From Planctomycetota bacterium (GTDB lineage: Bacteria > JAJVIF01 > JAPKYR01), in NCBI GenBank assembly GCA_030614715.1, contig JAUWTM010000009.1, positions 1 through 53,692 on the forward strand: 53,692 nt of DNA, in the 5' to 3' direction. Of the stretch, positions 1 to 53,692 are shown piece by piece. The position numbers and the translations under genes are program-made. The notes below the pieces were generated by a model. That model saw nothing but the letters and a program-made list of their open reading frames with translations. It did not search any database and was not told where the DNA came from. Within the stretch, counting starts at the first letter, position 1. Each line of letters opens with the position of its first letter.

Positions 1-149
1 CAGTATCAGCTCTTGAGGATGAGGACCGCAGGGAATATATATCACAGACCGTAGCGTGGACGACATGGTACCAGACTAATGACGTACCGGACTCCTTTGA
101 GGAGCTTCCTGAGCCTAATACACTGATCGAACTACTTAGCACCGATTAA
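1..149 (+). CDS. C-terminal end of an unidentified protein (5' truncated by the window)
   Basis: An open frame enters from the left edge (codons begin at base 3) and runs about 48 codons to a TAA at 147-149. The encoded tail is acidic and polar, contains VAWTTWYQTND and ends in IELLSTD. It has no motif that identifies a family. It is followed by a roughly 70-base gap and then an extended -10 promoter for the next gene, so it probably ends a separate transcription unit. The frame is uninterrupted and codon use looks like the neighbours. Function unknown. Confidence 0.55.
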   Translation, partial: VSALEDEDRREYISQTVAWTTWYQTNDVPDSFEELPEPNTLIELLSTD

Positions 150-216
150 TCCCGGGTATTTTTACACTGCGGGAATGCCTGGCAGTTTTAATTTATTCGT
201 GCAACAAATTAGTGTC

Positions 217-225
217 TGTTATAAT
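217..225 (+). promoter_or_regulatory. Extended -10 promoter for the gene at 240
   Basis: TGTTATAAT is a perfect extended -10 (TG, one base, TATAAT). No good -35 lies 17 bases upstream. A start site near 232 would leave only about 8 bases before the ATG at 240, and GGCAGG directly abuts that ATG, so the leader is very short. Confidence 0.5.
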
Positions 226-239
226 CATGTGTTGGCAGG

Positions 240-788
240 ATGGACAACCATACATCTCAAAATGCAGAGGATGAACAACGTCTTACGAAAGGCGGAAATG
301 TTCAGGGAGCCGGACAGAATTCCAACCGTCGACCCGACAGTTCATTCAGCAGTGACGATATTCGAACGGCAATATCAAAGGTACATTTTAAGAAAATCAG
401 CAAGGTCAACCTGATGATATTGGTCGTAATCCTGAGTACGGTTATCGGAACCTGCACAGGCGTTAACCTTATGCATATGGTTGCGGGACCTCCATCACCC
501 CTGCATCTGGGACCGCAGGAAACGGGCAGCGTATCCGGTTACGGTCAGCAGGCGATACCAATTGAACTTAACGCAGGAAGTGCTCTTTTCACGATCGAAC
601 TGGAATCGACTGATTACAACACAGTGTACATAGAGCTAAAAGATGCGTATGCAGGCTGGCACACCCGTCTCCTGACGCAACAATTTTCCTGCGAGATTAC
701 CACGGTAGTACAGATAACTTACACCGGAAGACATTACCTTGCAGTGGCAGCGTCTCAGGACGATCACTGGGAGATTTCATGGGAATAG
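240..788 (+). CDS. Single-pass membrane protein, paralogue of the next gene
   Basis: 182 residues. A polar N-terminus (about 1-55) with several Lys/Arg near 48-55 precedes one hydrophobic segment (about 57-79, VNLMILVVILSTVIGTC). The rest (about 80-182) should lie outside the cytoplasm and is beta-rich, ending in YTGRHYLAVAASQDDHWEISWE-like strands. The following gene has the same layout: DEQR near the N-terminus, one membrane segment, a GSxxGxGxQAxxIELNAG stretch and a terminal WEIxWE. The two are therefore tandem paralogues. The C-terminal domain resembles a small beta-sandwich such as a PPC-like ligand domain, but that is a guess. No enzyme motif is visible. Confidence 0.75.
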   Translation: MDNHTSQNAEDEQRLTKGGNVQGAGQNSNRRPDSSFSSDDIRTAISKVHFKKISKVNLMILVVILSTVIGTCTGVNLMHMVAGPPSPLHLGPQETGSVSGYGQQAIPIELNAGSALFTIELESTDYNTVYIELKDAYAGWHTRLLTQQFSCEITTVVQITYTGRHYLAVAASQDDHWEISWE

Positions 789-828
789 AAAATCCTGACA
801 GTCAGAATACAGGTGCAGGAGTCGTAAA

Positions 829-1383
829 TTGAATGGCGACGATACGAACAGGTCAAATCGAGCTGACAATGAGCAACGGTTCACGAGCAGCCGGTCGGAT
901 ACCGGTGATTTCAACAGCCAATCGATTGTCACCTCAATTTTCAGCGATCGAAGGAACGTCAGATTGCTCGTTGCAGTCGTCATAATAGCGTTGATACTGG
1001 CCTCTGCCGTGCAAATTGGTTTAAGGCAATCAATACAAGAAGTAATGCGTCCGCGGAACTCGAGCAATACACGCTCGTTCGTGGAGGCGGCTCCCGAACT
1101 CGAGGAACAAATGACCGGAAGCATCACGGGAAACGGAACGCAGGCGGAGGAGATCGAGTTGAATGCCGGAGCTGTGTTGATTTATGTAAGCTGCGATTCC
1201 GACGTTGATTATGCTCAGCTCCTGCTCAAAATGCACGACGCAAACGGTGAATATATAGGCTACGTGGGGACGATGAATTGCCCCTGCGACAGCTCGAGCG
1301 TGTTACAAGCCCGGTACACAGGAACGTATTACCTCGCCATCGACAGCACACCCGGAACCGACTGGGAAATAAGGTGGGAGTAG
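829..1383 (+). CDS. Single-pass membrane protein, tandem paralogue of the preceding gene
   Basis: 184 residues from a TTG start, chosen because a GCAGGA ribosome site sits 8 bases upstream and the frame is open throughout; no in-frame ATG lies near. An N-terminal polar region with DNEQRF is followed by a membrane segment at about 45-66 and an exported domain. That domain shares with the 240 gene the SITGNGTQAEEIELNAG block, a YTGTYYLAI block and the end WEIRWE. It has extra Cys (C-D-S and NCPC) that could form disulfides outside the cell. The 40-base gap to the upstream gene suggests co-transcription, and a hairpin terminator follows. Function unknown. Confidence 0.72.
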   Translation: MNGDDTNRSNRADNEQRFTSSRSDTGDFNSQSIVTSIFSDRRNVRLLVAVVIIALILASAVQIGLRQSIQEVMRPRNSSNTRSFVEAAPELEEQMTGSITGNGTQAEEIELNAGAVLIYVSCDSDVDYAQLLLKMHDANGEYIGYVGTMNCPCDSSSVLQARYTGTYYLAIDSTPGTDWEIRWE

Positions 1384-1410
1384 AACTTCAGGAACGTAAA
1401 AATTCCAAAG

Positions 1411-1445
1411 AAAAACCCCCGTATCAACGAGGGTTAATTTTTTTC
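1411..1445. terminator. Bidirectional intrinsic terminator between convergent genes
   Basis: A stem AACCCCCGT / ACGAGGGTT (one mismatch) with loop ATCA is followed by a run of seven T, and an A-rich stretch lies on the other side. It can therefore end both the 829 gene and the minus-strand PhnD-like gene. Confidence 0.7.
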
Positions 1446-1459
1446 TAATAATTCGATTT

Positions 1460-2386
1460 CTACAAATTCTCCAACTCGCTCTCGATGTCATACTCAAGTG
1501 TCTGGACCATCTGGCGGATCGGGTCGTAGTCAGTATCCTCGGCGGGCACCAGTTCCTCGATCTCGTAGATCATGTAGAGAGCACCACCCTCACCTTCCAG
1601 GCTCATTTCCATCATCGCCTCGATAAAACCGTCCCAGAATTCTCCCTCAAGGTCACCGCGAAGGCTCACGGTGTCGGATGGAATCCCCGGCGTGTAGGCG
1701 ATAATTTTCAAATCATCCATCACTGATGGTTCGGTCTCGATGAGTCGGAGTCTTGCATCGTCGTATGTAGCCCCCGCATCGAGACGTCCCTGGAGCACCG
1801 CCTGCACGACCGCCGTGTGGCTTCCAACAAATGTGTATTCAGCCAGATCGACATCGGGATCGATTCCACTCGAGAGAAGGAGAGTCTTCGGGTATAAATG
1901 TCCCGACGCACTTGGTGCTTCGGTGAATCCCATCGTCCTGCCCACAAGATCCTCGAGTGAATCTATATCACTGTCCGTACGGACGATGATCTGTCCGCGA
2001 TAGGTCGGGCTGTCATTACGTACCGCCTTGAGCACCACTTTCACGCCGTAGCGCTCGTTACCCAGTACGTATGCAAGTGACGGAAGCAGCGCAGCTTCAA
2101 AGTGTCCGGCGGCCATCTGTTCGATGCATGCAGAATAGCTCAGGACGATCGCGGCTTCGACCTCGTGACCGATCAGTTCCCCGAGACGGGTCTCGAAATC
2201 ACCAAGCTGCTGCTCGATCTGTCCCTGTTCGACCGACGGTACAAACGCGATTCGGACCGGACCATCGGGTGCTCCGGATGAATCGGGTTCGGTTGTGTCA
2301 CCGTTGTCAGCAGGCGGTGCAGGACAACCAAGAAGGAAGATTCCGAGCAGGACAGAGATGGTGATGATGTGGATATTATTTTTCAT
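1460..2386 (-). CDS. PhnD-like phosphate/phosphonate ABC transporter substrate-binding lipoprotein
   Basis: 308 residues. The N-terminus is a lipoprotein signal ending LLGC at Cys21, followed by a Pro/Asp-rich tether. The body matches the PhnD/periplasmic-binding family: RIAFVPSVEQ near 46, a SYSACIEQMAAGHFEAALLPSLAY-like region, RGQIIVRTDSDIDSLEDLVG and FTEAPSASGHLYPKTLL with a later VVQAVLQGRLDAGATYDD. Length fits the family. It would bind a small oxyanion or related ligand in the periplasm. No permease or ATPase gene is near, so it is an orphan in this window, and the ligand cannot be read from sequence. The gene upstream on the same strand ends about 100 bases away, with a palindrome pair between them. 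Confidence 0.85.
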   Translation of the reverse strand: MKNNIHIITISVLLGIFLLGCPAPPADNGDTTEPDSSGAPDGPVRIAFVPSVEQGQIEQQLGDFETRLGELIGHEVEAAIVLSYSACIEQMAAGHFEAALLPSLAYVLGNERYGVKVVLKAVRNDSPTYRGQIIVRTDSDIDSLEDLVGRTMGFTEAPSASGHLYPKTLLLSSGIDPDVDLAEYTFVGSHTAVVQAVLQGRLDAGATYDDARLRLIETEPSVMDDLKIIAYTPGIPSDTVSLRGDLEGEFWDGFIEAMMEMSLEGEGGALYMIYEIEELVPAEDTDYDPIRQMVQTLEYDIESELENL

Positions 2387-2413
2387 TGGTGGTCCTCGTT
2401 GGCTTTGATAACT

Positions 2414-2453
2414 GCGGACATGCTGTCCGCGGTACTGCAGACTGGCAGTCTGC
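2414..2453. repeat. Paired palindromes (variable-arm family), copy 1
   Basis: Two perfect hairpins in tandem: arm GCGGACA, centre TGC (2414-2430), and arm GCAGACT, centre GGC (2437-2453), followed by GCTACGG. They occupy the gap between the PhnD-like gene and its upstream neighbour. The layout of two hairpins and a trailing GCTAC matches other loci in the window, although these two centres lack the flanking CG seen elsewhere. Confidence 0.75.
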
Positions 2454-2486
2454 GCTACGGAATCTCGTCTTATCTATGTTAGTGAA

Positions 2487-3548
2487 TTAAATTGGCCAGA
2501 TTTCGCTTATGGCTACGTAGTCCGATTCCTCACCCTTGTACACCGATTCGATTGTAAAAGTAATTGCCCCGACACCAATACCGTCACCTTCATCAAAATA
2601 GACCCACTGAATGCTTCGCTTGTCTTCAAAAATTACTCTCTGTGACGCACCATTATCGAAGGTGATCAGGCATTCATATGGACGGTCGTAGATCAGGTAA
2701 GTATCCAGGCCATCCCACGGTAACTCATCAGGAGCCGGTGGCTGGTGATACTGCCATCCGGTCCGGATCGCAAGTCCACGGATCGATTGACTGTCAGCGA
2801 CGTGCAGGACAAAAGATGGTTGGTCATTGCTCTGACCTATCCATGCGGTCGTCAGCCTGCCATCAGTGAGATTGCTGCTTTCGCATAACTCGTCATCGAC
2901 CATCACGATCTCTGCTGGCGACTCGAAATTCATCAGCTCATCGACGTAGAAAATTCCCCATTTGTACGGCTCCTCGTCCTGCGACAGGACCTCGTACCGG
3001 ACTCCCGACGGTACCATCCACCAGTTGTCGCTGTAATACCGGGCACCACCGTTACTCACTACGTAGATCATTCCCTCGACCTGTGTCACAGTCTGGCATG
3101 TTCCGAAATCAACGATGCTGAAAAAGCTTCGGAACATCGTTCCACCGGAATGCTGTTGAACAGCAAGGTAGAACTGACCGTCCGCTTCGAGCCAGTAGAT
3201 CGCCGGGACAATGCGATCAGTCTGGAGCAGAAGGTATTCATCATTTCCGTCCCACGTGGCAATGTAAACCGACATCCCCTCGTTCTCGAACCCACCGCCT
3301 GAATGACGTATGAACGCGATCCATTCCTCATCCGGGCTGATCGCGGCTATCCGGGGGACGTACGGTATGTTAGGCATCTCTCCAAGTGGTTCGAAGAAGA
3401 TCACTTCACCGTAATCGTTGATGTAGAGTCCGTCATCATGCCACTCAAGCTGTCTGCTGTCGGCCAGTACCGGGTTTGAAACTGCGATCAGCATCACGCA
3501 GGTCAGAGTTATCAGTATGCATTTTTTGAAGTTGTGAGAGAATCTCAT
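2487..3548 (-). CDS. Secreted protein with C-terminal discoidin/NADase-type glycan-binding-like domain
   Basis: 353 residues with a Sec signal ending ...NPVLADSR (cleavage near residue 30) and no lipobox. Residues about 35-200 read like a degenerate beta-propeller (IAAISPDEEWIAFIRHSGG, then YIATWDGNDEYLLLQTD). Residues about 215-353 fit the NADase-type glycan-binding/discoidin pattern: LTDGRLTTAWIGQ, then FVLHVADSQSIRGLAIRTGW, RPYECLITFDNGASQ and a closing strand. The assignment rests on pattern memory, so the exact family is uncertain. It would act in the periplasm or outside the cell. It precedes the PhnD-like gene on the same strand. Confidence 0.72.
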   Translation of the reverse strand: MRFSHNFKKCILITLTCVMLIAVSNPVLADSRQLEWHDDGLYINDYGEVIFFEPLGEMPNIPYVPRIAAISPDEEWIAFIRHSGGGFENEGMSVYIATWDGNDEYLLLQTDRIVPAIYWLEADGQFYLAVQQHSGGTMFRSFFSIVDFGTCQTVTQVEGMIYVVSNGGARYYSDNWWMVPSGVRYEVLSQDEEPYKWGIFYVDELMNFESPAEIVMVDDELCESSNLTDGRLTTAWIGQSNDQPSFVLHVADSQSIRGLAIRTGWQYHQPPAPDELPWDGLDTYLIYDRPYECLITFDNGASQRVIFEDKRSIQWVYFDEGDGIGVGAITFTIESVYKGEESDYVAISEIWPI

Positions 3549-3586
3549 CGTGTACGCCTCCCGGATGAGCGCAATACTAGCACTGC

Positions 3587-3621
3587 GGACGGGACGTCCA
3601 CAAGACAGCCGTCGGGACGAC
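3587..3621. repeat. Paired palindromes, copy 2
   Basis: Two short hairpins share the centre GGA flanked by CG: arm GGACG (3587-3599) and arm GTCG (3611-3621), separated by ACAAGACAGCC and followed by CGCGCTACGAG. It lies in the promoter-side gap of the 3548 minus-strand gene. Confidence 0.65.
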
Positions 3622-3668
3622 CGCGCTACGAGTTCGAAAAAATATAGCAGGTGTCAGATTAAATGGCA

Positions 3669-3695
3669 GGTTAAAGGGGACTGTCACCTTTAACC
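3669..3695. repeat. REP-like palindrome (AAAGGGGACTGTC type)
   Basis: Arms GGTTAAAGG and CCTTTAACC enclose GGACTGTCA. The core AAAGGGGACTGTCACCTTT is the same word found in the cluster at 11243-11375. It resembles REP sequences mobilised by RAYT (TnpA-REP) transposases in many environmental genomes; no such transposase is in the window. Confidence 0.7.
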
Positions 3696-3720
3696 GTCAT
3701 CCACTTGATATTTACTTCAT

Positions 3721-4644
3721 TTGACGGCTAGTATTCTACCGATGGCATCCACCCAACCATACGTACTAGTGTTGACTGCCCGATCTTCGGGATGGGGTAC
3801 CGCGAGGCTGCGCGAAGCTGCTAAAGCCAGAAAAATCCAGATCCGGACGCATGATCCATCGAAAGCGATGCTCGAGATTGGTTCCGAGCCGTCGATCAGG
3901 TTCCATGCACGTAATATCCCGATGCCTGCCGTGGTGCTGCCAAGGCTCGGTCCCGGACATTATGAAAACGGCATCGCGGTACTGAGACAGTTCGAGGCGA
4001 TGGGTGTCCCGGTGGTCAACCGTGCCGATGCGATTCAGCTCGCGCGGGATACGTACCAGTCACTGCTTGCATTAAGAAACGCCGGGCTTCCGGTTCCGAT
4101 GACATCCCGAATCCTTACCATGAAGGACCTTAAGATCGCCCGTAAGCACGTTCCCGGTCCCCCGTGGATTCTGAAAACCTTCACCGGCTCGATGGGTATC
4201 GGTACGATGCTCGTTCATAAGGTCGATCAGCTTGAAGCTGTCGCGGCAACCCTCTGGGCTCTCCACCAGCCCATACTTTTACAGGAACACATCCCGTCCC
4301 GCGACACAACCATATCTGACATCCGTACTCTCATTGTTGGAAAGCAGATCCTGAGCGCGATTCGACGCTCCGCGACCGGTGGGGAGTTCCGTGCCAACGT
4401 TCATAGAGGTGGAACTCCGACCCAGGTTGATCTTTCAAGGCGTGAGATGTTGCTTGCTTTGAAAGCAGCTACGGTGTCGGGGCTTGACATCGCCGGGGTC
4501 GACTGGATCGAGACTGTAAATGGCCCGGTCCTGCTGGAAGTAAACGCGACACCGGGATTCCAGGGTTTCGAATCCGCCACCGGCATAGATGTCGCGGGCG
4601 CTATGCTGGATCATGCTCTGATGGTATGCGGGCATGGCAGATAA
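3721..4644 (+). CDS. RimK-like ATP-grasp ligase
   Basis: Up to 307 residues from TTG at 3721. ATG at 3742 (residue 8) is an equally likely start, and neither has a strong ribosome site. The order of elements fits the RimK/ATP-grasp family: an N-terminal preATP-grasp domain (VLVLTARSSGWGTARLREAAKAR), VVNRADAIQLARDTYQSLLALRNAGLPVP, the nucleotide-binding ILKTFTGSMGIGTMLV, IRTLIVGKQILSAIRR, and the metal site GVDWIETVNGPVLLEVNATPGF near the end. Such enzymes join an amino acid (often Glu) to a carboxylate of a protein or small molecule using ATP. The substrate cannot be told from sequence; it need not be ribosomal protein S6. It stands alone here. Confidence 0.88.
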   Translation: MTASILPMASTQPYVLVLTARSSGWGTARLREAAKARKIQIRTHDPSKAMLEIGSEPSIRFHARNIPMPAVVLPRLGPGHYENGIAVLRQFEAMGVPVVNRADAIQLARDTYQSLLALRNAGLPVPMTSRILTMKDLKIARKHVPGPPWILKTFTGSMGIGTMLVHKVDQLEAVAATLWALHQPILLQEHIPSRDTTISDIRTLIVGKQILSAIRRSATGGEFRANVHRGGTPTQVDLSRREMLLALKAATVSGLDIAGVDWIETVNGPVLLEVNATPGFQGFESATGIDVAGAMLDHALMVCGHGR

Positions 4645-4685
4645 AGTGACGGGATTTTTGCTTGCGTGAATAAACCGTGAATCAG

Positions 4686-4714
4686 TTGGCTAAGTTCACA
4701 TACCATGATAATAT
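4686..4714 (+). promoter_or_regulatory. Sigma70-type promoter for the gene at 4802
   Basis: TTGGCT and TAATAT are separated by 17 bases. The predicted start leaves a leader of about 80 bases before the ATG. Confidence 0.45.
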
Positions 4715-4801
4715 GCTCCGGACAGGACAGGGATATTGTCATCTGAACTTATCCCACAGTCAGAGCTGGCCGATCCGGGCAGCAGGAGGAGACTCGACTA
4801 A

Positions 4802-5485
4802 ATGGACAACAATTCATCAAACAATTGTGGAAAAGTATGCCTATTCAGTTGCCTTGGCTGCCTTGGACTATGTGTGGTCCTGGCTCTTGTCGTGGTGATT
4901 GGGACGTGCGCAGGATGCAGCATGCTTGGCGGCATGTTCGGGGGACTGTTCTCATCAATTAGAGATATCACATCTATCTCGGGTTATTTCGAAGACCTCA
5001 AGGCTGAAGGCTGGGAAGTCGACGACTCCAGTTCAAATCAACCTTCAGGCTATGGTGCAGATGTTGAAGCTGGTGTACCAATGACCTGGCAGGCCAGGGA
5101 AAATCCGGATGACGATTGGATCGAATACACATGGATCATGGTCATGCCGGGCCTCGCTGAAATGGAGGAAATGGACGAATCTGAGCAGGAAGAGCTTGGT
5201 TTCGGCGACTTCATGGGCATGATGAATTTCACCATGGTTCCAGTTACTGAAGCCGCTCTGGAAGTTCACGAAGAACTCGGACTTGATCTTCCCGACGATT
5301 TTGACATCGACGACTGGGAGGACTACGTACAGGGCTCAGACAGGGACAGCGATCGCGACAGCGATCGTGACAGGGACCGTGATCGTGACCGGGATGAGGA
5401 CGAGGATGAGGAAACCAATGGTGACGATAACCGCGACAGGGATCGCGATGACCGTGGACCCAAATCCCTTAGAAAGGCAGCATAA
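4802..5485 (+). CDS. Membrane-anchored protein with Asp/Arg-repeat tail
   Basis: 227 residues; ATG preceded by GCAGGAGGA at good distance. The N-terminus is Cys-rich and hydrophobic (membrane segment about 13-37, with seven Cys in the first 40 residues), followed by a Gly/Met-rich stretch. The middle (about 55-175) is a small domain with acidic clusters (AEMEEMDESEQEELGFG). Residues about 180-222 are dominated by alternating Asp and Arg/Ser dipeptides, encoded by GA(C/T)AGGGA- and GATCGCGACAG-type DNA repeats (about 5336-5460), and the end is basic (KSLRKAA). The start MDNNSS resembles MDNHTS of the 240 gene. The tail is probably disordered and may bind cations. Function unknown; not a recognised family. 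Confidence 0.7.
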   Translation: MDNNSSNNCGKVCLFSCLGCLGLCVVLALVVVIGTCAGCSMLGGMFGGLFSSIRDITSISGYFEDLKAEGWEVDDSSSNQPSGYGADVEAGVPMTWQARENPDDDWIEYTWIMVMPGLAEMEEMDESEQEELGFGDFMGMMNFTMVPVTEAALEVHEELGLDLPDDFDIDDWEDYVQGSDRDSDRDSDRDRDRDRDRDEDEDEETNGDDNRDRDRDDRGPKSLRKAA

Positions 5486-5513
5486 TATTCCAGGAAATTT
5501 CAACCGAAAAAGA

Positions 5514-5538
5514 ACCCCCGGCTATCCGGGGGATTTTT
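5514..5538. terminator. Intrinsic terminator
   Basis: Perfect 7-bp stem CCCCCGG / CCGGGGG, loop CTAT, then ATTTTTG on the plus strand. It lies just after the 4802 gene; the A-rich left side could also serve the minus-strand crotonase gene. Confidence 0.75.
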
Positions 5539-5566
5539 GTTATATCGAACTTCTTGCTTTTTCTTA

Positions 5567-5609
5567 CCTTTGTGTCCTTTGTGTCTTCTCTTCCTTCGTG
5601 CCCTTCGTG
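5567..5609. repeat. CACAAAGGACAC / CACGAAGG dispersed repeat, copy 1 (minus orientation)
   Basis: Read on the minus strand this is a chain of CACGAAGG and CACAAAGGA units. The same word, in the other orientation, lies at 47535-47571. Both sit in the short gap between two convergent genes, next to an intrinsic terminator. Similar CACCAAGGACACAAAGG strings recur in many environmental genomes. Confidence 0.7.
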
Positions 5610-5631
5610 TTGGTTCTTTTCCTGGTCGCCA

Positions 5632-6420
5632 TTACTTGTACTTGAACTCAGGTTTTCTCTTTTCGATGAATGCTGTCAGGCCTTCCATCGAATCCTCCGA
5701 TGCATAACAGAGCCCGAACAGGTTCGCCTCGATGTTACCGCCCTCCATCGGTGTTGCAGCCAGGCCGTGATGGATGCTCTCGAGCGCGTACCTGACAGCC
5801 AGTCCGCCGTTTCTGAAGATCCCCTTGAAGATCTCCATACATTTGTTGATTAACTCATCACCCGGAACCACATGATTGGCAAGCCCGATCGAATGAGCCT
5901 CTTCGGCCGAATACATCCGACCCGAGCAGATCATCTCTATTGCATGGCCCTTACCGACCAGCCGCGGCAGACGGATGGTTCCCATTGCGCCGGGTATGAT
6001 TCCCAGGCTGACTTCGGGCTGTCCGAATTTCGCGCCCTCCGCGGCAACCCTCATGTGACAGGCCATCGCGAACTCGCATCCGCCGCCAAGGCAGAACCCG
6101 TTGACTGCTGCGATGACCGGCTTGTACATCGCCTCCACTTTCTCAAACACTCGTTGCAGGTCACGTGCATAGACAGGGGCTTTTATGGCATCCAGCTTGA
6201 CAAGTTCCTTGATGTCGGCGCCTGCGATAAACGCTTTTTCACCGGCACCTGTGAAGATGACACCCCAGACGTCATCATCGGCCAGCAGCTCATCGACCAG
6301 CAGGTCGAGTTCTGCAACTGTAGCCGGGTTTAAAGCGTTCAGGGCTTTCGGACGGTTGAACGTGGCAATCGCGACGTTATCTTTCACAACAACCGCAAAA
6401 TTTTCATATTCGTACGGCAT
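5632..6420 (-). CDS. Enoyl-CoA hydratase/isomerase (crotonase) family protein
   Basis: 262 residues, the normal length for a crotonase. GGGAGGAG lies just upstream of the ATG. Visible motifs: FNRPKALNAL; the oxyanion-hole stretch AFIAGADIKEL (about 63-73); NGFCLGGGCEFAMAC with Glu116; and FGQPEVSLGIIPGAMGT with Glu136. Glu116 and Glu136 match the two catalytic acids of true enoyl-CoA hydratases, so hydration of trans-2-enoyl-CoA (crotonyl-CoA class) is the likely reaction, in the cytoplasm. No other beta-oxidation gene is near, so the pathway (fatty acid, butyrate or amino-acid degradation) is open. It is transcribed divergently from murJ from an overlapping promoter. Confidence 0.93.
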   Translation of the reverse strand: MPYEYENFAVVVKDNVAIATFNRPKALNALNPATVAELDLLVDELLADDDVWGVIFTGAGEKAFIAGADIKELVKLDAIKAPVYARDLQRVFEKVEAMYKPVIAAVNGFCLGGGCEFAMACHMRVAAEGAKFGQPEVSLGIIPGAMGTIRLPRLVGKGHAIEMICSGRMYSAEEAHSIGLANHVVPGDELINKCMEIFKGIFRNGGLAVRYALESIHHGLAATPMEGGNIEANLFGLCYASEDSMEGLTAFIEKRKPEFKYK

Positions 6421-6451
6421 TTTTCTCCTCCCTTTTTCTCATGGGTCGACA

Positions 6452-6499
6452 ATCATACCCGCAAAGAATAATTGAGGCAAATTCCGGTATACGTATGAT
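6452..6499. promoter_or_regulatory. Symmetrical overlapping divergent promoters (crotonase / murJ)
   Basis: On the minus strand TTGCCT (plus-strand 6475-6480) and TATGAT (6452-6457) are 17 bases apart. On the plus strand TTGAGG (6472-6477) and TATGAT (6494-6499) are 16 apart. The two -35 elements overlap and the two -10 elements form the perfect inverted repeat CAATCATAC / GTATGATTG (6450-6458 and 6493-6501). Polymerase could hardly occupy both at once. Confidence 0.55.
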
Positions 6500-6531
6500 T
6501 GTAAGGGCACGAGATGTGCTAATATCCGCCC

Positions 6532-8166
6532 GTGTCGGATTTAATGCCACCAGATAATGTCCAGGAACCGGGTATACCGATCCCCGGCAACGGACCGTCC
6601 CCATCCACAGCGACTTTCATAGCACGGACAGGCGTTCTTCTTGCAGGTGCAACCATTCTCTCACGTATCCTCGGGCTTGTCAGGGAGATGCTGATCGCTA
6701 AATTCTACGGCGCAAGCGGTCAGACCGACAGCTTTGCGTTTGCGATCGTGGTACCTGAACTGCTCAGGACCCTGATCATTTCTGGTGCTGTCGCAAGCGT
6801 GTTCATACCCCTGATGACAGAGACCCAGAAGGCCGGTAAGCCCGAACAGGCAAAAAAACTTGCCGGACTGATGCTCACCTTCATCTCGCTGATTGCAGTC
6901 GTGGTCGTCCTCGCGGGTGAATTCCTTGCACCACAGCTCGTTCAACTGAGCGAAATACTCAGGTTCAAGCAGGGAGCGCTCACACCCGAGCAGATCGCAC
7001 TTACCACACAGCTCATCCGGATTTTGCTCCCGGTCGTCCTGTTTGTGGGTCTCTGGGGACTCATGGGTGGCATTCTGAACACATTCGACAATTTCCACGT
7101 CCCGGGACTCGCACCTCTCGCATGGAACGGAACCATAATCATACTTCTGATAATTTTCGGAAGCCAGGGCAAGATTATTCACGTCGCGTGGGCGTTCATG
7201 ATCGGGCATGGAGTGCAGGTGCTGATGCACCTTCCTGCGCTGATAAAGCTCGGGATCTGGCCCTCTGCAATCGACTGGTCTCACCCCATGCTGCACAAGT
7301 TCATCCAGCTAGCGCCGGTCGCGGTACTCGCCTACGCTGCTACGGCAGTCAACGCGTTTATCGGCCAGGGACTCGCGCTGTCGATGGAGGAATCCGCGGC
7401 TAGTTCCCTGATGTACGCTTTCAGGATTCAGCAGCTCCCGATATCAATATTCGGTGTTTCACTCGCTGTAGCGATGTTCCCTACCCTTTCACGTCAGGCG
7501 GAAGAAGGGTCGGGTAAAGATATCGTAAAAACACTTGCTCTGGGATTACGCATGACAGCCCTTGCCGTCCTGCCTGCAGTGATTTTCTTTCTAATACTGC
7601 CGGTCCAGACAATAGAATTAATATACCAGCGAGGTGAGTTCACCAGCACCAACACGATGAATGTCGCGTCGGCACTCTACTGGTACTCGTGGTCGATCCT
7701 CCCGATCTCTCTCATGCTCCTGACCGCCCGGACATTCTTCAGCGAAAAGGATCCAAAGACACCCGCCATACTTGGGATAATTACGATCGGGCTTTTTTAC
7801 GTGCTTGCGCTCACGTTATCCGGGATGTTCGGATTCGAGGGCATACCGATGTCCAATTCCATCGTTGCCTGGGTGTTCCTCGTAATCTCAGTGATCATCC
7901 TGCACGTCCGCTATCAGTCAAAAGCATCGTTATTCAGCACGGTTGGCATGACAGCGCCCATCAAGATGTTAATCGCAGGGATTCTCGAGGCTGTTGTCCT
8001 GGTTGTTTACACGAATCTTATCGGTGAAGTCCATGGAACGCTGAGTCTAATCGCATTTCTCGCGGGTGCTATGATCATCGGCGCAGGAGCATATCTGGGT
8101 GCTTTGAAGCTCCTGAAATCGGAAGATTTATCAGCAACACTGCGTCATCTTTTGAGAAAACGTTGA
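6532..8166 (+). CDS. murJ: Lipid II flippase MurJ (MviN family)
   Basis: 544 residues from GTG at 6532; ATG at 6544 is an alternative, and neither has a strong ribosome site. The protein is hydrophobic throughout, with about 14 membrane segments. It carries the MurJ N-terminal signature GATILSRILGLVREMLIAKFYGA followed by TDSFAFAIVVPELLR and SGAVASVFIPL, then VLFVGLWGLMGGILNTFDNFHVPG. MurJ turns lipid-linked peptidoglycan precursors from the inner to the outer leaflet of the cytoplasmic membrane. Length and motif order are normal. lepA follows after 42 bases, suggesting co-transcription. Confidence 0.95.
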   Translation: MSDLMPPDNVQEPGIPIPGNGPSPSTATFIARTGVLLAGATILSRILGLVREMLIAKFYGASGQTDSFAFAIVVPELLRTLIISGAVASVFIPLMTETQKAGKPEQAKKLAGLMLTFISLIAVVVVLAGEFLAPQLVQLSEILRFKQGALTPEQIALTTQLIRILLPVVLFVGLWGLMGGILNTFDNFHVPGLAPLAWNGTIIILLIIFGSQGKIIHVAWAFMIGHGVQVLMHLPALIKLGIWPSAIDWSHPMLHKFIQLAPVAVLAYAATAVNAFIGQGLALSMEESAASSLMYAFRIQQLPISIFGVSLAVAMFPTLSRQAEEGSGKDIVKTLALGLRMTALAVLPAVIFFLILPVQTIELIYQRGEFTSTNTMNVASALYWYSWSILPISLMLLTARTFFSEKDPKTPAILGIITIGLFYVLALTLSGMFGFEGIPMSNSIVAWVFLVISVIILHVRYQSKASLFSTVGMTAPIKMLIAGILEAVVLVVYTNLIGEVHGTLSLIAFLAGAMIIGAGAYLGALKLLKSEDLSATLRHLLRKR

Positions 8167-8208
8167 GTAACTACCAACTGTCCGTTAAAATTCGACATTG
8201 GCCCTTCG

Positions 8209-10020
8209 ATGGTTGATTTAAAGAACATACGTAACTTCGCGATAGTCGCTCACATCGACCACGGCAAGTCGACACTCGCCGACCGCATCCTCGAACTGAC
8301 CGGAGCGGTTCCGAAAAAGCGCATGCGCGAGCAGATGCTCGACACGATGGAGCTCGAACGGGAGCGAGGGATCACGATCAAGGCGGTCGCTGTTCGGATT
8401 CCGTACAGGGGCAAGGACGGCGTGGACTACCAGCTCAACCTGATCGACACGCCCGGCCACGTGGATTTTTCATACGAGGTCAGCCGCGCACTCGCTGCAT
8501 GCGAGGGTGCACTCTTACTGGTCGATGCCAGCCAGGGCCCGCAGGCCCAGACTCTCGCGAACCTTTACCTTGCGCTGGAGCAGGACCTGGCGATCATCCC
8601 CGTTCTCAACAAGATCGACCTGCCGGCAGCTCGCGTGGATGAAATAAAGAGCGAGGTTATCAACCTGATCGGTGGTTCCGAGGACGAAATTACACTTGTC
8701 AGTGCTAAAGACGGTCGCGGTGTACTCGATGTGGTCGATAGAATAATCGATGAGGTCCCTCCCCCCGGGGGTGACGCGGATGCTCCATTCCGGGCGTTGA
8801 TTTTCGACTCCCATTTCGACACCTACAAGGGTGTGGTTGTGTACCTGAGGGTTGTCGATGGCTCAATCAAGCGCGGTGACCACATCGAGATGATGGCGAA
8901 CGGTAATAGATTCGAGGTCAACGAGGTCGGTATCTTCACACCGTGGCAGGTGAAAGTCGATTCGCTCTCAGCGGGAGAGGTAGGCTACCTGTCCGCGACA
9001 ATTCGCGAGATCGGGGATGCACAGGTCGGTGACACGATAATCCTCGCCGGGAAAAGGGACGAGGTCGAAAAGCTCCCGGGGTACAGAGAGCCTAAGCAGA
9101 TGGTTTTTGCGAGCTTTTACCCGGTCGAACCCGACGATTATCCCAGGATATCAACCGCGCTTGAAAAGCTGCACCTGAATGATTCGAGTTTCTCCTACCA
9201 GCAGGAGAGCTCCGCTGCGCTCGGATTCGGATACCGTCTCGGATTCCTCGGTGTGCTCCACATGGAGATCGTGCAGGAACGTCTTGAACGAGAGTACGAA
9301 CTGGAACTTGTAATTACCGTGCCAACTGTCCGTTACGAACTCGAATATACCGACGGACATGTCGAGTATGTCGAGAGCCCGGCCGATTTCCCGGACCGCA
9401 CGCGACTGGCGGATATCCGTGAACCGATCTGCGACGTAACCATCGTCACTCCGAAGGAATACATCGGATCTGTCATGGAGCTCGCGCATAAACGAAGGGC
9501 TGTTGACAAGGGTATGCAATACATTGGAACCGAACGTGTCACAATGCAGTACAGGATTCCGCTGTCGGAGCTGATAATCGATTTCAATGACATGCTGAAG
9601 GGCGGCACGCGAGGCTACGGATCGCTCGATTACGAATTTGTCGGATACGAATCCACGAAGCTTGTGAAGGTCGATATTCTCGTGAACAGTGAACCGGTCG
9701 ATGCGCTCACTTTCCTGTCCGATTCTGAATCAGCCCAGAGGAAGGGCCGTACAATGGTCGTACGCCTTAGAAGCACGATACCCCGTCACCTTTTCGACAT
9801 CCCGATACAGGCAGCGGTCGGAGGGAGAATTGTCGCGAGGGAGACCATCAAGGCACTGAGAAAAGATGTCACTGCGAAATGCTACGGCGGCGATATCACC
9901 CGTAAAAGGAAACTACTTGAACAGCAGAAAAAGGGAAAGCAGAAGATGAAACAGGTGGGGTCGGTATCGATCCCACAGGAGGCGTTCCTGGCGGCATTAA
10001 AAATCAGGGAAGAGGATTAA
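8209..10020 (+). CDS. lepA: Elongation factor 4 (LepA)
   Basis: 603 residues, the usual LepA length. The GTPase motifs are intact: HIDHGKST (G1, about 15-22), ERERGITIKA (G2), DTPGHVDF (G3), NKIDLP (G4) and SAKDG (G5). Typical LepA blocks follow: YKGVVVYLRVVDG, GEVGYLSATI, LGFRLGFLGVLHMEI-like residues, LELVITVPTVRYE, and the LepA-specific C-terminal domain ending near KGKQKMKQVGSVSIPQEAF. It is a ribosome-associated GTPase acting on elongating ribosomes under stress. The gene sits 42 bases after murJ and ends three bases from the convergent lexA stop, without a visible terminator between. Confidence 0.98.
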   Translation: MVDLKNIRNFAIVAHIDHGKSTLADRILELTGAVPKKRMREQMLDTMELERERGITIKAVAVRIPYRGKDGVDYQLNLIDTPGHVDFSYEVSRALAACEGALLLVDASQGPQAQTLANLYLALEQDLAIIPVLNKIDLPAARVDEIKSEVINLIGGSEDEITLVSAKDGRGVLDVVDRIIDEVPPPGGDADAPFRALIFDSHFDTYKGVVVYLRVVDGSIKRGDHIEMMANGNRFEVNEVGIFTPWQVKVDSLSAGEVGYLSATIREIGDAQVGDTIILAGKRDEVEKLPGYREPKQMVFASFYPVEPDDYPRISTALEKLHLNDSSFSYQQESSAALGFGYRLGFLGVLHMEIVQERLEREYELELVITVPTVRYELEYTDGHVEYVESPADFPDRTRLADIREPICDVTIVTPKEYIGSVMELAHKRRAVDKGMQYIGTERVTMQYRIPLSELIIDFNDMLKGGTRGYGSLDYEFVGYESTKLVKVDILVNSEPVDALTFLSDSESAQRKGRTMVVRLRSTIPRHLFDIPIQAAVGGRIVARETIKALRKDVTAKCYGGDITRKRKLLEQQKKGKQKMKQVGSVSIPQEAFLAALKIREED

Positions 10021-10023
10021 CTG

Positions 10024-10683
10024 TTAACTCATCGGACGGTAAAGCCCGATAACGACACCATTGATCTGTAATTGACTGAGATCGTCGATCTTGATGTCCT
10101 CGTAGCTCTCGTTCTCAGGATGAAGTATCACGGTGTTGCCCTTCTTGACGAATCGCTTCAACGTGGCTTCCGACTCGATTCCATCGATCAGGGCCACCAC
10201 GATCTCACCATTGCGAGCGGTCTGCTGTTTGCGGACGATGACGATGTCGCCGAAATATATCCCGACGTCCTGCATGCTGTCGCCGTTGACCTTGAGCGCG
10301 AAATGCTCTTCACCCGGCAGGTAATCCCCGCCGATAACGAACTTTTCATCGGACGACGCGATAGCGGCATCCGGTTCGCCGGCTGCAATGCGCCCGACCA
10401 GCGGGATCGCGCGAATGTCTGACTTTATGAGCTCACGTCGCATCTGCAGATGCTCCAGTCCCGGGGGAAATTCCTTGATAAGAATGCCCCGTGAGTGTTT
10501 CGTGTCGCGATCGATCCAGCCCTTTCGCTCCAGTGCCAGGAGATGGTCGTACGCACCCTTCACGGTGAATTTGAAGAAGTCAGCGATGTCGCGGATTGTC
10601 GGGGGACGCTCGTAGTCCTGGATGTAATCAATAATAAAGCGAAGGATCTGCTCCTGTCGGGCAGTCAGTTTTCGTGTGGCCAT
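10024..10683 (-). CDS. lexA: LexA-type SOS repressor
   Basis: 219 residues. N-terminal winged helix: LTARQEQILRFIIDYIQDYERPPTIRDIA with recognition region VKGAYDHLLALERKGWI. The self-cleavage bond is Ala101-Gly102 (GRIAAGEPD), with catalytic Ser136 (VNGDSMQDVGI) and Lys176 (EATLKRF), as in LexA/UmuD peptidases. It should repress DNA-damage genes and cleave itself when stimulated by RecA filaments. A GGAGGA ribosome site sits upstream of the ATG. The promoter contains an odd-centred dyad TATAGTATA that could be an autoregulatory site, though LexA boxes differ between phyla. Other family members (peptidase S24 phage repressors) are less likely given the length and context. Confidence 0.93.
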   Translation of the reverse strand: MATRKLTARQEQILRFIIDYIQDYERPPTIRDIADFFKFTVKGAYDHLLALERKGWIDRDTKHSRGILIKEFPPGLEHLQMRRELIKSDIRAIPLVGRIAAGEPDAAIASSDEKFVIGGDYLPGEEHFALKVNGDSMQDVGIYFGDIVIVRKQQTARNGEIVVALIDGIESEATLKRFVKKGNTVILHPENESYEDIKIDDLSQLQINGVVIGLYRPMS

Positions 10684-10727
10684 TTAATCCTCCGTAAGGT
10701 GTCGGATTTTGGAATTGGCACTCAATT

Positions 10728-10755
10728 TTTATATACTATACCAAATTTAGGTAAA
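10728..10755 (-). promoter_or_regulatory. lexA promoter with an internal dyad
   Basis: On the minus strand TTTACC and TATAAA are 16 bases apart, and the spacer reaches into TATAGTATA (plus 10732-10740). The dyad position would suit autorepression, but I cannot verify that LexA binds it. Confidence 0.4.
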
Positions 10756-10989
10756 AAATGAAAGGGGGTAAACCGAAAATTGTCCAAATACGGTATTTCT
10801 GCAGGATACCTATGAGACTTTCACCCCCCCCCTGAAAAGCCGTTGACTAAGCTGAAGTCTAAGGAGCACTCAAGATGAACGCTGACGAGAAATGGAAACG
10901 TTTTAGACAGAATAAATGATCACTCAGATGCATTTACAACACGTTTTACGTAGAATACTCCCAACCCAAACCTGAAGGAGACCTGAATC
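10756..10989. other. Intergenic region between lexA and the zinc-ribbon gene
   Basis: Holds a run of nine C (10824-10832), a TTGACT (10843-10848) without a matching -10, and the possible micro-ORF at 10875. Nothing else is recognised. Confidence 0.5.
10875..10919 (+). CDS. Possible 14-residue micro-ORF
   Basis: AAGGAG lies 8 bases before an ATG, and 14 codons (MNADEKWKRFRQNK) end at TGA 10917-10919. The ribosome site is as good as that of real genes here. The product is very basic in its second half. It could be a leader peptide for the next gene or chance; nothing else supports it. Confidence 0.25.
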   Translation: MNADEKWKRFRQNK

Positions 10990-11205
10990 ATGTTGATGAG
11001 CACAGAATGCCCGAAATGCCAAGGTGTACTCGAGGAAGGCTTCATGCCCGACCGCCCGGACGACAAGGTGTTCCCGGCTATCTGGGTGGAAGGAAATCCC
11101 GGATACAAAGAGATCGAGAAGAAGGGCCGTAAGTACCGGATTCAGTCGTACCGATGCATGTCGTGCGGCTACATGGAATCGTACGCCGAAATGTCCGCCG
11201 AATAG
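10990..11205 (+). CDS. Small zinc-ribbon protein
   Basis: 71 residues. AAGGAG sits 9 bases before the ATG at 10990; a second ATG at 10996 is too far from it. Cys7-x2-Cys10 (CPKC) and Cys56-x2-Cys59 (CMSCG) make a four-Cys zinc knuckle with a conserved-looking middle (FPAIWVEGNPGYKEIEKKGRKYRIQSYR). This resembles small nucleic-acid or protein-binding zinc ribbons commonly annotated as hypothetical. The role cannot be inferred. It stands alone downstream of lexA on the other strand. Confidence 0.8.
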   Translation: MLMSTECPKCQGVLEEGFMPDRPDDKVFPAIWVEGNPGYKEIEKKGRKYRIQSYRCMSCGYMESYAEMSAE

Positions 11206-11242
11206 AACAGATTAAATATTCTCGATCAACTTGATTGCTAAT

Positions 11243-11375
11243 GTAAAGGGGATTTCCGTAAAGGGGACTGTCGTAAAGGGGACTGTCGTAAAGGGGACTG
11301 TCACCTTTTTGCGTCAGACAGGCCCCTACAAATGTCCACTTTTCCTGGAGCAAAAAGGATGCCTGTCCCCTTTAC
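11243..11375. repeat. RAYT-type REP cluster with four 15-bp units and a large inverted repeat
   Basis: Four contiguous 15-bp units start at 11243, 11258, 11273 and 11288; the last three read GTAAAGGGGACTGTC exactly and the first is diverged. The last continues into ACCTTTTTGC (to 11312). Its diverged inverted copy (GCAAAAAGGATGCCTG then TCCCCTTTAC) lies at 11350-11375, about 37 bases further on. The arrangement resembles REP/BIME elements moved by TnpA-REP transposases. The DUF5131 gene ends just beyond it at 11385. Confidence 0.8.
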
Positions 11376-11384
11376 GTCTTTCCC

Positions 11385-12122
11385 TCACGCGACAGAATAC
11401 CCCAAAGGCATCTGACTCCACACCTTCTTCTCCAGTACCCGACCAGCTTTCTTCTTGTTCACCCCACCCCACTGCTTGAAGAAGAACGGAACTCCTGCAT
11501 CGACACACTGATCTCGAATCTCGATCACCCATTCCTCACTCATCGGACGTGCTCGCGGACCTGACTCACCACCGACAATTACCCAGTCGATTCCCCGCAG
11601 GTCCAGGTTCGGGATAGGTCCAAGCAACGGTTCGATCGACAGAAATCTAATCGCTGCCGATGTTTTTCTCAAATCATCGATACGATTTACATAATTCTCG
11701 GTCTCTACACTCACTCCCATCCAGATGTTTTTAGTCCATGGAAGTTTGGAATCAAGCTGTAGAAGTCGACCCGACCGCTTTGTGAGTACCTGGAAATAGT
11801 GCTGCCCGGCACGATTCATGACGTCGAAGACGTCCAGGATGAAATCTGTCGGTACGTTTCTATGAAACAGGTCAGACATCGAGTTGGTGAAAATCATTTG
11901 GGACTTTTTCCACGTCAGGGGCCTTTCGAGCATGTGCGAATGGCAGGTGACTTCGAAGCCGTTACGATAATTATCCTGCCCCATGAGCATGAGGCGGTGC
12001 GCCATGCGTTCGGCGTAGCAGTTCTTACACCCGGGTGATGTCTTAGAGCATCCCGTAACCGGATTCCACGTAGACGAGGTCCATTCGATTGAGGAAGTAC
12101 CTGCCACGACTCTACAACTCAT
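11385..12122 (-). CDS. DUF5131 / phage Gp37-Gp68 family three-Cys-motif protein
   Basis: 245 residues. The N-terminus has the family signature [30 protein letters not shown] with Cys25, Cys32 and Cys35, which could hold an iron-sulfur cluster or a metal. Further blocks are [56 protein letters not shown] and PFFFKQWGG, all typical of DUF5131. Related proteins occur in phages and genomic islands beside TcmP. The ATG overlaps the tcmP stop by four bases (ATGA), so translation is coupled. Its DNA is noticeably less A/T-rich than tcmP. Biochemical role unestablished to my knowledge; the Cys pattern recalls radical SAM-like enzymes but is not the canonical CxxxCxxC. Confidence 0.9.
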
Positions 12123-12928
12123 CTCCCGTATTTGCTGAAAATGTCTTTAATAATTTTATCCGCTGTATTATTCTGAGATGCAAAGTATAGATAGTATACA
12201 GTCCTTCCTATTGAATTCTTCATAGGAATTGGCTTAGGCACATAACTAAAGCCAGCAACTTGCTTTAGTCTATTCTGAAACCATTTAGCTATGTCCTCAT
12301 TAGATTTTTTCTCGCTAACATCCCCAAATAAACTCATTGATGTGTCGAATAGGAAATTTTTCCAATCATCTGATCCACAAGTTTGATTCATTCTTTGCAT
12401 ATCTGATGGCCTTACCTCTGAAATATCCGCTTTTTTGAAATTCCTATTTATGTCCATAATTGAAAAGTTAACAAATAATTCGATTGTGCCCATTTCTGCT
12501 GCTGCTTTTATAACAGTCCAGTCTAAGTGAATTCCATATGGATCCAAAAAGCACAAACCTCGCTTAAACTGCGAGTACTCAATATTTGGTAAAACATCAT
12601 TTAATAAGATCTTGCTGCAATCACCTTTGAAGATCGTAACATTCTTTTGTGATCCGACTTTGTCTTCTAGAGTATCTACCTTCTTTAGATCCATTTCAAC
12701 AAAGTAATACACATCAAAGCTAGGTTTAATTGTCAAAGCATTCAGTGCTGAGCCTTTGATTTTATTTCCGGTTTTTTTAGACCGATACTCTCCTTTCCCT
12801 GCAAAAGCATCAACATAAATGCTTGTTAGCTTGTGTTTATTTAATATTGTTGTATACGCATGCGAATATTTTCCCAGGATATCTAGTTTGTCTTCAGACC
12901 ATTCTCCTATAGTCTCGAATTTTTCCAT
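12119..12928 (-). CDS. tcmP: Three-Cys-motif partner protein TcmP
   Basis: 269 residues from ATG at 12928. The frame extends upstream to 13000, but that part would translate the inverted repeat at 12967-12991 and lacks a ribosome site, so the internal ATG is chosen. The fold looks like a Rossmann methyltransferase: [11 protein letters not shown] (39-48), YYFVEMD (75-80), FKGDC near 100, and [12 protein letters not shown] (126-137) with the DPYG motif at 129-132. TcmP proteins are known as obligate neighbours of the DUF5131/three-Cys proteins, and here the two overlap by four bases. The gene is conspicuously A/T-rich compared with everything around it, a sign of recent transfer. Cytoplasmic; reaction unknown. 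Confidence 0.88.
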
Positions 12929-12966
12929 ATTCCAGTACTTCCGAAATTTAATTCGGATAATTAGTA

Positions 12967-12991
12967 TGCTATACTTTTGTTTAGTATAGCA
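12967..12991. promoter_or_regulatory. Inverted repeat upstream of tcmP
   Basis: Perfect 9-bp arms TGCTATACT / AGTATAGCA around TTTGTTT, about 40 bases before the tcmP ATG. The arm core TATACTA resembles the dyad in the lexA promoter. It may be an operator or part of the promoter. Confidence 0.45.
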
Positions 12992-13104
12992 GGGGAACAT
13001 TCAAAATACTAGGTCTATTTTAATATCCTTTAGTTATCTTTAACTCGTGCCTGATCCAAAACTAACTCTTGCTTACATTTAACTCCCCTGCTATTCTTTG
13101 GCCT

Positions 13105-13285
13105 ACATATCACACCGCGTTGTGATGTACGGGAAGACGGTGAGAGTCCGTCGCTGTCCGGCAACTGTGTTGGCGATTCCCCCCGGAATTCAAGCCATTT
13201 CCACCTTCGCTCGAAACGAGCTATGGCGGAGAGAAGGCCCGGAGGGGGAGATGACCCTGAGCCAGGAGACCGATCGCACCGCATG
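13105..13285 (+). ncRNA. Cobalamin riboswitch
   Basis: Core landmarks appear in the right order: a small stem TCACA/TGTGA (13110-13125), GGGAA at 13131, GGTGAGAGTCCGTCGC, GTCCGGCAACTGT (about 13156-13168), and about 90 bases later the B12 box GAGCCAGGAGACCG (13259-13272). This matches the consensus of adenosylcobalamin-type riboswitches. It precedes a lipoprotein, a TonB receptor and a propeller gene. A hairpin GCGAG/CTCGC (13331-13347) just before the AAAGGG ribosome site of the first gene may be the expression platform, so control at translation is possible. No run of T follows it. Confidence 0.93.
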
Positions 13286-13360
13286 ACACCGTCAGGCAAA
13301 TCCATCAATGCAGACGGTCACCACTCATGCGCGAGCCACGGACTCGCAAAGGGATTATCG

Positions 13361-15412
13361 ATGAAATTTCAAAATCCCCTCCTGTTCAGATCAAGATTTT
13401 CCCCGGTCGGAGTTTTACTGATCGTGTGCATTGCCGCTGTCACAGGCTGCGGATCGAACATGCCGACAGCTCCTGATTCCAGCATCGACACCTGGACAGC
13501 TTCGACATCCGACAGGACAGACGGTTCACACCAGATGTGGGGCGTATGGCACGTTACGATCAATCCCGTCAGCATGACAATCGGGACAGTCCCCGATCGA
13601 TCATCAAACGCTCACTGGAACGTGACTCAGTTCGTTCAGGCTCCAGCCTGCCCTTCGTGCCTTTCGTTTACAAACCTCCAGGTAATAGATCCCGACCACT
13701 TGTCCGTCACGATTTCAATCACTCACCCGTTCTCCGGAAAACCGAATCTCGACGGCTTCGATGTGAAAGGGATTGGACTTTCAACACCGGACCTGTCATT
13801 TCCGTCCGGAACGGTGTCGACCTTCATCGAAAACGCTGACGGGTACACGTCGCGATGGTCATCAGGCTCGTGGGCTGACATAAATCCCTGCGTTGATTTC
13901 GCTACAGATGATCCCGAGCGACGGTTTGCATCAGGCACGACCCACGAACGTGAGATTATCATCCGAAAGCCTGAATCGGGTCCGCTCGTGTTCGATTACG
14001 TAATAGACGCATGCTGGCTTCCACCGGACCTGGTCAATGAAAACATTCCATCGTTAAGTAAGCATTGCAACGAGGCGTTCGAAGCGGAGATCGATGTCAC
14101 AGGGCAGATCTCACCGCTTCCTGGCTCGATGGTCGACGTGGTGATTCAATTCCACGACTGGCAGGGGGATGGAGAAAACGCAACAGTCACTGTCGAGATC
14201 CCATCGCTCCTGACCGTACCGTTACAAGCTGAATTTATCGGAGAAAACGACGCGACCACTTTCAAGTGCACATTACAGAATCAAAAATCAGCTCCAGCCG
14301 GGACATATCAGGTGCTGGTTTCAATCGCTGATGCCCTGAATAATCCCGAAAACAATTCTCTTACCTGGTACGGCATCGCGGAAGTCATTGTGTCCGATCA
14401 GATTCCTGAGATGACCGGGATTGAAATCTCACCCGATGCCGTCTCGCTTCCCGACACCGGCTCAAATGCAGATTTCGATCTCTACGCGATCTATTCCGAT
14501 AACAGCAGGACTCCCGTTGCTGACGCTATAGACTGGAACATCACGGGCACTGATCTGAACGGGCACACACTCGCTGAAATCGACTCAAACGGCACCGTTA
14601 CACGGCTTTCATCAAGATGGTGGGGAGGAACTGCGACCGTAACTGCCGACTACTTGGGCTATCACGATGACGCAATTGCGTACTGCGAGGACCCATTCGC
14701 GGATGAAATCGAAGTGTCTTTCGGTGAGTTGAATGTCGAAGGTGAAGGATTTGCCAATCCCGTCGCGCTTCTCGGACCACCATCGGGAGGCGGTGTGGGC
14801 GGAGGAAGCCTTGATTCGTGCTCACTCGGTTACGGCGGGGTCGCGACACTCGGATTCACAGACAATGTGATCGTCGATGGACCCGGAGTCGATTTCATCG
14901 TCTTTGAAAATCCGTTCTACTCGGACGGCTGCTTCTGGAACGATATATGGCAGCACGGTGCATGGAACGAAACCGCGATTGTTGAGGTCAGCCAGGACGG
15001 AACTACGTGGTACAGAATCCCCAACGACTTCAATCCAGCTAACGAGACCTGTGGAATCCAGCCGTACAAGAATCCATCGAGCTTCACGGGTATCGCCGGC
15101 AACACCCCTGTATTCGCGGGAGTTGAGGATGACGGGTCACTCAAGGACGGGATCGATCCGACAGATCCGGTGAACGCAGGCGGCGACACGTTCGATCTTG
15201 CGACAACCGGGCTCGCATGGTGCCGCTACGTGCGGCTGATCGACACCGGCAAGGAATCAGATTTCCCGGGAACGGGTCAGTACGACGATGACGGCGACCT
15301 CATAATGGATTTCGGCAAGATTACAATCCTTGGAAGCATTGAAGGATCTGCGGGCTTCGATGGAGACGCTGTCGCGGCCGTACACTCGGCAAGTCCACTG
15401 GAAGTAAAATGA
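13361..15412 (+). CDS. Multidomain surface lipoprotein of the B12 operon
   Basis: 683 residues from ATG 13361 (AAAGGG 8 bases upstream). The frame extends 46 codons earlier, but that part lies in the riboswitch. Lipobox VTGC with Cys30. Residues about 46-346 are the shared domain of this window's lipoproteins: MWGVWHVTI, CPSC, THPFSG, FDVKGIG, NADGYTSRW, DYVIDACW. Residues about 350-443 look like a bacterial Ig-like (Big_2) domain. Residues about 447-660 form another beta domain (GYGGVATLGFTDN, DGPGVDFIVFENPF, TAIVEVSQDGTTWYRIPND, WCRYVRLID) that I recall from surface proteins beside cobalamin receptors in other phyla. Its stop overlaps the TonB gene start (ATGA). Role inferred: capture or presentation of a cobamide outside the outer membrane. 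Confidence 0.82.
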   Translation: MKFQNPLLFRSRFSPVGVLLIVCIAAVTGCGSNMPTAPDSSIDTWTASTSDRTDGSHQMWGVWHVTINPVSMTIGTVPDRSSNAHWNVTQFVQAPACPSCLSFTNLQVIDPDHLSVTISITHPFSGKPNLDGFDVKGIGLSTPDLSFPSGTVSTFIENADGYTSRWSSGSWADINPCVDFATDDPERRFASGTTHEREIIIRKPESGPLVFDYVIDACWLPPDLVNENIPSLSKHCNEAFEAEIDVTGQISPLPGSMVDVVIQFHDWQGDGENATVTVEIPSLLTVPLQAEFIGENDATTFKCTLQNQKSAPAGTYQVLVSIADALNNPENNSLTWYGIAEVIVSDQIPEMTGIEISPDAVSLPDTGSNADFDLYAIYSDNSRTPVADAIDWNITGTDLNGHTLAEIDSNGTVTRLSSRWWGGTATVTADYLGYHDDAIAYCEDPFADEIEVSFGELNVEGEGFANPVALLGPPSGGGVGGGSLDSCSLGYGGVATLGFTDNVIVDGPGVDFIVFENPFYSDGCFWNDIWQHGAWNETAIVEVSQDGTTWYRIPNDFNPANETCGIQPYKNPSSFTGIAGNTPVFAGVEDDGSLKDGIDPTDPVNAGGDTFDLATTGLAWCRYVRLIDTGKESDFPGTGQYDDDGDLIMDFGKITILGSIEGSAGFDGDAVAAVHSASPLEVK

Positions 15413-17496
15413 GGAAGCTGGTAGCAATATTAACCACGTTCGGGACGAACGTGGGACAGGCACGCATGCTCGGGACGCGCATGCTACAAAAAACACACAT
15501 GATATATAACGAAGCATGCGTGTCGTATGTAGCATGCGCGACGTATGTAGCATGCGCGTCCCGCGCATGGATACCTGTCGCATCTGCGTCCCGCAGATGC
15601 GTATTCTTAATCACTTTCTTCCTCCTCCTGACCCTTCCAACCTATGCACAGGACGGTTCCACGTACGAAGACGACATCCTCGACCTTGGCACGCTCTATG
15701 TCGAGGACACCCTCCTCGAAATCGAGGAAGTCATAGACCGTCCAACGGCGTTTGCCACCGTTATCGATCCCCGGCAACTCAGCCGTCGCTCACTTACTCT
15801 TCCTGATGTCCTCGAAACCACTCCGGGAGTTACAGTCCGGTCCTTCGGCGGGCTCGGATCACTCTCGACTATTTCCATTCGGGGTCTGGGCAGCGAGAAT
15901 GTGCTCGTGCTCCTCGACGGCATTCCACTCAATCCAACTGGAGGGTCGGTCGATCTCAGCGATATCCCACTCGACTCACTCGAGAGAATCGAAATCATTC
16001 GCGGCGGTGAAGGAGCATTGACCGGCTCTGGTGCGGTTGGAGGAATTGTCAGACTTACCAGCATCCAGGCTGAAGAAGCCGTAGATGAATTCACCAGTGG
16101 AAGGATCAGTCTCGGCAGTTACGACACCCTGACAGGTGGATTCACATGGATCGATCCCGGCGATATTTTTCATTTTGAATTCGCGGGATCGCGTGGGGAT
16201 TTCGATTTTCTGAACAACAACGGTACGCAGTTCGATTTGTCCGATGACTTCAACGACACCCGTGAGAACAACGAGTATTCATCCGTTGAAACCCGCTACG
16301 GGCATACATGGGACTTGGGTGAAGTGCGAACTATCGGAGCCTCAGTCGAGTACTTCCGTGCAGAGAAGGGAATCCCGGGTATTACGACTTTCCCCAGTCC
16401 CAACGCATCGCAGACCGACAACCGTTTTTTCTTTCATTCAAACTACACCGATCCCGGTTTCAACGACGGGCAATTAGATCTATCAATGTCATGGCTGCGG
16501 CAGGGACGTCATTATTCTGATCCCCTCGGTGAGAGTACCGGCGTCCCCTTGTACACATCGTGGATTCATAACCGTCTCGATCTGCAGTCTCAATGGACAG
16601 GGATCGGACTCTCAGACGAGGACGTGTTGACTTGGGGAGCATCATTGGCCCGGGAAACTCTCGATGCTGACGAGTATGGCAATCCATCCCGTGACAACCT
16701 CGCACTCTGGCTTCGGGATGAATGGTACCACCCGTCCGGAGCTGTCCTGACAGGAGCAGTAAGGTCGGACTGGATAGATGGTGACGCGACAATCAGCCCT
16801 CACGCTGGAATTCGATACCCCCTGAACGATGATTGGACCTGCCGATCCAATTTCAGCTACAACTTTCGTCCGCCCGGCTTTGAAGAGCTCTACAGGAATG
16901 AGGGGCTTGTTGTCGGCAACACAGACCTGATGCCTGAACGCACGCTGAGTTTCGATATCGGGGTGACACACACATCCGATCGAGTACGGTTCGAAGCTGC
17001 GTACTTCAACCTCCAGACCCAGGACATGATCGATTACCTGCTCATCTCAGGCTTCAGATGGAAGCCGTATAACATCGGTCGCATACGATCGAGTGGTTTT
17101 GAGCTATCCGCAGACTGGCTGATCGATTCAGAATGGGATCTAAGGAGCAATTACACTAGAACAAGGGCTGTCGACACGTCCGGTGACCCAACCCGCCAGG
17201 GAATGCCGCTTGCTGGTGTTCCTTCGAGTGAATTTTTCACTGAACTGAGTTGGCATTGCAACGAATGGGAAGCGTTCGCGAACTGGGAGCGTCGCGGAGC
17301 CAGCCCGATCACACCATCGGGAACACGCTTCCTGCCTATGAACTCAACGGTCGGACTGGGACTCGGTTACAGTCTGAATGACACCTCAACCCTGATGCTC
17401 GAAGCCAGAAATCTTCTCGATGAGGACCTTTCCGATATACGTGGATTTCCCCTGCCGGGACGTTCACTATTCCTGACATGGAGCAGTGATTGGTAA
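15409..17496 (+). CDS. BtuB-like TonB-dependent outer-membrane receptor
   Basis: 695 residues if the ATG overlapping the upstream stop is used (translational coupling). A plug domain follows at about 110-215 (DVLETTPGVTVRSFGG, ISIRGLGSENVLVLLDGIPLN, IPLDSLERIEIIRGGEGALTGSGAVGGIVRL), then a 22-strand-type barrel with a final aromatic (SLFLTWSSDW). Under a cobalamin riboswitch, a cobamide receptor is the best reading. The N-terminus is abnormal: residues about 9-64 are encoded by a cluster of palindromic repeats (15434-15600), and the hydrophobic signal core (VFLITFFLLLTLPTYAQ, 65-81) comes only after it. Either the signal peptide was split by an in-frame insertion, or translation starts later, for example at ATG 15499. 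There is no ATG between the repeats and the hydrophobic core. Confidence 0.9.
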   Translation: MRKLVAILTTFGTNVGQARMLGTRMLQKTHMIYNEACVSYVACATYVACASRAWIPVASASRRCVFLITFFLLLTLPTYAQDGSTYEDDILDLGTLYVEDTLLEIEEVIDRPTAFATVIDPRQLSRRSLTLPDVLETTPGVTVRSFGGLGSLSTISIRGLGSENVLVLLDGIPLNPTGGSVDLSDIPLDSLERIEIIRGGEGALTGSGAVGGIVRLTSIQAEEAVDEFTSGRISLGSYDTLTGGFTWIDPGDIFHFEFAGSRGDFDFLNNNGTQFDLSDDFNDTRENNEYSSVETRYGHTWDLGEVRTIGASVEYFRAEKGIPGITTFPSPNASQTDNRFFFHSNYTDPGFNDGQLDLSMSWLRQGRHYSDPLGESTGVPLYTSWIHNRLDLQSQWTGIGLSDEDVLTWGASLARETLDADEYGNPSRDNLALWLRDEWYHPSGAVLTGAVRSDWIDGDATISPHAGIRYPLNDDWTCRSNFSYNFRPPGFEELYRNEGLVVGNTDLMPERTLSFDIGVTHTSDRVRFEAAYFNLQTQDMIDYLLISGFRWKPYNIGRIRSSGFELSADWLIDSEWDLRSNYTRTRAVDTSGDPTRQGMPLAGVPSSEFFTELSWHCNEWEAFANWERRGASPITPSGTRFLPMNSTVGLGLGYSLNDTSTLMLEARNLLDEDLSDIRGFPLPGRSLFLTWSSDW
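15434..15600. repeat. Palindrome cluster inside the TonB receptor gene
   Basis: Perfect hairpins: arm CCACGTTCG, centre GGA (15434-15454); arm CATGCGCG, centre TCC (15551-15569); and arm GCATCTGCG, centre TCC (15580-15600). One hairpin with a single mismatch lies at 15464-15484 (GCATGC.CG, centre GGA). Decayed GCATGCG...CGTATG copies fill 15514-15550. GGACAGGCA links the first two hairpins. The whole stretch keeps an open frame with the receptor. Confidence 0.88.
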
Positions 17497-17500
17497 GTTT

Positions 17501-18643
17501 ATGGCTAAAAACTTATACATTTATCTAATATTTATCCTACTCACCGGGTGCACTGTCGGTAAGGGCACCGGTGTATTTCCACCTGCCGCGAACCTTGACG
17601 CCACTCCTCCCCTGTCCGCAGACGATGACGGTCGCGACCACAGGATTCTGATCGCAAATGGACTCTCTGAAACCATTACGCTGGTCGAGCGAATCAACGG
17701 AACATGGACTGTAACACCCGACATACTCCCCACTGGTCAGGCACCAGGCCAGATGGTCGTCCGTGACGGGCTGGCATACCTGGTCTGTTCACTCTCCAAC
17801 TCGATACAGATTATCGATACGAACACATTGACAACCGTCCGCGAAATAAGCACCGGTCCGGGTACAAATCCGATGATGCTGGACTTCATCGATGACGAGA
17901 CTGTGATAGTCACATGCTATGTTTCAAATGACGCAAGAATCCTCGACCTGAATCCCGATACACCTTCCAATGAAAGAATAAAGACGATTATCCCGATGCC
18001 CGGTCCGGCGGACCTTCCCCATGACGAAGGAGCAAGCACGCTTGCACGTCCCGGTGGTGTTGTGGTTCTTGAAAACCGCGCGTACGTCGTCTGCGCCAAC
18101 CTTCTAGGTTATCACCAGGCGGGGGGACCGGGACTCCTGGTCGAGATCGACCTTGTTTCAATGGAAATAACTGCCACTCACGCACTCCACGGACGTGATA
18201 CATTATCGGTTATACATTCCCCAAGACTACCTGACCGTCTAATCATTCTTTCGGCGGGAACGTTCACCTATGAGGCAGGGTTCATCGGCGACGGCACTGT
18301 TGAAAGTTTCGATCTGAATACTGGCGAGATATTCCAGGTGATCGATATCACCGGCGCACCGTACGCCGGGATAATCGGAGCGGATGACATTCTTCTCATG
18401 GAAAACGGGATGGAAAGCGCAATCCTCCGCGCGGATCTTCGCAATGGCACCCAGCTTGAAAGCTACAGCCTGCCCACCTACGGCCTGTCACTCAGCTATG
18501 CATCCTCAATTCTCGCACTGCCCGGCATCCTCGCTGTAACCAATTTCAACGCTGACAGGCTGTATATTCTCGATCCTGTAACCGGAGAAATCCTCGTTGA
18601 ACTTCCAACAGGCGACGGTCCCGATGTAATGGCTTTAATATGA
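17501..18643 (+). CDS. YVTN-type beta-propeller lipoprotein, BtuG-like by context
   Basis: 380 residues from ATG 17501, four bases after the receptor stop; a GTG at 17486 overlapping the receptor is an alternative. Lipobox LTGC with Cys17. The rest is built of YVTN/YncE-like blades: GLAYLVCSLSNSIQIIDTNTLTTVREISTG, ETVIVTCYVSNDARILDLNPD, RAYVVCANLLGYHQ, and VTNFNADRLYILDPVTGEILVELPTGDGPD at the end. In Bacteroidetes, the B12-binding BtuG is a surface propeller lipoprotein that pairs with BtuB. Finding a propeller lipoprotein directly behind a TonB receptor in a riboswitch-controlled operon suggests an analogous partner. Binding itself is inference; the family also includes unrelated propellers. 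Confidence 0.85.
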   Translation: MAKNLYIYLIFILLTGCTVGKGTGVFPPAANLDATPPLSADDDGRDHRILIANGLSETITLVERINGTWTVTPDILPTGQAPGQMVVRDGLAYLVCSLSNSIQIIDTNTLTTVREISTGPGTNPMMLDFIDDETVIVTCYVSNDARILDLNPDTPSNERIKTIIPMPGPADLPHDEGASTLARPGGVVVLENRAYVVCANLLGYHQAGGPGLLVEIDLVSMEITATHALHGRDTLSVIHSPRLPDRLIILSAGTFTYEAGFIGDGTVESFDLNTGEIFQVIDITGAPYAGIIGADDILLMENGMESAILRADLRNGTQLESYSLPTYGLSLSYASSILALPGILAVTNFNADRLYILDPVTGEILVELPTGDGPDVMALI

Positions 18644-18685
18644 TTATAAAAGTCATCCTGTTTTAAGATCGATTAGATCAACCCC

Positions 18686-18714
18686 TTGCCGGAATAGTGA
18701 TAATATGATATAAT
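18686..18714 (+). promoter_or_regulatory. Strong sigma70-type promoter with extended -10
   Basis: TTGCCG and TATAAT are 17 bases apart, and the -10 is extended (TGATATAAT, 18706-18714). Start predicted near 18721, giving a leader of about 48 bases to the ATG at 18769. Confidence 0.65.
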
Positions 18715-18768
18715 ACGCTATTACAACAGCCGATGCTGTAGTGGTTCGGCATGGAAAAGGAGCAGCCA

Positions 18769-19032
18769 ATGTGGCAGGTTGATATTCTATACTGGAGACT
18801 CGCTTCCATCTGTTTCATAGTTGGATTAGCGTTTTTTTTCTTCACAACCGATAGCCTTATTCGTGGTAAACTGCGCCTACCCGCCTGGGTATTCTCAATC
18901 TTTACTTTTGTCGTCGGAGTATTTTTCTTCCGAATTGCAGTCAACTCCCTACGCGAATTTCAGATGAACAGGCATAACTCGCTGGACGAGTTACTCGATG
19001 CATATTACAGGATCGTCAATTTCATTATGTGA
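18769..19032 (+). CDS. Small two-segment membrane protein
   Basis: 87 residues from ATG 18769, chosen over ATG 18751 because AAAAGGAG sits six bases before the second ATG. It has two hydrophobic segments (about 10-30, LASICFIVGLAFFFFTTDSL; about 37-57, PAWVFSIFTFVVGVFFF) with a short basic loop (IRGKLRL) and a polar tail (NRHNSLDELLDAYYRIVNFIM). No family recognised. It has its own strong promoter and is followed by a hairpin, so it is probably monocistronic. Confidence 0.68.
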   Translation: MWQVDILYWRLASICFIVGLAFFFFTTDSLIRGKLRLPAWVFSIFTFVVGVFFFRIAVNSLREFQMNRHNSLDELLDAYYRIVNFIM

Positions 19033-19038
19033 GCACAT

Positions 19039-19080
19039 GAGTCCGCTGAAATGCGGTGGACTCGAACAAATCCACTTTTT
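19039..19080 (+). terminator. Possible terminator after the small membrane protein
   Basis: Stem GAGTCC / GGACTC (19039-19044 and 19058-19063), extendable through a G-T pair. A T-run (19076-19080) comes 12 bases later, further than usual, so confidence is low. Confidence 0.3.
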
Positions 19081-19082
19081 AC

Positions 19083-19091
19083 TGTTATAAT
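19083..19091 (+). promoter_or_regulatory. Extended -10 promoter for the RodZ-like gene
   Basis: TGTTATAAT is a perfect extended -10; no clear -35. Start near 19098, leader about 80 bases. Confidence 0.45.
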
Positions 19092-19176
19092 TGCATCTGG
19101 CAGTATATGCGGACACCGGGAAGCGATCCCGGTGTGTTCCGCATGAACTTTTATATTATCGATTGGGGAGAAGCGT

Positions 19177-19980
19177 ATGAAGCCGGGTGAACTTTTCAAG
19201 CGGAAAAGAGTGGAAAAGGGGTTGAGCGTTGCGCAGGCCGCCAAGGAGCTATACATCCAGGAGAAATATATCCTGGCGCTTGAGGACGACAACTACGATA
19301 TCATTCCCGGGGAGACCTACCAGCGTGCTTATTTCAAGAAATACGCGAACTACCTCGGATTGGGCGATGTCTTCGACAGGGCCGCAAGGGAAGACGATCT
19401 GGATTCCGGTGCTGATGAATCGGATTATGACGGCATACTCGGCGGCACGTGGAACACTGACAGAATCCTCAGGGTAGCCGCCAGATTCGCTATCCTGATT
19501 ATTATTGTCGTGGCCATAACGGCTGGGATTAATAAGATGAAGAATCCATCCGAGCCGGTTGTAGATGAACCCGAGCGCGTGTCTGGAACCATCGAGGTAG
19601 TGCCTGCCGATCCATCCTCCTCAAGCTGGCAGATTCCCGACAGCTTCGAACCCGGTGCGGTGGACCCGCTGGAAGGGATCTCAGACGAGAATTCCCTTGA
19701 GGTCACACTGAATGCATCCGGGCAATGCTGGGTCGATGTCGAGACCCGCGACGGCATCCTGTTTTCCAACACCATGAACAGGGGGGACACCCTGACGTGG
19801 AACGACTACTACGGATTTTTCATCCACGCGGGTGCTCCGCAGAATCTTGAGGTTCTCTTTAACGGTGAGCCGGTTACTTTCGAGCACGGCAGCATGGACC
19901 TCTACCTGCCCCCGACATTTATCCTCGATCCGGGTCCGGAGCCTGATATGAACCCTGAAGATAATCCGAACGGTGAATAA
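19177..19980 (+). CDS. RodZ-like HTH membrane protein with DUF4115-type tail
   Basis: 267 residues; GGGGAGAAG precedes the ATG. Residues 1-66 are a Cro/RodZ-type helix-turn-helix (GELFKRKRVEKGLSVAQAA, then LEDDNYDIIPGETYQRAYFKKYANYLGL, the RodZ signature). A membrane segment follows at 97-118 and a periplasmic beta domain at about 165-250 (LEVTLNASGQCWVDVETRDG, DTLTWNDYYGFFIHAGAPQNLEVLFNGEPV) of the DUF4115 kind. RodZ links MreB to the elongation machinery and sets rod shape. No mreBCD genes are near, so the name rests on domain order. Standard length. Confidence 0.88.
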   Translation: MKPGELFKRKRVEKGLSVAQAAKELYIQEKYILALEDDNYDIIPGETYQRAYFKKYANYLGLGDVFDRAAREDDLDSGADESDYDGILGGTWNTDRILRVAARFAILIIIVVAITAGINKMKNPSEPVVDEPERVSGTIEVVPADPSSSSWQIPDSFEPGAVDPLEGISDENSLEVTLNASGQCWVDVETRDGILFSNTMNRGDTLTWNDYYGFFIHAGAPQNLEVLFNGEPVTFEHGSMDLYLPPTFILDPGPEPDMNPEDNPNGE

Positions 19981-20080
19981 TTGCCGGGCATCTGGCGCAG
20001 CACCCGGATTCGGCTTATATTTATTCTGGATAGATAAACCAGCCCGGTTCCAAACCCCCATACGTTCCATGGAGTAACTC

Positions 20081-23000
20081 ATGAGGCATTACACAGCTAT
20101 TTTCCTGACCATATTATTGCTTGGCGGATGTTCGAGCGGTGGCGCGCCAGTTTCCCCTGACCTGACTAGTGACGATATAAATCGAAGCCCGTCCAGCGTC
20201 AATCTCTGGGGATACTGGGACATCGAATACGATGTAACCACGGGTCAGCTCGAAATTACACCCCTGAGATCAGCTTCCGGAACGTGGAACGTAACGATGT
20301 TCCTTCAACCACCTGCCGGAAGCCCGACCGGATTGGGCGTCCAGATACTCGATGCATCCGACCTCATCAGCAATGGTCGGATCGACGTACAGGTTACAGT
20401 CAATCACCCGTTTCCGAGCATGAAACTGAGAGGTTTCGATATCCGCGGTGTGGTCCTGGGCGATTCCTCGATGATCGATCCATACAACTCATCAATTCAA
20501 TACGCCGGGGAGAATGACCTCCGGCTGCTTAATGCCGACGGTTACACCCGCTGGATGAATCCGGCGGAATTTCATGTAGCGGGAATACTTGGTTACGTCG
20601 AGGGAGCACTTGGTACATCCGGATACCTGCCGGACGCCACAATTAACGGTTATAAATATTTCGCGGATTCAATCGAGCCTGATGGAAATGTATACGATTA
20701 CTTCGCGTCCGCTTACGGATTCGTAGCAATGCGCGGATCGATGAATCCCGGGACCAGCCTGTCACGGGATTACCACCTGCAGTTCCCGACATCTCCCCTC
20801 CAGGTGAAATTCCAGTACGCGATCATCGCAAGCTGGGAGAAGGCACTGTCAGGTGGCATGACACCGGGCGTCAACGATTTTCCCAACGAGGCAAACTCGT
20901 TTGAACCCGTGGCAATCTCGGTTGTGGACTCGTCAACACTGTTCTATGAAAGCGCTTCGAACAAGGGCGGGAACATTGACCTCAGGCTGAACATCGTCGA
21001 CTGGTGGGCGTACTGGGACCCGACTAATCTGTCGGACTACATCGGTAAAATTGTCGTTTCATCGGACTCCCTGGACCTTGCCGGTGGATCGTTTGTCGAG
21101 TTCGATTTTTCAACACTGGACCAATATCCTGCGTCTGCAGGTAACGCCGAAGGGGTGGATATTTTCATCGGGGACGTTGAACCATCCGGACTTGAGAACC
21201 AGGAAATCCTGATTTCAATAGAAATGACCGGTTATGACTATTCAAATCCATTCGGAGTGCCGAACGGTACAGACGGTGACCCACTGGCGGCGTATTTCCG
21301 CTACACGTTTGAAGTAGCTCCAGACATCAACGATCCCCCCGTTGTAACAAGCGGCGTTACAGGCCCGACCAATGTCTTTGTCATGGATACCGAGACCTAC
21401 TCGGTGGTTGTATCAGACCCGGACGGTCCGTTTACCGAATACGAGTGGACAATCAGGGACGAGTTGACCGGTGACCTGCTTTACGGTCCCGACCCCGGCG
21501 ACGGTGCCGGTAACTGGGTGCTGGACTGGAGCGACGCGTACATACCTGGGGAAGTTGAGATATTCTGCACGGTGAACGACGGAGATAATCAGGACGATGC
21601 GAATCCGCTCAAGGTCACCGTAAGCGACGAAATATTCCATGCCAACCTCAACGACATCACGACCGGTGACAATGCGGGATGGTCTTATGTCGAACAGATC
21701 GGTATGACTCACTGGAGCGACGATGTCGGTGATGACGACCATCTTGCCGGCTACGGTTACAAGTTCGGCATATTCAATACCATGTATTTTCACGAATCCG
21801 CCAGCATTCTCATGACACCGGAAATCCCACTTGCAAGTAACCTCGAACATGTATATACAGTTGTGCTCCATTCATACGAGTTCGAATATTACGCTCCTTT
21901 CGAGATCGGCTTCGACGGTGGTAATTTCAAATGCACTCAAGCACCGACAACACCTGTTTACAGCGATCCGGAGATGCCGATCACTGGAGGCAAAGACTAC
22001 GAGGGCTGGCTGTTCGACACGGCGATAAACGGCCAGTTGGCTTACTTCTCCGATGTATCACCTGAAACGCTACACGTATCAGCCTACGAGATACCGCCCG
22101 GTTATATTGGTTCGAGCGTTTACCTTGGCTTCGCTGCCGCTACCGATGAATTTACAACCGGAGAGAATCATGGATGGATGATCGACGATGTATCCGTCCG
22201 TGCTCTTCCCACGGACGCTAACGCTCCCCCGATCCCGTACAGCCAGATAACCGGTGACATCCTGCTACCAATGCTGGATAATTTCCCCGGGACGTACGAG
22301 GTGATCGCATACGATGTCGAAAGTGATCCGCTTTCGTATGCATGGACGGTGAGAATTCCAGGAACGGGTGAAATCATCTGGGGACCTGTCATAGTTGATA
22401 ACGATCAGGACATTGTTATCAACTGGATGGAAGTCGGGACTACCGGAGAGCTGGAAGTTCACTGCTCGGTTTACGACGGATTCCATCCCGGTGTTGCTGC
22501 ACCGCCGTTGCCTGTAACTATCCAGGAGGTTGTGTTCCACGCCGATCTAACCGACACAACCACAGGCGACAATGCCGGCTGGACCGAGATAATTCAGGTT
22601 GGTGCGTCGGGATGGACCACGGAAGTCGGTGAGGACTCAATTCTTAACGGTTACGGGTATAAGTTCGGTGAATTCGATGCATCCTACCTTGAGGACAGCC
22701 GGGGGATACTGCTTTCACCGCCTATTTCCGTCCCGGCCGATGTCGCGAGAGCTTCACTTTACGTCCTGCATGACTTCAATTTCCGCGCGTCACTTGACGG
22801 CGGTAACTTCAAGGTGACAATTGATCCGCTGACTCCCAATTTCCTGACTGTGGAAGAGAATATCGACGGCGGATTCGATTACGATGTCGAACTCACCGGC
22901 ACTGTGATGGACGGGCAGGATGCTTTCGGCATCGGGCAGCTGACTGATACCGGACTTATCAGCAGGATGGACCTTCTGAACTCCCAGGAAGGTAAAGACA

Positions 23001-23092
23001 TCAGGCTGGGAATAGCCTGCGCGTCCGGGATTACATATTTCAACATGCGCGGCTGGCTGATAGATGATATCGTACTCGCAATAACGCCTTAA
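20081..23092 (+). CDS. Large lipoprotein: shared N-terminal domain plus two PKD-like/jelly-roll units
   Basis: 1003 residues; GGAG six bases before the ATG. Lipobox LGGC with Cys17. Residues about 42-415 are the shared domain (SLWGYWDIEY, NHPFPSMKLRGFDIRGV, NADGYTRWMNPAEF, FQYAIIASW, NIVDWWAYW); this copy lacks the early CxxC. A unit made of a PKD/cadherin-like domain and a TTGDNAGW jelly-roll-like domain is then repeated: about 415-708 and about 710-1003. The two units share FHAxLxDxTTGDNAGW, GYGYKFGxF, and GWxIDDxVxA-type ends. Outer-membrane surface location is likely; ligand binding rather than catalysis is suggested. Function unknown. Confidence 0.8.
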   Translation: MRHYTAIFLTILLLGGCSSGGAPVSPDLTSDDINRSPSSVNLWGYWDIEYDVTTGQLEITPLRSASGTWNVTMFLQPPAGSPTGLGVQILDASDLISNGRIDVQVTVNHPFPSMKLRGFDIRGVVLGDSSMIDPYNSSIQYAGENDLRLLNADGYTRWMNPAEFHVAGILGYVEGALGTSGYLPDATINGYKYFADSIEPDGNVYDYFASAYGFVAMRGSMNPGTSLSRDYHLQFPTSPLQVKFQYAIIASWEKALSGGMTPGVNDFPNEANSFEPVAISVVDSSTLFYESASNKGGNIDLRLNIVDWWAYWDPTNLSDYIGKIVVSSDSLDLAGGSFVEFDFSTLDQYPASAGNAEGVDIFIGDVEPSGLENQEILISIEMTGYDYSNPFGVPNGTDGDPLAAYFRYTFEVAPDINDPPVVTSGVTGPTNVFVMDTETYSVVVSDPDGPFTEYEWTIRDELTGDLLYGPDPGDGAGNWVLDWSDAYIPGEVEIFCTVNDGDNQDDANPLKVTVSDEIFHANLNDITTGDNAGWSYVEQIGMTHWSDDVGDDDHLAGYGYKFGIFNTMYFHESASILMTPEIPLASNLEHVYTVVLHSYEFEYYAPFEIGFDGGNFKCTQAPTTPVYSDPEMPITGGKDYEGWLFDTAINGQLAYFSDVSPETLHVSAYEIPPGYIGSSVYLGFAAATDEFTTGENHGWMIDDVSVRALPTDANAPPIPYSQITGDILLPMLDNFPGTYEVIAYDVESDPLSYAWTVRIPGTGEIIWGPVIVDNDQDIVINWMEVGTTGELEVHCSVYDGFHPGVAAPPLPVTIQEVVFHADLTDTTTGDNAGWTEIIQVGASGWTTEVGEDSILNGYGYKFGEFDASYLEDSRGILLSPPISVPADVARASLYVLHDFNFRASLDGGNFKVTIDPLTPNFLTVEENIDGGFDYDVELTGTVMDGQDAFGIGQLTDTGLISRMDLLNSQEGKDIRLGIACASGITYFNMRGWLIDDIVLAITP

Positions 23093-23097
23093 TGTAT

Positions 23098-23147
23098 CAT
23101 GCGCGACTCGCGCATGAGTACCGGTCTCACGACCGACCCGGTCGTGA
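23098..23147. repeat. Paired palindromes, copy 4
   Basis: Arm CATGCGCG, centre ACT (23098-23116), and arm TCACGACCG, centre ACC (23127-23147). Both cores have the CG-NNN-CG form. They sit directly between the 20081 gene stop and the likely start of the methyltransferase. Confidence 0.85.
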
Positions 23148-23164
23148 CAACCGGCAACTGGACT

Positions 23165-23911
23165 ATGCAGAAAGATAACCTCGTTTACGGACCTCATGCA
23201 GTATCGGACGCACTCGACTGCGAACGCGCACAGCGTTTGTGGGTGCTTAAGACTGCTGATAAAGCCAAGGCGGCACAGGCACGTCAGGAACTCGCAGATC
23301 GTGCGAAAGCACAGGACCTGAAAGTCGACTGGGTTCCGCGCTCCTACCTCGATTCGCGCATGGGACGTGCAAATCACCAGGGAATCATCGCGAAGGTCAG
23401 TCCTTTCCCCTACACCGGCTTCGACGAATGGCTCTCACTCAACGCCCCTCCACAGAATTGCCTTGTTATTATCCTCGACGGCATTCAGGACCCCGGTAAC
23501 CTGGGTCACATACTTCGGCAGGCGGCTGGATTCATGGCCGACGGTGTGATCATACCGGAACGTCGCGCATGCGGGGTAACTCCGACAGTGGAGAAAACAT
23601 CCGCGGGAAACGCAGGTAAAGTACCTGTCATCCAGGTGAGCAATTTAACCCGGACGATCAAGGCCCTCCAGGAAACCGATATATGGTGCTACGCGGCGAG
23701 TATGTCCGGTCAGACTCCTTTAACCAGTGTTGAATTCCCGCCTCGAACGGCGTGGGTGATCGGAGGCGAACATGAAGGGCTGTCAAGACTCGTCCTTGAA
23801 TCGTGCGACGAGTCCGTGATAATAACGATGCCCGGACCGATCGAGAGCTTCAATGTGGCCACATCCGCTGCCCTGGGGCTGTATGAGTACAGAAGGAAAT
23901 ATCCTGTTTAG
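23165..23911 (+). CDS. RlmB-type SpoU rRNA (guanosine-2'-O)-methyltransferase
   Basis: 248 residues from ATG 23165; the frame opens at 23099, but that extension would translate the palindromes. No good ribosome site is seen for either. Begins with the RNA-substrate domain NLVYGPHAVSDAL. The three SPOUT motifs are present: LDGIQDPGNLGHILRQAAGF (motif 1), WVIGGEHEGLS (motif 2) and MPGPIESFNVATSAALGLYEYRR (motif 3). Length equals RlmB/TrmH-family enzymes, which 2'-O-methylate a ribose in 23S rRNA or tRNA using SAM and a trefoil knot. RlmB is the closest by the N-terminal domain, but the exact target is not certain. Confidence 0.9.
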   Translation: MQKDNLVYGPHAVSDALDCERAQRLWVLKTADKAKAAQARQELADRAKAQDLKVDWVPRSYLDSRMGRANHQGIIAKVSPFPYTGFDEWLSLNAPPQNCLVIILDGIQDPGNLGHILRQAAGFMADGVIIPERRACGVTPTVEKTSAGNAGKVPVIQVSNLTRTIKALQETDIWCYAASMSGQTPLTSVEFPPRTAWVIGGEHEGLSRLVLESCDESVIITMPGPIESFNVATSAALGLYEYRRKYPV

Positions 23912-23985
23912 TGGAATCCGATTCGTCCCGGAATGTTGTATAATGTTTTCTATATCCATTAACTTACCTGTCAGGGGGTAGAGTT

Positions 23986-26493
23986 ATGCGTAAATCTGAT
24001 TGGAGTCTTTTCCTCGTACCGTTACTTTTACTGGTCGGTTGCAGCGTTTCAAAATCGCAGGATCCAACCACTCCGGATCTACATGGTCCGTCTGCTTTCG
24101 TGACCTCTCAATCAGATACACCCAATGTAAGCAAACGGATTCTCTGGGGACTCTATACATTCCGAATCGCGGAAGACCACCAGTCCATTGAGATCGTACC
24201 CAACCGTAACGGGCTGATGCACTTAAATGTCGTCAACCTTATGGAATACAGCCCCTGTACTGATTGCGTGGTCATCGAAAATTTCCAGTTCTATCCAGAC
24301 GACCTGCTGAGAGTGGACGTAAGGCTGGTACACCCGTTTGCCGACCTCAAGCAGACCACCGCGTTTGATGTCAGGGGAATTTTTATCTCGGGAGCCGGGT
24401 ACAACTTCCCGATGGCCGGACAGGATATTGCATGGGGCAACGACATCTCACGGCTGCTGAACTCAGATGGTTACACCCGGTTATTCAATCCGACAGATTT
24501 CCCATACGGATTTCCACCGGCACTTGGTTACATCACCGGGCACTGGGCGACGGGTGGCGACCTTTCCGCGACCTTAAATCCCTATGTTGGATATTGTCTC
24601 GACCGTCCCCGCTGCATGTTCGAAGCTGGCCGCGAGTGGAAACGCACTGTCGAGGTATACATACCTCCCGGAGTGATCGAGTTCGGTTATGCAATCGATG
24701 CAAACTGGCAGCTTGTGGAGGACGTTGTCTATCCACTTGATGACTTCCCACCGGACGCAAACTGCCTTGAGGCATACAAGATGGTCGTACAGGTTGGCGA
24801 CGGGCTTCTCCCATCCGAAGCAGGCATGGCTGATGTCCGGGTTGAGATTTACGACCACCAGGGATTCGATACGATCCAGACCGTAACAGCACAGGCTCCA
24901 GATTTTTTCGATGGTGAAGTCACGCTTAACTTTGAATCGCAGACCGGTGATGAAAGCTGGATGTACACGGGATCGATTTCCAACGATCATGATGTTACTG
25001 GCGGAGTCCACCCGGTTCTTGTGTCCGTGACAGACATCGAGCAGGATCAGAATCTCGGACCGATATCCGCGTGGCAGGTTCATAGCGTCGACCTCGATCC
25101 GAAGGATGGCTGGGCGAGAACATGGGGAGGAGATGAATTCGACGGAGGGGCCGGCGTAGCTGTCTCGACCGACGGCTATTCTTATGTTACCGGTGTTTAC
25201 GAGGGAACCATCGATTTCGATCCCGGAACCGGTACGGTATGGCGTACAACTCATGGTCACAAAGATGCGTATCTCGTCAAGTACGATACTGAGGGCAATC
25301 TTGTGTGGGTCCGTTTCTGGGGCGCTAATCGTAACGACTCCGGCAACGCCATTGATCTGGACGGATCAGGGAACATTTACGTAGTTGGTACTTTTCGGAA
25401 CACGGTGGACTTCGACACCGAGCAAACGCAGGATCTTCGAACATCAAACGGTGCCAGCGATGCGTACGTGGTTAAGTTCGATCCGGACGGCTACTTCCAG
25501 TGGGTGCAGACATGGGGCGGCCCCGTTGATGACATCCCATGGGGAGTCGCAGCGGACAACGCTGGAAACGTGAGCGTAACAGGGATGTTCTCGGACACTG
25601 TTGATTTCGACCCCGGTCCGGGAGTCGATGAACATACCGCGGACTGGCTGCCGGAAAGAGACGATATTTTCCTCAGCAGCTTTGATGCGTCGGGTAATTA
25701 CAACTGGGTCAGAGTCTGGGGAGGAATACTGGATGACTACAGCGCGGGTATCGATGTTGACTCCAGCAGCATGATTTATGTACTAGGGTACTTCGAGGAC
25801 ACGGTAGATTTCGATCCGGATGAAATTGGGGAGGACCTTCACTCTTCATCTGGTGGACTCGACGGCTTCATCAGCAAATTTGATACCAGCGGTGCTTTAG
25901 TCTGGTGCCAGACATGGGGCAGCGATAACCTCGACTGGCCGATAGGTTTCGACATCGACACCTTCGACAACATACACGTTTGCGGGTCTTTCAAGGGCAC
26001 AGTTGACCTTGATCCCGGATCCGGTGAGGATCTCCATTCTTCTAATGGCTTTTTTGACTCACATGCTTTTCTAAGTTCTTTCGATACTGACGGAAATTAC
26101 CTGTGGGGTAGATCCTGGGGAGGCACCGATTCCGATGTCGCGCAACAGGTTTCGCACGATCCATCCGGTAATGTTCTCATCACCGGAACGTTCAATAACG
26201 AAGTTGACTTCGATCCGGGAGCGGGAGAGGAATTCCACACCGCGATCAACATGGATGACATCTTCCTCGTGAAATACGCGTTCGATGGGAACCATGTGTG
26301 GACACGGACGTGGGGCGGCGAGGTGACCGACAACAGCCTGGATGTGGCTAGTGATGGAAGTGAGAACGTCTACGTTACCGGAAGGTTCGCGGGTTCGTAC
26401 GACTTCAATCCCGGCATCGGAGTTGATATTCACAACTCGAACGGTGAGGACGACGCGTTCCTGAGCAAATTTAACCCGGAAGGCAACTGGTAG
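23986..26493 (+). CDS. Lipoprotein: shared N-terminal domain plus seven-bladed SBBP propeller
   Basis: 835 residues; GGGGGTAGAG precedes the ATG, and a TATAAT lies at 23939-23944. Lipobox LVGC with Cys19. Residues about 40-365 are the shared domain (ILWGLYTFRI, CTDC near 85, VHPFADL, FDVRGIFIS, NSDGYTRLFNPTDF, FGYAIDANW, DDFPPDANCLEAY, VEIYDHQG). Residues about 370-835 hold seven repeats of about 65 residues of the SBBP type, each with xWxRTWGG, GNIYVTGxFxGTVDFDPG and DAFLSKFDxxGN. Seven repeats with the final strand closing the first are as expected for a propeller. The next gene has the same architecture, so the two arose by duplication. Surface binding protein; ligand unknown. Confidence 0.85.
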   Translation: MRKSDWSLFLVPLLLLVGCSVSKSQDPTTPDLHGPSAFVTSQSDTPNVSKRILWGLYTFRIAEDHQSIEIVPNRNGLMHLNVVNLMEYSPCTDCVVIENFQFYPDDLLRVDVRLVHPFADLKQTTAFDVRGIFISGAGYNFPMAGQDIAWGNDISRLLNSDGYTRLFNPTDFPYGFPPALGYITGHWATGGDLSATLNPYVGYCLDRPRCMFEAGREWKRTVEVYIPPGVIEFGYAIDANWQLVEDVVYPLDDFPPDANCLEAYKMVVQVGDGLLPSEAGMADVRVEIYDHQGFDTIQTVTAQAPDFFDGEVTLNFESQTGDESWMYTGSISNDHDVTGGVHPVLVSVTDIEQDQNLGPISAWQVHSVDLDPKDGWARTWGGDEFDGGAGVAVSTDGYSYVTGVYEGTIDFDPGTGTVWRTTHGHKDAYLVKYDTEGNLVWVRFWGANRNDSGNAIDLDGSGNIYVVGTFRNTVDFDTEQTQDLRTSNGASDAYVVKFDPDGYFQWVQTWGGPVDDIPWGVAADNAGNVSVTGMFSDTVDFDPGPGVDEHTADWLPERDDIFLSSFDASGNYNWVRVWGGILDDYSAGIDVDSSSMIYVLGYFEDTVDFDPDEIGEDLHSSSGGLDGFISKFDTSGALVWCQTWGSDNLDWPIGFDIDTFDNIHVCGSFKGTVDLDPGSGEDLHSSNGFFDSHAFLSSFDTDGNYLWGRSWGGTDSDVAQQVSHDPSGNVLITGTFNNEVDFDPGAGEEFHTAINMDDIFLVKYAFDGNHVWTRTWGGEVTDNSLDVASDGSENVYVTGRFAGSYDFNPGIGVDIHNSNGEDDAFLSKFNPEGNW

Positions 26494-26516
26494 GTTAAAA
26501 TACGGATCTGGGTCCC

Positions 26517-26544
26517 TTGACGTAACCTGATTTCGTGGTAAATT
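26517..26544 (+). promoter_or_regulatory. Possible promoter for the gene at 26594
   Basis: TTGACG and TAAATT are 16 bases apart, with a leader of about 43 bases. Confidence 0.35.
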
Positions 26545-26593
26545 GAAATAACCGCTATTTTTAATCCCCGCATTTTCTCCAGGAGGGCTTCCA

Positions 26594-29062
26594 ATGACTC
26601 GTAACTTCCTTCTGTTATCCATCGTTATTCTGCTGTTAGCAGGCTGCAGTAAAACTTCTAACATAAACCCGGTCGCACCGGGGGAAGTAATGAATCCTGC
26701 CCCTCAAATATCGCAGGACACACACAACAACAGGTATTTATGGGGACTCTGGGATGTGATCATCGATCACGAAACATTGACCGCGGAAATCGTGCCGGTC
26801 CGAAACGCCGGAATGCATTTCAATGTTGTCAAACTTCTCGAAGACGCACCGTGCCAGACGTGTTTAAGGATCGAAGAGATTGATATTAAGAATGGGAACG
26901 AGCTTTTCGCGAGACTGCTCATTAAGCACCCACTCGCTCCAAACCTGACCTTCTGCGCGTTCGACGTGCGCGGTATTTTCATCACCGAGGGCGATTACTC
27001 ATTCCCCGTGAGCAACAGGTTGATAGCATGGGACGATACAAACTGGCGCGTTATCAATCCCGATGGCTACACAGCACTTTTCAATCCCCCGGAATTCCCC
27101 ACATCGACCACCATCCCATACGTGCTGACGTACTACCAGGGAAAATGTGCGACGTCATATTTCCTGAACTCCACGCTGAACGCGTACTGGGCGTTCGCGA
27201 CAGGTGCTGACAGACGTCTGTTCGGCGCCGGGGACCCGTGGACCCAGAGGGTCATATGGATCAAAGTACCATCCGACCAGGCGATTACACAGTTCGGCTA
27301 CGCCATCGATGCAAGCTGGTTTCCCGCTGAAAATGTGCAGAATCCATGGGTCGATTTTCCACCGGAGGCGAACTGCCTCGAACCATACGACATACAATGC
27401 AGTATGAGCGGGGAACTGATACCAGGTACGTACTCCGAGGCTGATGTTTTAATCGACATTTACGATCACCAGGGATTTGAAACAATAGAATCCGTGACAG
27501 TCGAATCACCGGACCTTTTCAGCGGTGAAATCGAGCTTACATACGATCAAGCGCTCCTTGATGGCGGGTACAGGTTTACCGGTGCTCTGACTAATGAAAA
27601 CCTCGCGGATCTGGGTGAGTATCCAGCACTGGTAAAGGTCACTGACACGCAGTCCGATCCGAATCATGGAGCAGTTTACGGGTACGATATCTTCTCAATC
27701 ACTATTGAACGTGGATGGGCACAGACCTGGGGCGGTATCCTGAAAGACAACGCGAAGACCGTAGAAACCGATCTCAACGGGTATATCTACGTGGGAGGTG
27801 AGTTCAGCGGGAGCGTTGATTTCGACCCGGAGGGATTCGGGAATGTCCTCGACGGTACTTCCGGCGTTTATCTGAGCAAGTTCACAAAACTCGGCGAGTA
27901 CCTGTGGACGAGGACATGGGGTACCGAGCTCAACACATCGGCTTTCATCAACGGAATGGACTTCGATTCCGATGGCAACCTGTACGTTGTCGGGAGTTTC
28001 GACGGGACGGTTGATTTCGATCCCGGTCCATTGATTGAACAGAGAACCGGCACCCAGGATGCATACATGATGAAACTCGATTCAAGCGGCAACCTGAACT
28101 GGGTTATGGCCTGGGGATCGTATGGGCAGGACTATGCGTTTGATGTAATGGCTATCGGTAATCTCAGCGTTTACGTCACCGGTGCCTTCAGCAACATCGT
28201 CGATTTCGATCCCAGCTACGAGGTCCACATGATCGGATCCGCAGGTGGCGGCGATGTGTACATTTCAAAGTTCCAGCAGGATGGAAACTACAGTTACACG
28301 CGCGCATTCGGAGGTTCCGGTCTGTACGATATGGGTACTGGGCTCGCATGGGATCAGGTTGAAAACGAGGTCCTCCTGACCGGCACCTTCAGCGAAATTC
28401 TGGATTTCGACACCCGCGACGGTCCATCCGATAAATTTACACCAACTCCTTTCGGTGGTCAGGACTGCTTTCTCAGCAGTTTCGACGCCGGGCTCATCTG
28501 GCAGAGTACAAATATCTGGGGAGGTTCTCTTGATGAATCCGCGCACGACATATATTGCTCGGATGAAGGTAAAACCGCAATCTGCGGTGAGACCTGGTCC
28601 TCAGGACCGTTAACGGTCAATACCTTTCTAAGAACAAACTTTAGCAGCTCCGGCCCTGAACTGGTCTGGGGGACGTCGGATTACGGCCTGCCTGTACAGT
28701 ACGATCCGTTTTCATCAGTCTCGATCGATGACCTGGGTAATATTTTCATCGGAGGATGTTTTACCGGAACTGTAGATTTCGACCCGGCAGGTTCGGGGGC
28801 ATTTCTCACGTCCAACGGAGGATGGGACGGGTACATCAGTAAATTCGATCCTGAAGGCCAGTACCTGTGGACCACGACATCCGGAGGGACAGCCGATGAC
28901 CGTGTTCGCGACATTGCAACAACTGAAAGCGGTTCTGTAATCGGTGCAGGATTATTCATGGGATCGGTCGATTTCGACCCGGGTATTTCTTCGGACACAC
29001 ATAACTCCAACGGCGACACCGATGCGTTCATCGTGAGGTACAACTCTGACGGTGGATGGTAG
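26594..29062 (+). CDS. Lipoprotein: shared N-terminal domain plus SBBP propeller (duplicate of 23986)
   Basis: 822 residues; CCAGGAGG precedes the ATG. Lipobox LAGC with Cys18. The shared domain (about 40-375) has LWGLWDVIID, CQTC near 92, KHPLAPN, FDVRGIFIT, NPDGYTALFNPPEF, FGYAIDASW, DFPPEANCLEPYD and IDIYDHQGFETIESV, very close to the 23986 product. The propeller (about 375-822) again has seven blades (AQTWGG, TRTWGT, VMAWGS, TRAFGG, TNIWGG, VWGTSD, TTTSGG), more diverged from each other than in its neighbour. Both end in an FNPEGNW/YNSDGGW-type strand. Function unknown. Confidence 0.85.
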   Translation: MTRNFLLLSIVILLLAGCSKTSNINPVAPGEVMNPAPQISQDTHNNRYLWGLWDVIIDHETLTAEIVPVRNAGMHFNVVKLLEDAPCQTCLRIEEIDIKNGNELFARLLIKHPLAPNLTFCAFDVRGIFITEGDYSFPVSNRLIAWDDTNWRVINPDGYTALFNPPEFPTSTTIPYVLTYYQGKCATSYFLNSTLNAYWAFATGADRRLFGAGDPWTQRVIWIKVPSDQAITQFGYAIDASWFPAENVQNPWVDFPPEANCLEPYDIQCSMSGELIPGTYSEADVLIDIYDHQGFETIESVTVESPDLFSGEIELTYDQALLDGGYRFTGALTNENLADLGEYPALVKVTDTQSDPNHGAVYGYDIFSITIERGWAQTWGGILKDNAKTVETDLNGYIYVGGEFSGSVDFDPEGFGNVLDGTSGVYLSKFTKLGEYLWTRTWGTELNTSAFINGMDFDSDGNLYVVGSFDGTVDFDPGPLIEQRTGTQDAYMMKLDSSGNLNWVMAWGSYGQDYAFDVMAIGNLSVYVTGAFSNIVDFDPSYEVHMIGSAGGGDVYISKFQQDGNYSYTRAFGGSGLYDMGTGLAWDQVENEVLLTGTFSEILDFDTRDGPSDKFTPTPFGGQDCFLSSFDAGLIWQSTNIWGGSLDESAHDIYCSDEGKTAICGETWSSGPLTVNTFLRTNFSSSGPELVWGTSDYGLPVQYDPFSSVSIDDLGNIFIGGCFTGTVDFDPAGSGAFLTSNGGWDGYISKFDPEGQYLWTTTSGGTADDRVRDIATTESGSVIGAGLFMGSVDFDPGISSDTHNSNGDTDAFIVRYNSDGGW

Positions 29063-29115
29063 TTATTCTGTTACGCAACAAAACAACCCACGCTGACGGG
29101 GGGGGCAACATATAA

Positions 29116-29139
29116 GGTCCATCCCCGAAGGGATGGACC
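29116..29139. terminator. Hairpin between convergent genes
   Basis: Perfect 10-bp stem GGTCCATCCC / GGGATGGACC with a CGAA tetraloop. No T-run follows, so termination may need a factor, or the hairpin may protect 3' ends of the two converging transcripts. Confidence 0.5.
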
Positions 29140-29173
29140 CATTTAAAGTAAACCTACACTCAAATTAACACTT

Positions 29174-31570
29174 CTAGTGAGGTACCATTATACCCCAGTC
29201 ACACTGGAATTCACCCCAGACGTTATTGGTAATGTCCAACCATGTTCCTGTATCAAAGTCCCAGATTCCAATCTCGCTTGCGTCGAATCCACCATGATCG
29301 AATACGAGTTTCGATCCATCGGGACTGAAATCAGGTGAACGGATGTACGCCTCGAAATTGATAATCAGGTCCGCTGGATTCCACGAATCTATCGGGGAGA
29401 TCCATATTACACGTCCACCACTGTTCGGGTAACTTGTCGCCCACGCTATCTGCGTGCCGTCCGGACTCCCTGTCGGGTTGTCGTTCCATGCACCGTTGTC
29501 CGTGTAATGGGTGATATTCCCGCTGTCTACGTCGTAAATTCGAACCTCAGATGTCATGAACTCCATGAAATATATCTTTGAGTCATCGAAGTTAAACTGC
29601 GGTGCCCATGTATCAGCACCCGTTGTAAGTGATTCGACATTACCACCTGTGTAATCGAACGTGTAAAGATCGTGCGGACCGTACCACACTGGCGCCATCG
29701 CGGCCACGATCTTAGTACCGTCATTGGAGAAATCGCTGTAGAGCGCTTCGTGCCCCTCCGGGGTGATGTCTGTGTCGATTCCGGTCGCTACTTCAATAAG
29801 ATGAATCTCGCCGACTGCAAGGTTGCAGAACGTGTACATGATGTACTTGCCGCAGGGTGATAACTTAGCGCATTCCTGGAAAGCACCGCCATCATAAAAC
29901 GTCCACTGCTCGGGTTCAGTGAGGCCTTCGGGGTCGATAGAATAAATCTGCATGCCGGCGTAAGGTCCATCGCCCCGGAACACAATCCTCTGGAGCATCT
30001 CCTCAATGATTGAGAAATACTCATCTGAATCGTCGTAGACTTCCGGATAATCAACCGAGGAAACGCGCACTTTCACGGTATCGCTCATATCATCGGGAAT
30101 ACCCTCCCACATGTACGAGCCAGTGTTTTGTGCAGCATCTACAATTTCAATTATGTCGGACACGAAATCGTCCTTTGAATATTCGAGCTTGACTGTATTG
30201 AAGGGATCGCCACCCGACCACATGATTGCGTGATTAGTACCGACCGACCAGGCTTCACCGCCGTTTGGAATTTCCAGAGTAAATCCCGGAACTACATCGC
30301 TGATACTCACCTGCGCCAGGAAATACGCCGCGAGTGGAGCATCCGGGTAAACGAAATTTTCGCCACCGTCGAGCTGCGGCACGTACGAAACCGGATTCGC
30401 TGATGTCACGGTTCCGAGAAGCATCTTTTCACCCGAAGATTGAAGGTCGAGTAGTGAGTTGTCGAGTTCAAAGGTGTAAACACTCGATGTGTCAGGATTC
30501 TGACCGGGATGCGCATGGGATAGTGGCAGCACATCGACCGGAGCTGCAAGTGGTTCACCTTCGAGCCAGATCGAAGTAATTTCTCCGGCAACTCCCGACG
30601 GATTTCCGTACGCCTGCCAGTCGAAGACCGTGACCGACATCTCGATAGTACCCCCGCTCGCGATGTCCGTGTAAAAAACATCACCGCCAGTCTGCTCACC
30701 AAGCACAATATACGGCTCCTGCATCTGGGCATCGGGTGGGAAGCTGTCGACCGGGTAGTCCGGTGCACCCGATGGATCGGGAAGCGCCCAGCTTGCATCG
30801 ACTGCAAGGTTAAATTTGAACTGCAGTGGATTTGTCGGGAACTGGATCTCGATTATCCGGGTGTTAACCCCACCTGATGCCGAAAACGTGCCGCGATTCT
30901 CAGTCTGGAGCATCGTGACGTCGTCATCGCAGCAGATTTCATCCGCGAAGTACTTGTAAGCGTTCAGAGTCGATGTGGGTGCCGAATCGGTACCGAGAAT
31001 TGACGGCTTGTAAGACAGCAGCGGCATGGGATCAGTAAATTCCGGTGGATTCCACCATCGCGTGTATCCGTCGGGGTTGACCAGGTAAGGTACCGATGAC
31101 GGATTACCGTACGGGTCCGGTGAAGCGTAAGAAATCGACGTGTCGTGAATCCCGGTTGTGTCAGAATCGGCCATGAAGATGCAGCGCACGTCGAAACCAC
31201 GGTACTGCGGCAGTCCCGGAAACGGGTGTCCTATCGCCACTTTAACTTCCACATAACCTTCAGGGAAATTTGTCCCGCCTTCGAATGCAAAGGTCAATAA
31301 ATCAACCGGAGAGAACGGCGGGGTGAGGAACTGCTGGACGTTCGCGTTGAAATTCGCGCCGCGAAGCGGGACGAGCTCGACAGAAGCTGAATCGACGCCT
31401 GTAGGGATGAGTGTGACGTCCCACATTCCCCAGAGGATACGCGAGTTCTCATTTTGTACTACTTGAGCACGTGAGCTGAGTTCAGGCGCAACGGGATTCC
31501 CTCCGCCACCACCGCATGAAATGAGGAATAATCCCAGGGTGAAAATCAGAGGGATGTACAGTCTACCCAT
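29174..31570 (-). CDS. Lipoprotein: shared N-terminal domain, Ig-like linker and TolB-type propeller
   Basis: 798 residues; CCGGAGG precedes the ATG. Lipobox LISC with Cys19 and a Gly5 tether. Residues about 40-420 are the shared domain (ILWGMWDVTLIP, GHPFPGLPQYRGFDVRCIF, NPDGYTRWWNPPEF, FNLAVDASW, SVTVFDWQAYG), without the early CxxC, most like the 20081 version. Residues about 425-515 fit the Ser-Thr-rich Kre9/KNH-like Ig domain (LEIPNGGEAWSVG, IMWSGGDPFNTVKLEYSKD, GSYMWEGIP, KVRVSS). Residues about 520-798 are a TolB/WD40-like propeller (AKLSPCGKYIMYT, SDFSNDGTKIVAAM, PQFNFDDSKIYFME, SPDGTQIAWAT, SPDFSPDGSKLVFD). Surface protein of unknown role. Confidence 0.85.
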   Translation of the reverse strand: MGRLYIPLIFTLGLFLISCGGGGGNPVAPELSSRAQVVQNENSRILWGMWDVTLIPTGVDSASVELVPLRGANFNANVQQFLTPPFSPVDLLTFAFEGGTNFPEGYVEVKVAIGHPFPGLPQYRGFDVRCIFMADSDTTGIHDTSISYASPDPYGNPSSVPYLVNPDGYTRWWNPPEFTDPMPLLSYKPSILGTDSAPTSTLNAYKYFADEICCDDDVTMLQTENRGTFSASGGVNTRIIEIQFPTNPLQFKFNLAVDASWALPDPSGAPDYPVDSFPPDAQMQEPYIVLGEQTGGDVFYTDIASGGTIEMSVTVFDWQAYGNPSGVAGEITSIWLEGEPLAAPVDVLPLSHAHPGQNPDTSSVYTFELDNSLLDLQSSGEKMLLGTVTSANPVSYVPQLDGGENFVYPDAPLAAYFLAQVSISDVVPGFTLEIPNGGEAWSVGTNHAIMWSGGDPFNTVKLEYSKDDFVSDIIEIVDAAQNTGSYMWEGIPDDMSDTVKVRVSSVDYPEVYDDSDEYFSIIEEMLQRIVFRGDGPYAGMQIYSIDPEGLTEPEQWTFYDGGAFQECAKLSPCGKYIMYTFCNLAVGEIHLIEVATGIDTDITPEGHEALYSDFSNDGTKIVAAMAPVWYGPHDLYTFDYTGGNVESLTTGADTWAPQFNFDDSKIYFMEFMTSEVRIYDVDSGNITHYTDNGAWNDNPTGSPDGTQIAWATSYPNSGGRVIWISPIDSWNPADLIINFEAYIRSPDFSPDGSKLVFDHGGFDASEIGIWDFDTGTWLDITNNVWGEFQCDWGIMVPH

Positions 31571-31715
31571 CAGGAACCTCCGGTCAGGTCAGTTGTTACC
31601 AGCACGCATCCAGCATGTAAATGATATCACAAGTTAACAGGGATTTTTTACCGGATTACGGTGTCATGACTCCCAATTTCTACGTTGGTTCTCCGTGCGC
31701 CGACATCACTATGGG

Positions 31716-32510
31716 TCAGGTGTTGAAAACCTTAAGCTGGTACGTGGCATTACCTACGTCCGCTGATACCCTGATGTAATAGGTTCCATCGGGTACGACG
31801 GAAACCACTATTGTCTTCTGATTATCGACAGTGGAGGATTCTTCTACCAGCGTGCCAGTGCTATCCAGTATTGCTATTCCCACGTCACCGTTTCTATCGT
31901 CAAAATCGATGGTTGTGGTAAACGTGCCGGAACCCGGTTGTTCGATCCTGAAAATGTCAACCAGGTCGGTCTGATCGACTCCACCGGTCAGGGAGATGGT
32001 ATTCATAGTAATCAACTGAGATCCTGTCGGCGTGGCGGAATCATTCGGCTCGATTTCACAAATCGGATGATCGGCAACCGTGGCGACAAGGTTGTATGCC
32101 GTTTCACCTGAGAAGCTCTCCACCATAAGACAGTAAGTCCCGGTTATGTAAACAACGTAACTGAAGTCTAACGTTGTACCACCGGGCACACTGGCTGACA
32201 GCGCACTTCCAGCCAATCCTCCGAAATCATTCAAAATGTATATTCCAGTTTGGGCTGACGAGTTAGTGTAAACAAATGAAACAGTTATAACCTGCCCCGC
32301 TGTAAGTTCGACCTGGAAGTAGTCCTGGGCATCCGTTTGATCGCTTACAGATCCTGATAATCCTGTGATCGGCATCGACACGGCCTGTGCCTGACCCCAG
32401 GCATTGTTAGGTTCGGTTTCATTGAGTCCACCACCGGACCCACCTCCACTGCACCCAGCGACGATCGTGAGAATCAGGGTCAGCAGTACTAATCTGTGTA
32501 AATTTTTCAC
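31716..32510 (-). CDS. Lipoprotein with two PPC (pre-peptidase C-terminal) domains
   Basis: 264 residues from GTG at 32510, chosen because AAAGGAG lies 8 bases upstream and the lipoprotein signal follows at once; an ATG 24 codons earlier in frame has no signal sense. Lipobox VAGC with Cys20, then a Gly/Ser tether. Two PPC-type beta-sandwich domains: about 34-145 (ETEPNNAWGQAQAV, DQTDAQDYFQVELTAGQVITVSF) and about 148-262 (CEIEPNDSATPTGSQ, VDQTDLVDIFRIE, DGTYYIRVSADVGNATYQLKV). PPC domains usually sit at the end of secreted peptidases; here no catalytic domain is attached, so it may be a stand-alone binding lipoprotein. Confidence 0.85.
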   Translation of the reverse strand: MKNLHRLVLLTLILTIVAGCSGGGSGGGLNETEPNNAWGQAQAVSMPITGLSGSVSDQTDAQDYFQVELTAGQVITVSFVYTNSSAQTGIYILNDFGGLAGSALSASVPGGTTLDFSYVVYITGTYCLMVESFSGETAYNLVATVADHPICEIEPNDSATPTGSQLITMNTISLTGGVDQTDLVDIFRIEQPGSGTFTTTIDFDDRNGDVGIAILDSTGTLVEESSTVDNQKTIVVSVVPDGTYYIRVSADVGNATYQLKVFNT

Positions 32511-32850
32511 GTCACACTCTCCTTTGTGAGTTATATGATTTTTATCTGCAGGGGAAACACTCTCCCGGCAACTCCCGTTCAATAATTGAGTTAAAAGCTA
32601 ACATTTTTTTATTAACGTGTCTAACATAATTAGCCAACGATGTTTTTATATTGACGAAGAGTCCGGATATTAGTTGCATCTTGTTCGGCAATCATGCGCG
32701 CATCAAGCATGCTACGCAAAAAAGGACTTGTCACCGCTGTATGTTATATCTGAAAAAAAAGCATGATCGGGTCGATCATGCGACAGGCAATCATGCGCGA
32801 GACGCGCATGCTACATTGGATGCTACATTGTGAGGGCACTATCAATCAGC
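32511..32850. other. Long gap with palindromic repeats
   Basis: The PPC lipoprotein's ribosome site and presumed promoter lie at its left end. From 32693 it holds a decayed CATGCGCG...GCATG copy and then two perfect palindromes (next feature). No coding region is convincing; ATTGGATGCTACATTG at the right end contains a small direct repeat of GCTACATTG/ATGCTACATT. Confidence 0.5.
32693..32810. repeat. Palindromes, copy 5
   Basis: Arm GCATGATCG, centre GGT (32761-32781); GACAGGCAAT linker; arm CATGCGCG, centre AGA (32792-32810); then CTACATT. A degenerate CATGCGCGCATCAAGCATG element with a following CTACGC lies at 32693-32715. The linker and the trailing CTAC repeat the layout at 15434-15488. 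Confidence 0.85.
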
Positions 32851-34038
32851 TTAACAGTACTGCTCGCCCTCGATCCATGTGTGTTCGACCTGCGATCTCA
32901 TATCCAGGGGATGGCCTGAGTAGACCGCAAGGCATGCGAGCCTGCCCTTCTTGATGAAACCGTAGTCCTTGTCGATGTTCAGGAGCTTTGCGGGTTTGCT
33001 TGTCATCATCGCCATTGCCTCATCGTCCGTGCATCCACCCCGAACCGCCATCGCGCCGCACATCCTGAGGTGATGAATCGGCATCACCGGATGGTCGGTC
33101 ATCAGGCACACGTTCGCTCCCGCCTTGTGAAGAACGTACGGGGCTCTCTCATCGCGATACTTGAGCTCGTACTTGACCCTCGCGGTGTCCATCGGACCGA
33201 TAACGCAGGTAATTTTGCGTTTCGCGATGAATTCCGGTATCAGCCAGCCCTCGGTGCAATGCTCCAGAACGACGTTGAACTTGAATTCCTCCGCAAGACG
33301 TATTGCGGTTTCGATGTCGTCACGACGGTGCACATGCCAGCGTGACGGAATCTTCTTTTCGAGCAACATCGCCAGGTGCTCTTTGCCGAGATCGATATCA
33401 AAGGGCTTTGGCTCTTCCTTTTTCTTCTTTCCCCTGCCGCCCTTCTTCTCGCTTTTCTCAGCAGCATCGCGTTTTTTCATGTAGTTCCGGACTTCGATTA
33501 AAATTTTCCTTATCAAGCCCGCACTCGCCATACGCGTATGCGGCGCCTTGTTCAGCGACTGTCCTACCCTGAACGGATTTTCACCAAGCGCCATTTTCAT
33601 GCCATGATAGCCGTCGATCAACATGTCCTCGAGCGTCTCGCCGTAGCATTTGATCACTGAACACATTCCGCCAAAGAGGTTTGCCGAACCGGGGAACGAT
33701 CCGACAGCGAATACCCCACCGCGACGGGCATCCTCAAACGCCATGTCCTTCGGGAAGATAGCATCCATCGAGCGGACGTAAGCCGTATTGTAATCGCCGT
33801 ACTCGTTAGCCTGCACGCCAATCTGCCCGACACCATCCTCAAACAGTCCGAGATGGCAGTGAGCGTCGACAAGTCCCGGTGCGAGGAACTGTCCTGATTT
33901 CAGCTTAACCGTTTCAGTTCCCTTCGGGGCTGTGAGATTCACTCCCACCCTCTGGATTTTCTTCCCTTTGACGAGGACATCGACTCCCTTCCTGAAGCCG
34001 TCTTCGAGGTATACCGTACCGCCGGTGAATAGGGTCAT
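32851..34038 (-). CDS. Cytoplasmic amidohydrolase-family protein (imidazolonepropionase-like)
   Basis: 395 residues; GAGGAG precedes the ATG; no signal peptide. Amidohydrolase features in order: an N-terminal beta segment (TGGTVYLEDG, VLVKGKKIQRVG), the metal motif VDAHCHLG (His60, His62), WHVHRRDDIETAI, LEHCTEG, LMTDHPVMPIHHLRMCGAMAVRGG with the catalytic Asp, and the closing TSKPAKLLNIDKDYGFIKKGRLACLAVY with IEGEQYC. It should hydrolyse a cyclic amide or amide-like substrate with bound metal, or act as a peptidase-like member. Odd point: a Lys/Glu-rich insert around residues 180-215 (KKRDAAEKSEKKGGRGKKKK) between the conserved blocks. Substrate unknown. Confidence 0.88.
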   Translation of the reverse strand: MTLFTGGTVYLEDGFRKGVDVLVKGKKIQRVGVNLTAPKGTETVKLKSGQFLAPGLVDAHCHLGLFEDGVGQIGVQANEYGDYNTAYVRSMDAIFPKDMAFEDARRGGVFAVGSFPGSANLFGGMCSVIKCYGETLEDMLIDGYHGMKMALGENPFRVGQSLNKAPHTRMASAGLIRKILIEVRNYMKKRDAAEKSEKKGGRGKKKKEEPKPFDIDLGKEHLAMLLEKKIPSRWHVHRRDDIETAIRLAEEFKFNVVLEHCTEGWLIPEFIAKRKITCVIGPMDTARVKYELKYRDERAPYVLHKAGANVCLMTDHPVMPIHHLRMCGAMAVRGGCTDDEAMAMMTSKPAKLLNIDKDYGFIKKGRLACLAVYSGHPLDMRSQVEHTWIEGEQYC

Positions 34039-34125
34039 TGTTCACTCCTCGGTGGATCAAGTTGGTTGACAGCGGCAACTAGTATAAGGAGAATTAACGG
34101 AAACGCAATGTGCAGGTTAAATTAT

Positions 34126-34174
34126 CATGCCCGGGTCGGGCATGGGACTGGTATTCATGCCCGGGTCGGGCATG
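34126..34174. repeat. Paired identical palindromes, copy 6
   Basis: CATGCCCGGGTCGGGCATG occurs twice, exactly 30 bases apart (34126-34144 and 34156-34174), separated by GGACTGGTATT. Arm CATGCCCG, centre GGT. It lies between the divergent amidohydrolase and S41 genes. Confidence 0.9.
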
Positions 34175-34211
34175 ATACACAGGCAGGACTTGCGATTTAC
34201 ACCTGTCACCG

Positions 34212-34239
34212 TTAACCTGCTCCTTAATATCAATAGAAT
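34212..34239 (+). promoter_or_regulatory. Possible promoter for the tricorn-like protease
   Basis: TTAACC and TAGAAT are 16 bases apart; the leader is about 16 bases with GAGG before the ATG. Confidence 0.3.
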
Positions 34240-34261
34240 AAATCGCCTGATGTGAGGAATC

Positions 34262-37200
34262 ATGACTCGATACCCCGCTTCGTTACTCACCGTTATCCTG
34301 CTGCTTACGATCGTCACAATGGGAACCGCTCGCGCCGACATGGGTGGACCTGTAAGTGTTGAATTCGGACGGTACCCCGCTCCGTCATCAGATGGCAACA
34401 CTCTCGCCTTTTCATGGGCAGGAGATCTATGGACAGTCCCGATAACAGGCGGTCAGGCAACACGTCTGACGTCATCAACCGGCTACGACTGGAACCCCAT
34501 ATGGAGTCCCGACGGATCGAAGATAGCGTTCATGAGCGACCGTTACGGATCTGAGGACCTTTACGTGATCAACGCTCGCGGTGGTACTCCAGAGAGAATC
34601 ACTTTTTCGACAAACAACGACTACCTTTCCAGTTGGTTGCCTGATGGATCGGGGCTGGTTTTCTCAAGCAGGCGTGGCGGTCCCTGGCCCGATAATCGTG
34701 AACCTCATATCATTTATTTCGATTCACCCGATGGGTACGGGCCATCAGCCCCCGAGAAAATTTTTCACTGCCCGGGCTACGGGGCAGTTTACAGTCCCGA
34801 CGAAAGCCTCATAGCGTTTGAGTTCGGACCGGGTAATGGTTACCGCGAAGGATACCGGGGCACTCACAAGGAGGACATCTGGGTCTACAACACCGGTAAC
34901 GGTCAGTTCACGCAGGTGACGAATAACGATGTCGGTAACATGAATCCGACGTGGTCCGCTGATGGATCACTTCTCTATTACCGGAGTGAAGAAAGCGGTG
35001 TCGGTAACCTGTGGTCATGGAACCCAGCGGTTGGCAACATGAACATGGTCACACATGTCCGTGAAACCGGCCTGTGGCATCCGAGGATCGGAGGTCCTGC
35101 AGGTGCCGAGGTGGTGGCGTACGAATGGATGGGCGGAATTTACATACAGTCGCTTCCCGATGGTGATGCGCGAGAAATTCGCATCACGGCATGGCTCGAT
35201 GAGGACCCAAACACCCCGTACGACCTTACGAGATCGAACGGTGCAACAGAATACAAGGTCAGTCCCGATGGAAATGAGATTGCGTTCGTCGTCCGAGGTG
35301 AAATTTTCTGCGTCCGTACCGACGGAATCGGGGGAACTACGGCTGCAAGGCTGACAAATCATCCTGCGCGCGACTGGGAGATCTCATGGTATCCGCGCGG
35401 TGACGCGATCATGTTCACGTCCGATCGCGACGGTTACGAGCAAATCTACTGGGTTGTTTCAGACGATCCGGATCACGAGCGATTGAGTGAAAGTCATCGT
35501 TTCAGGATCGAAAAATTATTCGAATCTGCCGACCAGTGCTGGAACACCGTGGTTGCTCCTGTTCCACCCGATGCAGAAGAAGCTCTCCCTGACCCGGAAG
35601 ACATTAAGATCGCGTATACAAGGAACAGAGGCGATCTCTGGCTGATGGACGGTAACGGAGATAACCACCGTCAGCTTTATACGCACTGGGGAACGATGAA
35701 CATCGCATTTTCACCCGATGCAAGGTGGCTTGCGTATTCCCGTCAGGATGATGATTACAACATCGATGTATTCATAGCCGCTGTCGACCCGGAGGACCCT
35801 CAACTGAGTCCCTGTCCGACCGAGGGCTGGCAGCCGTTCCCCGGATCGAACATGAGGTGGGACGCGGAGCCCTCATGGGCGGATGGTGAAGTCAATATTA
35901 CACGTCACCCGGACGATGACTGGATGCCCGTCTGGTCACCTGACGGCACAAAAATAGGATTCACAGCGTCGCGGAACCTGGATAACATCGATGCGTACTT
36001 CGTTTTTCTACAGCAGTCGGATGAGGAACGGTCGGTAGCGGAATGGGAGGCAGAAGCAGAACCGCTTCCGCCGCTCCCAGCTCTCGAGGAAGAGAAAGAA
36101 GAGGAACCCGAAGAAGAACCTGCCGAAGATGAGGAGGAGATGGAAGAGGAGGAACCCGAGGAAGAGCCCTTTGTGGTTAACATAGATTTTGCGAACATCC
36201 ACAGCCGTGCAAGGCGGCTCACATCGGGACAGGGAAACGAAACTCTCTGGGCGATCTCCCCCAATGGCGAGACAATCGTATACAGCTCCAACACCGGCGG
36301 AACCAACGATCTCTGGAGCGTCCGCTGGACAGGCGAGGACACAAGTAAACTTGCAGGAAACGTGTTTGCGGACTATGTCGTGTGGCATCCGGAAGCCAAC
36401 AGGATTTTCTACCTTTCAGGATCGCGAATAAGCTCGGTCAACAGCAACGCAGGCGACGCTCAGACGCATAACTTCCGCGCGACGCTGCACATCGATCCAC
36501 AGCTCGAACGTCTTTTCAAATTCAACGAGGTCTGGCGCGAGGAAAACCGTCAGTTCTACGATCCCGATTTCCACGGAACCGACTGGGCGGCGATGCACGA
36601 TGATTACAAGCCGCTCGTGATGGCGTCGAGGCATTATCGCGACTTCAACGATGCAATGAACACGATGCTGGGCCGCATGAACGCAAGTCACCTTTCGTTC
36701 AGGGATGCAGAACGCGGTCCATACGCTGTCGAAACCGGTTACGCCGGCTGGGGACTCGCGTCGACCGACGAACCCGGGATGCTGGTCGAATGGATCACGC
36801 CGTTCAGCCCGATAACCGAGGAGGGAATCGATCTCGATGTCGGAGATCGGATTGTCAACATCAATGGTTACGATGTCGGAGGGTACGGCGACGATCCTAT
36901 CGGTAACTGGTGGCGTGCGATGGAGTTCACGCACAACACGGAGATCGAGATCGGCATTATCGACCATGATTCCGAAACCGGCGAACCTCGATGGGTTCGT
37001 GTAACTCCGACCGGTTACTCAGGCTGGAACACAATGGAGTACGAGGCATGGCTTGCAGGAAACCGAGATATAACTGACGAATTATCCAGCGGACAGTTCG
37101 GATACCTGCACATCCCGAGGATGTACGAGGGCCAGATGGAACGGTTCGAGCAGGACCTGTTCACTGTCGGTTACGGCATGGATGGATTGATCATCGATGT

Positions 37201-37681
37201 GCGATGGAATTCCGGAGGCTGGGTGTCGGACCTGCTCCTGACTATGTTAAACACACCGCGTCACGCGCTTACACGTCCTCGAGACGGCGATCTCGGTTAT
37301 CCCGAGGACCGCACACCGTTCTATACGACCACCGTCCCGATTGTCGTCCTTGTAAACGAGTATTCATACTCAAACGCAGAAGTTTTCGCTCATGCAATCA
37401 ACAACCTTGATCGGGGACTGATAATCGGATGGCCCACCGCAGGCGGAGTGATCTCAACAGGCGGGACAACCACATCGGACGGAAGTTACCTGAGCCTTCC
37501 AAGGCGCGGCTGGTGGGCGCTTGACCAGGATACCGGGGAACTCATGTACGGCCTTGAGCACAACGGTGTAATACCTGACGTACTGATCTACATGCTGCCG
37601 GATGACATCGCCCACGAACGCGATCCGCAACTGGCGACGGCAATCGAGAACCTGCTGAATGAGATAGGTATGAGACCTTAA
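34262..37681 (+). CDS. Secreted tricorn-like S41 family protease
   Basis: 1139 residues with a Sec signal ending TARAD (near 26) and no lipobox. Residues about 30-595 are TolB/WD40-like propeller repeats (APSSDGNTLAFSWAGDLW, NPIWSPDGSKIAFMSDRYGSEDLYVI, FSPDARWLAYSRQDDDYNI, MPVWSPDGTKIGFTASR). A very acidic Glu/Pro stretch sits at about 600-637, then a second propeller part and a C1-like helical part (LFKFNEVWREENRQFYDPDFHGTDW). A PDZ domain is at about 823-910 and an S41 core at about 943-1113. The nucleophile is Ser1037 in VNEYSYSNAEVF, followed by GWPTAGGVISTGG. The order matches the tricorn protease family of peptide-degrading enzymes, here exported. The acidic insert is unusual. Confidence 0.92.
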   Translation: MTRYPASLLTVILLLTIVTMGTARADMGGPVSVEFGRYPAPSSDGNTLAFSWAGDLWTVPITGGQATRLTSSTGYDWNPIWSPDGSKIAFMSDRYGSEDLYVINARGGTPERITFSTNNDYLSSWLPDGSGLVFSSRRGGPWPDNREPHIIYFDSPDGYGPSAPEKIFHCPGYGAVYSPDESLIAFEFGPGNGYREGYRGTHKEDIWVYNTGNGQFTQVTNNDVGNMNPTWSADGSLLYYRSEESGVGNLWSWNPAVGNMNMVTHVRETGLWHPRIGGPAGAEVVAYEWMGGIYIQSLPDGDAREIRITAWLDEDPNTPYDLTRSNGATEYKVSPDGNEIAFVVRGEIFCVRTDGIGGTTAARLTNHPARDWEISWYPRGDAIMFTSDRDGYEQIYWVVSDDPDHERLSESHRFRIEKLFESADQCWNTVVAPVPPDAEEALPDPEDIKIAYTRNRGDLWLMDGNGDNHRQLYTHWGTMNIAFSPDARWLAYSRQDDDYNIDVFIAAVDPEDPQLSPCPTEGWQPFPGSNMRWDAEPSWADGEVNITRHPDDDWMPVWSPDGTKIGFTASRNLDNIDAYFVFLQQSDEERSVAEWEAEAEPLPPLPALEEEKEEEPEEEPAEDEEEMEEEEPEEEPFVVNIDFANIHSRARRLTSGQGNETLWAISPNGETIVYSSNTGGTNDLWSVRWTGEDTSKLAGNVFADYVVWHPEANRIFYLSGSRISSVNSNAGDAQTHNFRATLHIDPQLERLFKFNEVWREENRQFYDPDFHGTDWAAMHDDYKPLVMASRHYRDFNDAMNTMLGRMNASHLSFRDAERGPYAVETGYAGWGLASTDEPGMLVEWITPFSPITEEGIDLDVGDRIVNINGYDVGGYGDDPIGNWWRAMEFTHNTEIEIGIIDHDSETGEPRWVRVTPTGYSGWNTMEYEAWLAGNRDITDELSSGQFGYLHIPRMYEGQMERFEQDLFTVGYGMDGLIIDVRWNSGGWVSDLLLTMLNTPRHALTRPRDGDLGYPEDRTPFYTTTVPIVVLVNEYSYSNAEVFAHAINNLDRGLIIGWPTAGGVISTGGTTTSDGSYLSLPRRGWWALDQDTGELMYGLEHNGVIPDVLIYMLPDDIAHERDPQLATAIENLLNEIGMRP

Positions 37682-37873
37682 ATTCCTGCCAGCTTAATGC
37701 AATGGGAACAACGGTGCCTTCAGCACATCTGTGTTTAGTGGCAATTCTTCAGCGAGCATCCGATGCTGGAATGAACAACGGCAGACAGTAAATTACCTGA
37801 CCTTCCGATATTAATCTGAATTCCCGTCCCCGTGGACATTGTACCGGGATGTGTGTATTTTCATGTAAGGAAT

Positions 37874-39424
37874 ATGGTAGTCGCGTACAGAATCAAATTC
37901 CCGATCGTAATTTTCATCACCACAGTTTGGGTATTACTCACCGGCTGTGGGAATTCCGATAATATCAATGATCCCGTGTGCCCTTCGATTAATACCGGGA
38001 GCGTATGTGACCCTGTCAATTCCACTAATGAAACGAGACTGGAACCCGATGCAATTGAAATATCCGTAGACCAGTTAGAGGAAGAAATCCCGCTCACTGA
38101 CCCAACCTGCATCATCCACACTGATAAGCCTGAAGCACCGGATCTCTGGAATACAGGAACATCGTCGACCGGCGATCTATCCTTTCCGGATCTGTTCGCA
38201 CCCGACAATAGGACTATCTGGCAGTCCGCGATTCCATATGGGTCAGGCACTCTTGAATCATTCACACCTGAGACTCAATTTTCACCGTACAGTCAGATCC
38301 AGATGCTCCCAATCCCGCCTCTGGTGCCGGTTTCATGCTATCCGGACATCGCAACCGAAGGAACTCCGGTTGGCTCAGAGGGATATTCCGTGCGCGAGTG
38401 CATATGCTTCGCTCAACAGCTTAGAATCCGTCAGGACGGCGTGATTTATATGATCGAGATGTACGCAGAGGACCTTACTGATACTGACCGATTGATCCTG
38501 ACAATCTGGCGTCAGTACGGAGACACATTTTTTCGCTTCGCGGAATCGGAAAATCTCATCGGTCATCTCGTCCCGAACCAGGTTAACGAAGTGATGCTGA
38601 ATGAACCGATTACTGGAGTGCTCGAGGGTGACTTCTACGGTTTCAGGATTCACCAGTCCGGTATGGAAGTCAGAACGCAACTTGTACGAAGCGATGTTTA
38701 CCACGGTCATATATTCTGGAAGAACGAAAATGCCGGTGATTCGGATGTAGACTGGTTTGGAGGCCATGATGATGCCAGTCCTCATGGTCGGGGGATCACG
38801 GCCAGGCTGTACATGCGGCCACCGGATATCGTTGCAATCGGCGATTCAATCGTCTCCGGCCATCCACATCACACGTCATTTATCGAGCCGATTCACAGGA
38901 CCAATATCGAAGCCTCGTTCCCATACTGGGTACGGACTCAGCTCGGAGTGTCCAGCCAGACCATGGGGATTGGAAACACAAGCATCGGTGAAATCGAAGC
39001 GAGATTCGCAGCTGACTGCGTCAACCTCAGACCGCGTGTCGCGATCATCGAGGGAGGAATAAAGGACCTGAACCTGGGTACGTCCACAGCGGATTACCTT
39101 ACGTCCTGGGAAAACGTACTGGATCAATGCGAAAAGGGTGGCATACAGGCAATCGTTCTCGGAATTTTGCCGTGGACCAGCGGTTCAGATTCACAGATGA
39201 TACGTCGCGACGCACTAAACGCAATGGTAAGCGACCTGGTAAAATCGTACGATGGTTATCTGTTTGTCGACACAGACACAATCATAGGCACACACCGCGT
39301 CGGCGGAGAACCCGGAAACCTTTGGGACATCCGGGATCAGTACGACTGCGATGGCATCCATTACACACAACAGGGATATTATAAAATCGCCTCCGCGGTA
39401 GTCGACGCAATTATCCATCAATAA
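37874..39424 (+). CDS. SGNH-hydrolase (GDSL-like) lipoprotein
   Basis: 516 residues from ATG 37874 (a GTG 14 codons earlier is possible; the ribosome site AAGGA is close to the ATG). Lipobox LTGC with Cys25. Residues about 60-310 form an accessory region with no family I recognise. Residues about 318-516 are an SGNH/GDSL esterase: VAIGDSIVSG with Ser325, GIGNTSIGEIEARF (block II), IIEGGIKDLNLG (block III) and DGIHYTQQGYYKIA with Asp493 and His496. Block III normally reads GxND; here Lys stands where the Asn oxyanion ligand is expected. The enzyme may still act as an esterase or deacetylase on surface glycans or lipids, or it may be impaired. Stand-alone gene. Confidence 0.83.
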   Translation: MVVAYRIKFPIVIFITTVWVLLTGCGNSDNINDPVCPSINTGSVCDPVNSTNETRLEPDAIEISVDQLEEEIPLTDPTCIIHTDKPEAPDLWNTGTSSTGDLSFPDLFAPDNRTIWQSAIPYGSGTLESFTPETQFSPYSQIQMLPIPPLVPVSCYPDIATEGTPVGSEGYSVRECICFAQQLRIRQDGVIYMIEMYAEDLTDTDRLILTIWRQYGDTFFRFAESENLIGHLVPNQVNEVMLNEPITGVLEGDFYGFRIHQSGMEVRTQLVRSDVYHGHIFWKNENAGDSDVDWFGGHDDASPHGRGITARLYMRPPDIVAIGDSIVSGHPHHTSFIEPIHRTNIEASFPYWVRTQLGVSSQTMGIGNTSIGEIEARFAADCVNLRPRVAIIEGGIKDLNLGTSTADYLTSWENVLDQCEKGGIQAIVLGILPWTSGSDSQMIRRDALNAMVSDLVKSYDGYLFVDTDTIIGTHRVGGEPGNLWDIRDQYDCDGIHYTQQGYYKIASAVVDAIIHQ

Positions 39425-39566
39425 CAGAATCATATTAAGTCCAATTGGTTAGCATTCAACCTCTTTAATAAGCCCTGACGATCCCCAATTGATATTAATT
39501 CTGGAGTCCTGTACACCCCGACCGGGCAGGTACTCATATTGACTTGTACTTCGCGGGAGGAAGTAA

Positions 39567-42500
39567 ATGAAGCAGCACGGATGGATCATTGTCCTTGGGA
39601 TGCTGATGACGTGTTACGTCGTCTGGGCAGGATGTAATGGTGGAACACCGACACCGGTAATGCCTGAATTCCCATCGGGAACCGATCCCCGCATCACCGA
39701 TATCAACGTACCGCCTGATACCTCGGACGATCAGGAATCACGGATCGTTCTCGCTTACTACAGGCTGGTAATAAATGAAGAAGGGGAATGCTCCATCAAC
39801 CCGGTCAGGCAGGCCGAGGCGCATATCGATGTCACCAGTTACATTTTCCCGCCGTCATGTTCCGACTGTTTTACCGGGGAGCTTGTCAGCCTGAACGGAA
39901 ATGACTGGACGTTCAATTTCACACTGAAAAATCCCACGAACATAACAGGCTACGACGTCCGCGCGATCCTTCTAGACACAGGCCAGATTTCGCTCATCAC
40001 GCAGCCTGATTCATACACAACCGCGTTTGCGGAAGAATCAGATACGACACCACGAAATCCGTACTACATCTTTGACAGCCTCCAGGGGCAGAACGAGTGG
40101 GGACCGCTCACGACCGGAAGTCGCGAGGTTTCACTCACACGGCCCGAAGGTGCCGGTTTCTACGAGATCGACATAGTCATCGATGCGTCGTGGCCCGAAA
40201 ACCAGGACGAGCCGGTACAGGTCACGCAGACAGCACTTACAAATGCACTAATACACAACGATGGCAGCGACTCCACCGATCTGACATGTCGAGTCGATGA
40301 CTGGCAGGACAATGTCGACTGGGTAATTGCCGACCTGTCAGAGCTGGGCGGCAGCTCTGCATCGAGGCTCAGTAATCTCGGTAACGGGCAGTACTCCCGC
40401 ACTGGAATTACATGCGCATCCGCAATTGAAGCAGGCACGAAAACAATCTGGATCACCGCGTCGTCCGGGAGCGGTGAAGTGCATAATTACATTACAGTAG
40501 AAGTGAAACAGGGCACGGAACCTCCCCCTCCCCCACCTCCACCACCGGGGGACAACGCGGCATGGACGGTGCTTGTTTATCTTCATGCAACCGATCTTCC
40601 CGACACGTACGACATCAACGAGCTGGAAATGTCGGGATCAATTGACGGTGAGTTGAATTTACTCGTGCTCTGGGACAAGGCGTCGGGCACCGATGTCGTG
40701 CTGAAAATCGAGAACGATCCGGGTGGATACAACGGCACCATTATCAGCAGCCCGGTCGATTCGGGCGACCTCATCCCTCCCGGCGGGCTGGACATGTCAA
40801 GCCCGGACACGTTAGAGGATTTCCTGATCTGGTCGATGGAAGAATACCCCGCAGAGCATTATCTCCTGGACCTGTGGGATCACGGCGGTGGAATTTTTAT
40901 CGGTGCCGATCAACCGGAAATTTACCGTAACGTCTGCGGTGGCCTTTCGCTCTGGGAAATTCGCGACGCATGTGAAAATGCACTTGCTGCTCAGTCGATA
41001 GTTGATAAATTCGACATCATCGGGTTCGACGTGTGCATCCTCGGCTGGATTGAGACCGCATACTGTCTGAAGGATGTCACGGATATTGTCATTGCCAGCG
41101 AGAACAACGAACCGGGTGGTGGATGGGATTACGGACCTCCGTTCATCAACCTGAAATCCAACATTGAAACTTACACATCGGCAGAACTTGCAGCGGACAT
41201 TGTCGATTACTACCTCGTATCCTATACGGACCCGTCACATCCGTACCATTACCTTGCGTCGGACTGTACACAGGCGGCAGCATCGACGTCAGCACTTGTT
41301 GATCACGTAGTTCCCGCGCTTAATTCCTTCTGCTCAGCCCTGATAGACAACCTGTACGATTATGATTTCGAGATTTACTACGCGCGCGAAGAGACAAATT
41401 ACTGGGGACTTCCGGTCAGCGATATCGGGCACTTCGCACAGGCGTGCATCGACGATCCCGACCTGCCGGCTGACATAAAGTCAGCGGCAACAATCCTGGT
41501 TGGTGCAATCGAGGCTGCAATGATCAGTCACGGTCACAACAGCGGAGTTCCGGCCGGGGAATCAGGCTGGAAGATCTGGTGGCCGGAGGATATTACAAGC
41601 GCGAGCGCGGCCCATTACCAGCAGTACCTCGAACCCGGCTACCTGGAATTCAGCGACACGCTCTGGGACGATTTCCTGTTCTCGTACGTTGAAGAAACTC
41701 CCCCGAGCTTCGGGTGTCTTGAGGTCATCGACACGGAATTCGATGATACGATCGGTGGCAACGGCAACGGTGTGATCGAGCAGGGCGAGACGATCGATGT
41801 CACGCTCACCGTAAGGAACAACGGAGACGTCACGGCCACAAATATTGCAGTGTCAATGGCTGTCCATCCGGACTATCTCGATCAATTCTCCATTCTCGAC
41901 GCAACCCAGGGCATCATGGACATCATCGCAGGCGGAACCGGCTTGAACGCGTCACCATTCAGGTTTGTAATTGACGGGATGGCGTCGAGTGGCCAGATCG
42001 CAACGGCAATTGTCGATCTCGAGTGCGATCAGTCGAACACAACCAACGTGCCCGTAACGTTTACGATCGATCCCGCCGACTTCCTCGTGCTTGATCTCGA
42101 CGTCAATGCTACCAGCGCACCAGTAATCATCACGACTTTACAGGGCCTGGGTTATGACGTCGATTCCTCGGATGGTCCGTCGATCGCTGCCACACCGCTG
42201 GATTCGTACGAGGCAGTATTTATTGTGCTCGGAATGTATGACCTGTATTTTTACGTGCAGACACAGGCCGATTACGATGCGCTTGAGGACTACATGAGCG
42301 GTGGCGGGCTGGTATACCTGGAGTCGGGCGAAGCGTGGTACTGGAATGTCCACTTTGAAGGCGGGTCGGATATAGGACCGTTGTTCGGCCTCACATCGGA
42401 TGACGACGGTGCTGCCGACGAGGTTCAGAACCTGAACGGTGAGGTCGGGACGTTCCTTGACGGGCTGTCGTTCACGTACAGCGGTGATGATTTCTTTCCC

Positions 42501-42698
42501 GACTGGCTTGAGGTCAGCGGCGGCACGCTGGTGATGTCGAACGACGTACCGAATTTCGGCATGATGGTGTCGTACGACAGCGGGACGTACAGGAGCGTGG
42601 CGTCGAGCCTTGAGTTCGGGGGATTCGACGACGGCACCGCTCCGAACACGAAGGCAGAACTGATGGGAAGGATAATCAGCTTCCTTTACGGGATGTAA
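39567..42698 (+). CDS. Clostripain-family (C11) cysteine peptidase lipoprotein
   Basis: 1043 residues; GCGGGAGGAAG precedes the ATG. Lipobox WAGC with Cys23. Residues about 44-315 are a diverged shared domain (ESRIVLAYYRLVINEEGE, CSDC, NITGYDVRAILL, DIVIDASW, CRVDDWQDN). A run of nine Pro follows, then the C11 domain (about 330-710): WTVLVYLHATD, LLDLWDHGGG with catalytic His439, and GFDVCILGWIETAY with catalytic Cys490, then the typical SENNEPGGGWDY. C11 enzymes cleave after Arg or similar basic residues. A CARDB-like domain (about 720-830) and a Rossmann-like tail (about 840-1043, VLDLDVNATSAPVIITTLQGLGYDV, SGGGLVYLESGEAW) resembling class I amidotransferase/DUF4350 folds complete it. Exported to the surface. 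Confidence 0.9.
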   Translation: MKQHGWIIVLGMLMTCYVVWAGCNGGTPTPVMPEFPSGTDPRITDINVPPDTSDDQESRIVLAYYRLVINEEGECSINPVRQAEAHIDVTSYIFPPSCSDCFTGELVSLNGNDWTFNFTLKNPTNITGYDVRAILLDTGQISLITQPDSYTTAFAEESDTTPRNPYYIFDSLQGQNEWGPLTTGSREVSLTRPEGAGFYEIDIVIDASWPENQDEPVQVTQTALTNALIHNDGSDSTDLTCRVDDWQDNVDWVIADLSELGGSSASRLSNLGNGQYSRTGITCASAIEAGTKTIWITASSGSGEVHNYITVEVKQGTEPPPPPPPPPGDNAAWTVLVYLHATDLPDTYDINELEMSGSIDGELNLLVLWDKASGTDVVLKIENDPGGYNGTIISSPVDSGDLIPPGGLDMSSPDTLEDFLIWSMEEYPAEHYLLDLWDHGGGIFIGADQPEIYRNVCGGLSLWEIRDACENALAAQSIVDKFDIIGFDVCILGWIETAYCLKDVTDIVIASENNEPGGGWDYGPPFINLKSNIETYTSAELAADIVDYYLVSYTDPSHPYHYLASDCTQAAASTSALVDHVVPALNSFCSALIDNLYDYDFEIYYAREETNYWGLPVSDIGHFAQACIDDPDLPADIKSAATILVGAIEAAMISHGHNSGVPAGESGWKIWWPEDITSASAAHYQQYLEPGYLEFSDTLWDDFLFSYVEETPPSFGCLEVIDTEFDDTIGGNGNGVIEQGETIDVTLTVRNNGDVTATNIAVSMAVHPDYLDQFSILDATQGIMDIIAGGTGLNASPFRFVIDGMASSGQIATAIVDLECDQSNTTNVPVTFTIDPADFLVLDLDVNATSAPVIITTLQGLGYDVDSSDGPSIAATPLDSYEAVFIVLGMYDLYFYVQTQADYDALEDYMSGGGLVYLESGEAWYWNVHFEGGSDIGPLFGLTSDDDGAADEVQNLNGEVGTFLDGLSFTYSGDDFFPDWLEVSGGTLVMSNDVPNFGMMVSYDSGTYRSVASSLEFGGFDDGTAPNTKAELMGRIISFLYGM

Positions 42699-42820
42699 AT
42701 TCAGGCAAGCAAATGCAGGCGGTTCTATCCGGGTGGTTGTTTCCCTCCGTTTTTCATTTTAGTTGGATCCTGGCGCGCCGGGTACTGAAGTCAGCAATTG
42801 GTACTGCAGATCAGCTGCCC

Positions 42821-42881
42821 CGGCTTGACAGAGAAGGCAGTCTCTTCCTACAGAGTCAGGCCGAATGGCCGGGTCAAGCCG
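42821..42881. repeat. Three-stem (branched) inverted-repeat structure
   Basis: Outer perfect 9-bp arms CGGCTTGAC (42821-42829) and GTCAAGCCG (42873-42881) enclose two inner hairpins: AGAGA/TCTCT around AGGCAG (42830-42845) and GGCC/GGCC around GAAT (42859-42870). It folds as a three-way junction on either strand. It could be a structured RNA or a complex mobile palindrome. Confidence 0.6.
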
Positions 42882-43003
42882 TGTCGGACCGCCGTACTGC
42901 GCATATTCCGTTATGCCTGGTACGTAGCAGGGGCGAGGTAAAGCGCTGGCAACAGTAAAACCAGCAAACGCCAGGATCCGTTACAGTTGTTCACGTACGT
43001 GAA

Positions 43004-43038
43004 GGAGGTGGTTCCCTGCAGTGGGAAAAGGTACCTCC
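43004..43038. terminator. Two-part hairpin, possible factor-dependent terminator or repeat
   Basis: GGAGGT/ACCTCC (43004-43009, 43033-43038) enclose TTCCC/GGGAA (43012-43016, 43023-43027) with loop TGCAGT. No T-run follows immediately. It lies between convergent genes. Confidence 0.4.
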
Positions 43039-43145
43039 GAGGTTAAGGATAGCACAATATTGCTATTTTGTCAAGTCTTGGCATAGGTTTTTGGAATTGT
43101 GACTGTGACCATTTGTTACAGCAAATGATTAAGTTTACGTTCGTA

Positions 43146-43964
43146 TTAATATATTACATCAACACCTCTGTTGATCAATGAAGGGATATGGACATTGAGA
43201 GAATTGTTATCTAGGGGATTAAACCTCAGTCTTATCCTGTCTCCTTGTCCAATTCCTGCATTTTGCACTAATGGAGAAATATCTGAAATATAATTTTCAT
43301 CAAGCATTATATAGTTTAAATTTGGCAGATTTGATAGTGCAGATATGTCTGTAATCGCATTTTGCGCCAATGTAATAGATTCCAATGAATATAAATATTG
43401 TAATGAAGTAATATCAATAATATTATTACTACTAGCTCGTAATGTTACTAATTGGTCCAAATTGGATACGCTACTAATGTCATCAATACCGCAACTCCCC
43501 ATTTCTAGTAATGTTAGATTAGATAGATGTTGCAGAGGAGTTACATCTGGAACATTATTAAATCCAAACTCTAGTACTTCCAAATTCACCAATCCACGGA
43601 TGGGATTTAGATTAGTAATCTGATTCGCAAATAAGCTGAGGGTTTCCAATTTACTTAATGTTGCTAAAGGCTGAATATTAGATATATTATTAAATCCTAA
43701 TTTTAATAGTACAAGATTTGAACAATTTTGTATGCCTTGTAAGTTCTCAATCTCTAATCCCTGAAGATTCAGGCCTAAAATGCTATCTAGTTGGTCCTGA
43801 AAATCAGATTCATCAGCGAAATTGATTGTCTCAGCGATAGAATTTTTTAAATTGGAATCATTGAACGAATAGTGTGAGCTCCGCTTACAACCGATCATCA
43901 AGGAAACTACGCAAATAATTACAGTCAATGCGTTAACGTATCTGAAACGTTGATTAGGAAGCAT
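43146..43964 (-). CDS. Leucine-rich repeat lipoprotein (internalin-like LRR)
   Basis: 272 residues from ATG 43964 (AGGGTG about 8 bases upstream); a TTG eight codons earlier is less likely. Lipobox MIGC with Cys26. From about residue 65 to 260 there are about eight LRRs of 22 residues (LVLLKLGFNNISNIQPLATLS, LETLSLFANQITNLNPIRGLV, LNYIMLDENYISDISPLVQN), the SDS22/internalin-type pattern with I-x-D-I-x-x-L. It should form a curved protein-binding surface outside the cell. The gene is markedly A/T-rich, like tcmP and unlike its other neighbours, so it may be acquired. Confidence 0.88.
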   Translation of the reverse strand: MLPNQRFRYVNALTVIICVVSLMIGCKRSSHYSFNDSNLKNSIAETINFADESDFQDQLDSILGLNLQGLEIENLQGIQNCSNLVLLKLGFNNISNIQPLATLSKLETLSLFANQITNLNPIRGLVNLEVLEFGFNNVPDVTPLQHLSNLTLLEMGSCGIDDISSVSNLDQLVTLRASSNNIIDITSLQYLYSLESITLAQNAITDISALSNLPNLNYIMLDENYISDISPLVQNAGIGQGDRIRLRFNPLDNNSLNVHIPSLINRGVDVIY

Positions 43965-44503
43965 CGATTTCACCCTGGAAAAGTCCAAACCATCTATTAA
44001 TCAAATAGCCATATGGTATTGTACCACTTACCAGTGTTGGAGTGCGTGTGCGTATTGTGAGACTTCCTCAAGCACCAGTAGTATGAAGGGAAAGTGGGCG
44101 ATGTCGTGTGCTTGAGAACGACATCGGGGAAGGTTGGGGGGTTGGTTGGATGGGGGAGTGTGCATAATGTGAGGCACCCTCAAGCACCATGAGCATGTTT
44201 GAAGACCTGGAAGATCATCATGTGCTTGAGGGAGGCATTGGGAAATGTTTTATTTATTGGGTGAGGTTTGGTTGTTTGTCAGGGGGAGTTAACGTCAGGT
44301 TGGATATTATGGGAGGAGGAGTAGTGGATAGTATGGTTTTGTCAACGAAGTAAGGTAGCCGGTAAGGGCTGCCTTGTCTCGTAACACCTGGGAATCTCCA
44401 GGTATGGAATTACATACAATCAGTACAAGAAAATCTCACACATTCAACCAGTAACAGAAGTCCTCACACATTCAACCAGTACCAGGGGATCTAGTGAACT
44501 CAA
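43965..44503. other. Long gap with duplicated hairpin units and tandem repeats
   Basis: Holds the LRR gene's presumed promoter, a duplicated unit of about 110-120 bases (44067-44232 core), a hairpin ACCTGG/CCAGGT (44386-44403) and a 28-bp tandem array running into the 3' end of the next gene. No coding region recognised. Confidence 0.55.
44067..44232. repeat. Duplicated CTCAAGCAC...GTGCTTGAG structured unit
   Basis: Copy 1: CTCAAGCAC (44067-44075) pairs with GTGCTTGAG (44108-44116). Copy 2: CCCTCAAGCAC (44177-44187) pairs perfectly with GTGCTTGAGGG (44222-44232). In copy 1 a second perfect stem CGATGTCG/CGACATCG (44099-44106, 44119-44126) encloses the GTGCTTGAG strand in its loop, so both pairings together form a pseudoknot. 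Flanks (GTGTGCGTATTGTGAG / GTGTGCATAATGTGAG) are also duplicated. Confidence 0.7.
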
Positions 44504-44516
44504 TCAGTACCAGTAG
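44417..44516. repeat. 28-bp tandem repeat, four copies
   Basis: CAGTAC/CAGTAA words start at 44421, 44449, 44477 and 44505, each exactly 28 apart, with flanking AACCAGTA and TCTCACACATTC shared by neighbouring copies. The last copy overlaps the stop and final codons of the 45007 minus-strand gene. The period is not a multiple of three and there are no unique spacers. Confidence 0.75.
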
Positions 44517-45007
44517 TTCTGGCGCTCGAGGTCGAAAGTGCCAACGTGTCTTGGGGGCGGGTTGTAGTCGAGATGACACCAGTCGGAGTGGTAATCCTCG
44601 GGGTCGATATCTCCCTCGAGCTCTCCCCTGAAATCACCGTTGGAGTAGATACGTCCGTTCAGTCTCATCTCCCAGTCGAAATATTCGTTTCCGCAATCCG
44701 GACTCCAGCGCGTTTCGTGGACCCTGAAATACACGTCGAGAGAATCGGACCAGTAGCTGTACTCGACGTGATCGGCGGTGAAAACCCGTCCGCGATCGTC
44801 CCTGAGAGTCGCGCGATAGCTGTTGTCGTAGATTGAGAGCCTGGCGTGGAACGACTGGTTGAATCCCATCCCGGGATTGTCGATGTACACCCAGCCGTAG
44901 TAGTCGCCGTCGGCATCTTCGACCACTGGAAAGATCGGATTGTTACTGTTACAGCCGACAAGCAGAAGGCTGAGTGCGAGAGTTAAAGGAATCAGTGTAC
45001 GCAGCAT
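44504..45007 (-). CDS. Small hypothetical lipoprotein
   Basis: 167 residues from ATG 45007 (GGGTG six bases upstream); a GTG three codons earlier is possible. Lipobox LVGC with Cys19. The mature part (about 30-160) is rich in Tyr, Trp and Asp with alternating strands (YYGWVYIDNPGMGFNQSFHARLSIYDN, FRGELEGDIDPEDYHSDWCHL), consistent with a small beta-barrel or lipocalin-like fold, and has two Cys (about 107 and 147) that may form a disulfide. The end QNYWY coincides with the last unit of the 28-bp array. Not a recognised family. Confidence 0.72.
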   Translation of the reverse strand: MLRTLIPLTLALSLLLVGCNSNNPIFPVVEDADGDYYGWVYIDNPGMGFNQSFHARLSIYDNSYRATLRDDRGRVFTADHVEYSYWSDSLDVYFRVHETRWSPDCGNEYFDWEMRLNGRIYSNGDFRGELEGDIDPEDYHSDWCHLDYNPPPRHVGTFDLERQNYWY

Positions 45008-45068
45008 GTTAAACACCCTATTTAGTAAGGGACGGGGGAAACAATCCGGGAAAATCCTGTAATGTGGT

Positions 45069-45077
45069 TGGTATAAT
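45069..45077 (+). promoter_or_regulatory. Extended -10 promoter for the gene at 45131
   Basis: TGGTATAAT is a perfect extended -10; no clear -35. Start near 45084. Confidence 0.5.
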
Positions 45078-45130
45078 CTCTCAAGAAGTGATATATTCGT
45101 AATGTAAGTAACGCAGGAGGTTACAACTCA

Positions 45131-47524
45131 ATGTATCGCCACGGAATCGGTAATTTTATGACAACAATCGTCCTGATCGTGCTGTTTGCGCTCGGATGCT
45201 CAGGCTCCAAGGATCAGGACTCGATCCTGACCCCTGAAATCACACCACCGTCTGATATTTCCCAGACAGGCCAGGCCGAGAGTAACACTCACGCACTTTT
45301 GGGATTCTGGTGGATCGGGATCGATCCGGAAACCAACTCGGTTGAGGTTATTCCATCGCGTGACATCGCAATGCACTTCAATATACGTCGGTTTCTTGAG
45401 GATGGAGTACCGTGCTCGGACTGCCTGCAGGTGATCAATATCGAGCCGACCGACTACGGGACGAACATAATCGATATCATGATCAAACACCCGTGGCCGG
45501 GGCTGGACGTTTACACGGGCTACGATCTCAGGGGGATCGCGATGTGGAACGGCTCGGAGGTCTGGCCGACGTCATGGCTGAGAACACAGGATCCCGACAG
45601 CACTGACGGGTACGTACTCAACGCCGACGGATACACTACGATTTTCAATCCTGAAGGGTTCCCGCCGGACGGTCCGCCAATTTTCTCATACAGCCAGGGT
45701 AAGTTCGCCACACCAACCATGCCCGACAGCACGCTGAATCCATATAAGGATTATCATACCGAACCCTGGGGTCGGATGTTCGAGCCGGGCCAGTCCGCCG
45801 TGCGATCGTGGGATATCAGGTTCCCGTCGGGCGGCCCGTTCGTGATGGGCTATGCGGTTGACGTTTCATGGGAGCATCCCGACACCGGTGATCCGCATAA
45901 ACCTGAACCGTTCGAGGTCTCTGTAATCCAGCCGGACGCGCTGGGGATCGGCATGGGAGACGAAAGCACGATCCAGGTGAGGGTGTACGACTGGCAGAAC
46001 AATCCCGGGGGAGTCTGGATCGAGTGTCCTGACCTCTGGACCGGTATGAAATACGACACGATGGCTGCGGGCGGTCCAGAATACACAATTTACTACGTGA
46101 AGATAAACAACGATACCGGAGCGGGAGAAGGGACGTACAGGGCGCTGGTTGCGGCGCGGGACAGCTCAACCACGGTCCCTCCGTGGGACTACACGATGTA
46201 CACATTTGCCGACATCGAGGTAGCGGTACCGCCCAACAATCCCCCGGTCGCGGCAGCGGAGGCTGATACGTACTCGGTTTACATCGGAGATTCAATCAAT
46301 TTCACGTCGTATTCAACCGACCCGGACGGCTTTGGGGATCTGGATCTCTGGCAATGGGATTACGAGAACGACGGGGTCTGGGATGTAGATTCACAGGACA
46401 CCGTGCACGCGTACGATGAAGCCGGGACGTACTTTGTCGATCACAAGGTCACGGATATGGGTGGTCTTTCGGACGATCTTGAACCCGATGAATTACTCGA
46501 AATTACAGTGTCGGATATCTGCTGCGACAATGCACCTGTCGCGGTGATCGAGGAACCTCCACACATTCTTACTGACCAGGAAATTACACTTGTGAGCATG
46601 TCATATGATCCAGACGGGGTCGAATGCATGAGTGCATACCAGTGGGACCTTGATTTCGATGGAGAATACGATGATGCATTTGGTGAAGAGGTCAACACGT
46701 CATGGGATGCACCGGGTGATTACCAGGTCGGGCTGAAAGTGACGGACAACTGCGATCTCTGGGATGTCGCGGAGATGCCGGTTTACGTGCACGTGGGCGT
46801 GACAATGCCCGAGGATCAGGATTACAAGACGCATGACACGGCATTTGAGTATGTCAGCGGAGATTTCGACGCGCCAACAGTTGAAGCAAACGTTCCGGTA
46901 ACAAATCCCGACGGTCCGTGGGACTTTACAGCACTGGCACTTACAGATACCGGCAATTTACGGGCATCGATCAGCCAGTCGCACCCGTCAGTATCGGGTT
47001 TCGCAGGGGATTTCATCGAGCCGTACGACCATTTCTATCTTACCGAAGGGATTTACAACTTCATATCGGGCTCGGTTTACATAGCCGAGGGATATGCGTC
47101 CGGACCCGACCGGCTGCAGTGGGTGGGCCTGCATGAGACAGACGTCATCGGCAGCGTTAACCTCGATCCGATCATGGAGCAGGAGTTCCCGTTCTGGGTC
47201 TTCTCGGATTACACATACACGTACTCATTCCCTCCGCTGATCGAGTTCAGCTATGAGCTTCACGGATGGGGTGAGGGGCTGGTAACGGTGCCGTATTCGA
47301 GTCTTACAGATGTGCCGTGCGTGGTGCTGAAATACGAGATAGCCATTGAGAGCGTCATACTCACAGGAAGCGCGCTGGTGTACGAATGGTATCTCGATGA
47401 CGGAACGGTTGTCGCTATCGTGGCGGCGATTAACAGCGGGACCGACATAAACTACGATCCGGACACGCTGGTAATCACGGGACTGGCGACGTACAACGCA
47501 CTGAATGACGTGGGTCCGTATTAA
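45131..47524 (+). CDS. Lipoprotein: shared N-terminal domain plus two PKD domains
   Basis: 797 residues; GCAGGAGG precedes the ATG. Lipobox ALGC with Cys23. Residues about 55-360 are the shared domain (LLGFWWIGID, CSDC near 97, KHPWPGLDVYTGYDLRGIA, NADGYTTIFNPEGF, MGYAVDVSW, VRVYDWQNN). PKD domain 1 is at about 363-460 (DSINFTSYSTDPDGF, WQWDYENDGVWD, HKVTDMGG) and PKD 2 at about 463-556 (CMSAYQWDLDFDGEYDD, LKVTDNCDL). The last 240 residues (DYKTHDTAFEYVSGDF, GPWDFTALALTDTG, GLVTVPYSSLTDVPCVVLKYE) form a domain I cannot name. Outer-membrane surface is likely; no catalytic motif. Confidence 0.82.
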   Translation: MYRHGIGNFMTTIVLIVLFALGCSGSKDQDSILTPEITPPSDISQTGQAESNTHALLGFWWIGIDPETNSVEVIPSRDIAMHFNIRRFLEDGVPCSDCLQVINIEPTDYGTNIIDIMIKHPWPGLDVYTGYDLRGIAMWNGSEVWPTSWLRTQDPDSTDGYVLNADGYTTIFNPEGFPPDGPPIFSYSQGKFATPTMPDSTLNPYKDYHTEPWGRMFEPGQSAVRSWDIRFPSGGPFVMGYAVDVSWEHPDTGDPHKPEPFEVSVIQPDALGIGMGDESTIQVRVYDWQNNPGGVWIECPDLWTGMKYDTMAAGGPEYTIYYVKINNDTGAGEGTYRALVAARDSSTTVPPWDYTMYTFADIEVAVPPNNPPVAAAEADTYSVYIGDSINFTSYSTDPDGFGDLDLWQWDYENDGVWDVDSQDTVHAYDEAGTYFVDHKVTDMGGLSDDLEPDELLEITVSDICCDNAPVAVIEEPPHILTDQEITLVSMSYDPDGVECMSAYQWDLDFDGEYDDAFGEEVNTSWDAPGDYQVGLKVTDNCDLWDVAEMPVYVHVGVTMPEDQDYKTHDTAFEYVSGDFDAPTVEANVPVTNPDGPWDFTALALTDTGNLRASISQSHPSVSGFAGDFIEPYDHFYLTEGIYNFISGSVYIAEGYASGPDRLQWVGLHETDVIGSVNLDPIMEQEFPFWVFSDYTYTYSFPPLIEFSYELHGWGEGLVTVPYSSLTDVPCVVLKYEIAIESVILTGSALVYEWYLDDGTVVAIVAAINSGTDINYDPDTLVITGLATYNALNDVGPY

Positions 47525-47534
47525 GAAAGAAAAC

Positions 47535-47571
47535 CACCAAGGACACAAAGGACACGAAGAAAGACACAAAG
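47535..47571. repeat. CACAAAGGACAC dispersed repeat, copy 2
   Basis: A chain CACCAAGGA, CACAAAGGA, CACGAAGAAAGA, CACAAAG directly behind the stop of the 45131 gene and before the terminator. Inverse orientation to copy 1 at 5567-5609. Confidence 0.72.
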
Positions 47572-47572
47572 T

Positions 47573-47606
47573 AAAAAAAATCACGCCTGTACGGGCGTGA
47601 TTTTTA
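47573..47606. terminator. Bidirectional intrinsic terminator
   Basis: TCACGCC/GGCGTGA stem (47581-47587, 47594-47600) flanked by eight A on the left and five T on the right, between the 45131 gene and the convergent HD-GYP gene. Confidence 0.85.
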
Positions 47607-47623
47607 TTATTAGTGATGGGTGG

Positions 47624-48709
47624 TTACAGTTCTTTGAAGTTTATTCCGAGTAATGCGTCGACCACTGTCGGGTCGAACTGCTCTCCTGAGTGGCTTTGAA
47701 TTTCGATGACAGCCTCTTCTAAGATCATTTTCTTACGGTACGGCTGATCGCTGGTCATGACGTCGAACGCCTCGGCAACTGCGAGAATCCGTCCGGTAAT
47801 GGGAATCTGATCGCCTTTGAGTCCCCTCGGGTAACCCGAACCGTCCCATCGTTCGTGATGGCTTGCAACGCCCTCGATTACGGCAGGCTGGAAACCAAGC
47901 GGCTTCAACAGGAACCGTCCGAGAATCGGGTGCTTGCGGACCTCGTCGATTTCCTCAAGAGTCAGGCTGCCGGGTTTAACAAGAATGTTCTGTGATACAC
48001 CCGACTTACCAATGTCGTGCAGGTAACCTGAATCCCTGACAGCATCCACGGTTTCCTCACCCAGGTCCATCTGCACTGCAATTGCGACTGCGATACTGGA
48101 AACCCTTTCAGCATGAGCCTTGAATCCGGGATCCGTCTCGTTGGCGGTTTCTGTCATCGTGTCGATCAGACGTTGATTGAGGTTGAAAACCTGCTCCGAA
48201 AGCCAGCTGCGTTCGAGCAGCATAGCGAACAGACCACCGAGAGCCTGGATCCAGCGGATAATTTCCGGATCGAAAGCTTTAGCGTCGTTGTGTTCGAGAT
48301 TCAAAACACCGTGGGTACGCTCTCCGAAGAACACGGGCACCGACAGTAGCGTTCTTGCCCCGGACGAAAGGCTTAAAAGGCCGGACTCACGTACATCATC
48401 GACCAGAACGGTGTGTCCGCCGGATAACGCCTTAACCGGAGCCGAGTTCTTGCTGTCAGCCATGCTCAGGTTGCCGGGCTTGTCCACATCGTAGGCAGCG
48501 GTATCGCTTTCTGAAAAAAACAGGATGTTCATGTCGGACTGAAACATCAGGAGATCTGCACGTTCGCTGCCCGTGCACTCCCTGAGTCCCTTGAGAAGCC
48601 CTTTTAAAATCTCGTTGGAGTCGAAGGGCCTGGCAATGAAAGCCAGTCCGTGAATGAGCAGTTCCTGGACGCTGCCCGGATTTTCAAGCGCGTTATTATC
48701 AGATGTCAT
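47624..48709 (-). CDS. GAF and HD-GYP domain cyclic-dinucleotide phosphodiesterase
   Basis: 361 residues. A GAF sensor domain lies at about 15-165 (VLVDDVRESGLLSLSSGARTLLSVPVFFGERTHGVLNLEH) and an HD-GYP domain at about 195-355: AHAERVSSIAVAIA, GYLHDIGKSGV (HD), RKHPILGRFLL, HHERWDGSGYPRGLKG (the GYP loop), ILAVAEAFDVMTSDQPYRKK. The HD and GYP residues needed for metal binding and catalysis are present. Such enzymes break down cyclic di-GMP or 3',3'-cGAMP. There is no receiver domain or membrane segment, so it is a cytoplasmic one-component sensor whose ligand for GAF is unknown. No GGDEF gene is in the window. Confidence 0.93.
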   Translation of the reverse strand: MTSDNNALENPGSVQELLIHGLAFIARPFDSNEILKGLLKGLRECTGSERADLLMFQSDMNILFFSESDTAAYDVDKPGNLSMADSKNSAPVKALSGGHTVLVDDVRESGLLSLSSGARTLLSVPVFFGERTHGVLNLEHNDAKAFDPEIIRWIQALGGLFAMLLERSWLSEQVFNLNQRLIDTMTETANETDPGFKAHAERVSSIAVAIAVQMDLGEETVDAVRDSGYLHDIGKSGVSQNILVKPGSLTLEEIDEVRKHPILGRFLLKPLGFQPAVIEGVASHHERWDGSGYPRGLKGDQIPITGRILAVAEAFDVMTSDQPYRKKMILEEAVIEIQSHSGEQFDPTVVDALLGINFKEL

Positions 48710-48783
48710 GTCTACCTCTCGTGCACCTTATTCCGCGCACAGTATATTATCATCGATTTGGACTTAATCCTTTAAAATAAACC

Positions 48784-48811
48784 TTGCCGGGATTGAGTTT
48801 CATTTTATGTT
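48784..48811 (+). promoter_or_regulatory. Possible promoter for the cytochrome gene
   Basis: TTGCCG and TATGTT are 16 bases apart; the leader is about 20 bases. Confidence 0.35.
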
Positions 48812-48837
48812 ATGTTTCACTTAACCAGAGGAGATAA

Positions 48838-49302
48838 ATGATGAACCACAGGAACATTCTCAGCTATGTGACGTTAATAGCGTTAATTTTAATAATGAGT
48901 GCATGCACAGGACAGCCCACTCCCCCGGGAGGCAGCGGGACACCGTCCGATGGAGGTTCCGGGGGATCAGGCAGTGACGACGGAGGAACGTCCGGTGGTT
49001 CCGGAGAGCCCGGCGAGACAATCTCGCTGGGAGATATAATGAGCGGCACACAGGTATGGCTTTCAGCCCGGTGCACCGAATGTCACACGATCGGCGACGA
49101 TCCGGGTGGGAACACCGGTCCGGAGCTTACCGGGATCGGTGACAGGTTCACAAAGGATGAATTAAAGGCCTGGATCTCGAATCCGCAGGCTGTTCGACCG
49201 GACGCTGACATGCCGGCCCAGACCCTGCCGGAAGATGACCTTGAATTCCTCGCGAGGTACCTGAGCACGCTGTCGTCCGACACCGCGTTCAGCGATCGAT
49301 GA
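48838..49302 (+). CDS. Class I cytochrome c lipoprotein
   Basis: 154 residues; AGAGGAG lies six bases before the first of two adjacent ATGs. Lipobox MSAC with Cys23, a long Gly/Ser/Asp tether (about 28-58), then one cytochrome c domain: CTECH (Cys79, Cys82, His83) for covalent haem, TGPELTGIGDRF, and Met125 (ADMPAQTL) as likely distal ligand. It would carry electrons at the outer leaflet or periplasmic face, tethered by lipid. No oxidase genes are near. The presence implies a cytochrome c maturation system elsewhere. Confidence 0.92.
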   Translation: MMNHRNILSYVTLIALILIMSACTGQPTPPGGSGTPSDGGSGGSGSDDGGTSGGSGEPGETISLGDIMSGTQVWLSARCTECHTIGDDPGGNTGPELTGIGDRFTKDELKAWISNPQAVRPDADMPAQTLPEDDLEFLARYLSTLSSDTAFSDR

Positions 49303-49639
49303 AGCCTCGACAACGCTTATAAAATCCTATCTACGTTCAGGTGCTAACTTATGCGAATAATGCAATGAAAGGCGCATTATGGGCGGCTTTGCGCTCAATC
49401 CTGCATAAACAAAGGAATCCTTATATTACTTTTATTTTCTTTTATATCTTTTACACCTGTAGTTTTAAGGACCCGGGTGAAATGGAAATATGGGGAATAA
49501 ACCCATTTAAGTTTTACATTCCTTGACTCTATTCATTATGTATTGATACCCTGTACCGAAGTTAAATTCACCAGCTAAGACTCGATTCCGACCACTAGTA
49601 CGAATAATCATTTACCTATCACATAGGTGGAGGTTGAAG
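49303..49639. other. Intergenic gap before the PKD protein
   Basis: Contains an inverted repeat ATAATGC/GCATTAT (49357-49380), a possible TTTACA-18-TATGTA pair (49513-49542), and a hairpin ACCTAT/ATAGGT (49614-49628) that directly abuts the GGAGG ribosome site. A 61-codon frame at 49341 has no ribosome site and is not called. Confidence 0.45.
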
Positions 49640-52600
49640 ATGCATCAGTATCTGGCGCGTATACTTATTATCGCGGTTGTATTCCTGCTAATTGGTTGTT
49701 CGAGCGGTGGAGGTCCCACGACACCCCCGTTAGACTCCCAGGATGAACCCGATAGTACTGAAACAACAAACAACGATGTCGAACTGACCAGCGGCGTCAT
49801 GACCGAGGAACCCGAAAACCGGGTTCTTGGGAATTTTTATTACATCTCAAAAAAAGAAGAAACCCTTGCCTGGGGTACCGTGCTGCTAGTCGATGGAGAA
49901 TGGGATTACAGGATCGACTACATTGCCCCAATGCTCCAGGCATTGAGACGTTCAGACGTCACCCGCGAAGCCCAGGCGACATATGATATTACCTGGCTCA
50001 ACCTGATCAGTTGCGGTGTCTCTTATACTAATGCTCCTCCGTTGCCATGGCCGGCCACGTATGAAGCCGGGGACTTCATGGAGTACAGGGTGGACATCCA
50101 GAACAACATCCAGTTCCCGATCAACAACCAGACGGTTGTCGCGACGCAGGTGGACATGTTCAACATCCCGTTGAACCTTGACGCTCGCGACGTCTGGTCG
50201 CCTGTCAACATTCCGACAACAGGCCAGAGCCTGTTCGGTGACTGGCTAATTGAGCCAACGCTTGTGGATGGGGTTTATTACACCCGTGTACGTGTTGGCT
50301 TCCAGTACTTCGGTGGAACCGTCATCATCGTAATCTTCGATGCAAAGGCGGGCGTGTGGCAGATCGAGGACCAGGGTCCGGAGCTGTTCGACCCGATCGC
50401 AAAGGGCGTAACCACCACCCCGGTAGTCTCGATAGGAGAAAATGTACACGTCCAGGACAACGGCTCATTCGATCCGGACGGTGGACCCATCGTTCTGTAC
50501 GAGTGGGACTTCGATAACGACGGAATTTTCGATGCAGTAGGACCCTCGGCCGATACCTCCTACCCCGTACCGGGCCTCTACTACATCAACCTCAGGGTAA
50601 CCGACGATGAAGGCGTCACCGACGATCTGACAGACGATCCCGGAGACGAGCTGATCGAGATAACAGTCAACCCGCCACCTGAACCACCTGTCGCGATAGG
50701 TGCCGCGTCCAAGTACGAGGAGGTAGTCGGCGTGCCGATCACGTTCGACGGCTCGCAATCGTACGATCCCGACGGTGGAGACCTCGTGCTGTACGAGTGG
50801 GACTGGGAAAACGACGGCACATACGATGACCTAGGCATGACAAAGGATCATGCATACGGCGCACCCGGAATCTACTTCATCCAGTTACGTGTAACGGATG
50901 ACGAGCTTCAGACGGATACCCTCGACACACCGCTCGAGGTTCACATCAGCCCGGCACCGATACCCCCGGTAGCGTGTTTTGACTGGGATCCAGAGAACCC
51001 GATTCCCTGCGAGGAAATCACGTTCGACGGTTCATGCTCAACAGATGAAGACGATGACATCATCCTCTACGAGTGGGATTTCGACAATGATGACATTGTT
51101 GATGAGGAATCAGAATTTCCGACCATTGTCTGGTCGTACGACGAGCCCGGCGATTACACAGTAACCTTGACAGTTACCGATGAGTCAGGTCTCACAGACG
51201 ATATCTGGCACGTGGTTACAGTTGTGAATGCTTTACCGACCGCAGTACTGACTGCCAGCACGGATGAAGCATATGTGGGTGAGGATATAACCCTCAGTGC
51301 GTGCGATTCCTACGATAATGACTGCAACGGCCATGAGATAGTCAACCACCACTTCTACCAGCATTGGACCGACACGGAATACATTGAGTCAGAGCTGTGT
51401 GAAGTTATAGTCACATACGACACGCCCGGCGTTTACCGTGTAGACGTGGAAGTATTCGACGATGAGGGCGGATCGGACCGGATTGACGTATACCAGTGGC
51501 CGACAATCACCATCCTTCCATCACCGGAAGACCCGGTTGCCAAGGCTACAGCTAATCCGAATCCGCAGATCGTGTGCGAGCCTGTCTCACTGATGGATGA
51601 CGGCTCATACGATCCCGATGGCGGAGCAATCGTCCTTTACGAGTGGGACATCGGTGCAGATGGTACTTATGAGTACACAGGACCAAGCCAGTCGCACACC
51701 TGGAACGAGATTGGCACGTTCGACGTGCAACTTCGGGTAACCGACGATGAAGGTGCTACGGACCTTCTGGATTCACCACTCCAGATAATGATCGAGGACG
51801 CGATTCCGACCGCAGTAGCATCAGCCAATAAATACAACGTCGCGACCGGCGAGAACATAGATTTTGACGGCTCATCAAGTCACGACAACGACTGTAACGG
51901 TCAGGAAATCGTGCAGTGGGAATGGGACTGGGAGAACACCGGAACCTGGTCGGATGAAGGTCCGAATCCGGTCCATGCGTACCCAAATCCCGGCGTTTAC
52001 GAAGTCCAGTTGAGAGTGACCGATGATGAGGGCGGAACCGACACCCTCGACCAGCCTCTCGAGATAACCGTCACTCTTGGTAACATGGATCCGATCGCCT
52101 ACGCAATCGCGGATCCTGAGAACAGCATTCCGTGTTACTCAATCTTCTTCCAGGACGACGGATCCTACGATCCGGACGGCGGCGATATCGTTCTTTACGA
52201 GTGGGACTTCGACGAGGATGGCATCTACGAAGTAACAGGCGAAGATGCTTACTACCAGTTCGATGCACCCGGCACGTACGACGTACAGTTCCGCGTAACC
52301 GACGATGAGGGCGCAACCGACACCCTCGATGATCCGCTCCAGATCCTGATCGAGAACGCACTTCCGACCGCCGTGGCAACCGCCAGCAAGTACGAGGGCA
52401 TGGTCAATGAGGTAATTGTCTTCGACGGCACCGGTTCCTACGACAACGACTGTAACGGACACGAAATCGTGCTGTGGGAATGGGACTGGGAAAATGACGG
52501 CACATTTGACGAGCAGGGTCCAAGCCTCTGGCACTGGTGGACCGAACCCGGTCTCTACACCGTGAACTTACGAGTAACCGATAACGAGGGCGGTACTGAT

Positions 52601-53692
52601 ACCCTCGATCAGCTACTGTACATAAACATCCTTGGAGAGGACGAACCACCGGTGGCCATCGGATACGCTGCACCAAACCCACAGATCGTGTGCGAACCGG
52701 TGGATCTGCTGGACAATGGTTCGTACGATCCCGACGGCGGCTCTATCGTTGAATACGCGTGGGACATCGGTGCGGACGGCACCTATGAATACTTCGGTAC
52801 AAGTGTGTCGCACACATGGAACACCATCGGCAATTTCGACGTACAGCTTCGTGTAACCGATGATGAAGGATCTACAGATCTTCTGGATACACCGATTGTT
52901 GTAATGATCGAGGATGCAATTCCGACAGCTGTAGCGTCAGCTAACAAGACAAACGTCATCGTGAATGAGCTTATCGACTTCGACGGTTCGGGCTCCTACG
53001 ACAATGACTGTAACGGCGATGAAATTGTCAACTGGGAATGGGACTGGACGAATGATGGAACATGGGATGAATCAGGTGAGTTCAAGAGCCATTCTTATCC
53101 TGCACCGGGGACTTATTATGTCGACCTTCGGGTAACGGATGACGAAGGTGGAACTGATACTCTAGACAGCCTAATCCAGATCAATGTAACGATCGACTAT
53201 CAGGATCCGGTCGCAATGGCGCAGGCCAATCCGAATCCGCAGATCGTGTGTGAGCCGGTATCGTTGATGGATAACGGCTCATACGACCCGGACGGCGGCT
53301 CAATTGTCGAGTACGCATGGGATATCGGTGCCGACGGCACGTACGAATATTTCGGCTCATCAGTCTCGCATACGTGGAATTCGACAGGCAATTTTGACGT
53401 ACAGCTCCGTGTAACTGATGATGAAGGCGCGACGGACCTTCTCGACACACCGATGGTGATAATGATCGAGGATGCAATACCAACCGCTGTCGGTTCAGCT
53501 AACAAGACGAACGTCATAGTTAATGAGCTGATCGATTTCGACGGTTCCGGTTCCTATGACAATGACTGTAACGGCGATGAAATTGTCAACTGGGAATGGG
53601 ACTGGACGAATGACGGAACGTGGGATGAATCAGGTGAGTACAAGAGCCATTCTTATCCTGCACCAGGGACCTACTATGTGGACCTTCGGGTA
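49640..53692 (+). CDS. Giant PKD-repeat lipoprotein (3' truncated by the window end)
   Basis: Open for 1351 codons to the last base; GGAGG six bases before ATG 49640. Lipobox LIGC with Cys20. Residues about 55-260 are a unique N-terminal domain (RVLGNFYYISKKEETLAWGTV, WLNLISCGV, DARDVWSPVNIP, VIIVIFDAKAGVW). Then at least twelve PKD domains follow, each with the YEWDFDNDG- and LRVTDDEG-type strands. From about residue 520 two alternating types appear: A (NPQIVCEPV, SYDPDGG, WDIGADGTYEY) and B (GSYDNDCNG, EIVxWEWDW). The last A-B pairs are 558 bases (186 residues) apart and nearly identical in DNA, so they duplicated recently. Likely a long surface stalk or adhesin; a C-terminal functional domain may lie beyond the window. 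Confidence 0.93.
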   Translation, partial: MHQYLARILIIAVVFLLIGCSSGGGPTTPPLDSQDEPDSTETTNNDVELTSGVMTEEPENRVLGNFYYISKKEETLAWGTVLLVDGEWDYRIDYIAPMLQALRRSDVTREAQATYDITWLNLISCGVSYTNAPPLPWPATYEAGDFMEYRVDIQNNIQFPINNQTVVATQVDMFNIPLNLDARDVWSPVNIPTTGQSLFGDWLIEPTLVDGVYYTRVRVGFQYFGGTVIIVIFDAKAGVWQIEDQGPELFDPIAKGVTTTPVVSIGENVHVQDNGSFDPDGGPIVLYEWDFDNDGIFDAVGPSADTSYPVPGLYYINLRVTDDEGVTDDLTDDPGDELIEITVNPPPEPPVAIGAASKYEEVVGVPITFDGSQSYDPDGGDLVLYEWDWENDGTYDDLGMTKDHAYGAPGIYFIQLRVTDDELQTDTLDTPLEVHISPAPIPPVACFDWDPENPIPCEEITFDGSCSTDEDDDIILYEWDFDNDDIVDEESEFPTIVWSYDEPGDYTVTLTVTDESGLTDDIWHVVTVVNALPTAVLTASTDEAYVGEDITLSACDSYDNDCNGHEIVNHHFYQHWTDTEYIESELCEVIVTYDTPGVYRVDVEVFDDEGGSDRIDVYQWPTITILPSPEDPVAKATANPNPQIVCEPVSLMDDGSYDPDGGAIVLYEWDIGADGTYEYTGPSQSHTWNEIGTFDVQLRVTDDEGATDLLDSPLQIMIEDAIPTAVASANKYNVATGENIDFDGSSSHDNDCNGQEIVQWEWDWENTGTWSDEGPNPVHAYPNPGVYEVQLRVTDDEGGTDTLDQPLEITVTLGNMDPIAYAIADPENSIPCYSIFFQDDGSYDPDGGDIVLYEWDFDEDGIYEVTGEDAYYQFDAPGTYDVQFRVTDDEGATDTLDDPLQILIENALPTAVATASKYEGMVNEVIVFDGTGSYDNDCNGHEIVLWEWDWENDGTFDEQGPSLWHWWTEPGLYTVNLRVTDNEGGTDTLDQLLYINILGEDEPPVAIGYAAPNPQIVCEPVDLLDNGSYDPDGGSIVEYAWDIGADGTYEYFGTSVSHTWNTIGNFDVQLRVTDDEGSTDLLDTPIVVMIEDAIPTAVASANKTNVIVNELIDFDGSGSYDNDCNGDEIVNWEWDWTNDGTWDESGEFKSHSYPAPGTYYVDLRVTDDEGGTDTLDSLIQINVTIDYQDPVAMAQANPNPQIVCEPVSLMDNGSYDPDGGSIVEYAWDIGADGTYEYFGSSVSHTWNSTGNFDVQLRVTDDEGATDLLDTPMVIMIEDAIPTAVGSANKTNVIVNELIDFDGSGSYDNDCNGDEIVNWEWDWTNDGTWDESGEYKSHSYPAPGTYYVDLRV

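Follow-up and report, generated by a model that had tools for sequence, protein, structure and literature searches.

Twin-hairpin repeats of three GTAG-type REP families in a planctomycete draft genome, with stems that change in sequence and stay paired

The sequence studied here (the window) is a stretch of 53,692 nucleotides on contig JAUWTM010000009.1 of a Planctomycetota bacterium, in which short palindromes occur, usually two per locus, whose arms differ from locus to locus. The question raised by this locus is what keeps the two halves matched when their sequence changes: decay of one ancestral repeat, selection on folding, or a copying process in which one arm serves as template for the other.

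Hairpins and repeat units in the window

We searched the window for hairpins, and it turned out that all those listed in an earlier sequence-only reading are present, at or a few bases off the positions given there. Perfect hairpins with 3-nt loops lie at 2414-2430, 15434-15454, 15551-15569, 15579-15601, 23097-23117, 23127-23147, 32761-32781, 32792-32810, 34126-34144 and 34155-34175. The statement that both halves always match went too far, as there is one G.A mismatch in the hairpin at 15465-15483, and the locus at 3587 combines a G.G mismatch with a T.G wobble. With arms of at least 8 and loops of 3-8, the window contains 14 hairpins versus 3-6 in five first-order Markov simulations, and GTAGCATGCGCGTC with at most two mismatches occurs 8 times versus 0.32 expected, a number reached by 0 of 100 shuffles. 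In a sample of 761,557 bases (the window and 40 stretches of the same genome, not fully random because some stretches come from contigs matched by an earlier pattern search), there are 54 perfect 3-nt-loop hairpins with arms of at least 8 against 12 in one simulation, and the subset with a CG..CG core numbers 29 against 0. The palindromes are thus in clear excess over shuffled or simulated sequence, and the existence of the window hairpins, at numbers well beyond chance, is confirmed.

The hairpins belong to directional units, each composed of a tetranucleotide foot, a first hairpin (H1), a linker and a second hairpin (H2); stem arm and loop are given below as arm/loop. The loci had been grouped as one family, but three REP families are mixed there, with those at 2414 and 3587 in two families apart from the rest. 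The family B unit (2414..2458, minus strand) reads GTAGC-H1 (GCAGACT/GCC)-linker AGTACC-H2 (GCGGACA/GCA) and is among 10 structure-blind genome matches. The family C unit (3585..3629, minus strand) reads GTAGC-H1 (GCGGTCG/TCC)-linker TGTCTT-H2 (GTGGACG/TCC) and is among 35 such matches; the G.G mismatch is in its H1 and is kept across the family, and the T.G wobble is in its H2. Families B and C were searched with structure-blind patterns with GTAG fixed.

Five complete copies of family A are found in the window. The unit at 15435..15487 (minus strand) is GTAG-H1 (CATGCGCG/TCC, with the G.A mismatch)-CGTGCCTGTCC-H2 (CACGTTCG/TCC), and that at 15547..15599 (plus strand) is GTAG-H1 (CATGCGCG/TCC)-GATACCTGTCG-H2 (CATCTGCG/TCC). 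Directly upstream of the latter, the plus-strand segment 15511..15546, which had been included in a hairpin locus at 15434-15600, holds no hairpins and consists of two tandem half copies, foot and 5' arm without the 3' arm. The unit at 23094..23146 (plus strand) is GTAT-H1 (CATGCGCG/ACT)-AGTACCGGTCT-H2 (CACGACCG/ACC); the mechanical ATG of the ORF 23099-23911 falls inside its H1, and this SpoU-like gene therefore probably starts further downstream. On the minus strand, 32762..32814 is GTAG-H1 (CATGCGCG/TCT)-ATTGCCTGTCG-H2 (CATGATCG/ACC) and 34126..34178 is GTAT-H1 (CATGCCCG/ACC)-AATACCAGTCC-H2 (CATGCCCG/ACC). The shared linkers ACAGGCA and ACTGGTA and the frequent CTAC noted before are present but had been read in reverse: they are the reverse complements of TGCCTGT, TACCAGT and the GTAG foot.

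The family A unit and the covariation of its stems

Family A, the main family, is a fixed 53-nt unit of GTAG or GTAT, H1, an 11-nt linker ending in GTCN, and H2, with both hairpins in the same orientation. A covariance model, with which 150 of 2768 first-look candidates were scored, gives at least 67 matches in the draft genome at E<=5.1e-6 and 84 at E<=0.1. A structure-blind pattern, which requires no pairing and has GTA fixed, gave 43 units in this genome (G000), and the patterns of families A, B and C read backwards as a control gave 0 matches. Another 45 units came from a looser anchor, at loci obtained in part through the covariance model; four of them, which have a 4-nt H2 loop and matching arms, are outside these 43. 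A separate set (A1) was selected by a pairing filter and comprises 20 units, three reverse readings and one duplicate being left out of 24 rows.

For the 43 units, the H1 foot is GTAG in 34, GTAT in 7, GTAC in 1 and GTAA in 1; in set A1, where one foot base was free to differ, all 20 units have GTA. The GTAG foot is absent from H2. H1 and H2 have same-strand loops (TCC/TCC, ACC/ACC or similar), which mostly follow NCY (TCC, TCT, ACC or ACT). Besides, the fourth foot base covaries with the linker, which has AT in 27 of 34 GTAG units and AG or AA in the 7 GTAT units. Most units are intergenic (ORFs of at least 150 aa contain 5 of the 43, versus 78% of random positions), and their orientation to the flanking genes is mixed (++ 13, -+ 9, -- 8, +- 7, with 6 undetermined). 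Around the unit there is a weak T/C at -1, A at -2 and C-T-T at +1 to +3, too little to name a cleavage site.

Both stems covary. At H2 stem position 6 the four Watson-Crick pairs occur 11, 11, 11 and 10 times in the 43 units without a mispair, with a mutual information of 2.0 bits; the coordination of the arms is therefore genuine covariation in a DNA element. Over H2 positions 3-6, 163 of 172 cells are Watson-Crick, versus a mean of 70 and a maximum of 91 in 2000 shuffles, which supports the earlier suggestion of selection on folding. For all free cells the count is 449 of 473 versus a shuffled mean of 331, and the covariation score of set A1 is 0.390 versus 0.126 shuffled (0 of 500). As regards pairing, the earlier reading was right to set aside decay of one ancestral repeat; each set nonetheless remains a single family whose changes are compensated, and compensated stem changes in REPs are already reported in passages of PMC2817692 and PMC3733652. 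One-sided changes on the GTAG strand are more often G.T than A.C (19 versus 2, with 3 other mismatches, in G000; 5 versus 0 in a related genome, G002). As a test of the folding strand this excess, although significant in G000, was dropped to a hint, since the copies share descent and are not independent; there is no recurrence in 80 loci of REP-associated tyrosine transposases (RAYTs; 4 versus 14, mostly at stem position 1) or in a second planctomycete, G060 (one T.G and one G.G).

RAYT genes and occurrence in other genomes

A linked transposase, which the sequence-only reading proposed to look for, was found outside the window: the genome has 10 Y1_Tnp matches, none on the window contig, and each of the three families flanks its own RAYT. 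On contig C195 the RAYT (ORF 1132-1797) lies between family A units, plus-strand upstream and minus-strand downstream, and the RAYTs on C188 and C115 are flanked by inverted units of families B and C, respectively. These three RAYTs score 81.5, 89.2 and 82.1 bits against NF047646 REP_Tyr_transpos (cut-off 80), and the C195 protein matches the TnpArep structure 4er8 (E 1.6e-5). With its PNHVH motif, the RAYT combines the HuH motif and the family-level match of a Y1 HuH nuclease. The GT(A/G)G-type H1 foot, the short small-loop stem with complementary changes, the many mostly intergenic copies and the cognate RAYT flanked by the same repeats identify the window hairpins as GTAG-type REP elements of three families.

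The family A model matches 3 of 60 genomes under stricter filters, by which weak matches were lost: its own, G001 and G002, the latter two from another genus of the same taxonomic family. In G002 the RAYT on contig C620 is likewise flanked by repeats, with REP copies in frame inside the transposase gene, and scores 64.7, below the NF047646 cut-off of 80. The residues FWQQ go with GTAG in G000 and FWMQ with GTAA in G002, but a code from RAYT residue to foot was rejected, as M also occurs by GTGG (locus L284) and Q by GTAG, GTGG and GTAA.

The design of foot, 8-bp stem and TCY loop also adjoins RAYT homologues in other phyla. In 80 such loci, GT[AG]G hairpins number 104 perfect and 43 with one mismatch, versus 0-9 for each of seven altered feet. 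The linkage is not seen everywhere, since 21 of the 80 loci (L216 included) lack the three main feet under a stricter hairpin definition. Direct twin hairpins whose second foot is not GTRG occur in 26 of 80 loci, L231 and L272 being left out because their second hairpin is GTRG-footed and had been read at an offset, and in 22 of 80 if only 8-bp stems and 3-nt loops are considered. Of the 45 pairs in these 26 loci, 33 have a non-GTRG second foot beginning with GT. The near-perfect H2 pairing recurs in G060, where 202 of 204 free cells in 17 units are paired versus a shuffled mean of 143 and H2 position 4 is G-C in 7, C-G in 7, T-A in 2 and T.G in 1.

Possible mechanisms and comparison with known systems

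We consider it very probable that the hairpins are REP elements dispersed by RAYT/TnpA_REP, which are HuH single-strand nucleases, with a mid-stem that is free to vary if paired. What was observed is the unit with its copy number and mainly intergenic location, its linkage to RAYTs, the design in other phyla and the covariation; from this we infer the steps of binding and copying. When the GTAG strand is single-stranded, the RAYT would bind the folded hairpins through foot, loop and paired stem, and would then copy or move them. Mid-stem bases, presumably unread by the RAYT, could change as long as pairing stays, and unpaired variants would fail to propagate. That H2 is near-saturated yet almost perfectly paired may arise because putative RAYT binding reads it mostly by shape. 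Template switching is a possible source of the paired changes.

Template switching could also be the main cause, if quasi-palindrome correction in replication rewrites arm from arm and mutation bias makes the pairing, with selection secondary; we regard this as possible but on balance unlikely. Changes beyond wobble steps (G-C to C-G, T-A to A-T) are common and mispairs rare, as at H2 position 6 (0 of 43 mispairs) and in the mixed pairs at H2 position 4 of G060, and PMC8794818 argues for a mechanism of this kind in RNA hairpins. In G000, 12 of 43 units have a copy of foot and 5' arm (at most two mismatches) in the 40 nt upstream, as do 5 of 14 in G002; among these copies, 2 of the 12 and no fewer than 1 of the 5 are complete hairpins. 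Downstream copies occur at 0 of 43 and 1 of 14 units, and upstream copies in the opposite strand at 4 of 43 and 0 of 14. The upstream copies suggest local re-copying at the hairpin. However, template switching leaves unexplained the constancy of foot, apical base pairs, loop and linker as well as the RAYT linkage, and one-sided wobble intermediates exist. Inverted-type loops are rare (one GGA in 28 hairpins of G002, one TGC, with middle G, in 86 of G000, and 0 of 17 H1 loops in G060, where the H2 loops are fixed by the pattern), although selection against inverted loops could hide this signature.

It is very unlikely that selection acts on RNA, with the units serving as terminators in transcripts or stabilising mRNA, as has been proposed for REPs. 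Tolerated G.T wobbles on the GTAG strand (PMC3733652 interprets GT pairing in REPs in this sense) and the enrichment of T just downstream of H2 (25 of 43 at +2, 29 of 43 at +3) would suit such a role, but it needs neither the nearly invariant GTA/GTC feet nor the RAYT linkage, and the mixed orientation to flanking genes argues against it. At the Rfam gathering score, no family matched the hairpins of the window; the sole match was a cobalamin riboswitch away from them. Ordinary inverted repeats or chance hairpins without common origin, which the several different arm sequences listed at first might suggest, can be dismissed in view of the fixed 53-nt layout, the 67 strong matches and the empty backwards control.

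Dispersal by RAYTs could take a more specific form, which we put forward tentatively and hold to be rather improbable as a whole. The twin hairpin would be a two-guide single-stranded mini-element, like joined left and right ends of an IS200/IS605 element without cargo. A RAYT dimer would hold H1 by GTAG and loop and H2 by its GTNN guide and shape alone, so that the H2 mid-stem would be a sequence-free spacer kept only for pairing. Paired changes would arise mostly by one-step template switching during single-stranded copying, and the design would be widespread in Planctomycetota, Verrucomicrobiota, Acidobacteriota and Peribacteria.

These genomes amount to a natural selection experiment, with dozens of copies in which mid-stem pairs are freely exchanged and foot, apex, loop and linker are nearly fixed, giving testable predictions of what a TnpA_REP enzyme reads. 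They also offer a case, apparently at the level of DNA rather than RNA, for telling compensatory change from template switching.

REP/RAYT systems with compensatory stem variants are published for GTAG REPs (Nunvar 2010, PMC2817692; Di Nocera 2013, PMC3733652). With the GTAG REPs described in passages of these papers, the present units share the GTAG foot, short stem, small loop, intergenic position and multicopy state, the RAYT gene between inverted copies, several families per genome and compensated sub-families. They differ from those descriptions in the direct twin hairpin, the second foot of GTCN or other GTNN, and the close to saturated second stem. The CGTC type (CGTC foot, 4-5-nt loops, stems starting with AT, according to a passage of PMC3733652) was considered and rejected, as the H2 foot is GTCN after CC(T/G/A), the loop is mostly 3 nt and the stem starts with CA. 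As in REPINs (Bertels and Rainey 2011, in part of PMC3116915), two REPs are dispersed as one unit; a REPIN is two inverted REPs by the definition in PMC3686654, whereas the hairpins here are in direct orientation with mostly different arms.

According to passages of PMC8266576, the TnpA_REP of the S. maltophilia REPtron Sm acts on an 8-bp perfect stem with a 3-nt loop. Cleavage was affected or nearly abolished by a mismatch in the middle of the stem and depended critically on one loop base, and changes of the stem sequence had no drastic effect. The present hairpins likewise have an 8-bp perfect stem and 3-nt loop directly after GTAG, but the substrate assayed there was a single REP with the loop GCT, and loops here are mostly NCY. 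The RAYTs may belong to TnpA_REP subclass 2.4, a placement drawn from motifs in a table passage of PMC6006769 rather than from a tree: they share its NHVH and WQ motifs (WM instead of WQ in G002) and, at C620 of G002, its in-frame REP copies inside the transposase gene. As described there, the "double foot" REP of that subclass is a single hairpin that has GTRG at one end and the reverse complement of GTRG at the opposite one, unlike the two direct hairpins here. We found no description of a direct two-hairpin unit whose second hairpin is without GTAG and in most cases follows a GTNN foot of its own.

In geometry the unit is like the ends of IS200/IS605 elements, whose hairpins are both on the same strand, as it has two same-strand hairpins with GTAG and GTCN feet. 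These ends (IS608, ISDra2) are described in a passage of PMC6006769 as two hairpins, each after a guide tetranucleotide, served by a Y1 HuH enzyme; in the twin hairpins, by contrast, only 4-12 nt separate the two hairpins in the pairs listed, with no cargo. In conclusion, what sets these units apart from the published REPs considered here is the fixed direct twin hairpin and the freely varying yet almost perfectly paired second stem, and the direct two-hairpin unit hints at a link from REPs to transposons with two ends of the IS200/IS605 group.

Repeat families and their placement

The short hairpins reported by the sequence-only reading are present in the window at every locus that it had listed, and the observation is real and well supported. 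Their number exceeds chance, both in the window and in 761,557 bases made up of it and 40 further stretches of its genome. Reading of both strands revealed a directional unit, which in family A is 53 nt long with a fixed layout of foot (the tetranucleotide 5' of the hairpin), first hairpin (H1), linker and second hairpin (H2). The foot is GTAG or GTAT, H1 and H2 each consist of 8 bp with a 3-nt loop, and the linker has 11 nt, such as ATTACCTGTCN. The CTAC seen after the hairpins is indeed there, and read on the other strand it is the foot GTAG; likewise, the shared ACAGGCA or ACTGGTA is part of the reverse complement of the family A linker. In family A the fourth foot base covaries with the second linker base (GTAG mostly AT; GTAT AG or AA).

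The window contains five complete family A units and two half copies (15511-15546). The loci had been taken as one group; those at 2414 and 3587 represent two further families, B (GTAGC-H1-AGTAYC-H2) and C (GTAGC-H1-TGTCTN-H2), whose parts follow the same order as in A. In the whole assembly (254 contigs with 4,293,134 bases in total; completeness 87.18), a covariance model of 20 family A units gave at least 84 matches at E<=0.1, at least 67 of them at E<=5.1e-6, which are lower bounds as scoring covered 150 of the 2768 first-look candidates. Because this model is biased to paired sequences, we also ran structure-blind patterns, which prescribe the foot, the linker and some outer bases of the stem and leave the inner stem free. 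It turned out that A, B and C had 43, 10 and 35 matches, with 0 control matches for each. Some complete units are directly preceded by tandem half copies (window 15511-15546 and others); in 10 of the 43 the distance to the next foot is 16-19 nt.

Only 5 of the 43 family A units fall inside ORFs of at least 150 aa, whereas 78% of positions drawn at random from these stretches do, and the strands of the flanking genes relative to the unit are mixed, so DNA-level selection fits better than a transcribed role. Besides, the first ATG of a SpoU-like methyltransferase ORF (window 23099-23911) is inside a REP hairpin, so the mechanical start call there is probably wrong. A cobalamin riboswitch (Rfam RF00174, window 13106-13292, + strand, 74.7 bits) is located upstream of a 729-aa ORF with no Pfam match and a TonB-dependent receptor gene.

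Covariation in the stems

The coordinated change of both arms, claimed from inspection, is correct and now quantitative. In the 43 family A units, 449 of 473 free stem cells are Watson-Crick (shuffled mean 331), and across H2 positions 3-6, 163 of 172 cells pair (mean 70 and maximum 91 over 2000 shuffles). H2 position 6 carries the four pairs at 11, 11, 11 and 10 with no mispair and 2.0 bits of mutual information, which means that one side fully predicts the other. There are 23 distinct 5' arms in H2 and 9 in H1, where the commonest, CATGCGCG, occurs in 26 of the 43. The H2 apex (C-G then G-C) is nearly constant, with C-G 42 and T.G 1 at position 7, and G-C 42 and C-G 1 at position 8; the outer C-A is constant but pinned by the pattern, and is invariant without pinning in the 20 model units, which were chosen with a pairing filter. 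Paired changes in B and C are alike but smaller. For instance, H2 position 2 of family C has C-G 18, T.G 15 and other 2 (n=35), while a G.G mismatch occupies H1 position 3 in 35 of 35 copies (e.g. window 3585-3629).

RAYT enzymes, relatives and the twin design

The linked transposase that the sequence-only reading proposed to look for was found outside the window, as three RAYTs (REP-associated tyrosine transposases), each flanked by units of one of the three families. PF01797 (Y1 transposase) has 10 matches in the genome, none in the window, and three of them are tied to the three families. The C195 RAYT (L004, ORF 1132-1797) lies between A units C195:45259-45311 (+) and C195:46110-46162 (-), the C188 RAYT (L008) between inverted B units C188:5790-5834 and 6453-6497, and the C115 RAYT (L006) between inverted C units C115:2404-2448 and 3043-3087; at C188 and C115 the mechanical ORF runs at both ends into the flanking units. 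All three proteins contain PNHVH and score 81.5, 89.2 and 82.1 bits respectively on the NCBIfam REP-associated tyrosine transposase model (cut-off 80), and the C195 protein matches the TnpArep structure 4er8.

Among 60 genomes, this one (G000) included, family A was matched, under filters that lose weak matches, only here and in two relatives of the same taxonomic family but another genus, G001 (14 matches) and G002 (32). In G002 the parts of the unit have drifted together, to a GTAA foot, a CA/TG apex and the linker ATCTTCAGTCN. H2 is variable again, and the units flank a RAYT that shares 50% identity with the C195 one. One REP unit (L201 1084-1136, G002:C620) sits in frame within the N-terminal part of the unit-flanked RAYT reading frame.

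A scan of genome contigs found 343 RAYT homologues, of which 80 loci were kept, in records named Planctomycetota, Verrucomicrobia, Acidobacteria, Hydrogenedentota, Peribacteria and others; one locus, L216, has hairpins identical to G002:C620 and is very probably G002 itself. At these loci, GT[AG]G hairpins (8-bp stem, 3-nt loop starting TC, TT or TG) number 147, of which 104 are perfect and 43 have one mismatch; the loop is TCC in 85 and TCT in 52. By comparison, each of seven altered feet gave 0-9 hairpins. From this abundance, the framework of loop and stem noticed in the sequence-only reading seems to be what a widespread group of RAYTs recognises; under a stricter hairpin definition, the main feet are absent at 21 of the 80 loci.

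Twin hairpins, in which a second hairpin, in the same orientation but with a foot other than GTRG, comes 2-14 nt after one with a GTRG (or GTRA) foot, occur in 26 of the 80 loci (28 before two offset artefacts were removed). In 43 of 45 twin pairs H1 and H2 have different arms, and the second foot starts with GT in 33 of 45 (21 of 26 loci). A separate count omitting L216 gave GT in 20 of 31 locus-foot pairs, against a chance of 1 in 16, the loci not being independent. Family A has GTCN as its second foot, and all 20 model units, for which there was no selection on the linker, carry GTC. The genome of L276, also named Planctomycetota, has 17 units by structure-blind search, with 5 distinct H1 and 10 distinct H2 arms and 202 of 204 free cells paired (shuffled mean 143), indicating that a variable, near-perfectly paired H2 is not peculiar to G000.

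Recognition, origin of the paired changes and known REPs

According to PMC8266576, S. maltophilia TnpA_REP cleaves REP as single-stranded DNA, with a perfectly paired stem of 8 bp and a loop of 3 nt. Cleavage there suffers when the GTAG motif is altered and depends critically on one base of the loop; a mispair close to the middle of the stem affected it or nearly abolished it, and altering the stem sequence had no drastic effect. If the RAYTs here act likewise, selection would hold the foot, apex, loop and pairing and leave the mid-stem free, which would give the pattern seen. The RAYT may bind both hairpins, recognising H2 by its shape, and the units would be mobile as wholes.

Stepwise arm change is visible in the one-sided mismatched cells of G000 and G002 (G.T 24, A.C 2, other 3). 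Template switching, with RAYT selection deciding what spreads, may well be another source of the paired changes. Many pair changes cannot be bridged by wobble and have almost no intermediates (H2 position 6; the L276 genome). Moreover, the foot and 5' arm recur in the 40 nt upstream, some of these copies being whole hairpins, in 12 of 43 G000 and 5 of 14 G002 units, against 0 of 43 and 1 of 14 downstream; upstream on the opposite strand there are 4 of 43 and 0 of 14. This upstream bias suggests re-copying at these hairpins (compare PMC8794818).

A literature search, with most subscription journals outside its reach, returned no description of a direct GTAG-H1-linker-GTNN-H2 unit, which speaks only weakly for its novelty. 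Earlier papers already describe REPs and RAYTs, the presence of several families in one genome, flanking copies in inverted orientation and complementary changes in the stems (PMC2817692, PMC3686654, PMC3733652, PMC6006769). In conclusion, it is well supported that the hairpins are of the known REP/RAYT kind, in a distinct variant, and the conserved G.G mismatch in H1 of family C recalls the conserved bulge of E. coli REPs.
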